Part shown: piece after piece, positions 1 through 43,981 of the stretch
How the letters are laid out: every line of letters starts with the position of its first letter
Numbering within the stretch: position 1 is the first letter of the stretch
From: Muribaculaceae bacterium
GTDB taxonomy: Bacteria; Bacteroidota; Bacteroidia; Bacteroidales; Muribaculaceae
Length of the DNA: 43,981 nucleotides
Direction of reading: 5' to 3'
Assembly: GCA_024400935.1 (NCBI GenBank)
Contig: JAKSLZ010000016.1
Span: 1-43,981 of the forward strand
Notes under the pieces: generated by a model
Seen by the model: the letters and a program-made list of their open reading frames with translations, nothing else
What the model was told of the DNA's origin: nothing
Database searches by the model: none
Translations under genes and position numbers: made by a program

Positions 1-383
1 AAGTACATCGAGCTGGGCATACTCGCCCAGGTCATGTTGGTACAGTTCTCAAAGGCATTGGCAGCAATCGATATGACGCCATACTTGATGTTTACTGACT
101 TGATATTGGTTTTGCCCTTGAATGCCGATGAAGTAATCTCATTGATATAGTAGACAGTGCTATTGTAAGTTACGTTTGTGGGGATGGCGAGTGCAAGGTC
201 AGATGTGCTTGAACCTGTTGAACTGAGGCCTGTAACATCTACTTTGGGGTAGGTATCGCTGTCGCCAGTGCTTGTCACGCGATAAGTGAGGTCTCCCACG
301 CTGAAGGTGGTACCCACCGCTGCCACTGCCCATGCCTGGACTGCGACAATTACCATTATAAGGCTAAAGAATAGTTTCTTCAT
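1..383 (-). CDS. BspA-like leucine-rich repeat surface protein, N-terminal part (runs off window)
   Basis: Reading the minus strand from an ATG at 381-383 gives 127 codons without a stop before the window edge, so only the N-terminus is present. It starts MKKLFFSLIMVIVAVQAWA, a clear signal peptide. It continues through a short extracellular segment into the motif ITSSAFKGKTNIKSVNI and a following NAFENCTNM block. These are typical of LRR_5 (BspA/Treponema pallidum) repeats of about 23 residues. Such proteins are generally exported and bind host or bacterial surfaces; the ligand here is unknown. A TATCTTTG promoter element lies about 48 nt upstream. The missing C-terminus would show how it is anchored. 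Confidence 0.8.
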   Translation of the reverse strand, partial: MKKLFFSLIMVIVAVQAWAVAAVGTTFSVGDLTYRVTSTGDSDTYPKVDVTGLSSTGSSTSDLALAIPTNVTYNSTVYYINEITSSAFKGKTNIKSVNIKYGVISIAANAFENCTNMTWASMPSSMY

Positions 384-430
384 ATAGTTATTATTTTATT
401 TGTTTCTGAAATGTATATTATTGCAATCTA

Positions 431-438
431 CAAAGATA
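431..438 (-). promoter_or_regulatory. -7 promoter element for the BspA-like gene
   Basis: The minus strand reads TATCTTTG, matching the Bacteroidetes -7 consensus TAnnTTTG, 48 nt upstream of the start codon at 383. I see no clear TTTG -33 box at the expected distance, so the call rests on the -7 element alone. Confidence 0.5.
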
Positions 439-532
439 ATCATTTTTGCGGAAAAACACGCTGAAAGATAGCAAAATAATAAAGAACTGAGCGCATAATT
501 CAAGTAAAATACTAGTGTGTCTTATAGTCTTA

Positions 533-585
533 TAGGACGAAGTCCGTTCTTAAAGCGAAGCGTTCTTATAGCCTGCCAAGCAGGC
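533..585. repeat. cluster of three small hairpins after the C10 peptidase gene
   Basis: Three tiny inverted repeats follow one another: GGAC-gaa-GTCC at 535-545, AAGC-gaa-GC(g)TT at 553-564 and GCCTGC-caa-GCAGGC at 571-585. They are separated by similar TTCTTATAG-like spacers. The cluster sits immediately after the stop codon of the minus-strand gene at 593, so it could act as a 3' stabiliser. There is no proper T-tract for a terminator. The mosaic look resembles the larger hairpin islands elsewhere in the window. Confidence 0.5.
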
Positions 586-592
586 GTCCTTA

Positions 593-2959
593 TCAGTATT
601 TCCCTAACACTACGTTGATGGTGATGTTGATGTCGCTCACGTCCACCTCGCCGTCTTCGTTAGTGTCGGCGCGGCCTTCATATACTTCTTCGGCAATGCG
701 CTTGAGTGTCACGTTGATGACGGCGTTGATGTCGCTGATGTCGACTGAATGGTTGGCATTGATGTCACCCGTCTGGAAGTCGCCCAGGACGGTGTAGTAG
801 CCCGTGGTCGCCAGCGGGGTGAGGATGCTGGCGTCATAGCAGTTGACGGTGACATAATACTGATGGCGTGCCGTGAGGTGCATGAAGTCGAAACGGAGAG
901 TTGTGTCCTGGCCTTGTGCGAGCATGACGGGATGCGCCACGGTGGCATGGAGGGCGCTGTTGAAGTAGTCGGCTCGGCGGTGGGCCTGTGCCACGATGAG
1001 GTCGCTGTAATCCTTATCGCCCAGGTTGCTCACACGGCATGTGATAGATAGCGTGCCGTTGTCGATGGAGTCGCCGGGCATCACGTTGAGCACCTGCACG
1101 TCGTGTGCCGACAGTGTGGCGGGAGCGGGAGTGACGATCTCTATTATAGTGTCGCACACCACGTTATTGCCCATGCGGTCGAGGGCAAGCCTGAGTGAAT
1201 GGGTTCCGGCACGACGCGGTGTGAAACGCAAGTTCACGCTTCCTGTTGCTCCGGACTGCAACTGGCATGGTGCCACGGCTGCAGTAGAGTCGCCCAGCAG
1301 CAGGTAGATGTAGGGCGAAGGGTTGTGGCCGGTGTTAGTGACTGTGGCAGTGGCTTCTATCTGTCGCCCTGCCTGCATCGTTCCGTTGAGGGTGAGGCCA
1401 CTGACCTTGAGCGACGGTGTGGCATTGTTGCCCATCGTCTCGAGGGTGAGTGTAGTGGGGGTGACAATGGCCCGCACGCTGTTGACGTGTGCTCCCAGGC
1501 AGTCGTGCCACTCGCCGGTGCCATGGACGCGGCTCACGGGACGTAGGGTATAAGTGCCAGCGGCGATGCTTGCGTCGAGTGGCAGCGGCCAGTCGCCAGT
1601 GGCACCATAGCCGGGTCTGAGCGTGGGCCAAGTGTGGTCGTAGAGTGTCTTGACAAAGCGGTTGTCGCTGTCATACAGGGCGATGCCTATGTCATAGCCG
1701 GTGGTATAGGACGTGTGGTTAGTGAAACGCCCGCTCATGGTCACGTCCTCAAAGGGCTGGCCGGCGTCATTGCGGGTGTAGACGGTGCGTGCCAGCGAGG
1801 TGTTGTAAAACGCCAGCCTGCCGTCGTTCTCATAGTGTGCTATGCTGTCATAGGGCTGTATTCCCGTCACCATGGCTGCGCCGGTGACATAGCCGTTGTC
1901 TTCGCCAGGAGTGGCGCAGGGGCCCGGTGTGGGAGGCAGCAGGTGGGTGAGGGCATAGTAGCCGTCGCACTGTCCGTCCCAGCCCCAGTTGATGTGGTAG
2001 AGGCCGTTGATGTCAATGCCGTCGCACACAAAGGCATGCCCCTCGCTCTCTAGACCTGCCGCACGGTAGATGACGGGGCGCTTGGCCATCAGTTCTGACA
2101 GGATGAGCTGAGACCACTCGTCGGCAGTGTAATACTCGCGGCGCACAAACTGCATCGTGGGCGCATATCCGAAGTGGGCGGTGAGTTCCTGCGGCAAGAT
2201 GGCTATTGACGCGCTGGAGTGCGTCAGGTCATAGTCGTTGTGCAGGGCATAGCCGCTGAAGAGCATCAGTCGTGCCACCATGGCTGCCTCAAGGGTGCTG
2301 TCGCTGCAGGTGTAGTCTCTGTCGATGTTTTTCCAAATGGGGAATTTCTCAAACTCGAGGTCGTGCATCGTTATGCCGTGGGTTGCCGATACATAACCGG
2401 GCACGTCCTCTTCCAGGTGAAGGGGACATCGGTGGTAGTACATCACCTGTGCCAGTGCTGTGGCGGCGCATCCGGTAGCAGTGCGCTTGCCGTTGACCTT
2501 GGGTGTGTAGTGGTAGAACGGAGCGCCTTGTCCCCAGTGGGTCTTGAGCAGGGGCGACACACGTGTGAGTGCTTGTGAGCCGGCGGGCATGATGGGCGCT
2601 ACATCACCCATGGAATGCACGCTGCGCTCATAGGACTCGAGCACCTCGGCCAGTGCAGGGGGGATGTTGTCGGTATTAAACGTGCCGCTGTCGCTGTAGC
2701 CCAGCACAGCGGGCAGGCGGTCGTCGCCGGCCGCTATTACATAGCATCCCCTGCCGTTAAAGATGTAATAGGCAGGGGTGGCGCTATGTTGTTGTGCGGG
2801 AGCTTTTGCCACCATTTTCATATCACTGTCCAGGACAATGCCCTGAGCCGATAGTGTGCGCTGAGCACATGTGAGGGCTTGTTGCCTTGTCACCGGAGCT
2901 GCAACGGCAACTATGCCGGCCAGGATGGTGAACAGTGATATGAAGTGGCGCAGTTTCAT
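593..2959 (-). CDS. secreted C10 (streptopain-type) cysteine peptidase with Spi prodomain and dockerin-like C-terminus
   Basis: The 788-residue protein begins with a signal peptide (residues 1-20). A Spi-type propeptide domain follows (about 22-115, including YYIFNGRGCYVIAAGDDR). The C10 catalytic domain spans about 135-360: the nucleophile is Cys164 in TGCAATALAQVM, the catalytic His308 lies in GHAFVCDG, and NWGW follows at 324-327. The middle consists of beta-rich, adhesin-like domains. Residues 731-788 carry two dockerin-type calcium loops (DINANHSVDISD and DTNEDGEVDVSD). C10 enzymes are extracellular proteases related to streptopain and prevotellain. The gene is second in an operon: its ATG is 7 nt past the stop of the paralogue at 2967. 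No cohesin partner is visible in the window. Family assignment is firm; the role of the dockerin is inferred. Confidence 0.88.
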   Translation of the reverse strand: MKLRHFISLFTILAGIVAVAAPVTRQQALTCAQRTLSAQGIVLDSDMKMVAKAPAQQHSATPAYYIFNGRGCYVIAAGDDRLPAVLGYSDSGTFNTDNIPPALAEVLESYERSVHSMGDVAPIMPAGSQALTRVSPLLKTHWGQGAPFYHYTPKVNGKRTATGCAATALAQVMYYHRCPLHLEEDVPGYVSATHGITMHDLEFEKFPIWKNIDRDYTCSDSTLEAAMVARLMLFSGYALHNDYDLTHSSASIAILPQELTAHFGYAPTMQFVRREYYTADEWSQLILSELMAKRPVIYRAAGLESEGHAFVCDGIDINGLYHINWGWDGQCDGYYALTHLLPPTPGPCATPGEDNGYVTGAAMVTGIQPYDSIAHYENDGRLAFYNTSLARTVYTRNDAGQPFEDVTMSGRFTNHTSYTTGYDIGIALYDSDNRFVKTLYDHTWPTLRPGYGATGDWPLPLDASIAAGTYTLRPVSRVHGTGEWHDCLGAHVNSVRAIVTPTTLTLETMGNNATPSLKVSGLTLNGTMQAGRQIEATATVTNTGHNPSPYIYLLLGDSTAAVAPCQLQSGATGSVNLRFTPRRAGTHSLRLALDRMGNNVVCDTIIEIVTPAPATLSAHDVQVLNVMPGDSIDNGTLSITCRVSNLGDKDYSDLIVAQAHRRADYFNSALHATVAHPVMLAQGQDTTLRFDFMHLTARHQYYVTVNCYDASILTPLATTGYYTVLGDFQTGDINANHSVDISDINAVINVTLKRIAEEVYEGRADTNEDGEVDVSDINITINVVLGKY

Positions 2960-2966
2960 CTATGAT

Positions 2967-5381
2967 TTAGAGATTATGGCTTAAATAGTGGACAATTTCG
3001 TTGATATCGGCAATGTCGGTCTCGCCATCACCGTTAACGTCGGTATTGCCACTAGTAAATGGCACGCCAGTAACCAGCATGTGCATGATGGTGTTGATGT
3101 CGGCCACGTCGACTGATCCGTCGCGGTTGACGTCATAGGGGTGATACTGCGGTTCCTGTGCCTTGCCCTTGATGGTGTAGAACGAGGTTCCGCTTACACG
3201 GGTGAGGGTGCTGTTGTTGTAGTAGCTGAATGTAGCGAAGTAAGACTCGTCGATGTCAAGGTTGGCAAACTCGGCATGGATGCGCTCAGTGGCTCCGCTT
3301 GCCAGTGTCACGGGTACAAACACGGTCTTGAAGAGGCTGCCCGAGTTGCCTGTGGTGTGGCGGTAGAGGCGCACCACAATGTAGTCGTTATAGGCATTGG
3401 CGCCGGTGTTGACGGCATTGATGTCGAGCGACAGTTTGTCGTCATTGATGTCGCTGGTGCCGCTCACCAGGTTGTCGATGCTGAGCGTGTTGAATGTGAC
3501 GGTGGTCGACACGGGGCTGGCGATAGACACGGTGCCGCTGTAGATGGGCTGGGTGCCGTCATCGCTGAGCGAGAGTGTGATGGTGTGGCTGCCTGCCGTT
3601 GAGGGAGTGAAGTGCATCAGCACCTCGCCAGTCTCGCCAGGCTTGATGTCGCACTGTGCCAGCGTTGCTACCTTGCCGTCTACTGCCAGGTAGATGTAGC
3701 TGAAGTCGCGCATACCGGTGTTAGTGAGTGTTGCCACTGTAGCGACGCTGCGTCCCTTCTGCAAAGTGCCCTGATAGCTCACGTTGTTGACGGTGTAGCT
3801 CTGTGCACCCGCGTTACCCATGGGAGTGAGGGTGAGCGTTGTGGCTGTGATGTCGGCCTTGATATAGCTTGTCTCGCCGCCGTTGCACACCTTCCAGTCA
3901 CCCACGTTGCCGGGACGGCATATTGCCTTGATATAATAAGTGCCCGATGCCACTGTGGTGGGGATAGTGAGTTTGCGGGCTGACGAAGAACCATAGTAAG
4001 GCATAAGGTTAGAGAAACGACTGCTATACAACGTGGTGATGAAGTTGCCGTCGAGGTCATACAGACCGTAGCCGAAGCCATAGGTCATCGTCTCGTTAGT
4101 ATAGTTCCAGAAACCGCCGCCCACGCTCACGCTGGTGAATGTGACTGATGCTGACGAACGTGTGTATTGGGTCTGTGTGAGAGACAGGTTAGTGTAAGTG
4201 AGGCACCTGCCTGCGTCGGCGTCATAGGTCTCGCCGGGATTGTTGGGCTGGATGCCCACCACGGCTGCCGAGCCGATGATGTAGCCGTCGTTGCTCACGA
4301 TGCTGCCGGTGCCCTGGTCGTTAGGGTTGAGGCGGGTGATGAGGAAGTAACCGTCACCGGTGCCTCCCCAGCCCCAGTTGAAGTGGAACAGTCCGTCAGC
4401 GTCGATACCGTCGCACACAAAGGCATGGCCGCCGCCGGTGAACGCGTTGCCGCGATACAAGATGGGGCGTCCTGCAGCCAGCTCGTCATAGAGGAGTTGG
4501 CTCCAGCCCTCGGTGGTGTAATTCTCGCGGTCGACATATCGTGCTGTGGGCGCATAGTCAAAATAATCAGCCAAGGCGCTTGCCGCGGTCATGGTCGATG
4601 CACCCGACTCGGGGCCGTAGTCCATTTCAAGCGACTGTCCCACATAGAGCATGAGAGTTGACACAGCGTCGGCTTCATCGCCTCTCTCGCTTGCGCTGTA
4701 GATGTTTTTTATCTTGTTCCAGTCGGGCCAAGCGCCGGCTTCGAGCTCGGGCATGTCCTTGTTAAGCGACTGTGATGTATATGCGGGGATGTTGTAAGTG
4801 ATGTGCTTGGGCCACTGGTAGTAGTTCATCACCTGGGCCATGGCAGTTGCCACACAGCCTGTAGCGCACAGGCTGCCGCTGGTGTTATAGGTGGGACACT
4901 TGAGGTTGTAGGGTTCGCTCTGGTTCCACCTGCTCTTGAGCAGGGGAGCGATGGGCGTGCGTGCCACGCTGCCGCTGGCCTGAGGTTCTAATGATGCGCT
5001 GTTGCTTGCAAGCATAGCCGCCTGAGCCGCATAGCACTCGAGCAGCTCTTTGAGTCCGTCAGGCATAGTGTTGGGGTCAAAGCGTCCGCTGTCGCTATAG
5101 CCCAGCACAGCGGGCATGCGGTCGTCACCGGCAATGACAACAAATGCACCGGGTGCATTGAATACATAGTAGGCCGGGGTGTTGGTTCCCTTGATGCGTT
5201 TGGGTGCCTTGGTGGCCATGGTGACCTGAGTCTCGCTGATGGCCTGATGCAGGGTTTGTGACATAAAGACTGCTGCGGTGCGTTGGGCTTGTTCGCTACC
5301 CACGGGCGCCGCATGGGCTGTGATGACGGCAATCATGGCCAGCATCACTGCAACTGTTCGGTTTAGGTTCATCATCATCAT
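2967..5381 (-). CDS. secreted C10 cysteine peptidase, paralogue, with Spi prodomain and dockerin-like C-terminus
   Basis: The open frame extends to 5504, but the first 41 residues do not look like a protein start. The run of ATGs at 5370-5381 precedes a good signal peptide (NLNRTVAVMLAMIAVITAHA), so I place the start at 5381, giving 804 residues. A Spi-like prodomain (YYVFNAPGAFVVIAGDDR) precedes the C10 domain. The catalytic Cys176 is in TGCVATAMAQVM and His319 in GGGHAFVCDGID, followed by NWGWGG. Residues 749-804 form a two-loop dockerin module (DVNRDGSVDVAD and DVNGDGETDIAD). It is the upstream gene of a tandem pair with the peptidase at 593; the intergenic gap is 7 nt, so they are surely cotranscribed. 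The exact start among four consecutive Met codons cannot be decided by eye. Confidence 0.87.
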   Translation of the reverse strand: MMMMNLNRTVAVMLAMIAVITAHAAPVGSEQAQRTAAVFMSQTLHQAISETQVTMATKAPKRIKGTNTPAYYVFNAPGAFVVIAGDDRMPAVLGYSDSGRFDPNTMPDGLKELLECYAAQAAMLASNSASLEPQASGSVARTPIAPLLKSRWNQSEPYNLKCPTYNTSGSLCATGCVATAMAQVMNYYQWPKHITYNIPAYTSQSLNKDMPELEAGAWPDWNKIKNIYSASERGDEADAVSTLMLYVGQSLEMDYGPESGASTMTAASALADYFDYAPTARYVDRENYTTEGWSQLLYDELAAGRPILYRGNAFTGGGHAFVCDGIDADGLFHFNWGWGGTGDGYFLITRLNPNDQGTGSIVSNDGYIIGSAAVVGIQPNNPGETYDADAGRCLTYTNLSLTQTQYTRSSASVTFTSVSVGGGFWNYTNETMTYGFGYGLYDLDGNFITTLYSSRFSNLMPYYGSSSARKLTIPTTVASGTYYIKAICRPGNVGDWKVCNGGETSYIKADITATTLTLTPMGNAGAQSYTVNNVSYQGTLQKGRSVATVATLTNTGMRDFSYIYLAVDGKVATLAQCDIKPGETGEVLMHFTPSTAGSHTITLSLSDDGTQPIYSGTVSIASPVSTTVTFNTLSIDNLVSGTSDINDDKLSLDINAVNTGANAYNDYIVVRLYRHTTGNSGSLFKTVFVPVTLASGATERIHAEFANLDIDESYFATFSYYNNSTLTRVSGTSFYTIKGKAQEPQYHPYDVNRDGSVDVADINTIMHMLVTGVPFTSGNTDVNGDGETDIADINEIVHYLSHNL

Positions 5382-5472
5382 GGTGGCGGTAGTTAAAAAG
5401 TTTATACTGAAGTGAAAATTTCGTGTAGTAATTCCGTAAAGGGGTTTTCTAATAATTATGGAGAAACCTATT

Positions 5473-5520
5473 AAAAAACGAAGTTCTAGACTATCTAGAC
5501 TCACCAGATAGTCTAGAACT
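5473..5520 (-). terminator. rho-independent terminator of ffh
   Basis: A perfect 15-bp stem is formed by 5482-5496 and 5506-5520 (arm AGTTCTAGACTATCT), with a 9-nt loop. On the minus strand it is followed by TTCGTTTTTT at 5481-5472. It lies 29 nt past the ffh stop codon and before the C10 peptidase operon. Confidence 0.88.
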
Positions 5521-5549
5521 GTGGTATCGTAGCTCTAGCTATTAGTTTT

Positions 5550-6878
5550 TTATCGACGTCCGCGCATCATCTTCAACGGATTCTTCATCGTGGACACAGC
5601 ATGCATCATCTTGCTCGTTTGTTCAAACTGCTTGAGCAAGCGGTTGACTTCTTGCAGGCTGGTACCGCTGCCCTTCGCTATTCGCTTGCGGCGGCTTCCG
5701 TCGATCTTGCGCGGATTTTGACGTTCATAAGGCGTCATGGAGTGGATTATCGCCTCAATGCTCTTGAAGGCGTTGTCGTCGATGTCGATGTCCTTGATGG
5801 CCTTGCCCACACCCGGAATCATCGAAGCCAGGTCCTTGAGGTTACCCATCTTCTTGATTTGACCTATCTGCTTGAGGAAGTCGTCAAAGTCAAACTGGTT
5901 CTTGGCCAGCTTCTTCTGGAGCTTGCGGGCCTCTTCCTCGTCATATTGCTGCTGCATGCGGGTAACGAACGACACGATGTCACCCATGCCCAGGATGCGG
6001 TCGGCCATACCGGCGGGACGGAACGGGTCGATGGCATCGAGCTTCTCGCCTATACCCACAAACTTGATGGGCTTGTTGACCACATAGCGCACTGAGAGGG
6101 CCGCACCACCGCGGGTGTCACCGTCGAGCTTGGTGAGGACCACACCGTCTATCTCGAGGCGCTCGTTGAAGATCTTGGCAGTGTTCACCGCCTCCTGACC
6201 TATCATGGCGTCGATCACGAGCAGTGTCTCGTTGGGGTTCACGGCGTCCTTGATGTTCTTGATCTGGACCATCAGTTCCTCGTCGATTGACTGGCGGCCG
6301 GCGGTATCGACGATTACCACGTCGTGACCTTCGGTCTTAGCCTGCTCAATGGCGTTGAGAGCCACCTGCACGGGGTCGGTTGCACCCAGTTCCATGTGGA
6401 TGGGCACACCGGCAGTCTCGGCCAGCACGCGCAGCTGCTCCATCGCAGCGGGGCGGAAGGTATCGCAGGCAGCAAGCAGGGGCTTGCGCTTCTGGTTCTT
6501 GAGCATCAGCGCCAGCTTACCGCTCATGGTGGTCTTACCGGCACCGTTGAGACCTGCCATCAGTATCACGGCAGGCTGTCCGGGCTTAGCGTCGATGTTG
6601 ATGCCCACAGCCTCGCCGCCCATCAGTTCGGCCAGCTCGTCGTGAACAATCTTAACCATCAGCTCGCTAGGCTTGAGGGCGTTGATAACGTTAGCGCCCA
6701 TGGCCTTAGCCTTAACCTTGTCAACAAATTGCTTTGCTACTTTATATTCAACGTCGGCGTCGATGAGTGCGCGGCGCACCTCCTTCAGTGTCTCGGCGAC
6801 ATTGATCTCTGTGATTTTTCCTTGACCCTTGAGCAGTTTAAACGACCTCTCAAGTTTCTCTGATAAATTGTCAAACAT
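5550..6878 (-). CDS. ffh: signal recognition particle GTPase Ffh (SRP54)
   Basis: The 442-residue protein has the usual length and order for Ffh: an N-terminal helical N domain (1-90), the GTPase G domain and a C-terminal M domain. The P-loop GLNGAGKTT starts at 109, DTAGR at 191-195 and TKLDGDTRGG at 249-258. The M domain carries the conserved SGSRRKRIAKGSG-type region (here DGSRRKRIAKGSGTS) that contacts SRP RNA. It delivers nascent secreted and membrane proteins to FtsY at the inner membrane. It is monocistronic, with its own promoter at 6937-6968 and terminator at 5473-5520. The start at 6878 is supported by the canonical MFDNLSEKLE N-terminus. Confidence 0.98.
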   Translation of the reverse strand: MFDNLSEKLERSFKLLKGQGKITEINVAETLKEVRRALIDADVEYKVAKQFVDKVKAKAMGANVINALKPSELMVKIVHDELAELMGGEAVGINIDAKPGQPAVILMAGLNGAGKTTMSGKLALMLKNQKRKPLLAACDTFRPAAMEQLRVLAETAGVPIHMELGATDPVQVALNAIEQAKTEGHDVVIVDTAGRQSIDEELMVQIKNIKDAVNPNETLLVIDAMIGQEAVNTAKIFNERLEIDGVVLTKLDGDTRGGAALSVRYVVNKPIKFVGIGEKLDAIDPFRPAGMADRILGMGDIVSFVTRMQQQYDEEEARKLQKKLAKNQFDFDDFLKQIGQIKKMGNLKDLASMIPGVGKAIKDIDIDDNAFKSIEAIIHSMTPYERQNPRKIDGSRRKRIAKGSGTSLQEVNRLLKQFEQTSKMMHAVSTMKNPLKMMRGRR

Positions 6879-6936
6879 ATCTTCTTATATACTTTATTGT
6901 CAGTTCTGATAGGGGCAATACCCCTAAATTATTTCG

Positions 6937-6968
6937 CAAAGATATATAAATTTATCCAAATTAACAAA
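6937..6968 (-). promoter_or_regulatory. ffh promoter
   Basis: The minus strand shows TTTG at 6968-6965, then a 20-nt spacer and TATCTTTG at 6944-6937. This matches the Bacteroidetes primary sigma pattern. The ffh start codon is 58 nt downstream. Confidence 0.72.
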
Positions 6969-6983
6969 TTTTTTATAAAAACT

Positions 6984-7144
6984 ATCCCCGCAGTAACGAT
7001 ACAGCATTACTCCTTTCTTGCATAATCCCCGCGCGGATCTCACGGATCTCATGGATAAATCATATGATTATTTATTTTTTCAGATTAAAATCGGTGAGAT
7101 CTGCGCGAGATAATCCCCCATTGGTGTATAGTTATATCCCCGCA
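6984..7144. mobile_element. MITE-like element, copy 1, with flanking 9-bp direct repeat
   Basis: The element body (6993-7135) begins GTAACGATACAGCATT and ends ATTGGTGTATAGTTAT, imperfect inverted ends. It is flanked by ATCCCCGCA at 6984-6992 and 7136-7144. Inside is the module TGCATAATCCCCGCGCGGAT followed by an AT-rich stretch around ATCATATGAT. The same module recurs nearly unchanged in the copy near 36.3 kb. No coding potential is seen. The right direct repeat forms part of the hairpin at 7138-7170, suggesting insertion beside the 3' end of the gene at 7215. This accounts for most of the 336-nt gap between ffh and that gene. Confidence 0.65.
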
Positions 7145-7170
7145 AATCTCGGTTAGGAGATTGTGCGGGG
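7138..7170 (-). terminator. hairpin downstream of the secreted protein gene at 7215
   Basis: CCCCGC-A-AATCTC (7138-7150) pairs with GAGATT-GT-GCGGGG (7157-7170) around a 6-nt loop. It follows the stop codon of the minus-strand gene by about 45 nt. There is no T-run on the minus strand, so it may stabilise the 3' end rather than terminate transcription. Confidence 0.4.
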
Positions 7171-7214
7171 ACAGTGTGTAGTTTGTTATGCCTCTGCGAG
7201 GCAGTGCTTGCGGT

Positions 7215-9743
7215 TTAGAACACGCGCTTGCTGGTAACGGTAGTGCCGTCGTTCATCGTGCTGATGACGATGTTGACGCCCTGGTGGGGTGTATCGCTGC
7301 CCACACCCAGCAGGTTGTAATACTTCACGCTCTTGACTGCGGCATTGCCGTTGAGGTCGTTAATGCCTGTTACCACGCCGTTTTTCACTTCGCCCACATC
7401 CTCAAGGCCGAAGGGATAAACCACATAATTGGGAGCTACGGCCATTGCGCCTGCAGCCTGTGATATCGCAGGGCTTTCAAGCTTGATGAGACCCAGGAAG
7501 TCATAGATGTGGTTTACGGTGACATCCTCGGGCATGCCACCCATGAGACTCCAGTTAACGCCGAATGCGCCCTCAAGGTCAGCCGAATTAGTTGTCGCTG
7601 TCTTGGGAATGCCCTCAAAGTGGTCGCCTGCCCATACTGCCCAGCGAATCTGTGCAATCTCCATGGGCTTGGGCGAGATGAAGAAGTAACCCTTCTGGCT
7701 GCCGTAGAAGTTGGCAGGTACATATGTATTATAAGAATAAGCGTTCTGCTCCTTGATGGCGGGCAGGGCCTTGAGCGTTAGCGACGGATTCTTGAGGTCG
7801 GTCACTGTACCCACCACATTGTTGATCTTCTGTTCCTTGAGGTCGAGAACCATGGCGTTGGTCACTCCTTGCTCGGCCTTCATGCCGGGAGCCGATTGTG
7901 GTGTGGCGGGGAACAAGGTAGCAGGAGCGTAGAGTGCAACCCAGTTGCTCTGGTCGTGGTTGTCGCGGTTGAGCTGCAGAGCACCACCGGCGATGTCGAG
8001 GATGTAATCCTTCTCATCGGCGCCCTTCATGTCGGGGGTAGCATATCCGTTCTCGTCTTTACAGTAAAGCACAGCGCTACCGTCATCGCTGGGAACAGCC
8101 ATCACGCAAGTAAGGTCAGTAACGTCATACTTCTTGTTGGTGGTTTCATTGTCAATGACAGTACCCAACACTGCTTCCTCGGGTGCGGCAACAAACACGT
8201 CATCGTCAAGGAGCATGTAGGCATCATTACCATTGATTTTACTGCAAGCCTCACCACCGAAGCCCACTGCACCGTCAACGAGAGTGAGTGCCTTGCAATT
8301 GCTTGCTACTGCATCTTGATTGGGGAAGTACTTCGTGCTTGAAACAAGGATGTTGCCACTTGTTGCTGTAAATGAAGCAGCGGTATTTGTGGGAACCATC
8401 ACGTTGCGGTCAGTGTCGTTGCTGTTGCATTCAATAAGCACGCAAGTGTTTTTGGGAATAATACCGCCTGTCACCTCGGTCTTGGTAAGAATGCCGTCTT
8501 CGTCAACGCCAGTAACGATATAAGCTGTAATTTCATTAGTGTCAAAGAGCACATTCCAAGCAGTGCGCAGGGTAGTGTAATATTTGCCTGTAGTCTCGTC
8601 AAGGAGCAACTTCTCAGGGTCAAAAGTGAAATAATTCTCCTTAGTCGTCAAGTCCTTGTCCATAGGCTCATAGTACCAGTGGGCAATGTCTTGTTGTTTG
8701 ATAGCAGATGCTTCGACACAATCACCTCCTTTGTCTGACATATACATAGGCTGTCCATTAGGATAAATGTACCAGGTATTATCTGATGTCTCGTGGTCTG
8801 AACATAAGAAAACACCTTGTGAAACATTATAAGGAACTTGGTCAGAAGAATATCCTTGTGCCTTGAATGTATAAACAAACTCTACTCGGCCGGATGCTTT
8901 GTAACTTGAAATTTCCCAAATACTTCCAGGCAAACTTATTGCTTTCTCGTTGTCTACTATATTTAATGCTGAGAAATCTTGGATTGAACCTTGATCCTTA
9001 ATTGCATTGATTCTGCGGTTAGTCTCCTTGTTTTTTATACGGTAGAAAGCATACCCCTTTGAGAATACAGCTTTGTAATCACCCTTGTTCTCATTGGAAA
9101 TGGTAAATGTCAGTCGTGGTTCTTTTGAAACAATAATGCCATCTTTCTCCCAACCGTCAAATTTTGCACTGTAAATCACAGGATATGCATAGATTGTGAC
9201 TTCTTCTCCCAATTGGTTCTCGGGTTTGTCGATGATTGCTGAACCAGCTGAGATGTCATTAGAAGATACTGAAACGTATTGGTTGATGATTTCCTCGTAT
9301 ACAGCGGTGTATGATAAAGTTATTGTTCCAGGGTTAGTGTATGCTTCACCACTTGTTCCTGTATTTGTGCCACCTGCTTTGACTCCCTTAGAATCTTTCA
9401 CTGAAATCAAGTGACCATTTTCGTCGCTTACATACTTTCCGTTTGCATCTTTCCAACCAACAAATTTGTATTTTTTAGAATCAGTTGGGGCTGTATTGAT
9501 ATACCATGTGTATGGAAGTTTACTTTGATGTGTAGAAATTGAGAATGTTTTAGGGGCAGTATCAAGATATGCTTCTTTGCTTGCCTCTGTTTCTTTACCA
9601 TTGGCATAAACCTTACCCGCGCCTGTTGGTGTCACATCAAGCATCAAATTTGAGTAATACCACAAGTCTGCTCCTCCGGTTCCTGCTTGGGCGTTGAAGG
9701 CGAGGGCTATCAGCGTGAGGGCTAATAATATGATTTTTTTCAT
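7215..9743 (-). CDS. large secreted protein with InlB-B-like repeats and sorting-domain-like C-terminus
   Basis: The frame is open to 9815, but the natural start is ATG at 9743, giving MKKIILLALTLIALAFNAQAG, a signal peptide, and 842 residues. The N-terminus has DVTPTGAGKVYANG, shared in pattern with the proteins at 13088 and 35167. Two segments resemble divergent InlB-B repeats (KFVGWKDANGKYVSDENG and AKFDGWEKDGIIVSKEP...YKAVFSKG). The C-terminal third aligns by eye with the protein at 13088: DLTCVMAVPSDDGSAVLYCKD, QSNWVALYAPA, GYFFISPKPMEIAQI. The end, KSVKYYNLLGVGSDTPHQGV...SKRVF, resembles a type IX secretion C-terminal domain. It is probably exposed on or released from the cell; no enzymatic motif was recognised. 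It lies 112 nt after the gene at 9856. Confidence 0.75.
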   Translation of the reverse strand: MKKIILLALTLIALAFNAQAGTGGADLWYYSNLMLDVTPTGAGKVYANGKETEASKEAYLDTAPKTFSISTHQSKLPYTWYINTAPTDSKKYKFVGWKDANGKYVSDENGHLISVKDSKGVKAGGTNTGTSGEAYTNPGTITLSYTAVYEEIINQYVSVSSNDISAGSAIIDKPENQLGEEVTIYAYPVIYSAKFDGWEKDGIIVSKEPRLTFTISNENKGDYKAVFSKGYAFYRIKNKETNRRINAIKDQGSIQDFSALNIVDNEKAISLPGSIWEISSYKASGRVEFVYTFKAQGYSSDQVPYNVSQGVFLCSDHETSDNTWYIYPNGQPMYMSDKGGDCVEASAIKQQDIAHWYYEPMDKDLTTKENYFTFDPEKLLLDETTGKYYTTLRTAWNVLFDTNEITAYIVTGVDEDGILTKTEVTGGIIPKNTCVLIECNSNDTDRNVMVPTNTAASFTATSGNILVSSTKYFPNQDAVASNCKALTLVDGAVGFGGEACSKINGNDAYMLLDDDVFVAAPEEAVLGTVIDNETTNKKYDVTDLTCVMAVPSDDGSAVLYCKDENGYATPDMKGADEKDYILDIAGGALQLNRDNHDQSNWVALYAPATLFPATPQSAPGMKAEQGVTNAMVLDLKEQKINNVVGTVTDLKNPSLTLKALPAIKEQNAYSYNTYVPANFYGSQKGYFFISPKPMEIAQIRWAVWAGDHFEGIPKTATTNSADLEGAFGVNWSLMGGMPEDVTVNHIYDFLGLIKLESPAISQAAGAMAVAPNYVVYPFGLEDVGEVKNGVVTGINDLNGNAAVKSVKYYNLLGVGSDTPHQGVNIVISTMNDGTTVTSKRVF

Positions 9744-9855
9744 TTTTTTGTAGCTTGTTGTTACGCACTCTGTGTGCCATTGCTCTGATTTTGAACTATA
9801 CTTAGCTTTAATCAAAGCAATGGCAGGTGGTGCGTTGTTAGTTGATTAATGTGAA

Positions 9856-11556
9856 TTATTTAACGATAAATTTCTTTCCGTTCTGGATGTAGATGCCCTG
9901 AGTGGGATTGAGCACCTTGCGGCCCATGAGGTCGTAGATGGCGCCATCCTTCTTGCCTGCAGCGATGCCGTCAATGCCAGTGCGTTTGTCATCGATAACA
10001 ATCACGATGGGCTCGTCTTCCTCGCTTTCATAGTACAGCCAAGCCTCGTTGCCGGGAACGTAGTTTGACAAGTTGGGAAGGAAGATGGGGTTGGTGCCGT
10101 CGGTAGCCACTTGGTAAGTATACTCGTCTACTGCCTGCTTGTTGTCGAAGAAGACTCCCTGCAGCATGTTGTTGCTGCGATACTCGGTGTCGCTTGCCAC
10201 GGGTTGCAGCATGCAGTTAGCAGCGCTGTTGTCGCTTGCAATCATCACCACTGCAGTGCGTGCAGGGATGATGCCCCTGATGGGCACGAGTGTTGCTACA
10301 CCGTCCTCATCAATGCTCTCAACGGCATAGATGTTGACGTTGGCGGGATTCACTACTTCATAAGCGAAGTCGGTATACAGGGTGCGGTAGCTTGCTTCGT
10401 CGCCCACCACGCTGAGTGTGGGAGCGAAGTAGTTTTCCTGGCTGTCGATTGCATCGAGTTTCCACTTGGTATTGTCGCTGGTCAAGTCGATTTCGCTCAT
10501 TGCGAGCGCGCCGTCCTTGACGCTGATATAGTAGTCCTTGTCGGCCTCGAGAGTCATGCCTGCAGCTGCCATCATTTTCACGATGGGGTTGCTTGCAAGT
10601 TGCTGCATCAGCTGGCCGTCAATCTGAGTGTCGGCAACGTGGAGCTTGAGGGTGAATGTGTTGTGGTCAAACTTGTCGGCACTGGTGTTAGTGTGGTTAA
10701 GGCGCAAGTAAGTGTCATTGCTGGTAGCGTTAGCCAGCTCGGCAACAGCTGCTGCGAGGTCCTCGCCCTGCGAGCGCAGGCGTGTCACGTAGCCGTTCTC
10801 GTCGATGTTGATGTGGAACACTGCACCGGCCTGGTTGCTGCGAGCCGCTGTGGTGGTGAAGTCGGTTGTGAAGCCTTCGTCAACCACGCGCAGAGAGTTG
10901 TCGGTAGCCACGTTCTTAGTGTAGAAGAAGCCGCTCTGGGGATAAGCCACGAGGTTCATCTGCCACTTCACTGTGGGGCCTTGCTCGATGCCGTAGCCGA
11001 AGCTGCCGTCGGGGTCAACGCGCATGTAATGACGGTTGCCGGGCACCATGTGGGTGATGTAATAGGTAACTGCAGTCTGGCCGTTGGCGGCATCAAGGAT
11101 TATTTCCTTTATTTCGTCCCAGCCTTCGATTGCAGGAACGTCAACGCACAGGAACACGCTGCCGTCGCCGTCGCCAGTGTCTACAAGGTGGAGTTCAAAC
11201 ATCTGGTTGAGGAACCAAGTGGGTTTGTTGTAATATTCAAGCACCTCCTCGATGAGGCCCTTGATCATGTCGAGAGTTTCAATCATGTCGCCGCCGTCGC
11301 CGCTCAGGTTGGTGAGCACGGCTTCGCCATTTTCCTGAGTCTTGTAAGCTACATAGAGATCGCTGGCATCGGCCTCAGTACCGGTGATGTCGGCCAGCAT
11401 GCTGTACTGCAACTTTACCCAGGTGTGGGTGTAGGTGTTCATGATTTTGTAAACGTCTTGCTGGGGGAGTTTTACTTTTCCAGCAGCATAAGCATTTGTG
11501 CTAGCGTTTAATGTGAAAATTGCAAGCACAATCAATGTGAATAATTTTTTTGTCAT
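9856..11556 (-). CDS. secreted protein of unknown function with sorting-domain-like C-terminus
   Basis: The 566-residue protein begins MTKKLFTLIVLAIFTLNAST, a signal peptide. The mature part shows no recognised enzymatic motif. It contains beta-rich segments such as GYGIEQGPTVKWQMNLVAYP and YFAPTLSVVGDEASYRTLYT. The last 45 residues (GIDGIAAGKKDGAIYDLMGR, then GIYIQNGKKFIVK) match the pattern of Bacteroidales C-terminal sorting domains: a YDLMGRKV strand and a final GIYI..GKK.IV strand. It lies 41 nt past the stop of the DUF4105 gene and is likely cotranscribed with it and with the gene at 7215. I would call it an extracellular protein without a known role. Confidence 0.75.
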   Translation of the reverse strand: MTKKLFTLIVLAIFTLNASTNAYAAGKVKLPQQDVYKIMNTYTHTWVKLQYSMLADITGTEADASDLYVAYKTQENGEAVLTNLSGDGGDMIETLDMIKGLIEEVLEYYNKPTWFLNQMFELHLVDTGDGDGSVFLCVDVPAIEGWDEIKEIILDAANGQTAVTYYITHMVPGNRHYMRVDPDGSFGYGIEQGPTVKWQMNLVAYPQSGFFYTKNVATDNSLRVVDEGFTTDFTTTAARSNQAGAVFHINIDENGYVTRLRSQGEDLAAAVAELANATSNDTYLRLNHTNTSADKFDHNTFTLKLHVADTQIDGQLMQQLASNPIVKMMAAAGMTLEADKDYYISVKDGALAMSEIDLTSDNTKWKLDAIDSQENYFAPTLSVVGDEASYRTLYTDFAYEVVNPANVNIYAVESIDEDGVATLVPIRGIIPARTAVVMIASDNSAANCMLQPVASDTEYRSNNMLQGVFFDNKQAVDEYTYQVATDGTNPIFLPNLSNYVPGNEAWLYYESEEDEPIVIVIDDKRTGIDGIAAGKKDGAIYDLMGRKVLNPTQGIYIQNGKKFIVK

Positions 11557-11597
11557 AAGGCTTTTATAAATTGTATTTTTATGTTTTTATTGTTTTG

Positions 11598-12824
11598 TTA
11601 TTTCGTTGGGCTAAGTAATGTATTTTGTTTATATTTTGCTTCAAGCCACTTGCTGGCGCACCGCACGGCCAGGGTGAGTGTGATGAGCTGGTGCTCAACG
11701 TCGAGCTGTGCACTGAATGGTGTCAAAGCCACGAAGGTGAGCAGTACCACGAAGTAGAAGCCGTAGAGTGTCTTCTTGTCAATTTTGTCGCGAAGCAGCC
11801 ACACGATGGCGGGGATGGGGTTGAACACGATGAGGTACCAGTTCCAGTGCAGCCCGAAGAGGCATGTCACGAAGCTCATATAGATGAGCAAGATGCCTAT
11901 GATGGTTTGCGACACGAGCAGGATGCAGTCGGTTATCATGGGAACTGTGCGCCACTTGAGGCTCCACTCGAGCAGTGTGATGACTGACACCAGTGCAAGC
12001 AATGAACCGAAGACGACCATCGGTGTGAACGGTGATTGGGTGACGGGTTTCTTGAGCGGCAGTATTGTCACTGGCTTGCCCTTGAACACGGGGCGCGGCT
12101 TGCCACCGTCGTTAGGCACAATCTGGGCTGCAGTGAGCACCGGGATTGTTAGTTCAGGACTCATGCGTTCTTCTTGATTAGTAAACCCATCGGCGGCAAC
12201 ACCCATCAGTGAGTTGTCGAAGAATGTGAGCCATGGCAGCTTGCGCGTGTGATAGTTAGCGCATTCTCCGTTGTTCCATGTCATGGGCTCGGGCCAGCTG
12301 CCAAACTCAAGTTGCTCGTTGATTAAGCTCCATTCAATGGCTTTGAGCGACATTGATGTGCAGTTGGTGTTCAAGAAGTTGAACTTGTATTCATCTGTGT
12401 TGGCCAGTTCTTCGTCAAGGAGTCGCCACAGGCGTTGCTGCTCGTGCAGGGTGAGGTTAAGCTCCACCTCCTTGACTTCTCGCCCTTCGTCAATGTACTC
12501 TTGCAGGAACATTTCGGGCTTTATAGGCAGGTACTGTGCCGTGAGCGTGCCGGCAAAGAATTGGAGAAAATCAAAGTCGGTTGCTGTGTAGGTGCCGAAC
12601 GAGAAGTAGAAGTCCAGCTTGTGCACGGGGCACTCAAGGTGAATGGCGCAGTGGCCCAGCGATGAGTAAATGTTGTTGCCGGGCGAAACCACCACAAGGC
12701 TGGCTTTAACAAAGTTGCTGCTGTCGGGCAGGAGAACATAAGTGGAGTCGGCCTTGGCGTTGGCATGGGCTGACAGGCACAGCACTGTGATGACAGCTAT
12801 AAGTATGTGGGCTAATTTCTTCAA
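11598..12824 (-). CDS. DUF4105 / Lnb-type N-terminal periplasmic domain membrane protein
   Basis: About 408 residues. The N-terminus is a signal peptide or anchor (KKLAHILIAVITVLCLSAHA). A papain-like DUF4105 domain follows, with Cys/His positions in SLGHCAIHLECP and NFLNTNCTSMS. The C-terminal half is hydrophobic: about four or five membrane segments, such as PMVVFGSLLALVSVITLL and ILLVSQTIIGILLIYMSFV. In some Gram-positives the related Lnb acylates lipoprotein N-termini; whether this protein does so is inference. No in-frame ATG precedes the domain. TTG codons at 12824 and 12833 are the candidate starts, and I prefer 12824 because it gives M-K-K-L. A promoter at 12878-12910 supports this end. 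It probably leads a transcript with the genes at 9856 and 7215. Confidence 0.8.
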   Translation of the reverse strand: MKKLAHILIAVITVLCLSAHANAKADSTYVLLPDSSNFVKASLVVVSPGNNIYSSLGHCAIHLECPVHKLDFYFSFGTYTATDFDFLQFFAGTLTAQYLPIKPEMFLQEYIDEGREVKEVELNLTLHEQQRLWRLLDEELANTDEYKFNFLNTNCTSMSLKAIEWSLINEQLEFGSWPEPMTWNNGECANYHTRKLPWLTFFDNSLMGVAADGFTNQEERMSPELTIPVLTAAQIVPNDGGKPRPVFKGKPVTILPLKKPVTQSPFTPMVVFGSLLALVSVITLLEWSLKWRTVPMITDCILLVSQTIIGILLIYMSFVTCLFGLHWNWYLIVFNPIPAIVWLLRDKIDKKTLYGFYFVVLLTFVALTPFSAQLDVEHQLITLTLAVRCASKWLEAKYKQNTLLSPTK

Positions 12825-12877
12825 AGCTAACAATTGTAATGTCTTTATAATTGGGCAAAAAAATGTCGTTAATCGTG

Positions 12878-12910
12878 CAAAGTTAGGTAAAATAAATATA
12901 TCACTCCAAA
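12878..12910 (-). promoter_or_regulatory. promoter of the DUF4105 gene
   Basis: The minus strand shows TTTG at 12910-12907, a 21-nt spacer and TAACTTTG at 12885-12878. This is about 54 nt upstream of the TTG start at 12824. Confidence 0.68.
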
Positions 12911-13017
12911 AAATAGTTGCTAAAAATGCTTTGTTGTGTTTTGTTTTTTTTGTTTTATTGAGGCTTTGAGGAGAAATAAAACAATTTTGGGGAATAATAA
13001 ATCACATAGGATACCTG

Positions 13018-13060
13018 TGAAAACAAACAAGATGTCCCCCCGGCGAGGAGGACATCTTGT
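13018..13060 (-). terminator. rho-independent terminator of the gene at 13088
   Basis: ACAAGATGTCC at 13027-13037 pairs perfectly with GGACATCTTGT at 13050-13060 (11 bp, 12-nt loop). On the minus strand the stem is followed by the T-rich TTGTTTTC. It is 27 nt past the stop codon. Confidence 0.75.
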
Positions 13061-13087
13061 GATAATGTGGATGTGTTGTGTCTCGTT

Positions 13088-14407
13088 TTAGAAAACCTGC
13101 TTGTGTGACTTGGTTGTGCCGTTGTCGAGGATTTCAACCACGATGTTAATGCCGTCGTGGGGAGTCTCGCTCATCACGCCGTTGAGGTTGTAATACTTAA
13201 CGCTTACTACCTGTGCGTCAATATCGTCAATGCCGGTAACAATGCCGTCAACGATCTTGCCGAGTTCGACGGGCTGGGTGAGGATGTAAACCAAGTTTTG
13301 CTGTACACCGGCTGCCTTCTTTGCACCATTGGCAAAGCCGTTGGGAGCAACTAATGCCTTGAATCGGTAAATGTGCCCCTCCTGGAGTTCTACCTCTGAG
13401 TCAAGGAGAGACTGGTCAGCGTTAAACTCGCCCTCCAGGCCACTGCCGTTGTAGATGTTGCCTTGTGACGTCATGCGGGGGATAACGGTAAAGTGGCTTC
13501 CGTCCCACATCGCTGACTGGATGTCGCACACCTCCATGGGCTTGGGAGTAACGAAGAAGAAACCCTTCTGGTTGCCTAAGAAGTTGCAGGGAATGTAAGT
13601 GTTGAAGTCGTAGCTTGCACCAGCCTGTGCAACGGGCAGGCGGTCGACGGTGAATGTCATTGTGCTGGCGTCATACTGGCCGATAACCTTAGAGAGTTTC
13701 TGGTTAGAGAAGGTTGTCACGAGGTTTGTCTCACCGGCTACGCTTGCGGGAACATTGATTACAACCCAGTTGCTCTGGTCGTGGTCGGTGCGGCTCACGT
13801 CCTGGACATTGTAGAGCACATAGTCCTTGAGGTTCTCGCTGTTCACGTCCTTGTGAGCATAACCGTTATCGTCCTTGCAGAAGAGCATGCCGCCGCTGTT
13901 GTCATCGTTCTGGAGAACATAAACGCAAGTGAGGTCGCTGATGCTGTAGATTTCGGTGCTTGAAGGATTTGTGACGATGTTTTCCAGAGTCTGCTTGTGT
14001 GCAAACACAGCTTTGAAGTCGCCTTGAGGATTAAGTTTTGCGTCATCCTCTGATTCATAGCGTGTGGTCTGGTAAGTGAGTTTGAAAGAACGATTGCTGG
14101 TGTAGAACGTTCCGTCAGCGTTGTTCCAGTTCAGGAACTCCCAGTCTCCATTGTCTTCGGCGCTGATAGTCCAGTTTACTTCGGTGCTTCGCCAGTTTAA
14201 GATAATACCGTCGTGGGCAGCTACAACGTTGAAAGTGGAGCTTCCATCTGTGCTGGTGTTTACTGATCTTCCAGCGCATGTGGCATAGACTTTACCTTCG
14301 CCTGTGGTAGATGTCCTGACAACAGAATAAAACTCATTGAAATTAAAAGCGTGTGCCGCGAGTGAAGACACAGCAATCACGCAAAACAAAGCAAAAATCT
14401 TTTTCAT
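13088..14407 (-). CDS. secreted protein, shorter paralogue of the protein at 7215
   Basis: The 439-residue protein begins MKKIFALFCVIAVSSLAAHA, a signal peptide. It carries TSTTGEGKVYATCAG near the N-terminus, an InlB-B-like segment (WEFLNWNNADGTFYTSNRS to FKAVFAHK), and a C-terminal half colinear with the 842-residue protein at 7215. Shared blocks include DLTCVYVLQNDDNSGGMLFC, HDQSNWVVINVPA, FFFVTPKPMEVCDI and SVKYYNLNGVMSETPHDGIN. The end (KSHKQVF) again resembles a sorting-type C-terminal domain. No catalytic motif is recognised. It is a single-gene transcript, with a strong promoter match at 14492-14523 and a terminator at 13018-13060. It is likely an extracellular or surface protein of a Bacteroidales-restricted family. 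Confidence 0.78.
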   Translation of the reverse strand: MKKIFALFCVIAVSSLAAHAFNFNEFYSVVRTSTTGEGKVYATCAGRSVNTSTDGSSTFNVVAAHDGIILNWRSTEVNWTISAEDNGDWEFLNWNNADGTFYTSNRSFKLTYQTTRYESEDDAKLNPQGDFKAVFAHKQTLENIVTNPSSTEIYSISDLTCVYVLQNDDNSGGMLFCKDDNGYAHKDVNSENLKDYVLYNVQDVSRTDHDQSNWVVINVPASVAGETNLVTTFSNQKLSKVIGQYDASTMTFTVDRLPVAQAGASYDFNTYIPCNFLGNQKGFFFVTPKPMEVCDIQSAMWDGSHFTVIPRMTSQGNIYNGSGLEGEFNADQSLLDSEVELQEGHIYRFKALVAPNGFANGAKKAAGVQQNLVYILTQPVELGKIVDGIVTGIDDIDAQVVSVKYYNLNGVMSETPHDGINIVVEILDNGTTKSHKQVF

Positions 14408-14491
14408 ACAATTAAGTTGTTACTAAATTCCCTAAAAAAAACAATCGGGACTTTTATTAAATTGGGCTTTATATTTAGTTGAAATTTTGCG

Positions 14492-14523
14492 CAAAGATAC
14501 ACTAAATATATAATATGAACAAA
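14492..14523 (-). promoter_or_regulatory. promoter of the gene at 13088
   Basis: The minus strand shows TTTG at 14523-14520, a 20-nt spacer and TATCTTTG at 14499-14492. The start codon at 14407 lies 84 nt downstream, leaving a leader of roughly 80 nt. Confidence 0.72.
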
Positions 14524-14652
14524 TATATTTTTGTTAAAGTGTGTTGTTACAGCTAATTGGCAATAATTGTGTGATAATTAGACAGAATAAGCTTAATGTG
14601 AAAAATTAACCATATTTAAGGTAAATGAGGACTGAAATTGTGGCTGCAGAAC

Positions 14653-14683
14653 TTTGTTGTTATAATTAGATTGAGTAACTTTG
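14653..14683 (+). promoter_or_regulatory. promoter of the phosphatase-hexosaminidase operon
   Basis: TTTG at 14653-14656 and TAACTTTG at 14676-14683 are separated by 19 nt. The ATG of the first gene is at 14690, only 6 nt past the -7 box, so the transcript would be leaderless or nearly so. Confidence 0.72.
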
Positions 14684-14689
14684 CAAGTT

Positions 14690-15172
14690 ATGAAAAGATA
14701 CAAGATTCTATTTGTGTGTCTGGGCAACATATGCCGCTCGCCGGCAGCCCATGGAGTGATGCAGCATCTGCTCGAAATGGAGGGGCTGGACCACATGGTG
14801 GAGGTAGACTCTTGCGGCACTTATGGCGGTCACCAGGGCCAGCTGCCCGACCACCGCATGCGTCGCCATGCAGCCCGCCGTGGCTATGACCTGACTCACC
14901 GCAGCCGCCCCATTGAGCAGCGCGACTTCAGCGAGTGCGACATGATAGTCGCCATGGACGAGGCCAATGCCCGCGACCTCAAGCGGATGGCCCGCATCGA
15001 CATCACTCCACGGCTGGTGATGATGGGCGATTACCTGAGCAAGGGACAGCCGCTCGACTATGTGCCCGACCCCTATTACGGAGGGCCCGACGGATTTGAA
15101 CTTGCGCTCGACCTCATTGAGGACGCATGCGCACATTTGTTAGTGGAAATAAAAACAAAATTACAACAATAA
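14690..15172 (+). CDS. low-molecular-weight protein-tyrosine phosphatase
   Basis: The 160-residue protein has the full LMW-PTP signature. The P-loop CLGNICRSP has nucleophile Cys10 and Arg16, SCGTYGG follows near residue 41, and the general-acid Asp127 lies in DPYYGG. Length is normal for the family. These cytoplasmic enzymes remove phosphate from tyrosine, often on capsule or exopolysaccharide kinases; the substrate here is unknown. A TTG nine nt upstream is in frame, but ATG 14690 gives the canonical M-K-R-Y-K-I-L-F-V-C start. It is the first gene of a three-gene operon, with the hexosaminidase gene starting 7 nt after its stop. Confidence 0.93.
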   Translation: MKRYKILFVCLGNICRSPAAHGVMQHLLEMEGLDHMVEVDSCGTYGGHQGQLPDHRMRRHAARRGYDLTHRSRPIEQRDFSECDMIVAMDEANARDLKRMARIDITPRLVMMGDYLSKGQPLDYVPDPYYGGPDGFELALDLIEDACAHLLVEIKTKLQQ

Positions 15173-15178
15173 AGAAGT

Positions 15179-17722
15179 ATGAAAAAAGGAATCAAAAGGA
15201 CCGCTCTGGCTTTGACATCGGCCATGCTCACCATGGCTGCCGCTGCACAGGCTCCCATCGAGGTGAAGTGGGAGATGGGCAAGAACAATGCCGAGCCCGG
15301 TTACTACAGTTCAAAGTTTATCATCAAGAATGTGGGCAATGCCATCCTGGGCAATAACTGGAAGTTCTACTTCAACCAGTTCTCACGTTCGTTTAAACTG
15401 CCGGCTAACTGCCGCGTGGAGATGAAAGAGGTGTCTACCACCTACTACGAGATTACCCCACGCGCCACGTCCAAGCCTCTCGCTCCCGGCGACACCATCG
15501 TGGTGAACATGCTCATGCGAGGCACCATGGTCAACAGCTGCTACACTCCCAGCGGAGGCCATGTGGTGCTCAACGGCAACCCCGCTAATCCCAGAGCCGT
15601 TGAAATCAAGAAAAACGAGCTCTCTAAACCCGGCCAGTGGATTGACCATGCCGCTTATCCCGACGGCAACTACATGTATGCCTTCAACGAGAGCATCAAC
15701 TCGATAGGCGACGCCTACACCGGCAACGACTATGACATCTTCCCGACTCCCAAGAAGGTGGTGCTGTCTAACGGCGTGACCCACATAGGCAACATCGTCA
15801 CCATTAAGGCCAATGCATGGTACAAGAGCAATATCTTGAGCAAGTGGTTCAAGAAGAACAAGAAGGCTAGCGCGCTGTTTAAGGAGAGCGCTGCCGCCGA
15901 GTTGCTCAAGGAAGAGCTGCGCCGCCGCGGCATCTATGAGACCAACAAGCAGGAGACCGTGATCGAAATCAGAATCGTCAAGGACTTTAACGAGAATCCT
16001 GAGTACTACTCACTGGAGGTTTACAACGGCAACATCACCATCACCGCCGGCACCGAGGAAGGTGCTGTCAACGGCGTGAAGACCCTGGTGGCTGCCATCG
16101 ACCACAGCAAGGGACGCAATCTGCAAAACGCAGTCATCACTGACTACCCCGACCTGCACTATCGTGGCTTCATGATGGACATCGCACGCAATTTCTACTC
16201 GTTCAAGGACATCAAGCGCTATATCGACCTGCTGTCTTACTACAAGATCAACCGCCTGCAGTTCCACTTTGCCGATGACGAGGCATGGCGCGTGGAGATT
16301 CCCGGTCTGCCCGAGCTCACCCAGGTGGGCGCACGTCGCGGCTGCACGCTCGACGAGAAGGACTTCCTGGCACAGATATTTGACGGCAACGGCAACCCCG
16401 ACGACAAGCGTCAGAGCGCTAACGGTTATCTCACCCGTGCCGAGATGGTCGACCTGCTCAAGTATGCCGCACTGCGTGGCATCAAGGTGATACCCGAGAT
16501 TGAGACTCCCGGACACGCTCGTGCAGCCATCGTGGCAATGAAGAGCCGCTACAACAAGCTTGCCGGCACCGACATTGCCCAGGCCGAGCAATACAAGCTG
16601 TGGGACGACGACAACACCAGCGTCTACACCTCGGCACAGAGCTACCACGACAATGTGCTCAACGTGGCCGGTGACGGTGTGTATAACTTCATCGACAAGG
16701 TGGTGACTGAGCTCGAACTCATGTACAAGGACGCAGGCCTCGTGCTCGACGTGGTGCACCTGGGTGGCGACGAGGTGGCTTCAGGCGCATGGGACAAGTC
16801 GCCTGCAGTGCAGTCGCTCATGGCCCGCGAGAACCTCAAGAACGCACATCAGGTCAACGAGTACTTCATCACCCGTGTGAGCGACATGCTCTATCCCCGC
16901 GGCATCCTCATCGAGGGATGGCAGGAGGTGGCTCTCGACCACAGTGCCGAGTGGAACGCCAAGATGGCTCCCCGCTTTGCCGGCGTGAACGCTTGGAGCA
17001 CCATAGGCAAGAAGGACGTTGTGCCTTATACTCTGGCCAACGACGGCTACCCCGTGATCCTGTCTAACGTCACTAACTTCTACATGGACATGGCTTACAG
17101 CTGGCACCAGTATGACCAGGGCCTCCACTGGGGCGGCAAGGTCGACGAGTTTGACTCATGGTCGGCTCTTCCCTGGAACGTATATGCAAGCGCACGCACT
17201 GCCTATGACGGCTCGGCCATCGACGTGGTGGCCAACAGCCAGGGCAAGGTGCAGCTCAACAAGCGTGCCAACGTGATAGGCGTGCAGGCACAGCTGTGGG
17301 GCGAGACACTGCGCAACTTTGACCAGGTGCAGTATCTCACCATACCCAAGATCTTCGGCGTGGTGGAGCGTGCCTGGAACGCTACCCCCGAGTGGAGCAA
17401 GGACCTGGGCGACAAGAAGGCCTATGAGGCAGCTCGCCGCCAGTACAACCTCCGCATTGGCGCCGTGGAGCTCCCGCTCATGAAGGCCAAGGGCTACAAC
17501 TTCCGCGTGGGTATGCCCGGCATCAAGATCGAAGGCGGCAAGCTCATGGCTAACGCACAGTATCCCGGCACAGTGATTCGCTACACGCTCGACGGCAGCG
17601 AGCCCACCCACGAGTCAGCCATGTGGACTGCTCCCGTCAAGGTGAGCAAGTACACCGTCATCAAGGCTAAGGCGTTCTACCTGGGCAAGGAGAGTCTCAC
17701 TACTTACCTGTTCAAGAAATGA
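15179..17722 (+). CDS. secreted GH20 beta-N-acetylhexosaminidase
   Basis: The 847-residue protein begins with a signal peptide (GIKRTALALTSAMLTMAAAA). An N-terminal CHB/HEX carbohydrate-binding-like domain (about 25-165) and the GH20b alpha/beta domain (about 180-325) come next. The GH20 catalytic barrel starts near DLHYRGFMMDIARNFYSFKD. The catalytic Asp531-Glu532 pair is in HLGGDEV, and WQEV and NAWSTIGKKD are further active-site segments. A chitobiase-type C-terminal beta domain closes it (TLDGSEPTHESAMW). It would remove terminal GlcNAc or GalNAc from host glycans or chitooligosaccharides in the periplasm or at the surface. Its stop overlaps the next start by 4 nt (ATGA), so expression is coupled. 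Confidence 0.95.
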   Translation: MKKGIKRTALALTSAMLTMAAAAQAPIEVKWEMGKNNAEPGYYSSKFIIKNVGNAILGNNWKFYFNQFSRSFKLPANCRVEMKEVSTTYYEITPRATSKPLAPGDTIVVNMLMRGTMVNSCYTPSGGHVVLNGNPANPRAVEIKKNELSKPGQWIDHAAYPDGNYMYAFNESINSIGDAYTGNDYDIFPTPKKVVLSNGVTHIGNIVTIKANAWYKSNILSKWFKKNKKASALFKESAAAELLKEELRRRGIYETNKQETVIEIRIVKDFNENPEYYSLEVYNGNITITAGTEEGAVNGVKTLVAAIDHSKGRNLQNAVITDYPDLHYRGFMMDIARNFYSFKDIKRYIDLLSYYKINRLQFHFADDEAWRVEIPGLPELTQVGARRGCTLDEKDFLAQIFDGNGNPDDKRQSANGYLTRAEMVDLLKYAALRGIKVIPEIETPGHARAAIVAMKSRYNKLAGTDIAQAEQYKLWDDDNTSVYTSAQSYHDNVLNVAGDGVYNFIDKVVTELELMYKDAGLVLDVVHLGGDEVASGAWDKSPAVQSLMARENLKNAHQVNEYFITRVSDMLYPRGILIEGWQEVALDHSAEWNAKMAPRFAGVNAWSTIGKKDVVPYTLANDGYPVILSNVTNFYMDMAYSWHQYDQGLHWGGKVDEFDSWSALPWNVYASARTAYDGSAIDVVANSQGKVQLNKRANVIGVQAQLWGETLRNFDQVQYLTIPKIFGVVERAWNATPEWSKDLGDKKAYEAARRQYNLRIGAVELPLMKAKGYNFRVGMPGIKIEGGKLMANAQYPGTVIRYTLDGSEPTHESAMWTAPVKVSKYTVIKAKAFYLGKESLTTYLFKK

Positions 17723-18993
17723 AACAGTCAATAATATTACTGCTCATGGCCTGGGCCTCACTCACGATGTGGGCCCAGACCAGGGTGGAATCTATAATCA
17801 CCTGCCCGGCCGAGAACAACTCAACGCAGATGAACGTGAGCTGGGCCGCCAGCGACAAGGGCACTTGGGTGAAGTATAAGGTCTCTACCAACAAGCGTGT
17901 TGCCGAGCAAAAGGCAAAGCCTGACTATGAGCAGATGTGCACCACATTTGACGGCAACAGCTCTAAGCGTGCCAATGGCGAGAACTTCACCGAGGACGCC
18001 AAGTTCATCAAGTGTGGCGTCACGCTCAAGCACCTCAAGCCCGGCACCGAGTATCTCTACTGGATATGCGACGCCAGCGGCAACAACGTGAGCGAGCCCC
18101 ATCATTTCAAGACCTGCGACAAGGGCGAGTGGTCGTGCTGCGTCATCAGCGACTTCCACAACTATCCGCCGCTGGGCAAGCGACAGATAGCCGCCATGAA
18201 CATGCTCGCCCAGGTCGAGAAATATGACCCCTCGATCGACTGGGTGCTCCATCTGGGCGACGTGTGCGCCTGGGGCGGCAGCTGGTCGTTCTGGGTTGAC
18301 CTCTACAAGCATCCTTATTTCTCCAAGTATATGTGGGCCGGACTCAACGGCAACCACGACAACATGTCGCGCAACTATGACCGTTGCACCAGCGACTACT
18401 TCCGCGATGCCAACTATGTGCCGCGCAACGGCTACAAGGGGCAGGAAGGCGTGTGCTACCACTTCCGCTATGGCGACGTCATGTTTGTGATGCTCAACAA
18501 CGAGGAGATGCGCAAGGACGAGGGCTTCAACGTGGCCGCACAGTGGCTGCGCAAGGTGGTGACCGAGGCCCGCAAGGGCAAGAACGCACCACGCTACATC
18601 GTGGTGTGCGAGCACTACCAGTGGTTCTATGCCACTAACGGCAAGTTCTCGCAGTACAGCCGCTGGGCTCCCATCTTCGACGAGCTGGGCATCGACCTGG
18701 CGCTGTCAGGCAACAACCACATCTATGCCCGCACTAATGCCCTCAAGGACGGCAAGGAGACCGACGGCATGAGCGGAACGGTATATGTGCAGACCTCATC
18801 GAGTGATGACGAGCGCGGACAGGCTACCGAGGCTCTGGTGGCCAACCGTGACCTCATCAAGTACCGCTTCAGCGAAGGCCCCAAGACGGTGAGCGCCATC
18901 GACATGAAGGTCGACAAACACCACATCGTGCTCACCCTGCTCAACCGCAACGGCACCGTGCTAGACACAGTGGAAGTAAAAGCCAAGCACTAA
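17719..18993 (+). CDS. secreted calcineurin-like metallophosphoesterase with purple-acid-phosphatase N-domain
   Basis: The 424-residue protein has a signal peptide (QSIILLLMAWASLTMWAQ). A fibronectin-like N-terminal domain of the purple acid phosphatase type follows (about 25-130). The metallophosphoesterase core has Asp145 and His147 (SDFHN), Asp181 (GDV), Asn212-His213-Asp214 (GNHD), His299 (CEHYQW) and Asn332-Asn333-His334 (SGNNHIYAR). The family's usual last motif is GHxH; here the first His is Asn, which may change metal binding or be normal for this subfamily. The substrate is not predictable. It is third in the operon, translationally coupled to the GH20 gene by a 4-nt overlap, which suggests a role in glycan or phospho-glycan breakdown. 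Confidence 0.88.
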   Translation: MKQSIILLLMAWASLTMWAQTRVESIITCPAENNSTQMNVSWAASDKGTWVKYKVSTNKRVAEQKAKPDYEQMCTTFDGNSSKRANGENFTEDAKFIKCGVTLKHLKPGTEYLYWICDASGNNVSEPHHFKTCDKGEWSCCVISDFHNYPPLGKRQIAAMNMLAQVEKYDPSIDWVLHLGDVCAWGGSWSFWVDLYKHPYFSKYMWAGLNGNHDNMSRNYDRCTSDYFRDANYVPRNGYKGQEGVCYHFRYGDVMFVMLNNEEMRKDEGFNVAAQWLRKVVTEARKGKNAPRYIVVCEHYQWFYATNGKFSQYSRWAPIFDELGIDLALSGNNHIYARTNALKDGKETDGMSGTVYVQTSSSDDERGQATEALVANRDLIKYRFSEGPKTVSAIDMKVDKHHIVLTLLNRNGTVLDTVEVKAKH

Positions 18994-19347
18994 CCACAAG
19001 ACTAAAAGAATACAGAAACTGACATAAATTACGGAGACATTTTAAACTACAGATTGCGCAGATTACACCGAAGAACAATTAATCAGCCTAATCAGGACAC
19101 TCTGTTGTTGAACATTTTCTAGCGACATCCGTGAGCTCCGTGCGGGGTGTTAGAACTGAAATAACCGAGCGAAGCGAGCTCAATGGAGTGAGCAGCGGTA
19201 AGTGGGCGAAGCCCGTGCCGCGCTCAGCGAACCTCCATTAAATTAAAATATTTATGTCCTTGTGAGTTCTTTTGTTCTTGTGTCTAAAAAAATGATGCAG
19301 AGTGAGGGAGTTAAAACTGAAACGAAATAAACCAAAAAATATAAGCA
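18994..19347. other. intergenic region with dispersed repeats
   Basis: No gene is visible. Positions 19047-19096 match 20281-20330 with only a few differences (both contain GAAGAACAATTAATCAGCCT), so the LRR gene is flanked by direct copies. A CGTGAGCTCCGTGCGGGG segment near 19130 is a divergent member of the GATCTCACGG-type module seen at several places. The hairpin segment at 19188-19236 is described separately. I see no convincing terminator for the upstream operon. Confidence 0.55.
19188..19236. repeat. hairpin repeat, inverted copy of 21166-21214
   Basis: The reverse complement of this 49-nt segment matches 21166-21214 at about 46 of 49 positions. The core contains GGGC-gaa-GCCC. It is non-coding. 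Confidence 0.7.
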
Positions 19348-20232
19348 ATGAGTGATATAAAAAGAGTAATACTGACGGCTTTATTTGTCTTTTCGGTATG
19401 TTTTTATGTAAAGTGTGATATAATTGAAAATGGTCTGCGCTATCAGAAAAAAAATGACAGAACATTATCGTGTGTGGGTTGCCAGAACAAAGCATTGACT
19501 ACTCTCCGCATCCCATCGGTTGTACGTGGCAAAAAAGTAACCGGGATAAGGGATGAGGCGTTCTCTGGTTGCACCGGCTTGAGGTCAGTGACCATCCCTA
19601 GTTCCGTGACCAAGATCGGGGATTGGGCGTTCCATGGTTGCACCGGGTTGACGTCAGTCACCATCCCGAGTTCTGTGACCGAAATAGGGGAGTTTGCGTT
19701 CTCTGGTTGCACCGGGTTGAGGTCAGTAACCATCCCTAGTTCCATGACCGAGACAGGGTATGATGTGTTCTCTGGTTGCACTGGCTTGACGTCAGTCACC
19801 ATCCCGAGTTCCGTTACTAGGATAAGTGGGCATGCGTTCGATGGTTGCACCGGCTTGACGTCAATCACCATCCCAAGTTCCGTGACCAGTATAGGGGATC
19901 ATGCGTTCCATGGTTGCAGCGGCTTGACGTCACTCACCATCCCTAGTTCCGTTACCTGGATAGGGTATGATGTGTTCTCTGGTTGCACCGGCTTGACGTC
20001 TGTCATCATCCCTAGTTCCGTGACCAAGATAGATCAAGAGACGTTCAAAGGTTGCACCGGCTTGACGTCAGTCACCATCCCTGGTTCCGTGACCGAGATA
20101 GGGGATGAGGCGTTCTCTGGTTGCAGCGGCTTGAAGTCGGTAACGTTGATGAATCCCAATACGAGAGTCTCAGAAGATGCTTTCCCTAAGGGAGTGCAAA
20201 TAATTAGGAACAAGGAAAAGCATAGAAAATAA
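19348..20232 (+). CDS. BspA-like leucine-rich repeat protein with nine 23-residue repeats
   Basis: The 294-residue protein begins with a signal-peptide-like segment (VILTALFVFSVCFYVKCD). A short N-terminal domain is followed by tandem LRR_5 repeats of exactly 23 residues with consensus GCTGLTSVTIPSSVTKIGDx and AF/VF ends. Eight are close copies (residues 74-257) and a ninth is divergent; a short tail ends in KEKHRK. No lipobox, sorting domain or anchor is visible, so how it stays with the cell is unclear. Proteins of this kind mediate adhesion or binding. The DNA repeats are so alike that recent expansion or gene conversion is likely. The gene sits in a repeat-rich island, and no clear promoter was found. 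Confidence 0.82.
   Translation: MSDIKRVILTALFVFSVCFYVKCDIIENGLRYQKKNDRTLSCVGCQNKALTTLRIPSVVRGKKVTGIRDEAFSGCTGLRSVTIPSSVTKIGDWAFHGCTGLTSVTIPSSVTEIGEFAFSGCTGLRSVTIPSSMTETGYDVFSGCTGLTSVTIPSSVTRISGHAFDGCTGLTSITIPSSVTSIGDHAFHGCSGLTSLTIPSSVTWIGYDVFSGCTGLTSVIIPSSVTKIDQETFKGCTGLTSVTIPGSVTEIGDEAFSGCSGLKSVTLMNPNTRVSEDAFPKGVQIIRNKEKHRK
19567..20187 (+). repeat. nine tandem 69-bp units inside the LRR gene
   Basis: The coding repeats follow one another with exact 69-bp periodicity. The segment GGTTGCACCGGCTTGACGTC, or a close variant, begins most units. Units 1-8 are highly similar, and unit 9 is diverged. Such an array can change copy number in frame by slippage or recombination. Confidence 0.85.
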
Positions 20233-20435
20233 AACGTAACTCCCCAAGGGATTGTTTTGACTAAAAGAACAGGATAAAAACTACAGATTGCACAGATTAC
20301 GCTGAAGAACAATTAATCAGCCTAATCAGGATTATCTGTGAGATCCGTGAGATCCGCGCGGGGATTAAGGAACTGAAAGTAAAATAACTCAACTTTTGCG
20401 TGTGTATAGCACAAAACAAAAAACCAAAATAAACC

Positions 20436-20562
20436 GCTGTGTTAGAAAAGATGGCTATCGCCATTGCTGTCAAGAGTTTGGGATTTCACTTGTGAGCTTT
20501 GCTCCCAGCAAAGTCCCAAACACTTGCCATCACCCTGACGGGCTAAACTTTTCTTACACAGC
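20436..20562. repeat. long imperfect hairpin
   Basis: GCTGTGTTAGAAAAG at 20436-20450 pairs with CTTTTCTTACACAGC at 20548-20562 (14 of 15). Inner segments around TTTGGGA and TCCCAAA also pair, folding the whole 127 nt into one long structure. No coding sequence is seen. Confidence 0.6.
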
Positions 20563-20661
20563 CAATAAACAGAAAAAACACAACTGTTAATACCCCGCGA
20601 CCAGTGAACCTTTGCCAACAGAGGAAGCATCATCCCAACAATGAGGGTGTAGTCCATACAT

Positions 20662-20830
20662 GTTGCCCGTAACCGGGCAACACGTTGATTGTGTCATTCT
20701 GCGACAGCCTCCTACATCCCATTGTCTACTATCAAACGATCCAAATTGCTTGCGGTGTAGCGTCTTCCAGACGCATAGTTTCGGCTTACCATTTCCCCGG
20801 TACACCTTCGCCACGCTTCGGTGTACCGGG
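20662..20830. repeat. series of short perfect hairpins
   Basis: GTTGCCCG-taac-CGGGCAAC occupies 20662-20681. GCGTC-ttcca-GACGC follows near 20760. The arms CCCGGTACACC (20796-20806) and GGTGTACCGGG (20820-20830) pair perfectly over 11 bp. The architecture resembles the interior of the element at 34668-34950, although the sequences differ. Confidence 0.6.
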
Positions 20831-21165
20831 TTATCCAGGTAATGTCCTGCGGACATCGGAGTGCCACCAATACATATGTGCCGCAATAGAGCAGCTAACC
20901 GAGAAAAATCCGGATCCATGATTTTTTGTATTTTATTAGGCGTAGCCGCATTTTCGTCATAGTGGATAACAGTTGTGGTTAAGCCACAATGTGGGTCATG
21001 GCATGGGTTGCAGGCCGAAGCTCGCATCGAGACGGCAACCCATGCCATGGCGCACACTCAGGACTAAACTGAGCGTTGTCTACTATGACATTTTCCTTTT
21101 AATTAATTCAACTTTCGCATGTTGCTAAAATGTCGTTTATTGTATTGAAAGTCGCGTACTTTGGC

Positions 21166-21214
21166 AGAGGTTCGCTGTTCGCGGCACGGGCTTCGCCCAC
21201 TTACCGCTGCTCAC
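21166..21214. repeat. hairpin repeat, inverted copy of 19188-19236
   Basis: This 49-nt segment is the near-perfect reverse complement of 19188-19236. The two copies flank the LRR gene in opposite orientation. Confidence 0.7.
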
Positions 21215-21430
21215 TCTGCCGAGTACAGTTCAGCACGCATTCCCTTTGGTTTCAGTATCCGAGGGTTGCGTTCGCTGCGCTCACTTCACCCCCAGTTATT
21301 GATAGTCGCACAAGTGCGACCACGCACCTGTTGGCGCGAATAATGCCTTATTAGCATACAAGACAGTAAATTACAACTTGCGAAACTTGAGTGTATTTAT
21401 TCAACTTTCTCAAGTAGACAATTCGCTTAG

Positions 21431-21821
21431 CTGTAACCGAAACTATTCAGCAATGGGGATAATCTCGCACAGAGAGTACTGTGTGGATGTTAGGCTGAAA
21501 GCCGACACGCAGAACCTTGGTTCTGCACATAACCCTGTCCTAACTGAGCGCAAGCGAAGGCAGGGCAGGGATAACGATACTCTGTACTGCGGTTGAAGAC
21601 CGCCACCTTTTACGTTTCGAGGTAGCGGTCTTCAACCGCGATTTGTCACACTTTACACCCCCACCGAAAGGAGTGAAACGACTGCCGGTGGGGGTTATGT
21701 GCCCAAAGCATAGCTTTGTGCGTGTAGGCTTTCAGCCTCTCTTTGTTAATGTATTTTCAATTTAAAAAATCCGCGAGTTCTGCGCGAGATCCTACCATTG
21801 CTGAATAGTTACTCTGTAACC
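21431..21821. mobile_element. MITE-like element, copy 2, with hairpin-rich core and 8-bp direct repeat
   Basis: The inverted ends are AACTATTCAGCAATGG (from 21441) and CCATTGCTGAATAGTT (ending about 21810), a perfect 16 bp. CTGTAACC flanks the element at 21431-21438 and 21814-21821. The core at 21492-21738 has its own outer arms (AGGCTGAAAGCCGACACGC and a near-perfect partner). They enclose AGAACC-tt-GGTTCT, a CCCTG/CAGGG stem, a 15-bp perfect stem (21589-21603 with 21625-21639), CCCCCACCG/CGGTGGGGG and AAAGC/GCTTT. The core is in opposite orientation to the copy near 36.5 kb. Non-coding. Confidence 0.65.
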
Positions 21822-21943
21822 TTTTCCTTTTAAAGAAACAATAAACATCGCTTCACTAAAAAACAAATTTTGTTTTGTGCTATACACATGCGAAAGTTGA
21901 ATTATATGATTAATCCATGAAATCTGTGAGATCCGGGCGGGGA

Positions 21944-21980
21944 TAAAACAATGGGAGGGGCCTGTGGTGAGGTCCCTCCC
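21944..21980 (-). terminator. terminator of the M6 peptidase gene at 22023
   Basis: GGGAGGG-g-CC (21953-21962) pairs with GG-t-CCCTCCC (21971-21980) around an 8-nt loop. The minus strand continues ATTGTTTTATC, a modest T-tract. It lies about 42 nt past the stop codon. Confidence 0.65.
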
Positions 21981-22022
21981 GATATTTGGTTGAGTGGATT
22001 AGCTAATGCCAGTGACTGGGAA

Positions 22023-24800
22023 TTAGTCGTTGCCAATGATGAGGATGAGCAGAGCGTTGATGTCTACTACATCGACCTTGCCGTCGCCGTTCACGTCGTC
22101 GCGGTGGTTATAGGCGTTGGGTGCTGTTTGTCCCATCATTATGCCCAAAATGCAGTTGATGTCGACAACGTCGATCAATCCGTCGGCATTGACGTCGCCG
22201 GGAATACCTTGCTGGCCCTTGAGTGTCACTTTTTCTACGTTAGACCAGCCGCTCTCGCTGCCGTTAGTGAACAGAGCTTTCACGCGATACTGGTATTCAG
22301 CGCCCTTCAGCAGGCCGGTAACGTTGTAGAAGTTGCTTGTGATGTTTGAGATGAACTGCTCATCCTGGTCGCCGCTAACGACGGGAGCCTTGCGGGGAGC
22401 GTTTGCGGCCATCACATCGTCGGCGTCGCCTGCAAAGATGTCGATGTTAGTGATCGTGATCTTCTTGTTGGGCAGGCCAGCGAAGATGATGTTTTGAGCC
22501 TTGTTGCCGTTAGTGTTGAGCACCACGGTGTATTCGGTCTGGTGATTGTCGGGCAGGATGACGGTTTGTGATGCGCCGTCAGCTGTGATGATGAGTGAGC
22601 AGTCGGTGTTAGTGCCAAATGTTCCGGCAGTGACCTTAACAACAACCTTGCCGTCATACTTGTCAAAGTCTAATGCGGGCGATGTGATTGAACCTGCGCT
22701 TGAGCTGCTGCAGAGTGTTACGCCACCTACAGCCTGGTAGACATACTTGCCTGCCCAACCCTCGTTATCAACATATTTGTACAACGATGAAGCGATGTTG
22801 GTTGTACCAGCCTTAGTACTGAGGTCAAAAGTCTCGTGCAGCAACTGTGTGTAGTTAGTGAGGCCCATGCGGCGCACGTGCAGTGTGTAAGAAGCAACAT
22901 CGGCCATAGAGTTCCAGCGTGCGGTGAAGGCATCTTCGCCGGTCTCGCTGTCAACTACAGTCTGCATCACGGGGTTGCCCTTGGTGGTCACCTGCGCGGG
23001 AGTAGACCAGTTGCTGGTGGTGCCGTCTGAGTAAGTGACGTTGACCTTGCAGGTGTAAGTGCTGCCGGGCTTGAGGTTCCTTACAGTGTAGGAAGTTTCG
23101 GTTAGATTCTCATAAGTTTCGTCAAAGTCGGGACCTGTGACGTTGAGTGTGTAGGTCTGTGCATTTTCTACCGCGTTCCAGCTCACCTTGAACTGGTCGA
23201 TGGTGATGTCTTGCTGTGCAACCTTGGCGATAGTGGGGATATTCTTGACATAGTCCTTGCAGAACCAGAAGCTCACTGTACCGTCGCTGTTCTTGGTGAT
23301 CTCGGTAATGGGCTTGCCCATGTATTTCTTGGAGCCCTCGTTGAGCTCGGCAGCGGGTGTAGAGGTGTCGGTGAGCTTGTTGTTGCCGTTGTAGGGGTAG
23401 AGGTCACCGTTCTCGGTTGCTGTGGTCAGTTTGTTATCAGCAGGAATGATGGTCATGCGCTGTGGCAGTGAGTTGTTCACAGTGTTGTTGTTCCATGCGC
23501 TTGAGCTGTAAGTGATGTGATTGACCATGAGTCCGCTTGCAGCCTGATAAGAGTTCCAGCCGGTCTTGCCGCGGTTCTCGAGGATGTAGTACTCGTTGGA
23601 CGACTGGGGGTTGTAGATGCGCACGGCATTGCAGTTCTTGCTGTCGATGTTGTTGAGCGTGTACTTGGTGTTGGCCACGGCAGTGGGGATTTGCATCCAT
23701 CCCATGAACTCCTTCTCATATGCAGTGTAGCCTGCGGGGCACTTGCTGTTGCCCAGGTAGCTACCGCTGTTCATGAGCGACCAGTTGCCCATGCCGAAGT
23801 AGCCGTTGGCGTAGGTTGTCTCGTAGTAGTCGGGCAAACCAAGGCAGTGAGAGAACTCGTGGCAGAAGGTACCGATACCGTCCACCGAGGTGCCGTAGTC
23901 GCTGCTGCCGCTTGTCTCGCAGAAGCAGGCATACTTGTCGATCTTGACGCCGTTCTGGTAGAATGCGTTATAGTCGCTGCGGCCATAGTAGTAGGCGCTT
24001 GAGAGATACCACTGGTGGGGCCAGATGGCGTTAGATGTAGCGCCCTGTGCCTCGCCGGGACCTGCATAGAGGATGATGACAACGTCGACCGAGCCGTTAT
24101 TGTCGTTGTCATACAGCGACCAGTCAACGTTAGTGAGTTGCTTCACAGCTTCGCCCACCATTGAACCGGGCTTGGCGTCGTTATCGCTTGTTGTGCGTGC
24201 TCCGTAGTAAGCGCGGGTCTTGCTCAGTGTCACGGGGCCCAGGATGTCGAACTGCGGTGTGTATTGTTCGTTACTCTGGTCCTTGAAGTACTGGAGGGCA
24301 CTACGGGTGTTAGTGTTGAACTGTCCCTGGAATGTTGAGGCGGGGTTGCTGCTGCGCATCTTGAAGTCGCTGTACTGAACCAGGACAATGGGGATGCGGG
24401 GCGAACCCACCTGGGGCACGTCGGCATTGGCCTTTACGGCAACAGCCTTGCGGGCGTTGGCCTTGTTGATTTGCTGTGCCACCGCGGCGCCGGTGAACTG
24501 CATCTCGTCGGCATTGGCAGCGATGAACTGCATCTCGGCCTGCGTGCGCTTGTCCACGTTGTGTGCCATCACTCGGCTAACTGATGTTGTTGTCTTGTAG
24601 TAGAAGTCACCGTTGGTGGCACGCTCCAGCGTGTAGCCGTCGGTTGTAACATAGGTGCTGAACCACTCGTCGCCCACGAGGCGCACGGTGATGCTGCTGC
24701 CGTCACTCTGTGTGAAGTTGAGGGGAGTGGGGATTGCCGGGATTGCATGCGCGGCAACCATTCCCAATGCAGCTGCTAAGCTGAATATTAATTTTCTCAT
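22023..24800 (-). CDS. secreted M6-family (immune inhibitor A-like) metallopeptidase with Fn3 and dockerin-like domains
   Basis: The 925-residue protein has a signal peptide (RKLIFSLAAALGMVAAHA). An N-terminal prodomain (about 25-125) is followed by the M6 catalytic domain with the zinc motif HEFSHCLGLPD: His314, Glu315, His318, Gly321, Asp324. The downstream Met-turn-like segment is WSLMNSGSY. Two fibronectin-type III segments follow about residue 520, with a jelly-roll, cleaved-adhesin-like domain between or after them (DNEGWAGKYVYQAVGG to PALDFDKYDG). Residues 867-925 form a dockerin module (DVNADGLIDVVD and DVNGDGKVDVVD). It would be an extracellular protease. The smaller paralogue ends 40 nt upstream, so the two are probably cotranscribed. 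The terminator is at 21944-21980. Confidence 0.9.
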   Translation of the reverse strand: MRKLIFSLAAALGMVAAHAIPAIPTPLNFTQSDGSSITVRLVGDEWFSTYVTTDGYTLERATNGDFYYKTTTSVSRVMAHNVDKRTQAEMQFIAANADEMQFTGAAVAQQINKANARKAVAVKANADVPQVGSPRIPIVLVQYSDFKMRSSNPASTFQGQFNTNTRSALQYFKDQSNEQYTPQFDILGPVTLSKTRAYYGARTTSDNDAKPGSMVGEAVKQLTNVDWSLYDNDNNGSVDVVIILYAGPGEAQGATSNAIWPHQWYLSSAYYYGRSDYNAFYQNGVKIDKYACFCETSGSSDYGTSVDGIGTFCHEFSHCLGLPDYYETTYANGYFGMGNWSLMNSGSYLGNSKCPAGYTAYEKEFMGWMQIPTAVANTKYTLNNIDSKNCNAVRIYNPQSSNEYYILENRGKTGWNSYQAASGLMVNHITYSSSAWNNNTVNNSLPQRMTIIPADNKLTTATENGDLYPYNGNNKLTDTSTPAAELNEGSKKYMGKPITEITKNSDGTVSFWFCKDYVKNIPTIAKVAQQDITIDQFKVSWNAVENAQTYTLNVTGPDFDETYENLTETSYTVRNLKPGSTYTCKVNVTYSDGTTSNWSTPAQVTTKGNPVMQTVVDSETGEDAFTARWNSMADVASYTLHVRRMGLTNYTQLLHETFDLSTKAGTTNIASSLYKYVDNEGWAGKYVYQAVGGVTLCSSSSAGSITSPALDFDKYDGKVVVKVTAGTFGTNTDCSLIITADGASQTVILPDNHQTEYTVVLNTNGNKAQNIIFAGLPNKKITITNIDIFAGDADDVMAANAPRKAPVVSGDQDEQFISNITSNFYNVTGLLKGAEYQYRVKALFTNGSESGWSNVEKVTLKGQQGIPGDVNADGLIDVVDINCILGIMMGQTAPNAYNHRDDVNGDGKVDVVDINALLILIIGND

Positions 24801-24839
24801 CTTGTTGGTTTTTTATGTTTTGTTTTTGTTTTCGGTAAT

Positions 24840-26573
24840 TTATTTGCCCAGGATCTTGTTGACTGTGGCGTTGGCGTCGCTGATGTCCACGTCACCGTCG
24901 CCAGTCACGTCGGCGCGGCCGTCATAGTTGTCGGCGCTGTCCTTGCCCAGGATGATATTGAGCACGATGTTGAGGTCGGTGATGTCAACCTCGCCGTTGC
25001 CGTCCACGTCGCCAGGCAGTGCGGGAGGAGCGGTGTACATGAACTTGAGCGTAACCGAGCCGTCATTGTTCTTGACAATGTCAGTGATGGGCTTGTGCAG
25101 GCGCTTGATGCTGCTTTCACCGTTGTAGGTGCGGGCTGCAGGAGCCGAGTCATCGGTAAACTCGTTGTGGTCGCCATAGGGGAAGAGGTCGCCTTCCTCG
25201 TTGGCATAGCTCTGCTTGTTGTCGGCGGGCACGGTGGTCATGCGCTTGCGCTGTCCGTTGTTGTTGACGGTGTTCTCGGCCCAAGCCTTCTCGCTGTAGT
25301 CTACGTGAGTCACCATCATTCCGCCATTGCTGGGCATGAAAGAGTCCCAGCCTGATTGCTTGCGGCACTCGATGATGAAATACTCGTTGCCGGTAGGATC
25401 CTGGTCGTTAGTGATCTTGTAGGCCTTACCTCCCTCGGTGACGGGGGTGAGGGTGTAGATGCTGTTGGGGGTAGCCTCCTCGATGTCCATCCATCCCAGG
25501 AAATTGCGCTCATAGGCAGTGTAGGCAGTGGGTGTGCGGCCATAGTCGTTGTAGCAGCCATAGTCCATGAGGCTATAGTTGCCCATGCCGTAGTAGCCCA
25601 TGTTGTTGGTGGCATACCAGTCGGGCAAGCCGATGCAGTGCGAGAACTCGTGGCAGAAGGTGCCTATGCCGTCGATCTGCGTGCCGTTGTCGCTGGTGCC
25701 GTAGAGCTCGTTGAACACGGCAAACTTGCTGATGGTGGTGCCGCCTATGGTGATGTTCTCGTCATAGTCGCTGCTGGCGAGGTCCCACTGGCAGGGCCAC
25801 ACAGCGTCGGGGATGCTGCTTTGTGCCTCGCCGGTGCCTGCATAGAGCAGAATCACCACGTCAACCATGCCGTCTTTATCGTTGTCATATTTGCTCCAGT
25901 CCACACCGTCGCCCAGTGCGAAACAAGCCTCGGCCACCATGTTGCCCAGACCCTTGTCGTTGCCGTAGTAGTCGTTGCCGCCATATACCTTGCGGTCTCC
26001 CTCCAGGTCAACGAGACCCAGGATGTCATATTTGGGTGAGAATTTGCCGAATGACTGGTCTTCAAAATATTTGTTGGCGCTCTTAGCACCGGTATTGAAG
26101 TGCTCTTCAAATGTCTCGACGGGGTTTTTGCCCTTGAACTTGAGGTCGTTGTAGTTGACCAGGATGACAGGGATGCGTGGCGATCCCATGTGCGGCACCT
26201 GTGTCTCTTCGACTATGTCTTTGGCAGCTATTCTCTTGGCGCGGGCGGGAGTAGCCTGCTGTGCAAGCGTCATGGCGCTTGTGGCGGCAAACTGTGCCTC
26301 GCTACTGCTGCGCTGTGCTGCGTCGTGTGCGATGATGGTCGATGTGCCGCTGGCAGTGGCATAGCACCAGTCGCCCTGTGCGTTCTGCTTCACGAGCAGG
26401 CCGTCTTGGGTTACATGGCCGTGGTGCCACTCGTCGCCGGCCAGAACCACTGTGATGGTGGAGCCGTCACTCTGAGTGTAAGTGATGGGATTGTGCTTGG
26501 CTTGTACTGCCCAAGCCGATGCTGCCACGGTGATGGCGCATAGACCCAGGGTTATTCTTTTATTAAATTTCAT
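24840..26573 (-). CDS. secreted M6-family metallopeptidase with dockerin-like C-terminus, paralogue
   Basis: The 577-residue protein begins with a signal peptide (KRITLGLCAITVAASAWAVQA). It has the same prodomain pattern as its neighbour (YTQSDGSTITVVLAGDEWHH). The zinc motif is HEFSHCIGLPD, with His308, Glu309 and His312, followed by YSLMDYG. Unlike the 925-residue paralogue it lacks the Fn3 and adhesin-like insert. It passes from the peptidase domain directly to a dockerin module at 521-577 (DVDGNGEVDITD and DVTGDGDVDISD). It is the upstream gene of the pair. I see only a weak promoter-like TACCTTTA on the minus strand about 45 nt upstream. Confidence 0.9.
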   Translation of the reverse strand: MKFNKRITLGLCAITVAASAWAVQAKHNPITYTQSDGSTITVVLAGDEWHHGHVTQDGLLVKQNAQGDWCYATASGTSTIIAHDAAQRSSSEAQFAATSAMTLAQQATPARAKRIAAKDIVEETQVPHMGSPRIPVILVNYNDLKFKGKNPVETFEEHFNTGAKSANKYFEDQSFGKFSPKYDILGLVDLEGDRKVYGGNDYYGNDKGLGNMVAEACFALGDGVDWSKYDNDKDGMVDVVILLYAGTGEAQSSIPDAVWPCQWDLASSDYDENITIGGTTISKFAVFNELYGTSDNGTQIDGIGTFCHEFSHCIGLPDWYATNNMGYYGMGNYSLMDYGCYNDYGRTPTAYTAYERNFLGWMDIEEATPNSIYTLTPVTEGGKAYKITNDQDPTGNEYFIIECRKQSGWDSFMPSNGGMMVTHVDYSEKAWAENTVNNNGQRKRMTTVPADNKQSYANEEGDLFPYGDHNEFTDDSAPAARTYNGESSIKRLHKPITDIVKNNDGSVTLKFMYTAPPALPGDVDGNGEVDITDLNIVLNIILGKDSADNYDGRADVTGDGDVDISDANATVNKILGK

Positions 26574-26667
26574 AGGCGTAATAAAAGTATTTTATTAATA
26601 AGTTTGTAAAGGTAGTAATAATTTGCGAATAAAACGGCATTTTTAGTGATTTATTTTTATTTGAGGC

Positions 26668-27502
26668 GAAACTATACAGCAATATGACGCTATCTCGCGC
26701 AGGAAATTCTTAAGAACTGAAACGAATTTAAAAACCATGTGTCCATTTTTGTTCTTTTAGTCCCAAAAAATCCCCGCGCGGTTCACACGGAAATCACAGA
26801 TAATTATTTAACAACAGATTGTCCTGATTAAGCTGATTTGTTTTTCTGAGTAATCAGTGCAATGTTGTTTTATTCAGACAGGAGGACACAGAGATGTGCA
26901 CTTGAAACAAACCACAGATTAAACAGAGGTAAGGGAATTTTATTTCAGATTAAACAGATTGCTTTTGTAGCCTTTGGGGAGATTGGCATTAGTGCCACAA
27001 TCTGTTTAGTCTCGTCAAGAATTCCCTGATGAAACATTTTTTTCAGCGCAATCTGTTGTTTGAAATGTTCACTTAATTTATTGTTCTTGTAGTCTAGAAA
27101 AGTTTTCGTGCTGGTTTTATCGAAACCATTTCTCTTGTACAGAGTATAACGCGCAGATAAAGAAACAGTGTGGATGCTGCGGCTGGAACATAACCCTGTC
27201 CTAACTGAGCGTGAGCGAAGGCAGGGCGGGGGAAAAGCAATTACTATCATGCGGCTGTAGGCCGCCACCTTGATGTTGCAGGTAGCGGTCTACAACCGCG
27301 CGTTTCTGGTCATTGCTGCTCCCACCGCCACTACGCTCGGCGGTGGGGGTTATGTGCCCAAAGCACAGCTTTGTGCGTGCCGGCTTTCAGCCTCTTGCTG
27401 CGCATGTCTTTAGGGGGTATAGACCAGCCGCCCTAAGTTGCGCAAATTCTTCAAGAACAGGAGTGAGTTCTGCACGAGATGACTGCATTACTGTACAGTT
27501 AC
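26668..27502. mobile_element. degenerate MITE-like element, copy 3, with hairpin-rich core
   Basis: The possible ends are AACTATACAGCAAT near 26669 and ATTACTGTACAGTT near 27486, matching at 12 of 14. No flanking direct repeat is evident. The core (about 27170-27393) has the same order of stems as copy 2, but its left outer arm is deleted. The main stem is GCGGCTGTAGGCCGC (27251-27265) with GCGGTCTACAACCGC (27285-27299). Compared with the other copies it carries a paired A-T to T-A swap. A CCCACCGCC/GGCGGTGGG hairpin and AAAGC-aca-GCTTT follow. Confidence 0.5.
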
Positions 27503-27635
27503 AGCTGATTAATTGATTTCAGTGTAATTTGTGTAATCTGTTGTTTAAAATGTTCTCCCAAATTTATGTTAGTTTATGTTCTTTTAGTCTAGAAGAGTTC
27601 TTGTGGTGGGGGTGTGGTTGTGGTGGGATGCAAAG

Positions 27636-27671
27636 CGGGCACCCTTGCGCTTGATGATGCAGGGGTGCCCG
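27636..27671 (-). terminator. hairpin downstream of the lipoprotein operon
   Basis: CGGGCACCCTTGC (27636-27648) pairs with GCAGGGGTGCCCG (27659-27671), with one wobble and a 10-nt loop. It is about 45 nt past the last stop of the minus-strand operon. No T-tract follows, so it may act with a factor or stabilise the 3' end. Confidence 0.55.
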
Positions 27672-27714
27672 TGTGTGGCGATGCTGCTGGGCGGGGCTCA
27701 GCAGTGATGTGATT

Positions 27715-28839
27715 TTACTTGCGGCGTGCGCACAACCAGTTAGAGTGAGTGTTGTAGCCGATGCGGAAGGGCAGGGCGTGAATCTGCTCGGGATGGTTGC
27801 GGTAGATTGAGTCGAGGTCGGGCTGGTAAGCGTTTTTGCCAAACACTGCGCCGGGGCGCACGTACTGTCCGTAGAGCGTCACATTGTATTTCTCAGTGAA
27901 GAAGCGGTAGGGGACACCAGAGTCGTCCTCAACCACTGTGAATGAGTTGTCGACGATGATGTCGCGCATCATTGAGAAGTATTCCTCGCACATGAAGTGT
28001 GAAGCGGCCTTGAGATAAGTGCCCACCTTGTGCTGTGCCAGTGTGGTGTCGAGATACTTCTTCAGGCCCGGGTCAAAGTTCTTGTTGTTGCAGTTGCCAG
28101 AGTAGTAGATGAGTGTCTGCTCGTGTGTGCTACCTGTCTTGAAGAACTTGAACTCCAGGATGTTGCCAGTCTCGTCGCTCTCCACGAGCTTGCCGTCGGC
28201 ATTAACGGTGCGGTAGCCTATTGAGATGATTTCATATCCCTTGACGGCCATGAGCATAGAGATGACCGAGTAGACGCCGTCGATCTCGTTGTTAGCAAAG
28301 TCGTTGTTCATGTCCTTAGTGATGAAGAAGCTAGAGCACAGGAATGTAGACAGTGCGGTGCGGTAAGCCTTGTAGTGCGAGTAGTCGGTCTTGAAGTTCT
28401 TGCTGATGGGTGATCCCGCCTTCTCGAGTCCGCACAGGAAGTAGTTGTCGGCATCGGGATAGAGGGTGATGGGGTAGAGGAAGTCGGCCGCGCTCAGGGG
28501 ATAGAACACATAGTCGATGCTGTCGCGGAAGTCCTTGAAGTCGGCAGCTGCGATAGAGTCCATCTGATCAGTAGTGCTCTTGCTCTGCTTGAGGTAGTTC
28601 TGGATGGTGGCAGAGTATTCCTTCCATGCCTTGGTATCGGCTTCGCCCATTTCGATGCCTTCCATGCTCATGCCTGCATAGAATCGTGCGGCACGGTTGA
28701 TGGCCGAGTCGGCCACGAGTGGGGCTTTGTTTTCCTCGGGTTGGTTGCCGTTCTGGGCGTTATCGGTGTTGGTGTTGCATGCTGTGGGCAGCATCATGAA
28801 GGCTGCCATGAGTGCGGTTATACAGCTGAGTTTTTTCAT
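27715..28839 (-). CDS. lipoprotein of unknown function (tandem paralogue 2)
   Basis: The 374-residue protein has a lipoprotein signal peptide ending in the lipobox LPTAC (Cys21), followed by a low-complexity Asn/Asp-rich linker. The body is colinear with the 374-residue neighbour at 28877. Shared segments include KDFRDSIDYVFYPLSAAD, YPDADNYFLCGLEKAGSPI, FKTGSTHEQTLIYYSG and GTYLKAASHFMCEEYFSMMR. I do not recognise a domain or catalytic motif. It is last in an operon with an APC-type permease and its paralogue, 37 nt after the latter. A role at the outer membrane or periplasmic face linked to the permease substrate is a guess only. Confidence 0.78.
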   Translation of the reverse strand: MKKLSCITALMAAFMMLPTACNTNTDNAQNGNQPEENKAPLVADSAINRAARFYAGMSMEGIEMGEADTKAWKEYSATIQNYLKQSKSTTDQMDSIAAADFKDFRDSIDYVFYPLSAADFLYPITLYPDADNYFLCGLEKAGSPISKNFKTDYSHYKAYRTALSTFLCSSFFITKDMNNDFANNEIDGVYSVISMLMAVKGYEIISIGYRTVNADGKLVESDETGNILEFKFFKTGSTHEQTLIYYSGNCNNKNFDPGLKKYLDTTLAQHKVGTYLKAASHFMCEEYFSMMRDIIVDNSFTVVEDDSGVPYRFFTEKYNVTLYGQYVRPGAVFGKNAYQPDLDSIYRNHPEQIHALPFRIGYNTHSNWLCARRK

Positions 28840-28876
28840 CTCGTTTAGTTTATTGATTATGTTTAGTTGTTGTAAG

Positions 28877-30001
28877 TCACTTCTTGTGTCGTGCTATTTG
28901 CCACTGTGAGCGCGAGTAGGTGTATCCCAGGCGGAAGGGCAGGGGCTTGACCGAGCCGTCCTTGGCAGCATAGAGCTGAGCGAGGTCGGGCTGGTAGCAC
29001 TTGGTTGAGAACTCCTTGCTGGGGTGCATGTAAGCACCGTAGAGTGTCACGTCAAACTTCTCGCTGAGGAAGCGGTAAGGGATGCCGGTGTCGTCCTGGA
29101 TGATTGCCAGCGAGTGGTCGAGGGCCAGGTTGCGCATGGTAGAGAACGAGTCCCAGTGCATCAGGAATGATGCTGCCTTGAGATAGGTGCCCACGGTGTG
29201 CTGTGAGAGCGAGTTGTCGAGATACTTCTTGAGCCCCGGGTTGAAGCTCTTGTCCTGCACGTCGCCCGAGTAGTAGATGAGGGTCTGCTCGTGGGTGCTG
29301 CCGGTCTTGAAGAACTTTATCTCCAGCACGTTGCTGCTTTGGTCGGTGTGCACCACGTTGCCATTGTCGTCGATGTTGCAGTAGTTGATAGAAATCACCT
29401 CATATCCCTGTGTGGCCATGAGCATGGTCATGACGGGGCACACGCCGTCGATTTGGGCGTTGTGCAGGTCGGTGTGCATCTCCTTGGTGATGAAGTAGCC
29501 ATACTTGAAGAAGTTGGTCATGGCACCGCGGTAGGCCTCATAGAAGGCATAGTTGGTCTTCACCTCGGTGATGGGAGTGCCGGTCTTCTCGAGTCCGCAC
29601 ATGAAGTAGGTGTCGGCATCGGGATATATGATGGTCGGGAACAGGATGTCGGCGCCGCTGAAGGGGTAGAACACAAAGTCTACACTGTCGCGGAAGTCCT
29701 TGCAGTCGGCCTGCACGAGCGAGTCCATGATGTGGCAAGTGTTGAAGCAGGGGGTGCGCTGCTCTTTTACCTGGGCGGCATATTTGTCCCAGCCGGTGGC
29801 ATCGCTGTCGTTGATGGTGATGCCGTCACGGCTCACGCCGGCATAGAATGCCGAAGCGCGGGTGAGTGCCGAGTCGCCATTGAGCGGAGTGGCTGCAATG
29901 GTGTCGTTGCCGTTGTCGGTAGTTGATGCTGACTGGTTACAGGATGTGCCGGCCATCAAAGCCGCCAGCACGAGTGCGGGGATGAATAATATCTTCTTCA
30001 T
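28877..30001 (-). CDS. lipoprotein of unknown function (tandem paralogue 1)
   Basis: The 374-residue protein begins MKKILFIPALVLAALMAGTSC, with the lipobox cysteine at 21 and a Ser/Thr/Asp linker after it. It has the same length as the downstream paralogue and clearly shared blocks (KDFRDSVDFVFYPFSGAD, YPDADTYFMCGLEKTGTPI, FKTGSTHEQTLIYYSGD). The pair therefore arose by tandem duplication. Its ATG overlaps the TGA of the upstream permease gene (ATGA), so translation is probably coupled. No recognised family. Confidence 0.78.
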   Translation of the reverse strand: MKKILFIPALVLAALMAGTSCNQSASTTDNGNDTIAATPLNGDSALTRASAFYAGVSRDGITINDSDATGWDKYAAQVKEQRTPCFNTCHIMDSLVQADCKDFRDSVDFVFYPFSGADILFPTIIYPDADTYFMCGLEKTGTPITEVKTNYAFYEAYRGAMTNFFKYGYFITKEMHTDLHNAQIDGVCPVMTMLMATQGYEVISINYCNIDDNGNVVHTDQSSNVLEIKFFKTGSTHEQTLIYYSGDVQDKSFNPGLKKYLDNSLSQHTVGTYLKAASFLMHWDSFSTMRNLALDHSLAIIQDDTGIPYRFLSEKFDVTLYGAYMHPSKEFSTKCYQPDLAQLYAAKDGSVKPLPFRLGYTYSRSQWQIARHKK

Positions 30002-31353
30002 GATTGAGTTGCGCTAGTTGACAGTTTCTTGTTTACAAACCACAGCAATGCGCCCATGAGCAGGGTGCCTATGCTGGCGATGGTGGTCCAGGGAAGTGCT
30101 TGCTCGTGTGTCACAAAGGCTTTCTCAAAGTCAGTGTACATGAGGTATACTATAGACCACACGATGATGCTGCAGAAGAGGATGGGGGTGACGGGATAAC
30201 CCAGAGTCTTGTAGGGACGGGGGGCATCCTTGAAGCGGCGACGGTGCACAAACACGCCCGCCACGGTGAGCAGTGAGCAGAACGACAGCACGATACCGGT
30301 GTACTCAGTGACTTCCTTGAACGAGTCAGTGAGAATCATCAGGAAGCTGATGAGGAACTGGACCATGATAGCCACCTGGGGGTTGCCCTTGGGGTCGCGT
30401 TTCTTGAGGATGCTGAAGAGGTAGTGGTCCTCGCCCATGGTCATGCCCACGCGCGGTCCCACAAATACCATAGAGCTGATGCTGGATGTGAGCATCAGTG
30501 CGATGAGCAGTCCCATCACAGTGCCGCCCTCAACGCCAAAGATGTGTCGTGCGCTGATGAGTCCCACTTCGACCTGTCCGCTCAGCTCGCTCACGGGAGC
30601 GGTGCGCAGGAACACCAGGTTGAGCATCAGGTAGAGCGCAGCCACAATCAGAGTGCTGGCAATGAGCGCGATGGGGACGCTGCGCTGCGGGTTCTTGATG
30701 TCGCCCGAGATATAAGCCGCTGCATTCCATCCTGAGTAAGCATAATATACCCAGATGAGCGAAATTGCAAAGGCAGGCGAGAGCACGTCGCTCATCTTGA
30801 AGTCGCCCACGCAGTCAAAGTTGGCGCTACCGTCGGCAGTGCACAAGAGTCCTGCGATGATAAATGCGATGATGATGAGCACCTTCATGATGGTGAGCAC
30901 ATTCTGCATGCGTGTACCCATCTTGGTACTGTGCAGGTGCACCACGGTGATGATGATGAGCACCGCGATGGCCAGTGCCTGAGGGTTGATCCAGGGCATG
31001 ATGCTGCACACATATGAGCTCAGGGCCATGCAGGCCAGCGCCACGGGAGCGGCAAAGCCCACGATGAGCGATACCCAGCCCGAGAGGAAGCCCATGGCCG
31101 GGTGATAGATCTTGGACAAGAAATGGTATTCGCCACCCGAGCGGGGCATTGCTGCTCCCAGCTCACTGTAGACAATGGCTCCGCACAGCGCCATCAGACC
31201 GCCAATGATCCATATCAGGGCAATGGCGATGGGGTTGACAGTGGTGAGAAGTTGAAATCCTAGGGAGGTGAATACTCCGGTGCCTATCATGTTGGCAATA
31301 ACAAATGTGGATGCAGTTTTTACACCTATTTTGTTTGTCGATTGATTTGACAT
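29998..31353 (-). CDS. APC-superfamily amino acid permease
   Basis: The 451-residue protein has about twelve hydrophobic membrane segments. It opens with the family's helix-1 signature IANMIGTGVFTSLGFQL, followed by IGGLMALCGAIVYSELGAAM and the loop PRSGGEYHFLSKIYHP, both typical of amino acid/polyamine antiporters. It sits in the inner membrane and moves amino acids or related amines; the substrate cannot be read from sequence. It is the first gene of an operon followed by two lipoproteins, with its promoter at 31404-31435 and a 4-nt overlap with the next gene. Confidence 0.92.
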   Translation of the reverse strand: MSNQSTNKIGVKTASTFVIANMIGTGVFTSLGFQLLTTVNPIAIALIWIIGGLMALCGAIVYSELGAAMPRSGGEYHFLSKIYHPAMGFLSGWVSLIVGFAAPVALACMALSSYVCSIMPWINPQALAIAVLIIITVVHLHSTKMGTRMQNVLTIMKVLIIIAFIIAGLLCTADGSANFDCVGDFKMSDVLSPAFAISLIWVYYAYSGWNAAAYISGDIKNPQRSVPIALIASTLIVAALYLMLNLVFLRTAPVSELSGQVEVGLISARHIFGVEGGTVMGLLIALMLTSSISSMVFVGPRVGMTMGEDHYLFSILKKRDPKGNPQVAIMVQFLISFLMILTDSFKEVTEYTGIVLSFCSLLTVAGVFVHRRRFKDAPRPYKTLGYPVTPILFCSIIVWSIVYLMYTDFEKAFVTHEQALPWTTIASIGTLLMGALLWFVNKKLSTSATQS

Positions 31354-31403
31354 TTTTTTGACAATATTTTTTTAGTGTGAAGAATATGTGAAAATAATGA
31401 CCA

Positions 31404-31435
31404 CAAAGTTACTCAAAAGTTTGAAATAATACAAA
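31404..31435 (-). promoter_or_regulatory. promoter of the permease-lipoprotein operon
   Basis: The minus strand shows TTTG at 31435-31432, a 20-nt spacer and TAACTTTG at 31411-31404. The start codon is 51 nt downstream. Confidence 0.73.
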
Positions 31436-31557
31436 CAAAATGCCGGTCATGTGCATTACAGCCCGTTATTTGGCCCATAATTAATAGGGTCCGCCTTAAA
31501 CCATGGCTTAAAAGTTGCGTCTAAAGTGTACTAGCAAGATACTTTTTTGAGTTATAC

Positions 31558-31588
31558 TTGTTTATTTCAGTTAAATATATTATCTTTG
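31558..31588 (+). promoter_or_regulatory. promoter of the small secreted protein gene (and perhaps cls)
   Basis: TTG at 31558-31560 and TATCTTTG at 31581-31588 are separated by 20 nt. The ATG at 31599 follows only 10 nt later, leaving a very short leader. It is divergent from the permease promoter. Confidence 0.68.
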
Positions 31589-31598
31589 CACGTTGAAC

Positions 31599-31904
31599 AT
31601 GAAAAAGCTGTTTCTCATATTATTGACATGCGCGGCTCTGGGGGTAACCCCGGTGATGGCTAGCCCCGATGGCGGCAATGTCGCACAGCGCATCGAGAAT
31701 GTTGCGTCGGTGGCCGGCGGGACAGCTCACATCACGTTCTATGCCGGGTCGGTCGACGCTGTCTTCTCGGTATATTCCATCACCGGGCAGCTGATAAAGA
31801 CAGTTAGAGTGAGTGCCGACAACCATGCTTCGATTGACATCCCCAAGGGTTTCTATGTGGTGAAGTGCAACGGGCAGTGGTCGCGCAAGGTGGTAGTGAA
31901 GTAA
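31599..31904 (+). CDS. small secreted protein resembling a free-standing type IX sorting domain
   Basis: The 101-residue protein begins with the signal peptide KKLFLILLTCAALGVTPVMA. The rest fits the pattern of a Bacteroidales C-terminal sorting domain: FSVYSITGQLIKTVRVS, then IDIPKGFYVVKCNG and a final KVVVK strand. Normally this domain closes a much larger cargo protein; here almost nothing precedes it. The ATG at 31599 is preferred over a TTG two codons upstream. The short leader and good promoter argue that it is expressed. It could be a decayed cargo remnant, a tiny surface protein or a decoy. A hairpin with a weak T-tract follows it, and cls begins 60 nt later. Confidence 0.72.
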   Translation: MKKLFLILLTCAALGVTPVMASPDGGNVAQRIENVASVAGGTAHITFYAGSVDAVFSVYSITGQLIKTVRVSADNHASIDIPKGFYVVKCNGQWSRKVVVK

Positions 31905-31923
31905 CAAGAAAACTTAGATATAA

Positions 31924-31958
31924 TGGGCTGGAGTGTGCAACTCTGGCCCAATTTTCTT
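31924..31958 (+). terminator. hairpin with T-rich tail after the small secreted protein gene
   Basis: TGGGCTGGAGT (31924-31934) pairs with ACTCTGGCCCA (31940-31950), with wobble positions, and is followed by ATTTTCTT. It could partly terminate transcription before cls. Confidence 0.55.
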
Positions 31959-31963
31959 AATAT

Positions 31964-33397
31964 ATGGTTTTAGCTGAGATTTTTCCATATGCCCACGTGC
32001 TGTACAATGTCTTGATGGTGTTGTATGTGCTCACTATTGTGGGCACCATCGTGGTGATCTTGAGCGAGAACCGCAATCCTGTCAAGTCGCTGGCATGGGC
32101 CACGGTGCTCATCCTCATGCCACTGGCAGGCATCATCCTCTATGCATTCTTTGGCCGCAACTTCCGCAACCGCAAGCGCATACCCCGCAAGCGCTGGCGC
32201 AAGCTGCATCCGGGACACGGCAGGGTGCACGACGACTCGCTCAAGGGCGACCAGGTGCTGCAGGCACGGCTTGCCTCTACGCTGGCCGAGACACCGTGCT
32301 ACGAGGGCAACAGCATCGACGTGTACACCGACGGCCAGTCAAAGTTTGACGCCCTGATGCGCGACATACAGGCTGCCACCAGCTTCATCTACATCCAGTA
32401 TTACATCATCGAGAACGACAACCTGGGCAAAGCTCTGGCGCAGGCTCTCGTCGAGAAGGTGAAGCAAGGCGTCTCGGTGCGTCTCATCTATGACCATGTG
32501 GGCTCTTACTCCATCAATTCGGCATTCTTCAGCCGCTTGAGGAAAGAGGGCATCGAGGCACATCCGTTTCTCAAGGTTACATTCACCACTTTTGCCGCCC
32601 GCCTCAACTGGCGCAACCACCGCAAGGTGGTGGTGATAGACGGCACTGTGGGCTATGTGGGGGGCATGAACGTTGCCGACCGCTATGTCACGGGCGACAA
32701 GCATGGCGCTCCGTGGCGCGATACCCACCTGCGCATCACTGGGCCCGCCGTGGTGGCGCTGCACAACTCGTTTGCCGTGGATTGGTATTACATGAAGCGC
32801 AACCTGCTCACCTTGCCCTACAACACCGTGGCACCTCCCGTGACCGGAGACTACAAGGTGCAGATTGTGGCCAGCGGTCCCACCGACAAGTGGAACTCGA
32901 TGTACTATGTGGTACTTCAGGCAATAGCCAGGGCAAAGAAAAGCCTTTATATCCAAACCCCTTATTTCCTGCCCAGCGAATCGTTGCTCAACGCCCTGCA
33001 GGTGGCGGCGCTGTCGGGGGTGGACGTCAGGCTGATGATACCGCGTCGCACTGACTCGGCCGTGCTGCGATATGCGTCGGGCAGCTACATCAAGGAGTGC
33101 CTGCTTGCCGGCATCAAGATATACGTGTATGACGACGCCATGCTTCACTCTAAGGTGATAATCGTGGACGATGATTTCGTCACCACCGGGTCGTCAAACT
33201 TTGACTTCCGCAGCTTTGAGCACAACTTTGAGTGCAACGCTCTGGTCTATAGCAACGAGTTCAACCGCCACATGAAATCTATCTTTATCGACGACCAGCA
33301 CCGTTGCACACGTCTCATCCTGTCACACTGGCGCCGCCGCCGCATCACCACCAAGGCCATGGAGTCAGTGGCCCGCCTTCTTGCCCCCATCCTCTAG
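31964..33397 (+). CDS. cls: cardiolipin synthase
   Basis: The 477-residue protein has two N-terminal membrane helices with the PLDc_N pattern (SENRNPVKSLAWATVLILMP). Two phospholipase D HKD motifs follow: HRKVVVID with His219 and Lys221, continuing GTVGYVGGMN; and HSKVIIVD with His395, continuing DDFVTTGSSNFDFRS. This is the standard ClsA-type architecture and length. The enzyme condenses two phosphatidylglycerol molecules, or related donors, to cardiolipin at the inner membrane. The start at 31964 puts the hydrophobic segment at the right place. No separate promoter was found, so it may depend on read-through from the gene at 31599. Confidence 0.94.
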   Translation: MVLAEIFPYAHVLYNVLMVLYVLTIVGTIVVILSENRNPVKSLAWATVLILMPLAGIILYAFFGRNFRNRKRIPRKRWRKLHPGHGRVHDDSLKGDQVLQARLASTLAETPCYEGNSIDVYTDGQSKFDALMRDIQAATSFIYIQYYIIENDNLGKALAQALVEKVKQGVSVRLIYDHVGSYSINSAFFSRLRKEGIEAHPFLKVTFTTFAARLNWRNHRKVVVIDGTVGYVGGMNVADRYVTGDKHGAPWRDTHLRITGPAVVALHNSFAVDWYYMKRNLLTLPYNTVAPPVTGDYKVQIVASGPTDKWNSMYYVVLQAIARAKKSLYIQTPYFLPSESLLNALQVAALSGVDVRLMIPRRTDSAVLRYASGSYIKECLLAGIKIYVYDDAMLHSKVIIVDDDFVTTGSSNFDFRSFEHNFECNALVYSNEFNRHMKSIFIDDQHRCTRLILSHWRRRRITTKAMESVARLLAPIL

Positions 33398-33462
33398 GCC
33401 ACAGCCGTGGTGCAACACCGCATTGCATATTAATCAGTATACTAACTCATAATTTAGAACCT

Positions 33463-33999
33463 ATGAAAAAAATATTAGCATTGATGTTACTGGTAGTGCC
33501 ATTCTTGATGATGGCCCAGGGACACCAGGTGGGTACAACCGAGAAAACCAAAATCTATAATGCTCCTGGCGGCAAGGTGCTAGTGACGTTGCCCAAGAGT
33601 GCCCAATGCGACGCGTTTATCTTTAATGTCGTGGCGTCAAGCAAGGGGTGGCTCAAGATTGACAAGAGCACCTTTCAAGCAGCCGAGTACATTGACATCG
33701 ACGGCGAAGAAGTAGAAAACACTCATGTGCTGATGATAGACGCATTTAAAGACGAGTGTTGGGTAAGATGCGAGGACGTCTTCACTGACCTTTTCAGACC
33801 GGGAGCCATGATGACGTATGACAAGTTTTATCAGTCGCCCAGCAAGTCATCCAAGTGCCTGGGCAGCATCAGCCCTGATATGATTCTTGAGGTAAAAGGC
33901 AATTGGGTCAAGGTGGAAGGTGACGTCAAGGGTAGCCGCAAACGCAAAACCGGCTGGATGTACAAGCCCCATCTGGTTGTTGAAATGTGCAGTGCTTGA
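33463..33999 (+). CDS. secreted SH3-like domain protein
   Basis: The frame is open from 33304, inside cls, but the ATG at 33463 gives a clean signal peptide, KKILALMLLVVPFLMMAQG, and 178 residues. The mature protein seems to hold two SH3b-like units: TEKTKIYNAPGGKVLVTLPK with GWLKIDKSTF, and KFYQSPSKSSKCLGSISP with GNWVKVEGDV and GWMYKPHLV. Such domains often bind peptidoglycan or protein ligands in the periplasm. There is no catalytic domain. It lies 65 nt after cls on the same strand. Domain assignment is from pattern only. Confidence 0.78.
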   Translation: MKKILALMLLVVPFLMMAQGHQVGTTEKTKIYNAPGGKVLVTLPKSAQCDAFIFNVVASSKGWLKIDKSTFQAAEYIDIDGEEVENTHVLMIDAFKDECWVRCEDVFTDLFRPGAMMTYDKFYQSPSKSSKCLGSISPDMILEVKGNWVKVEGDVKGSRKRKTGWMYKPHLVVEMCSA

Positions 34000-34254
34000 G
34001 AAACTGCCTTTGGCAATATAACGTTTACTGGATTTTAGACTAAAAGAATGCGCAGGAAATTCTGTCTCAATTTATGTAAGTCTATGTTCTTTTAGTCTCT
34101 AAAAATCCCCGCGCGGATCTTACGTCCCGCTGGAAAATATTTAATAACAGATTGTCCTGATTAAGCTGATTATTTCGTCAGTGTAACCAGTGCAATCTGT
34201 TGTTTGTCTTTAAACTAAAAATTCTTTGCGTCAAGTTTTATTTTAATTTATTAG

Positions 34255-34637
34255 TGTCCGGTAAAAATGAACATGATTAAAATTGAAGTAAAAGAAGCGC
34301 AGAAAGCGCGTGCTGTGAGCGAAAGCGAACCTCTGCCAACGTACGTGACTAAACTGTCAATATACAAGTGTATTGAGGGTGTTTTAGACCCCCTGCGGGG
34401 AGAGCGGAAGGGCTTCGCCCCATTGTTTTATCCCCGCACGTTCTCCAGTCGCTTCGCTCCTTGCGCACGTACGGGGTTATTATCCAGCGCAAAAGCGCTG
34501 GGTATTGTCCCTTTGGGACAAGTCTGGAGTTACCTTAAGTTGCTTGAACAAATCAAAACCAAGCCCTATTTCATTATTTGTATATAAAATTTTGGTTTTT
34601 AACCGCTTATCCAGTTGTTGGATATTTTTACCGGACA
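34255..34637. mobile_element. IS-like remnant with perfect 14-bp inverted ends
   Basis: TGTCCGGTAAAAAT at 34255-34268 is matched exactly by its reverse complement at 34624-34637. The interior carries short hairpins, for example CAGCGC-aaaa-GCGCTG and TGTCCC-ttt-GGGACA. The minus strand inward from the right end can be read as GKNIQQLDKRLKTKILYTNN, which is protein-like but breaks off in the hairpin segment. No transposase was recognised and no clear target duplication found. Confidence 0.45.
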
Positions 34638-34657
34638 GCAATAATTTGAAATGCTTC

Positions 34658-34959
34658 TGTAATTTGGGATCAGCGGATAATTCTGGTTGGTAACATGACG
34701 ACGGAGTCGTCACATTGCATCGTAACCGATGGCCGCAGGCCGTCGGAGACAATGAGCACCCCACGACCCGACCTCGAAGGGGTCGCACTTCACCACACGT
34801 GATTTATCCCATACCTAAAGGCATGGTCTGTTTATGTTACCTTTCTTCCAGCCATATCGTCCTGCATTTGCAGGCCTTCATGGCTGGCTACCGTATTCCA
34901 TCCCGATGGGATGGTCACGACGTGACACCAACCAGAATTATCCGCTGATCTGTAATTTG
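34658..34959. mobile_element. MITE-like element with perfect 24-bp inverted ends and 9-bp direct repeat
   Basis: The left end (34668-34691) begins GATCAGCGGATAATTCTGG, and the right end (34927-34950) is its exact reverse complement over 24 bp. TGTAATTTG flanks it at 34658-34666 and 34951-34959, with one extra G on the left. The inside is a chain of small hairpins such as GACGACGGAGTCGTC, GGCC-gca-GGCC, CCTGCATTTGCAGG and CCATCCCGATGGGATGG. It is non-coding. A partial inverted relative is at 39639-39693. It ends 14 nt before the terminator A-tract of the neighbouring gene. Confidence 0.65.
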
Positions 34960-34973
34960 TGTTGTGGAGAATG

Positions 34974-35015
34974 AAAAAAAAGCATCCCTGCGGCCTTGAT
35001 GAGCGCAGGGATGCT
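34974..35015 (-). terminator. rho-independent terminator of the gene at 35167
   Basis: AGCATCCCTGCG (34981-34992) and CGCAGGGATGCT (35004-35015) form a perfect 12-bp stem with an 11-nt loop. On the minus strand it is followed by eight T. It lies about 150 nt past the stop codon, beyond the octamer array, giving a long 3' UTR. Confidence 0.88.
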
Positions 35016-35068
35016 ATATTGTTTGGTATCTAAAGTTAAACGGTTAGCCTTTAAACGATTGGTCTGTT

Positions 35069-35164
35069 AATCAATTAATCAATTAACCCTTTAACCTGTT
35101 AACCAATTAACCTGTTAACTAGTTAACCTTTTAACCTTTTAACCTTTTAACCTTTTAACCTTTT
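35069..35164 (-). repeat. twelve tandem 8-bp units (AAnnGGTT) in a 3' UTR
   Basis: On the minus strand, directly after the stop codon, five exact AAAAGGTT units are followed in strict 8-nt register by AACTAGTT, AACAGGTT, AATTGGTT, AACAGGTT, AAAGGGTT and two AATTGATT. The register then decays. The array lies between the stop codon of the gene at 35167 and its terminator. Confidence 0.88.
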
Positions 35165-35166
35165 AT

Positions 35167-36090
35167 TTACTTGATAGCCTGACCAGCTACGTTGTACTTA
35201 ACGTTGTCCTTAACGATAACAACCTGACCGTTCTCGATAGTCTTAACCACCTTAGCAGCGTTAACGTTAACGTCGTTGATGCCTGTTACAGGAGCAGGGG
35301 TTACAACGTATTCAGCCTCGCTACCGCCATAAACTTCACCTGTGAGTTCGTCAGCAGCAACTACGGTGAGCTTTCCGCTCTGAGTGATACGGAGACCCTC
35401 TTCGGGGTAAGACTGGAAACCATCAGGAACTGCTTTGAGAAGGCCTTCTACATTCTCCTCTTCAACCTTAGCCTCAAACTTGTAAGCGAGCTTGCAGAAC
35501 TCGGGAAGGTTCTCAACGTTAGCCTTAACGTCTACATAGTCACTATATTCGCCACTTGCCTTGTCAAAAGAAACTGTTGCGGGAGTTACTTCCTGGGGAC
35601 GGAAAACAGCGATGTAAGCTGAGTCAACGTGGTTGTTAACCTCCTCGGTGTGCTGAGCGATGCAATCAGCCTCGTGCTCGTCGTCAAACTGACCGCACAT
35701 CATCCAGCTCCTGAAGTTGTCAATGCGACCTTCAGTGCTGAAACCAGTGTTTCTCTTTACTACATTGCCAGTAGCTTTGTTTACAAGAGCCTTGAATACA
35801 TAACCCTCGTCGGCTGTGGTTGTGTAGTACAGACGCACGTCACCGTCGTTGTAAACGCTGGGCACTGCAGACTGATCGGTTGACCAGTGCTTCTCGGCAA
35901 CTGTTGACATGTTATTTCTTGCCTCTTCATAGTTGTCAAAAGAGATGTAAACCTTACCAGCGCCTGTAGCTTCGGCTGTAGCACGGAAAGTGAAGAAATA
36001 AGTTTTCTGGGTAGTACCACCGTTGCCACCTGCAAAAGCGTTAAATGAAAGCGCTACAGCAGAAACGAGAAAAAGTAAAAATTTTTTCAT
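35167..36090 (-). CDS. secreted protein of the GKVY-motif group, unknown function
   Basis: The 307-residue protein begins with signal peptide KKFLLFLVSAVALSFNAFAG. Its mature N-terminus has ATAEATGAGKVYISFDN, like DVTPTGAGKVYANG at 7215 and TGEGKVYATCAG at 13088. The C-terminus, TGINDVNVNAAKVVKTIENG, ending VKYNVAGQAIK, resembles a shortened sorting-type domain. The middle (YSDYVDVKANVENLPEFCKL) looks beta-rich. There is no enzymatic motif. Codon choice is more uniform (GTT/AAC/GCA-rich) than in neighbours, which may indicate high expression. Its 3' UTR holds the octamer array and a strong terminator. A weak TACTTTCG -7 candidate lies at 36206-36199. Confidence 0.75.
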   Translation of the reverse strand: MKKFLLFLVSAVALSFNAFAGGNGGTTQKTYFFTFRATAEATGAGKVYISFDNYEEARNNMSTVAEKHWSTDQSAVPSVYNDGDVRLYYTTTADEGYVFKALVNKATGNVVKRNTGFSTEGRIDNFRSWMMCGQFDDEHEADCIAQHTEEVNNHVDSAYIAVFRPQEVTPATVSFDKASGEYSDYVDVKANVENLPEFCKLAYKFEAKVEEENVEGLLKAVPDGFQSYPEEGLRITQSGKLTVVAADELTGEVYGGSEAEYVVTPAPVTGINDVNVNAAKVVKTIENGQVVIVKDNVKYNVAGQAIK

Positions 36091-36267
36091 AATAGATTTT
36101 ATTTTGTGGTTATAAAAAAATAGAAATTTCCCTGTTGAAGATTTGTCACTAATGTTACAAAATCAAGTATGCATTATATCTTTACAGAAAATATTTCACG
36201 AAAGTAACAAAAATAAAGATGCCAGCATAATATAGTGGCAACTTTAACATGATTTTAACAGATTTAT

Positions 36268-36740
36268 ACTTTTGCGGAAACTTTACGCAACTATTCACCA
36301 ATACTCCTTTTTGCATAATCCCCGCGCGGATCACACGGATTTCATGGATTAATCATATGATTATTTATTTTTTTAGATCAAAATCTGCTGAACTCGCAGA
36401 ACTCGCGGATTTTTTTAATTGAAAATATATTAACAAATTGAGGCTGAAAGCCGACACGCAAAGCTATGCTTTGGCACATAACCCCCACCGAAAGGAGTGG
36501 AACGACTGCCGGTGGGGGTGTAAAGTGTGATGAAATCGCGGTTGAAGACCGCTACCTCGAAACTGCAAGGTGGCGGTCTTCAACCGCTGTATCGTTATCC
36601 CTGCCCAACCTTCGCTTGCGCTCAGTTAGGACAGGGTTATGTGCAGAACCAGGTTCTGCGTGTGGGCTTTCAGCCTAACATCCACACTGTTTCTCTCTGC
36701 GCAAGATAGTGTTATATTGCTGAGTAGTTATACTTTTGCG
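36268..36740. mobile_element. MITE-like element, copy 4, with hairpin-rich core and 9-bp direct repeat
   Basis: ACTTTTGCG occurs at 36268-36276 and 36732-36740. Just inside are AACTATTCACCAAT (from 36289) and ATTGCTGAGTAGTT (ending 36729), inverted at 12 of 14. The left part repeats the TGCATAATCCCCGCGCGGAT module of copy 1. The core at 36441-36676 has outer arms AGGCTGAAAGCCGACACGC and GCGTGTGGGCTTTCAGCCT. They enclose AAAGC-tat-GCTTT, CCCCCACCG/CGGTGGGGG, a 15-bp perfect stem (36538-36552 with 36573-36587) and GCAGAACC-a-GGTTCTGC. GCACATAACCC (36474) also pairs with GGGTTATGTGC (36634). It fills most of the gap between the genes at 35167 and 36781. Confidence 0.65.
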
Positions 36741-36780
36741 TTACTGCTTGTGGCTATTCAATTGGTTGAGAACGCTTTCT

Positions 36781-37686
36781 TTACCTCATGCGGCGGTAGA
36801 AGTAGGGCGGGATAGGGGTCTCAAATGTGAGTTCCTCGCCGGTGACGGGATGCTTGAGTGCCAGCTTGAAGGCGTGCAGGCACATGCGGCTGCCCGGGGC
36901 GTCCTGGCTGCCATACTTGCCGTCGCCCACCACGGGGTGGTGTATGTCGGCCATGTGCACGCGTATCTGGTTCTTGCGTCCTGTGAGCAGTTTTAGTTCT
37001 AGCAGAGCGTGCTGCTGTCCTTGTTCCAGAAGTCGCCATGTGGTGACGGCAAATTTGCCGCCGTTGTCGGTGGGGCTGCTTATTACCACCATGCGCTTGG
37101 TGTCCTTGAGGAAGCTTTCCACACGGCCTTCCTGCTTCTCCATGGTGCCTTCCACGAGTGCCACGTAGCGGCGGTCGGTCACAGTGTTGTGCCAGTCCTC
37201 GGTCATGTCCTGCTGTACCTGCGTGCTCTTAGCATAGACCATAAGGCCCGATGTGCGGCAGTCGAGACGGTGCACCACATGTGCGGTGCAGTGCTGGCGT
37301 GTCTCGGTGAAATGGCGGTCGAGCAGAGCCTTCATGTTGAGGCTGCCGGCTCCCACGCCCATTGAGAGCACGCCGGGCTCCTTGTCCACGATGACTATCC
37401 AGCGGTCTTCATACACGATGCGGTAGTGCGGGCTGGTGGCTGCACGGGGACGGGGCTGGCGGCTGATGGTGACAACACTGCCGGGCAGCACCTTGAAGTC
37501 GTGGTGAGTCTGCTGGTGTCCGTCCACCTCCACGCCTCCCTTGGTGAGGATTGACTTGGCTTTGTTGCGGCTGATGCCGTCGAGGCATTTCATGACAAAG
37601 TCGAGCAGTCCCATTTCTTCACGCACGGTGAAGGCAAGTGACTTGTCGGTGGCGCGTGGCACACGGTGGTTGTGGTTGCGTTTCAT
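36781..37686 (-). CDS. RluA-family 23S rRNA/tRNA pseudouridine synthase
   Basis: I place the start at ATG 37686 (MKRNHNHRVPRATDK), giving 301 residues. An alternative TTG at 37731 would add 15 residues read through the MITE-like element. An S4-type RNA-binding segment lies at about 20-75 (FVMKCLDGISRNKAKSILTK and the GGVEVDG strand). The catalytic motif is HRLDCRTSG, with Asp142, preceded by DKEPGVLSMG. RLLEQGQQHALLELKLLTGR and KNQIRVHM complete the RluA signature. It isomerises uridine to pseudouridine in RNA; which site cannot be told, although RluD-like arrangement is seen. It lies downstream of dnaJ on the same strand. Confidence 0.92.
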   Translation of the reverse strand: MKRNHNHRVPRATDKSLAFTVREEMGLLDFVMKCLDGISRNKAKSILTKGGVEVDGHQQTHHDFKVLPGSVVTISRQPRPRAATSPHYRIVYEDRWIVIVDKEPGVLSMGVGAGSLNMKALLDRHFTETRQHCTAHVVHRLDCRTSGLMVYAKSTQVQQDMTEDWHNTVTDRRYVALVEGTMEKQEGRVESFLKDTKRMVVISSPTDNGGKFAVTTWRLLEQGQQHALLELKLLTGRKNQIRVHMADIHHPVVGDGKYGSQDAPGSRMCLHAFKLALKHPVTGEELTFETPIPPYFYRRMR

Positions 37687-37707
37687 ATACTTTTTAAACT
37701 GGTTGTG

Positions 37708-37778
37708 TATGAGTTGGTAACTATACGCCAATGGGGATTATGCAAAAAAGAGTGTTGGTGTATAGTTACTATGAGTTG
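37708..37778. mobile_element. 53-bp minimal MITE-like element with perfect 9-bp direct repeat
   Basis: TATGAGTTG occurs at 37708-37716 and 37770-37778, directly abutting an almost perfect palindrome (37717-37769). The palindrome starts GTAACTATACGCCAA and ends TTGGTGTATAGTTAC. The 23-nt centre contains GGGGATTATGCAAAAAAGAG, the same end module seen inverted in copy 4. It lies in the dnaJ-rluA interval. Confidence 0.75.
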
Positions 37779-37804
37779 TATGGACTGTGTCGCGCGGGGG
37801 TGAG

Positions 37805-38977
37805 TTAGCCGAAGATGTTGCGCAGGCGGCCAAAGATGCGTGCACTCACGCTCTCGCTGGCCTTTAAGTTGTCCTTGTCGGCCAGAGCCTCAATGGCTTT
37901 GCGTTCCTCGTTGCTCAGGCGCTCGGGCACGTAGACCATGACGTTGACGCGCATGTCGCCCTTGCCATATCCGTTGGTCGAGGGCAGTCCCTGTCCGCGC
38001 AGGCGCAGCACTGTGCCGGGCTGTGTGCCGGGCTTGATGGTTACTCGTGCCTGTCCGTCTACTGTGGGAATGTTGACCTTGCCGCCCAGCACTGCTGTGG
38101 GGAAGTCGATCATCAAGTTATAGATGAGGTCATCGCCCTGGCGCATGAGCTGGGTGTCCTCAATCTCCTCGATGATGATGAGCAGATCGCCGGGAACGCC
38201 TCCGCCGGGAGCATCGTTGCCCTTGCCGGTGACGCGCATCACCATGCCCTCGGCCACGCCGGCGGGAATGTTGACGCTCACCACGTCGTCCTGTCGCTTC
38301 AGGCCCTGTCCGTTACACTCGGGACAGCGTGTCTTGATTTTCTTGCCACGGCCGTTGCAGGTGTGACATTCAAACTGCTGCTGCATGGTGCCGAACATGG
38401 TTTGGCGCACGCGTGTTTCTACGCCGCTGCCATGACATGTGGGGCAGGTCTCGAGCTCGGTGCCGTTCTTGGCTCCGGTGCCGTTACAGGCCTTGCACGA
38501 CACGAGGCGTGGAATCTTGAGTTTCTTCTCGGCACCCTTGGCAACCTCGGCCAGGGTGAGCTTGACGCGCACGCGCAGGTCGGTGCCGTGGTTGACGTGC
38601 TCGCGATGACCTCCGCCACCGCCGAATCCGCCAAATCCGCCGAATCCACCGAATCCGCCCTCTCCGCCAAATACCGAGCGCAGGATGTCGTTGATGTCAA
38701 AGCCGCCAAAACCGCCGGCTCCACCACCGCCCATCTGGTCGCCTGCAAAGCCAAACTGGTCATAGCGGGCGCGCTTGTCGGGGTTGTTGAGCACGTCATA
38801 GGCCTCGGCAGCCTCTTTGAATTTCTCCTCGGCTTCCTTTTTCTCCTCTTCGCTCTTGCCTTGCTGGCGGTCAGGGTGATACTTGATAGCCAGTTTGCGA
38901 TATGCCTTCTTGAGTTCGTCGGCTGTAGCGTTCTTGTTCACGCCCAGCACCTCATAGTAGTCTCTTTTTTCTGCCAT
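37805..38977 (-). CDS. dnaJ: chaperone DnaJ
   Basis: The 390-residue protein has the full type I DnaJ layout. The J domain carries HPD at 34-36. A Gly/Phe-rich linker follows ([17 protein letters not shown]). The zinc domain contains four CxxCxGxG repeats ([32 protein letters not shown]), and a C-terminal substrate-binding domain ends the protein. It stimulates DnaK ATPase and presents unfolded clients. grpE lies 15 nt upstream on the same strand, forming a grpE-dnaJ operon. dnaK is not in the window. Confidence 0.98.
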
Positions 38978-38992
38978 TGTGTGTGTCTTGTA

Positions 38993-39559
38993 TTACTGTC
39001 CCACAACCACCTTAGCGTGGCGCAGCACCTTGTCGTCAATCATGTAACCCTTGATGGTGGTGTCAATCACCTTGCCGCGCATGCTCTCGTCGGGGGCGGG
39101 GAAGGTGGTGATGGCCTCGTGCAGGTTGTCGTCAAAGTCCTTGCCTGTGCTCTCGATGGGAGTTACCTTGTTGCGCTCCAGATATTTCACAAACTTGTTG
39201 TAGATGAGCTGCACACCCTCTTTGAGAGAGTCGATGTCGCTGTTCTTCTCGATAGCCTCGATGGCGCGCTCAAAGTCGTCAACCACGGGGAGCAGGTCGC
39301 GCAGGGCGCCCTCACCGCCATACTTGAGCAGATCGGCCTTCTCCTTGAGATTGCGCTTGCGCATGTTCTCCAGGTCGGCCATGAGGAAGAGGTACTGGCT
39401 CTTCTCCTTGGCGAGCTCGGCTTCGAGCTGGGCGATTCGCTCCTCGGCTGTGGGTTCCTTTTGTTCTTCCTGTTGAGCCTCGGCATTGAGTTGCTCTTGC
39501 TGCTCAACTACAGGCTCCTGTTGTTTCTTTTCTTCTTTTTTGTTATGTTTTTTTGCCAT
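38993..39559 (-). CDS. grpE: nucleotide exchange factor GrpE
   Basis: The 188-residue protein starts with a Lys/Gln/Glu-rich charged tail and a long coiled coil (about 50-95: ERIAQLEAELAKEKSQYLFL, then MADLENMRKRN). The compact beta domain follows, containing DSLKEGVQLIYNKFVKYLER and the conserved FDDNLHEAI segment, ending VVVGQ. It releases ADP from DnaK. It is the first gene of the operon with dnaJ; the gap is 15 nt. I see neither a CIRCE operator nor a clear -7 box upstream. The upstream region instead carries a palindromic repeat (39581-39749). Confidence 0.96.
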   Translation of the reverse strand: MAKKHNKKEEKKQQEPVVEQQEQLNAEAQQEEQKEPTAEERIAQLEAELAKEKSQYLFLMADLENMRKRNLKEKADLLKYGGEGALRDLLPVVDDFERAIEAIEKNSDIDSLKEGVQLIYNKFVKYLERNKVTPIESTGKDFDDNLHEAITTFPAPDESMRGKVIDTTIKGYMIDDKVLRHAKVVVGQ

Positions 39560-39580
39560 AGTTCGTTTTGGTTTTATATG

Positions 39581-39749
39581 TGGTGGATTCTATTAATTCT
39601 GGAATAAATTTATTAATTATTTCGGTCGCTTTTGAACCTCCGACGGTTTAGACCATCGGTTACGATACAGTGTAACGACTCCGTCGTTGCCAACAATCTA
39701 CTCAAAACATCTCTCAAAATCGCCTCGACATAATTAATAGAACCCACCA
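39581..39749. repeat. inverted-repeat element upstream of grpE containing a fragment of the 34.7-kb element
   Basis: TGGTGGATTCTATTAATT (39581-39598) is matched by AATTAATAGAACCCACCA (39732-39749) in inverted orientation, 17 of 18. Between them, 39639-39693 is a clear reverse-complement relative of 34687-34745, sharing ATCGTAACCGATGG and ACGACGGAGTCGT. No gene. It fills the 237-nt gap between grpE and ispE. Confidence 0.55.
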
Positions 39750-39796
39750 TAAGGTAGTGCACAAACTATGCCAATTGCCTGGTTGATGCACAGCCG

Positions 39797-40618
39797 CTAC
39801 AGTTGGCACACGTGGGTGAAGCAATCGGCAAATTTGTCACGGGCGGCCTCTGCCATTGTGGCACTATCATAAATGCCTATGATTGACGAGCCCGAGCCCG
39901 ACATGCAGGCATATTGTGCGCCGGTCTCGAGCATAGCGCTCTTCATCATCCACAGCTCGGGGTGCAGGGCAAACACGCTGGGCTCAAAGTCGTTCTTGAG
40001 CACACCGTCCCATTGCTCTATGGGGCACGCTACCACCTCCTCGGGCTTGACCTGCGACGGCTCGGGCTTGACGCGTGAATAGGCCTCGGCGGTGGGCACC
40101 ATCACGTCAGGCTTGGCCAGCAGCAGGTGCTTGCCCTTGAGGTCCACGTCTAGTGGAGTGAGCACGTCGCCTATTCCGCTGGCAGTCATGGGAGTGTTGT
40201 AGATGAAGAATGCGCAGTCGGCACCCAGTGTGGCCGCATGGGCTGCGAGGGTAGCCTTGTCGATGCCCAGGCCAAAGATGTCGTTGAGCATGAGCATGGC
40301 ATGGGCTGCATCGCTTGAGCCTCCACCCAGTCCGGCTCCGTCGGGGATGTGCTTGTAGAGGTGCATGTCCACGGGACCTATGCCATAATGGCGCTGCATG
40401 AGCCTGTAGGCCTTCATCACCAGGTTCTTCTCTACCGGGCAGTCGACGGTGCGGCCATAGCAGGTGAGGGTAGCGTCGTCGCTGGTGCCGGGCACAATCT
40501 CCAGCACGTCGGTGAGGTTGATGGGGTAGAACACGGTCTCGATGTTGTGGTACCCGTCGGGTCGCCGTTCCACGATGTTGAGGCCCAGGTTTATCTTTGC
40601 ATTGGGAAATGTAATCAT
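39797..40618 (-). CDS. ispE: 4-diphosphocytidyl-2-C-methyl-D-erythritol kinase IspE
   Basis: The 273-residue protein belongs to the GHMP kinase family. The N-terminal PNAKINLGLNIVERRPDGYH has the conserved Lys8. The ATP loop PDGAGLGGGSSDAA spans 92-105, with the likely catalytic Asp103. The C-terminal CMSGSGSSIIGIYD is the third GHMP motif. It phosphorylates the 2-hydroxyl of CDP-methylerythritol in the MEP isoprenoid pathway (cytoplasm). The start codon at 40618 gives the canonical MITFPNAKINLGL. Upstream is a 540-nt gap with a candidate small RNA; no promoter close to ispE was identified. Confidence 0.96.
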   Translation of the reverse strand: MITFPNAKINLGLNIVERRPDGYHNIETVFYPINLTDVLEIVPGTSDDATLTCYGRTVDCPVEKNLVMKAYRLMQRHYGIGPVDMHLYKHIPDGAGLGGGSSDAAHAMLMLNDIFGLGIDKATLAAHAATLGADCAFFIYNTPMTASGIGDVLTPLDVDLKGKHLLLAKPDVMVPTAEAYSRVKPEPSQVKPEEVVACPIEQWDGVLKNDFEPSVFALHPELWMMKSAMLETGAQYACMSGSGSSIIGIYDSATMAEAARDKFADCFTHVCQL

Positions 40619-40777
40619 ATTTATTTACATTTACATTTTTTTTTTACTATGCTGTGATGTAGTTAAGTAATGCTTGACACCATCAAAGGGACGGTTCGAG
40701 ACCACTTAAATATTGATAGTTAGTCAGATTGATTTAATTCAATTCAAGTGTCGCATATAGGGGGTAGAATATAACTA

Positions 40778-40866
40778 CTTAAATAAAAAGTATGGAGGGG
40801 CGCCTGTATGACAATTTTTTTGTAAGTTTGTGGTGTACAAAAATGATACGAACAACTTCCATACTC
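40778..40866 (-). ncRNA. candidate small RNA of about 85 nt with pairing ends and U-tract
   Basis: On the minus strand, a TACCTTTG -7 element (40879-40872) is followed about 7 nt later by AGTATGGA (40865-40858). This pairs perfectly with TCCATACT (40796-40789), which is followed by TTTTTATTT. The predicted RNA would thus start with one strand of a closing stem and end with the other plus a U-tract. TTTGT-acacc-ACAAA forms an inner hairpin. It is upstream of ispE but separated from it by about 160 nt. Confidence 0.5.
40779..40862 (-). CDS. possible 27-residue leader peptide within the candidate small RNA
   Basis: From ATG 40862-40860 the frame reads 27 codons to TAA (40781-40779). The peptide is strongly basic in its second half, with the segment KLTKKLSYRRPSILF. 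The ATG would lie only about 4 nt from the predicted transcript start. Coding is uncertain. The reading frame coincides almost exactly with the structured RNA, so it could equally be a chance frame. Confidence 0.3.
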   Translation of the reverse strand: MEVVRIIFVHHKLTKKLSYRRPSILFI

Positions 40867-40871
40867 ACAAG

Positions 40872-40879
40872 CAAAGGTA
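40872..40879 (-). promoter_or_regulatory. -7 promoter element of the candidate small RNA
   Basis: The minus strand reads TACCTTTG, matching TAnnTTTG. No good -33 TTTG is found about 20 nt upstream, only AT-rich sequence. Confidence 0.5.
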
Positions 40880-41112
40880 CAAATTTTATTTTAAAAATCA
40901 GCATATATTTTTTAAAAACATAGTATGTTTTCTGCTTTCTGTGTGCCTTTCTGTGTGCACGGTGTTACCTTTATGTGTCCCTTAGCAGTTATTTGCTAGC
41001 ATCATACCTTGAGGTTGCGAAGGATGGTTGCTTTGTCTCACATTTAGCCACAATGAGCCACAATGATGCTGAGGCGTGTGGTTTTTATGTGGTTTTTATG
41101 TGTTGTTGATTA

Positions 41113-41142
41113 ATTGTCTTTCAGGAAAAAGTTGTAACTTTG
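41113..41142 (+). promoter_or_regulatory. promoter of the LysE-family gene
   Basis: TAACTTTG at 41135-41142 lies 17 nt before the ATG. ATTG at 41113-41116 is a partial -33 box with an 18-nt spacer. Confidence 0.62.
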
Positions 41143-41159
41143 CACTTTAATTTATTATT

Positions 41160-41750
41160 ATGTCACTGGTATTATTGGGCAAACTGTTATTGTATATCGT
41201 CCTGGTGGGATTTACCCCGGGCCCTGCCAACATATATGCACTGTCGTGCGCGCTCAAGTATGGCCGCCGGCACTCTTTGGGCATGTGGTTTGGCCTGCTT
41301 GCCGGCTTCTCGGTCACAGTGACAACGGTGGCGGTTATCTCTTATCTGCTGGGCACTGCTATGGGACATTATGTCGCTTATATCAAATATCCCGGTGCCG
41401 CTTACATTGCCTGGCTGGCATGGGGCATGATGAAGAATAAAGGCGACAACACCGAGCAAGACAACTGCAAGTGCACATTCATAGACGGCATGATCATGCA
41501 GCTCACTAATGCCAAGATGATACTGTTTGCCTTCACCACATTTGGCACGTTTGTCTTGCCCAATCCCGGCCACACACTCCTAGACTTTGTTATCGTGGCG
41601 CTGATGCTTTATATCGCCGGTCCGGTGGCTAACCTGGTGTGGCTCATGCTGGGACTGTGGCTGCGTCCTTATTTCACGGGCTACCACCGCACTCGCTCGC
41701 TCGTCATGGGCATTGCCCTCATGGCATGCGCGGTGTTCCTGGTATTGTGA
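41160..41750 (+). CDS. LysE/RhtB-family amino acid exporter
   Basis: The 196-residue inner-membrane protein has about six hydrophobic helices. It carries the family hallmark GFTPGPANIYALSCALKYG near the N-terminus, with the PGPAN motif at 21-25. GLLAGFSVTVTTVAVISYLL and YPGAAYIAWLAWGM follow, and LTNAKMILFAFTTFGTF is the usual second-half signature. Members export lysine, homoserine, threonine or related amino acids. The next genes, metY and metX, use homoserine, so a link to homoserine export is conceivable but unproven. It has its own promoter. Confidence 0.9.
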   Translation: MSLVLLGKLLLYIVLVGFTPGPANIYALSCALKYGRRHSLGMWFGLLAGFSVTVTTVAVISYLLGTAMGHYVAYIKYPGAAYIAWLAWGMMKNKGDNTEQDNCKCTFIDGMIMQLTNAKMILFAFTTFGTFVLPNPGHTLLDFVIVALMLYIAGPVANLVWLMLGLWLRPYFTGYHRTRSLVMGIALMACAVFLVL

Positions 41751-41870
41751 TAAATAACTTTTGGCATAGGGGCGAATTTTCTGAAATTTTTACAAGTATA
41801 ATTCTTCTTTAAAAGAAAAATTTTCTATAATAATGCGAATATAAGAAAATGTTTCCTTGGTATTGTAATG

Positions 41871-41898
41871 TTTGTTACATAATTAATGCTTAACTTTG
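41871..41898 (+). promoter_or_regulatory. metY promoter
   Basis: TTTG at 41871-41874 and TAACTTTG at 41891-41898, spacer 16 nt, 24 nt before the ATG. I see no SAM riboswitch-like fold in the short leader. Confidence 0.65.
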
Positions 41899-41922
41899 CA
41901 TCCGAATTGAAAAAAGAATATT

Positions 41923-43206
41923 ATGGAAGAGAAAAAGCTACATTTTGAAACTTTGCAAATACACGCCGGCATGGTGAAGGACGAGACAGGAAGTCGTGGT
42001 CTTCCCATTTATCCCACAGCAGCTTACAGGTTTAAGAGTTGTGACTATGCAGCTAATCTGTTTGAGCTCTCTGAGCCCGGCAACATATATACACGCCTGC
42101 AGAATCCCACCAGCACTGCATTTGAACAGCGCATCGCAGCCCTTGAGGGCGGTGTGGGTGCTCTGGCGGTGTCGAGCGGCATGAGCGCACAGCTCATCGT
42201 CATCACGGCGCTGGCAAGTGCCGGCGACAATATCGTGGCATCGCCTTATCTGTATGGTGGCACTTTCAATCAGTTTAAGCTTACTTTCAAGAAACTGGGC
42301 ATTGACTGCCGCCTTGCCAAGAGCGACCGTGTTGAGGACATTGAGCCTCTGGTCGACGAGAACACTCGTGCCATCTATGTGGAGTCGATGAGCAATCCCT
42401 CGTGCAATGTGCCCGACCTGGAAGGCCTTGCAGCCGTGGCACGCAAGCACGACGTGCCGTTTGTGGTTGACAACACCTTTGGCGCCGGCGGTTATCTGTG
42501 CCGTCCCATCGAGTGGGGTGCCGACATCGTGGTCGAGAGCGCTACCAAGTGGATCAACGGTCATGGCACTGCTATGGGCGGTGTCATCGTCGACGCAGGA
42601 ACATATAAGTGGGACAACGGCAAGTACCCCGAGATAGCGGGCCCCAGCGCCGGTTACCATGGCTTGAACATGTATGAGGCATTTGGCAACCAGGCTTTTA
42701 TCGTGAAGTGCCGCGTTGACGGTCTGCGCGATCTGGGCTGCTGCCCCAGCGCCTTTGACAGCTACCTCATGGCCCTGGGTCTTGAGACACTGTCGCTGCG
42801 TGCCGCACATGCAGTAAACTCAACCCGAAAGCTCGCCGAGTGGCTCAACCAGCATCCTCTGGTAGAGCATGTGAGCTATGTGGGTCTGCCCGACAACCCC
42901 TCGCACGACAATGCACAGAAGTACTTCCGCCACGGTGGTGGTGCGGTGCTCGCCGTGCAGCTCAAGGGCACCCTCGAGACCACTGTCAAGGTGGTTGAGG
43001 CTGTGGAGCTGTTCCAGCACATGACCATGATAGGCGACTCGGTGAGCGTGATCACTCATCCCGCGTCTACCACCCACAAGCAGCTCAGCGACGAGGAACT
43101 GGCCAGCGTGGGCATCACTCCCACACTGCTGCGACTCTCGCCGGGCCTTGAGCATGTGGACGACCTCATTGCCGACCTCGAACAAGCATTTAACAAGGCA
43201 TTGTAA
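41923..43206 (+). CDS. metY: O-acetylhomoserine sulfhydrylase (Cys/Met metabolism PLP enzyme)
   Basis: The 427-residue protein has the length and motifs of MetY. They include SEPGNIYTRLQNPT, LEGGVGALAVSSGMSAQ and SPYLYGGTFNQF, and the PLP-lysine region ESATKWINGHGTAMGG with Lys209. RLSPGLEHVDDLIADLEQA is at the end. It makes homocysteine from O-acetylhomoserine and sulfide (or cysteine from O-acetylserine) in the cytoplasm. The adjacent metX start, 170 nt downstream on the same strand, supplies its substrate, supporting this over cystathionine gamma-synthase. The start codon is fixed by the promoter and the canonical N-terminus. Confidence 0.95.
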   Translation: MEEKKLHFETLQIHAGMVKDETGSRGLPIYPTAAYRFKSCDYAANLFELSEPGNIYTRLQNPTSTAFEQRIAALEGGVGALAVSSGMSAQLIVITALASAGDNIVASPYLYGGTFNQFKLTFKKLGIDCRLAKSDRVEDIEPLVDENTRAIYVESMSNPSCNVPDLEGLAAVARKHDVPFVVDNTFGAGGYLCRPIEWGADIVVESATKWINGHGTAMGGVIVDAGTYKWDNGKYPEIAGPSAGYHGLNMYEAFGNQAFIVKCRVDGLRDLGCCPSAFDSYLMALGLETLSLRAAHAVNSTRKLAEWLNQHPLVEHVSYVGLPDNPSHDNAQKYFRHGGGAVLAVQLKGTLETTVKVVEAVELFQHMTMIGDSVSVITHPASTTHKQLSDEELASVGITPTLLRLSPGLEHVDDLIADLEQAFNKAL

Positions 43207-43376
43207 ATAAGCAAAAAAGAAAATATTTTCCAGTATTTTAATGGCTTTCGCCTAGAAAATGGCTCGCGATAGCGAGCAAAATGACAATACCTTGAGTATC
43301 TTGATTTTGTGGACACGGTCCACCATTTTCTTGCGAAGCATAATATCAAAAAATATTATTTTCTTTTCTTAGATAT

Positions 43377-43981
43377 ATGGCTATACAATCAATACATTTT
43401 GACCAACCCTTTGAACTGGAGTGTGGTGCAGTGCTGCCTGGCATCACCGTTGCCTACAGCACCTACGGCACCCGCCAGGGCGACAACGTGATATGGGTGT
43501 GCCACGCACAGACCGCCAACAGCGACGTGCCCGACTGGTGGGCTCACACCGTGGAGACGGGACGTTTCCTCGACCCTGAGAAATACTTCATCGTGTGCGC
43601 CAATATTCTGGGTTCGCCCTACGGCACCACTTGCCCCGCGAGCGTCAATCCCGAGACTGGCGAGCCGTGGTATGGCGACTTCCCCTTGGTGACCATCCGC
43701 GACATGGTGCGCGCCCACATGCTGCTGGCACAGGCATTAGAAATCGAGCATGTGGAGCTGCTCATAGGTAGTTCTATGGGAGGCTACCAGTGCATGGAGT
43801 GGGGCATTATGCAGCCCCAGTTTGCCCGCCGCTTGGGGCTCATTGCCACCTGCGACCGACAGATGCCGTGGGGCATAGCCTTCGGTGAGTCACAGCGCAT
43901 GGCCATACGTGCCGACCAGTCGTGGGGCGAACGCCGTGCCGATGCCGCCTACTGGGGGCTGGCAGCAGCACGCAGCGTGGC
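43377..43981 (+). CDS. metX: homoserine O-acetyltransferase, N-terminal part (runs off window)
   Basis: From ATG 43377 the frame is open to the window edge (201 codons plus two bases). It has the MetX alpha/beta-hydrolase pattern: VAYSTYGTRQGDNVIWVCHA near the N-terminus, then ANILGSPYGTTCPASVNPET. The nucleophile elbow is IGSSMGGYQCMEW, with Ser133. The conserved ATCDRQMPWGIAFGE-like segment and AIRADQ follow. It acetylates homoserine using acetyl-CoA and feeds MetY. The 170-nt gap after metY holds GCTCGC-gata-GCGAGC (43262-43277) and TGGAC-acg-GTCCA hairpins but no clear promoter, so cotranscription with metY is likely. Confidence 0.94.
   Translation, partial: MAIQSIHFDQPFELECGAVLPGITVAYSTYGTRQGDNVIWVCHAQTANSDVPDWWAHTVETGRFLDPEKYFIVCANILGSPYGTTCPASVNPETGEPWYGDFPLVTIRDMVRAHMLLAQALEIEHVELLIGSSMGGYQCMEWGIMQPQFARRLGLIATCDRQMPWGIAFGESQRMAIRADQSWGERRADAAYWGLAAARSV

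Follow-up and report, generated by a model that had tools for sequence, protein, structure and literature searches.

Short non-coding elements with IS66-like tips in a Muribaculaceae genome, often found 8-9 bp from the tip of another copy

We find that an abundant family of short intergenic elements in a Muribaculaceae genome is best explained as IS66-type MITEs that are moved in trans and frequently sit at a distance of 8-9 bp from the tip of another element, a reading to which, taken as a whole, we give a probability of about 80%. The starting point was a stretch of 43,981 nucleotides (the window), which is contig C49 of a 2.84-Mb genome (the host genome) assembled in 140 contigs and 77% complete. 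A first-pass annotation of the window had proposed four mobile elements sharing their ends and differing in their flanking duplications, with a transposase acting in trans. Its interpretation is supported by our analysis: the common ends, the different duplications and the high copy number all fit.

Direct reading of the window confirms the four elements at the positions given below, none of which carries a strand assignment, and adds a decayed fifth that had been missed. Element 1 (6993..7135; 143 bp) is near-palindromic, has the tips GTAACGATACAGCATT and ATAACTATACACCAAT, and stands between exact copies of the 9-bp target duplication ATCCCCGCA (6984..6992 and 7136..7144). Element 2 (21439..21812; 374 bp) has a hairpin-rich interior (fold z = -13.5) and is flanked by the 9-mers GCTGTAACC (21430..21438) and TCTGTAACC (21813..21821), which differ by one mismatch. 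The element proper terminates in ...GTTAC at position 21812, and the 8-bp repeat CTGTAACC originally assigned to it is shifted by one base from the true register. Element 3 (36277..36731; 455 bp) is bounded by exact 9-bp copies of ACTTTTGCG (36268..36276 and 36732..36740). Its left end is irregular (36277-36302), with about 10 additional bases, GAAACTTTAC, following the duplication before the normal tip starts at 36287. Element 4 (37717..37769; 53 bp) extends scarcely beyond its two tips and is flanked by exact 9-bp copies of TATGAGTTG (37708..37716 and 37770..37778); it is located between rluD-like and dnaJ-like genes, the gene names being recognised by eye. The decayed element 5 (~26668..27502; ~835 bp) has the tips AAACTATACAGCAAT and TAACTGTACAGTAAT, and a search for its target duplication found none. 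With up to 3 mismatches allowed, the end motif occurs 12 times in the window, compared with a mean of 4.31 and a largest count of 9 in shuffled sequence. A tRNA scan of the window returned nothing.

The interiors of the elements are non-coding, as had been claimed, in that no transposase gene was found in the copies read, and they are not unique but built of modules common to other repeats. Element 3 carries the hairpin module of element 2 in inverted orientation (85% identity over 351 bp) as well as an arm of element 1 (90% over 98 bp), and parts of the module shared by elements 2 and 3 match element 5 and 18 of 36 other stretches of the host genome that were searched. Other repeat families are nested inside elements; for example, a copy of a 163-bp repeat at C97:39441 lies within a GTAAC-tipped element. 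This repeat belongs to a second MITE-like family with ends CCCAGAAAGT and apparent flanking repeats of 4-5 bp, also seen at C64:50754, C64:56324, C1:31627 and C1:87766 (loci L031-L070). Three further repeat families were encountered in the window. One, intergenic and without GTAAC tips, starts with GGGATCAGCGGATAATTCTGG, measures about 285 bp in the window (34666-34951) and recurs at C1:94044 and C62:2811. Another, starting with ATGATTTTTTGTATTTTATTAGGCGTAGCCGC (20918-21106; also C13:8439, C108:28433 and C108:41203), overlaps an open reading frame listed at 20587-21057 that is probably spurious. The third, AACCGAGCGAAGCGAGCTCAATGGAGTGAGC..., occurs both outside GTAAC-tipped elements, at 19163-19250 and C57:30873, and within one, at C57:5916.

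The family is very abundant, as the first-pass annotation had suspected from the window. Its tips are inverted sequences of about 16 bp, GTAACTATWCRSCAAT (GTAACTATACACCAAT), and a search of the whole genome with the motif NTAACTATWCRSCAAT gave 139 matches with at most 1 mismatch and 204 with at most 2, versus 0 and 28, respectively, with the reversed motif. Among 37 genomes of the genus, this one included, only the host genome (139) and G004 (107) are rich in tips, the remainder having 0 to 11. For closer analysis, approximately 790 kb of the host genome were read in stretches (a base total that includes some 3 kb of contig C64 two times); because these stretches were picked largely for motif matches, densities computed from them are biased upwards. 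At the starts of contigs C59, C62, C65, C66 and C85 we observed an exact tip 67-188 bp from the start and facing the end of the contig, a pattern suggesting that the metagenome assembly broke at the repeats.

One indication of mobility is the duplication of the target site. In free register, a flanking repeat of at least 8 bp was found at 22 of 46 inverted pairs of ends, while a control with mismatched partners, shuffled 200 times, averaged 0.23 and never exceeded 2. When the register was fixed, an exact target site duplication (TSD) was present at 27 of 112 loose candidate pairs (~790 kb), 9 bp long in 20 cases and 8 bp in 7; shifting the flanks by any of nine distances between 3 and 20 left 0-1 exact repeats each. 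One of the 27, on C140, is a pair of elements. The duplications vary from site to site around common tips, which is the trace left by transposition, as had been proposed, and no motif is visible within the duplicated sequences in the list of TSDs. In G004, only 1 of 8 left ends having a partner shows an exact TSD. Single TSD elements measure 53-455 bp, so that in size, non-coding content, terminal inverted repeats, target duplication and copy number they have the properties of MITEs. They are also intergenic, as claimed: only 1 of 26 TSD elements has a junction inside an open reading frame of at least 100 aa, versus 76% of random placements.

We looked for sites from which an element is absent. 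Between dnaJ and rluD, where element 4 is located, nine of the ten relatives examined could be aligned (the tenth, G119, could not), and by eye the 53-bp element is absent from eight of the nine; the ninth, G004, appears to hold a decayed family member, again judged by eye. The spacer is too diverged among the relatives for a single copy of the target to be demonstrable at this site. For the other elements, the gap to the next gene is mostly tens to hundreds of bases. When the joined flanks of 16 elements with in-register TSDs were used as queries for paralogous empty sites, none was found; matches across a junction were confined to the locus of the query itself (4 elements) and a single tip in L131.

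One form of the family, 204 bp long, has been freshly amplified in a recent burst. We found 16 full copies of it in 764 kb of the host genome, and over a 172-bp core 13 of these are 100% identical, two 99.4% and one 96.5%; four further copies, partial or older, are 81-86% identical. Fourteen of the 16 have an exact duplication of their own. The remaining two are a copy on C63, without a duplication, and the copy on C140, which lies inside the pair that has one.

Copies of the family lie 8-9 bp from another tip far more commonly than at any other short spacing. A pentamer of GTTAC/GTAAC type is found exactly 8-9 bp beside 10 of the 26 TSD elements, and the remaining spacings from 0 to 30 contributed just two single cases, at 12 bp and at 19 bp. 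Nine of the ten are 204-bp copies. We measured the same tendency using outward-facing pairs of tips, defined as 15-mers within 60 bp of one another with at most 3 mismatches each and 4 in sum. The host genome has one such pair with a spacer of 8, six with 9 and one with 19, that is, 7 of 8 at 8-9 bp; the spacers in G004 (28 loci) are 8, 9, 10 and 49, that in G075 is 8, and that in G357, which belongs to another genus and was found via a stricter pattern, is also 8, with one partner consisting only of a 31-bp tip. For the four genomes together, 11 of 14 pairs fall at 8-9 bp. Left out of this count were C89:16059 (spacer 28) and C140:1931 (spacer 20), which by eye look like chance matches in genes, as well as G031:C319, whose spacer is 30, and G004:C93, whose spacer is 8 but one of whose tips is weak; restoring all four rows gives 12 of 18. 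A looser pattern run on 10 genomes (0 to 3 matches per genome for the reversed control) gave 9 matches in the host genome, six with spacers of 8-9, one with 19 and the two judged to be chance matches. The strict pattern found 8 pairs in 3 of 397 genomes and 0 with the reversed control; among the matches listed, 6 of 7 pairs have a spacer of 8-9.

The 204-bp copies show what these neighborhoods look like. For ten of the 16, a tip or the remnant of one is found 8-9 bp away, on one side of the copy in five cases and on the other side in five. Six (on C50, C78, C107 and C129, and two on C97) are flanked by the duplication at either end, with a tip that can still be recognised just outside it, and three (C1, C24 and C46) have only a tip remnant beyond the duplication. 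In most adjacent cases the identical 8-9 bp flank the 204-bp copy left and right, while for C107 and C24 the spacer is 9 and the duplication 8. On C140, a 204-bp copy and its neighbor are 9 bp apart (GCTGCATTG), and the two together stand between copies of the 9-bp repeat TGGTTTACG; we read this outer duplication as the pair having moved as a unit. A lone inverted 31-bp tip was also seen at L218 (G357:C26, at a contig end), with AATACCTC on both sides and beside an element having the same tip. Could this be a one-ended product?

In four of the 204-bp copies (C50, C78, C97:3457 and C140) the far tip is a variant resembling the tip of the neighbor. For C50 and C140 it is identical to the neighbor's over 16 nt, and for C78 and C97:3457 it is a hybrid. 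Five copies abut their neighbor by one particular side, and these comprise all four variants plus C129, which is not a variant; among the 11 other copies there are none, or one if a point change in C46:44846 is counted (hypergeometric p ~0.003 to 0.013, a post hoc value from hand arithmetic on small numbers). This suggests that one element became joined by its end to the flank of a second element, and that the far side was closed by copying across the similar tips. The adjacency as a whole could be a by-product of such joining, akin to the figure-eight stage in copy-out transposition, with template switching in similar tips closing the far side. The concentration of variant far tips in the copies abutting by one side argues for this, as does the spacer on C140, which differs from the outer duplication there. 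A reaction of this kind has been described for ISCth4, an element of the IS256 family, for which in vitro joining links the donor end to sequence flanking the recipient end, leaving similar spacers of 6-8 bp, although, in the part of that report covered here, the joined ends come from one element and the transposase is of a different family (PMC7780238). Against it, none of the five copies abutting by the other side has a hybrid tip; three of the four variants (C78, C97:3457 and C140) are one and the same sequence, so they may be an allele of the 204-bp form; and the identical repeats on both sides are already explained by ordinary staggered insertion. We consider the by-product explanation unlikely, though of some weight.

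Which transposase could move these elements? The first-pass annotation had suggested looking for an insertion sequence with matching terminal repeats, and such sequences exist in the genus but were not found in the host genome. The complete reading frames found in G075 encode transposases of the IS66 family (PF03050, E 6.6e-37 and 2e-37). Of the same-genus IS66 copies with both ends, L103 (G075) and L104 (G065) are bounded by GTAACTATTCACCGAT and GTATCTATTCAGCGAT, and L106 (G075) has GTAACTGTTCAGCGAT at both ends; these tips are identical to the MITE tip at 14-15 of 16 positions. No target duplication was found at these three copies. For an IS66 in G030, a single end and part of the gene were found, and in G005 a sister tip, TAACTATTCAGCGAT, runs on into a reading frame. 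A transposase-like reading frame by a tip in G005 (L073) proved to lie outside the tip and to have only a sub-threshold match of ISL3 type, and we set it aside as a neighbor.

Across the wider family, the transposase protein has a match at E <= 1e-30 in 25 of 397 genomes, and both tips were present at 14 of 18 IS66 loci examined. Six of these 14 have an exact TSD (6 of 13 testable, one locus being without its left flank), and all six TSDs are 8 bp long, whereas the MITE duplications are a mixture in which 9 bp predominates. In the literature, 8-bp direct repeats are tabulated for IS66 elements of Paracoccus (PMC3281130), and IS66 tips are described as starting with GTAAGCG or GTAACCG (PMC12888890), in the sections of those papers covered. 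We also scanned a wider contig collection for the transposase and obtained seven loci. The metagenome bins that hold them carry the labels Muribaculaceae, Prevotellaceae, Porphyromonadaceae, Prevotella or simply Bacteroidales, and three of these seven originate from roe-deer rumen or sheep abomasum. The visible tips of the six loci examined for ends are of GTAACTATTCAGCGA or GTAACTATTCACCGAT type, none being CAAT.

The likeness to IS66 consists of a tip starting with GTAAC, near-identity to the tips of same-genus copies and, for 7 of the 27 duplications, the 8-bp length seen in IS66. The differences are that the elements here have no transposase gene, are much shorter (53-455 bp, or 835 bp for the decayed element 5, versus ~1.6-1.9 kb), mostly have 9-bp duplications, and share their tips but no inner sequence with the IS66 copies seen. 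We take the relevant relatives to be of the single-transposase-gene type, as in the ISBst12 group. In the host genome (77% complete) a profile search with PF03050 gave 0 matches, and an IS66 protein query gave one weak match, to the coiled-coil part (residues 7-122, E 4.6e-5); an autonomous partner with the same ends was accordingly not found there. G004, the other genome with more than 100 tips, has no PF03050 match either, and IS66 is present in 6 of 101 genomes of the genus, 5 of them over the cut-off. Many MITEs lack a resident autonomous partner, and the missing partner therefore lowers the case for membership in this class but does not exclude it. Since no IS66 gene was found in the host genome, the link between the MITEs and IS66 rests on tips and duplication size, and movement in trans is what we infer. 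The acting copy of the transposase may have been lost, may be unassembled, or may be of another family.

That last option deserves separate consideration, namely that the elements are MITEs of a different DDE family whose IS66-like ends are convergent or ancient. It would account for the lack of an IS66 gene in the two genomes with the most copies and for the mixed 8/9-bp duplications where IS66 has 8 bp. On the other hand, the same-genus IS66 tips differ from the MITE tip at just one or two of 16 positions. Moreover, of 46 end pairs in 694 kb, nine are longer than 900 bp; every one of the nine carries 2-3 mismatches in one end or both, in-register TSDs are lacking throughout, and the longest reading frames look ordinary, with no transposase recognised by eye. 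We regard a different parent family as quite improbable, and an IS66-type transposase acting in trans as the probable mover of the MITEs.

Two other kinds of intergenic palindrome were considered. REP or BIME-type sequences moved by a single-strand (HUH) transposase are likewise intergenic and strongly folded, but target duplications are not expected from HUH chemistry, and the consistent 8-9 bp duplications led us to reject them as hardly credible. Conserved RNA structures, such as terminators or regulatory RNAs held in place without mobility, would suit the intergenic location and the strong fold of element 2, but we reject these as well, with very little residual weight, since the flanking duplications vary from site to site, the same tips enclose different interiors, and an Rfam scan of the window gave zero matches at the gathering threshold. 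A secondary role as RNA is conceivable.

For the preferred reading, IS66-type MITEs moved in trans, we can outline how the adjacency might arise. An IS66-family DDE transposase would bind the tips in trans and stagger its cut of the target by 8-9 bp, and the transposase complex would take a resident tip as a landmark for the target. Pairs would build up because new copies often land 8-9 bp from the end of an older copy, and a neighboring pair could then move as a unit, as the C140 case suggests, helping to make longer, mosaic elements. Counting against the preferred reading are the missing IS66 gene in the host genome and in G004, the scarcity of IS66 in the genus, the lack of TSDs at the three same-genus copies with both ends, the predominance of 9-bp duplications, the sharing of tips alone, the low TSD rate in G004, the unequal spacer and duplication at C107 and C24, and the failure to find a clean or a paralogous empty site. 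The full proposal, in which tip-bound transposase steers the next copy to 8-9 bp outside, tips are sometimes swapped, and pairs move as one to give self-accreting mosaics, is tentative, and we give it somewhat less than an even chance of being correct.

Adjoining elements have a parallel in the MITE multimers of rice and maize, reportedly described by Jiang and Wessler in 2001. According to the part covered of a paper on pithoviruses, 11% of rice MITEs are in multimers, and in the viral case neighboring repeats share a duplication (PMC10664404). These systems are eukaryotic or viral and use other transposases. Among bacterial MITEs, MITECca01 of Cardinium (IS982) and BrickBuilt of Porphyromonas gingivalis are likewise short and non-coding with IS-like inverted ends, but they have other parent families, and the portions of their descriptions covered contain no adjacency rule (PMC9769881, PMC4596501). 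The family in our study was not matched to any named one, in agreement with the first-pass annotation. Among the matches listed in open-access titles and the beginnings of abstracts, there is no report of IS66-derived MITEs in Bacteroidales and no precedent for tip-adjacent insertion in bacteria; in the main text of a 2024 review of prokaryotic MITEs, as far as it was covered, the terms IS66, Bacteroid-, tandem and nested are all absent (PMC10969869).

The adjacency sets this MITE family apart as a variant that deserves specialist attention. The portion of the literature covered here contains no description of how IS66 moves, and a natural family that records its choice of target to the base is a direct handle on that movement. 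An in vitro reaction could test whether insertions fall 8-9 bp from resident ends, as predicted, and possibly also whether tips are exchanged. Such work would show how intergenic repeats multiply and accrete in Bacteroidales of the rumen and gut and, if the proposal is true, guidance by resident ends would allow mini-transposons to build up into mosaic elements.
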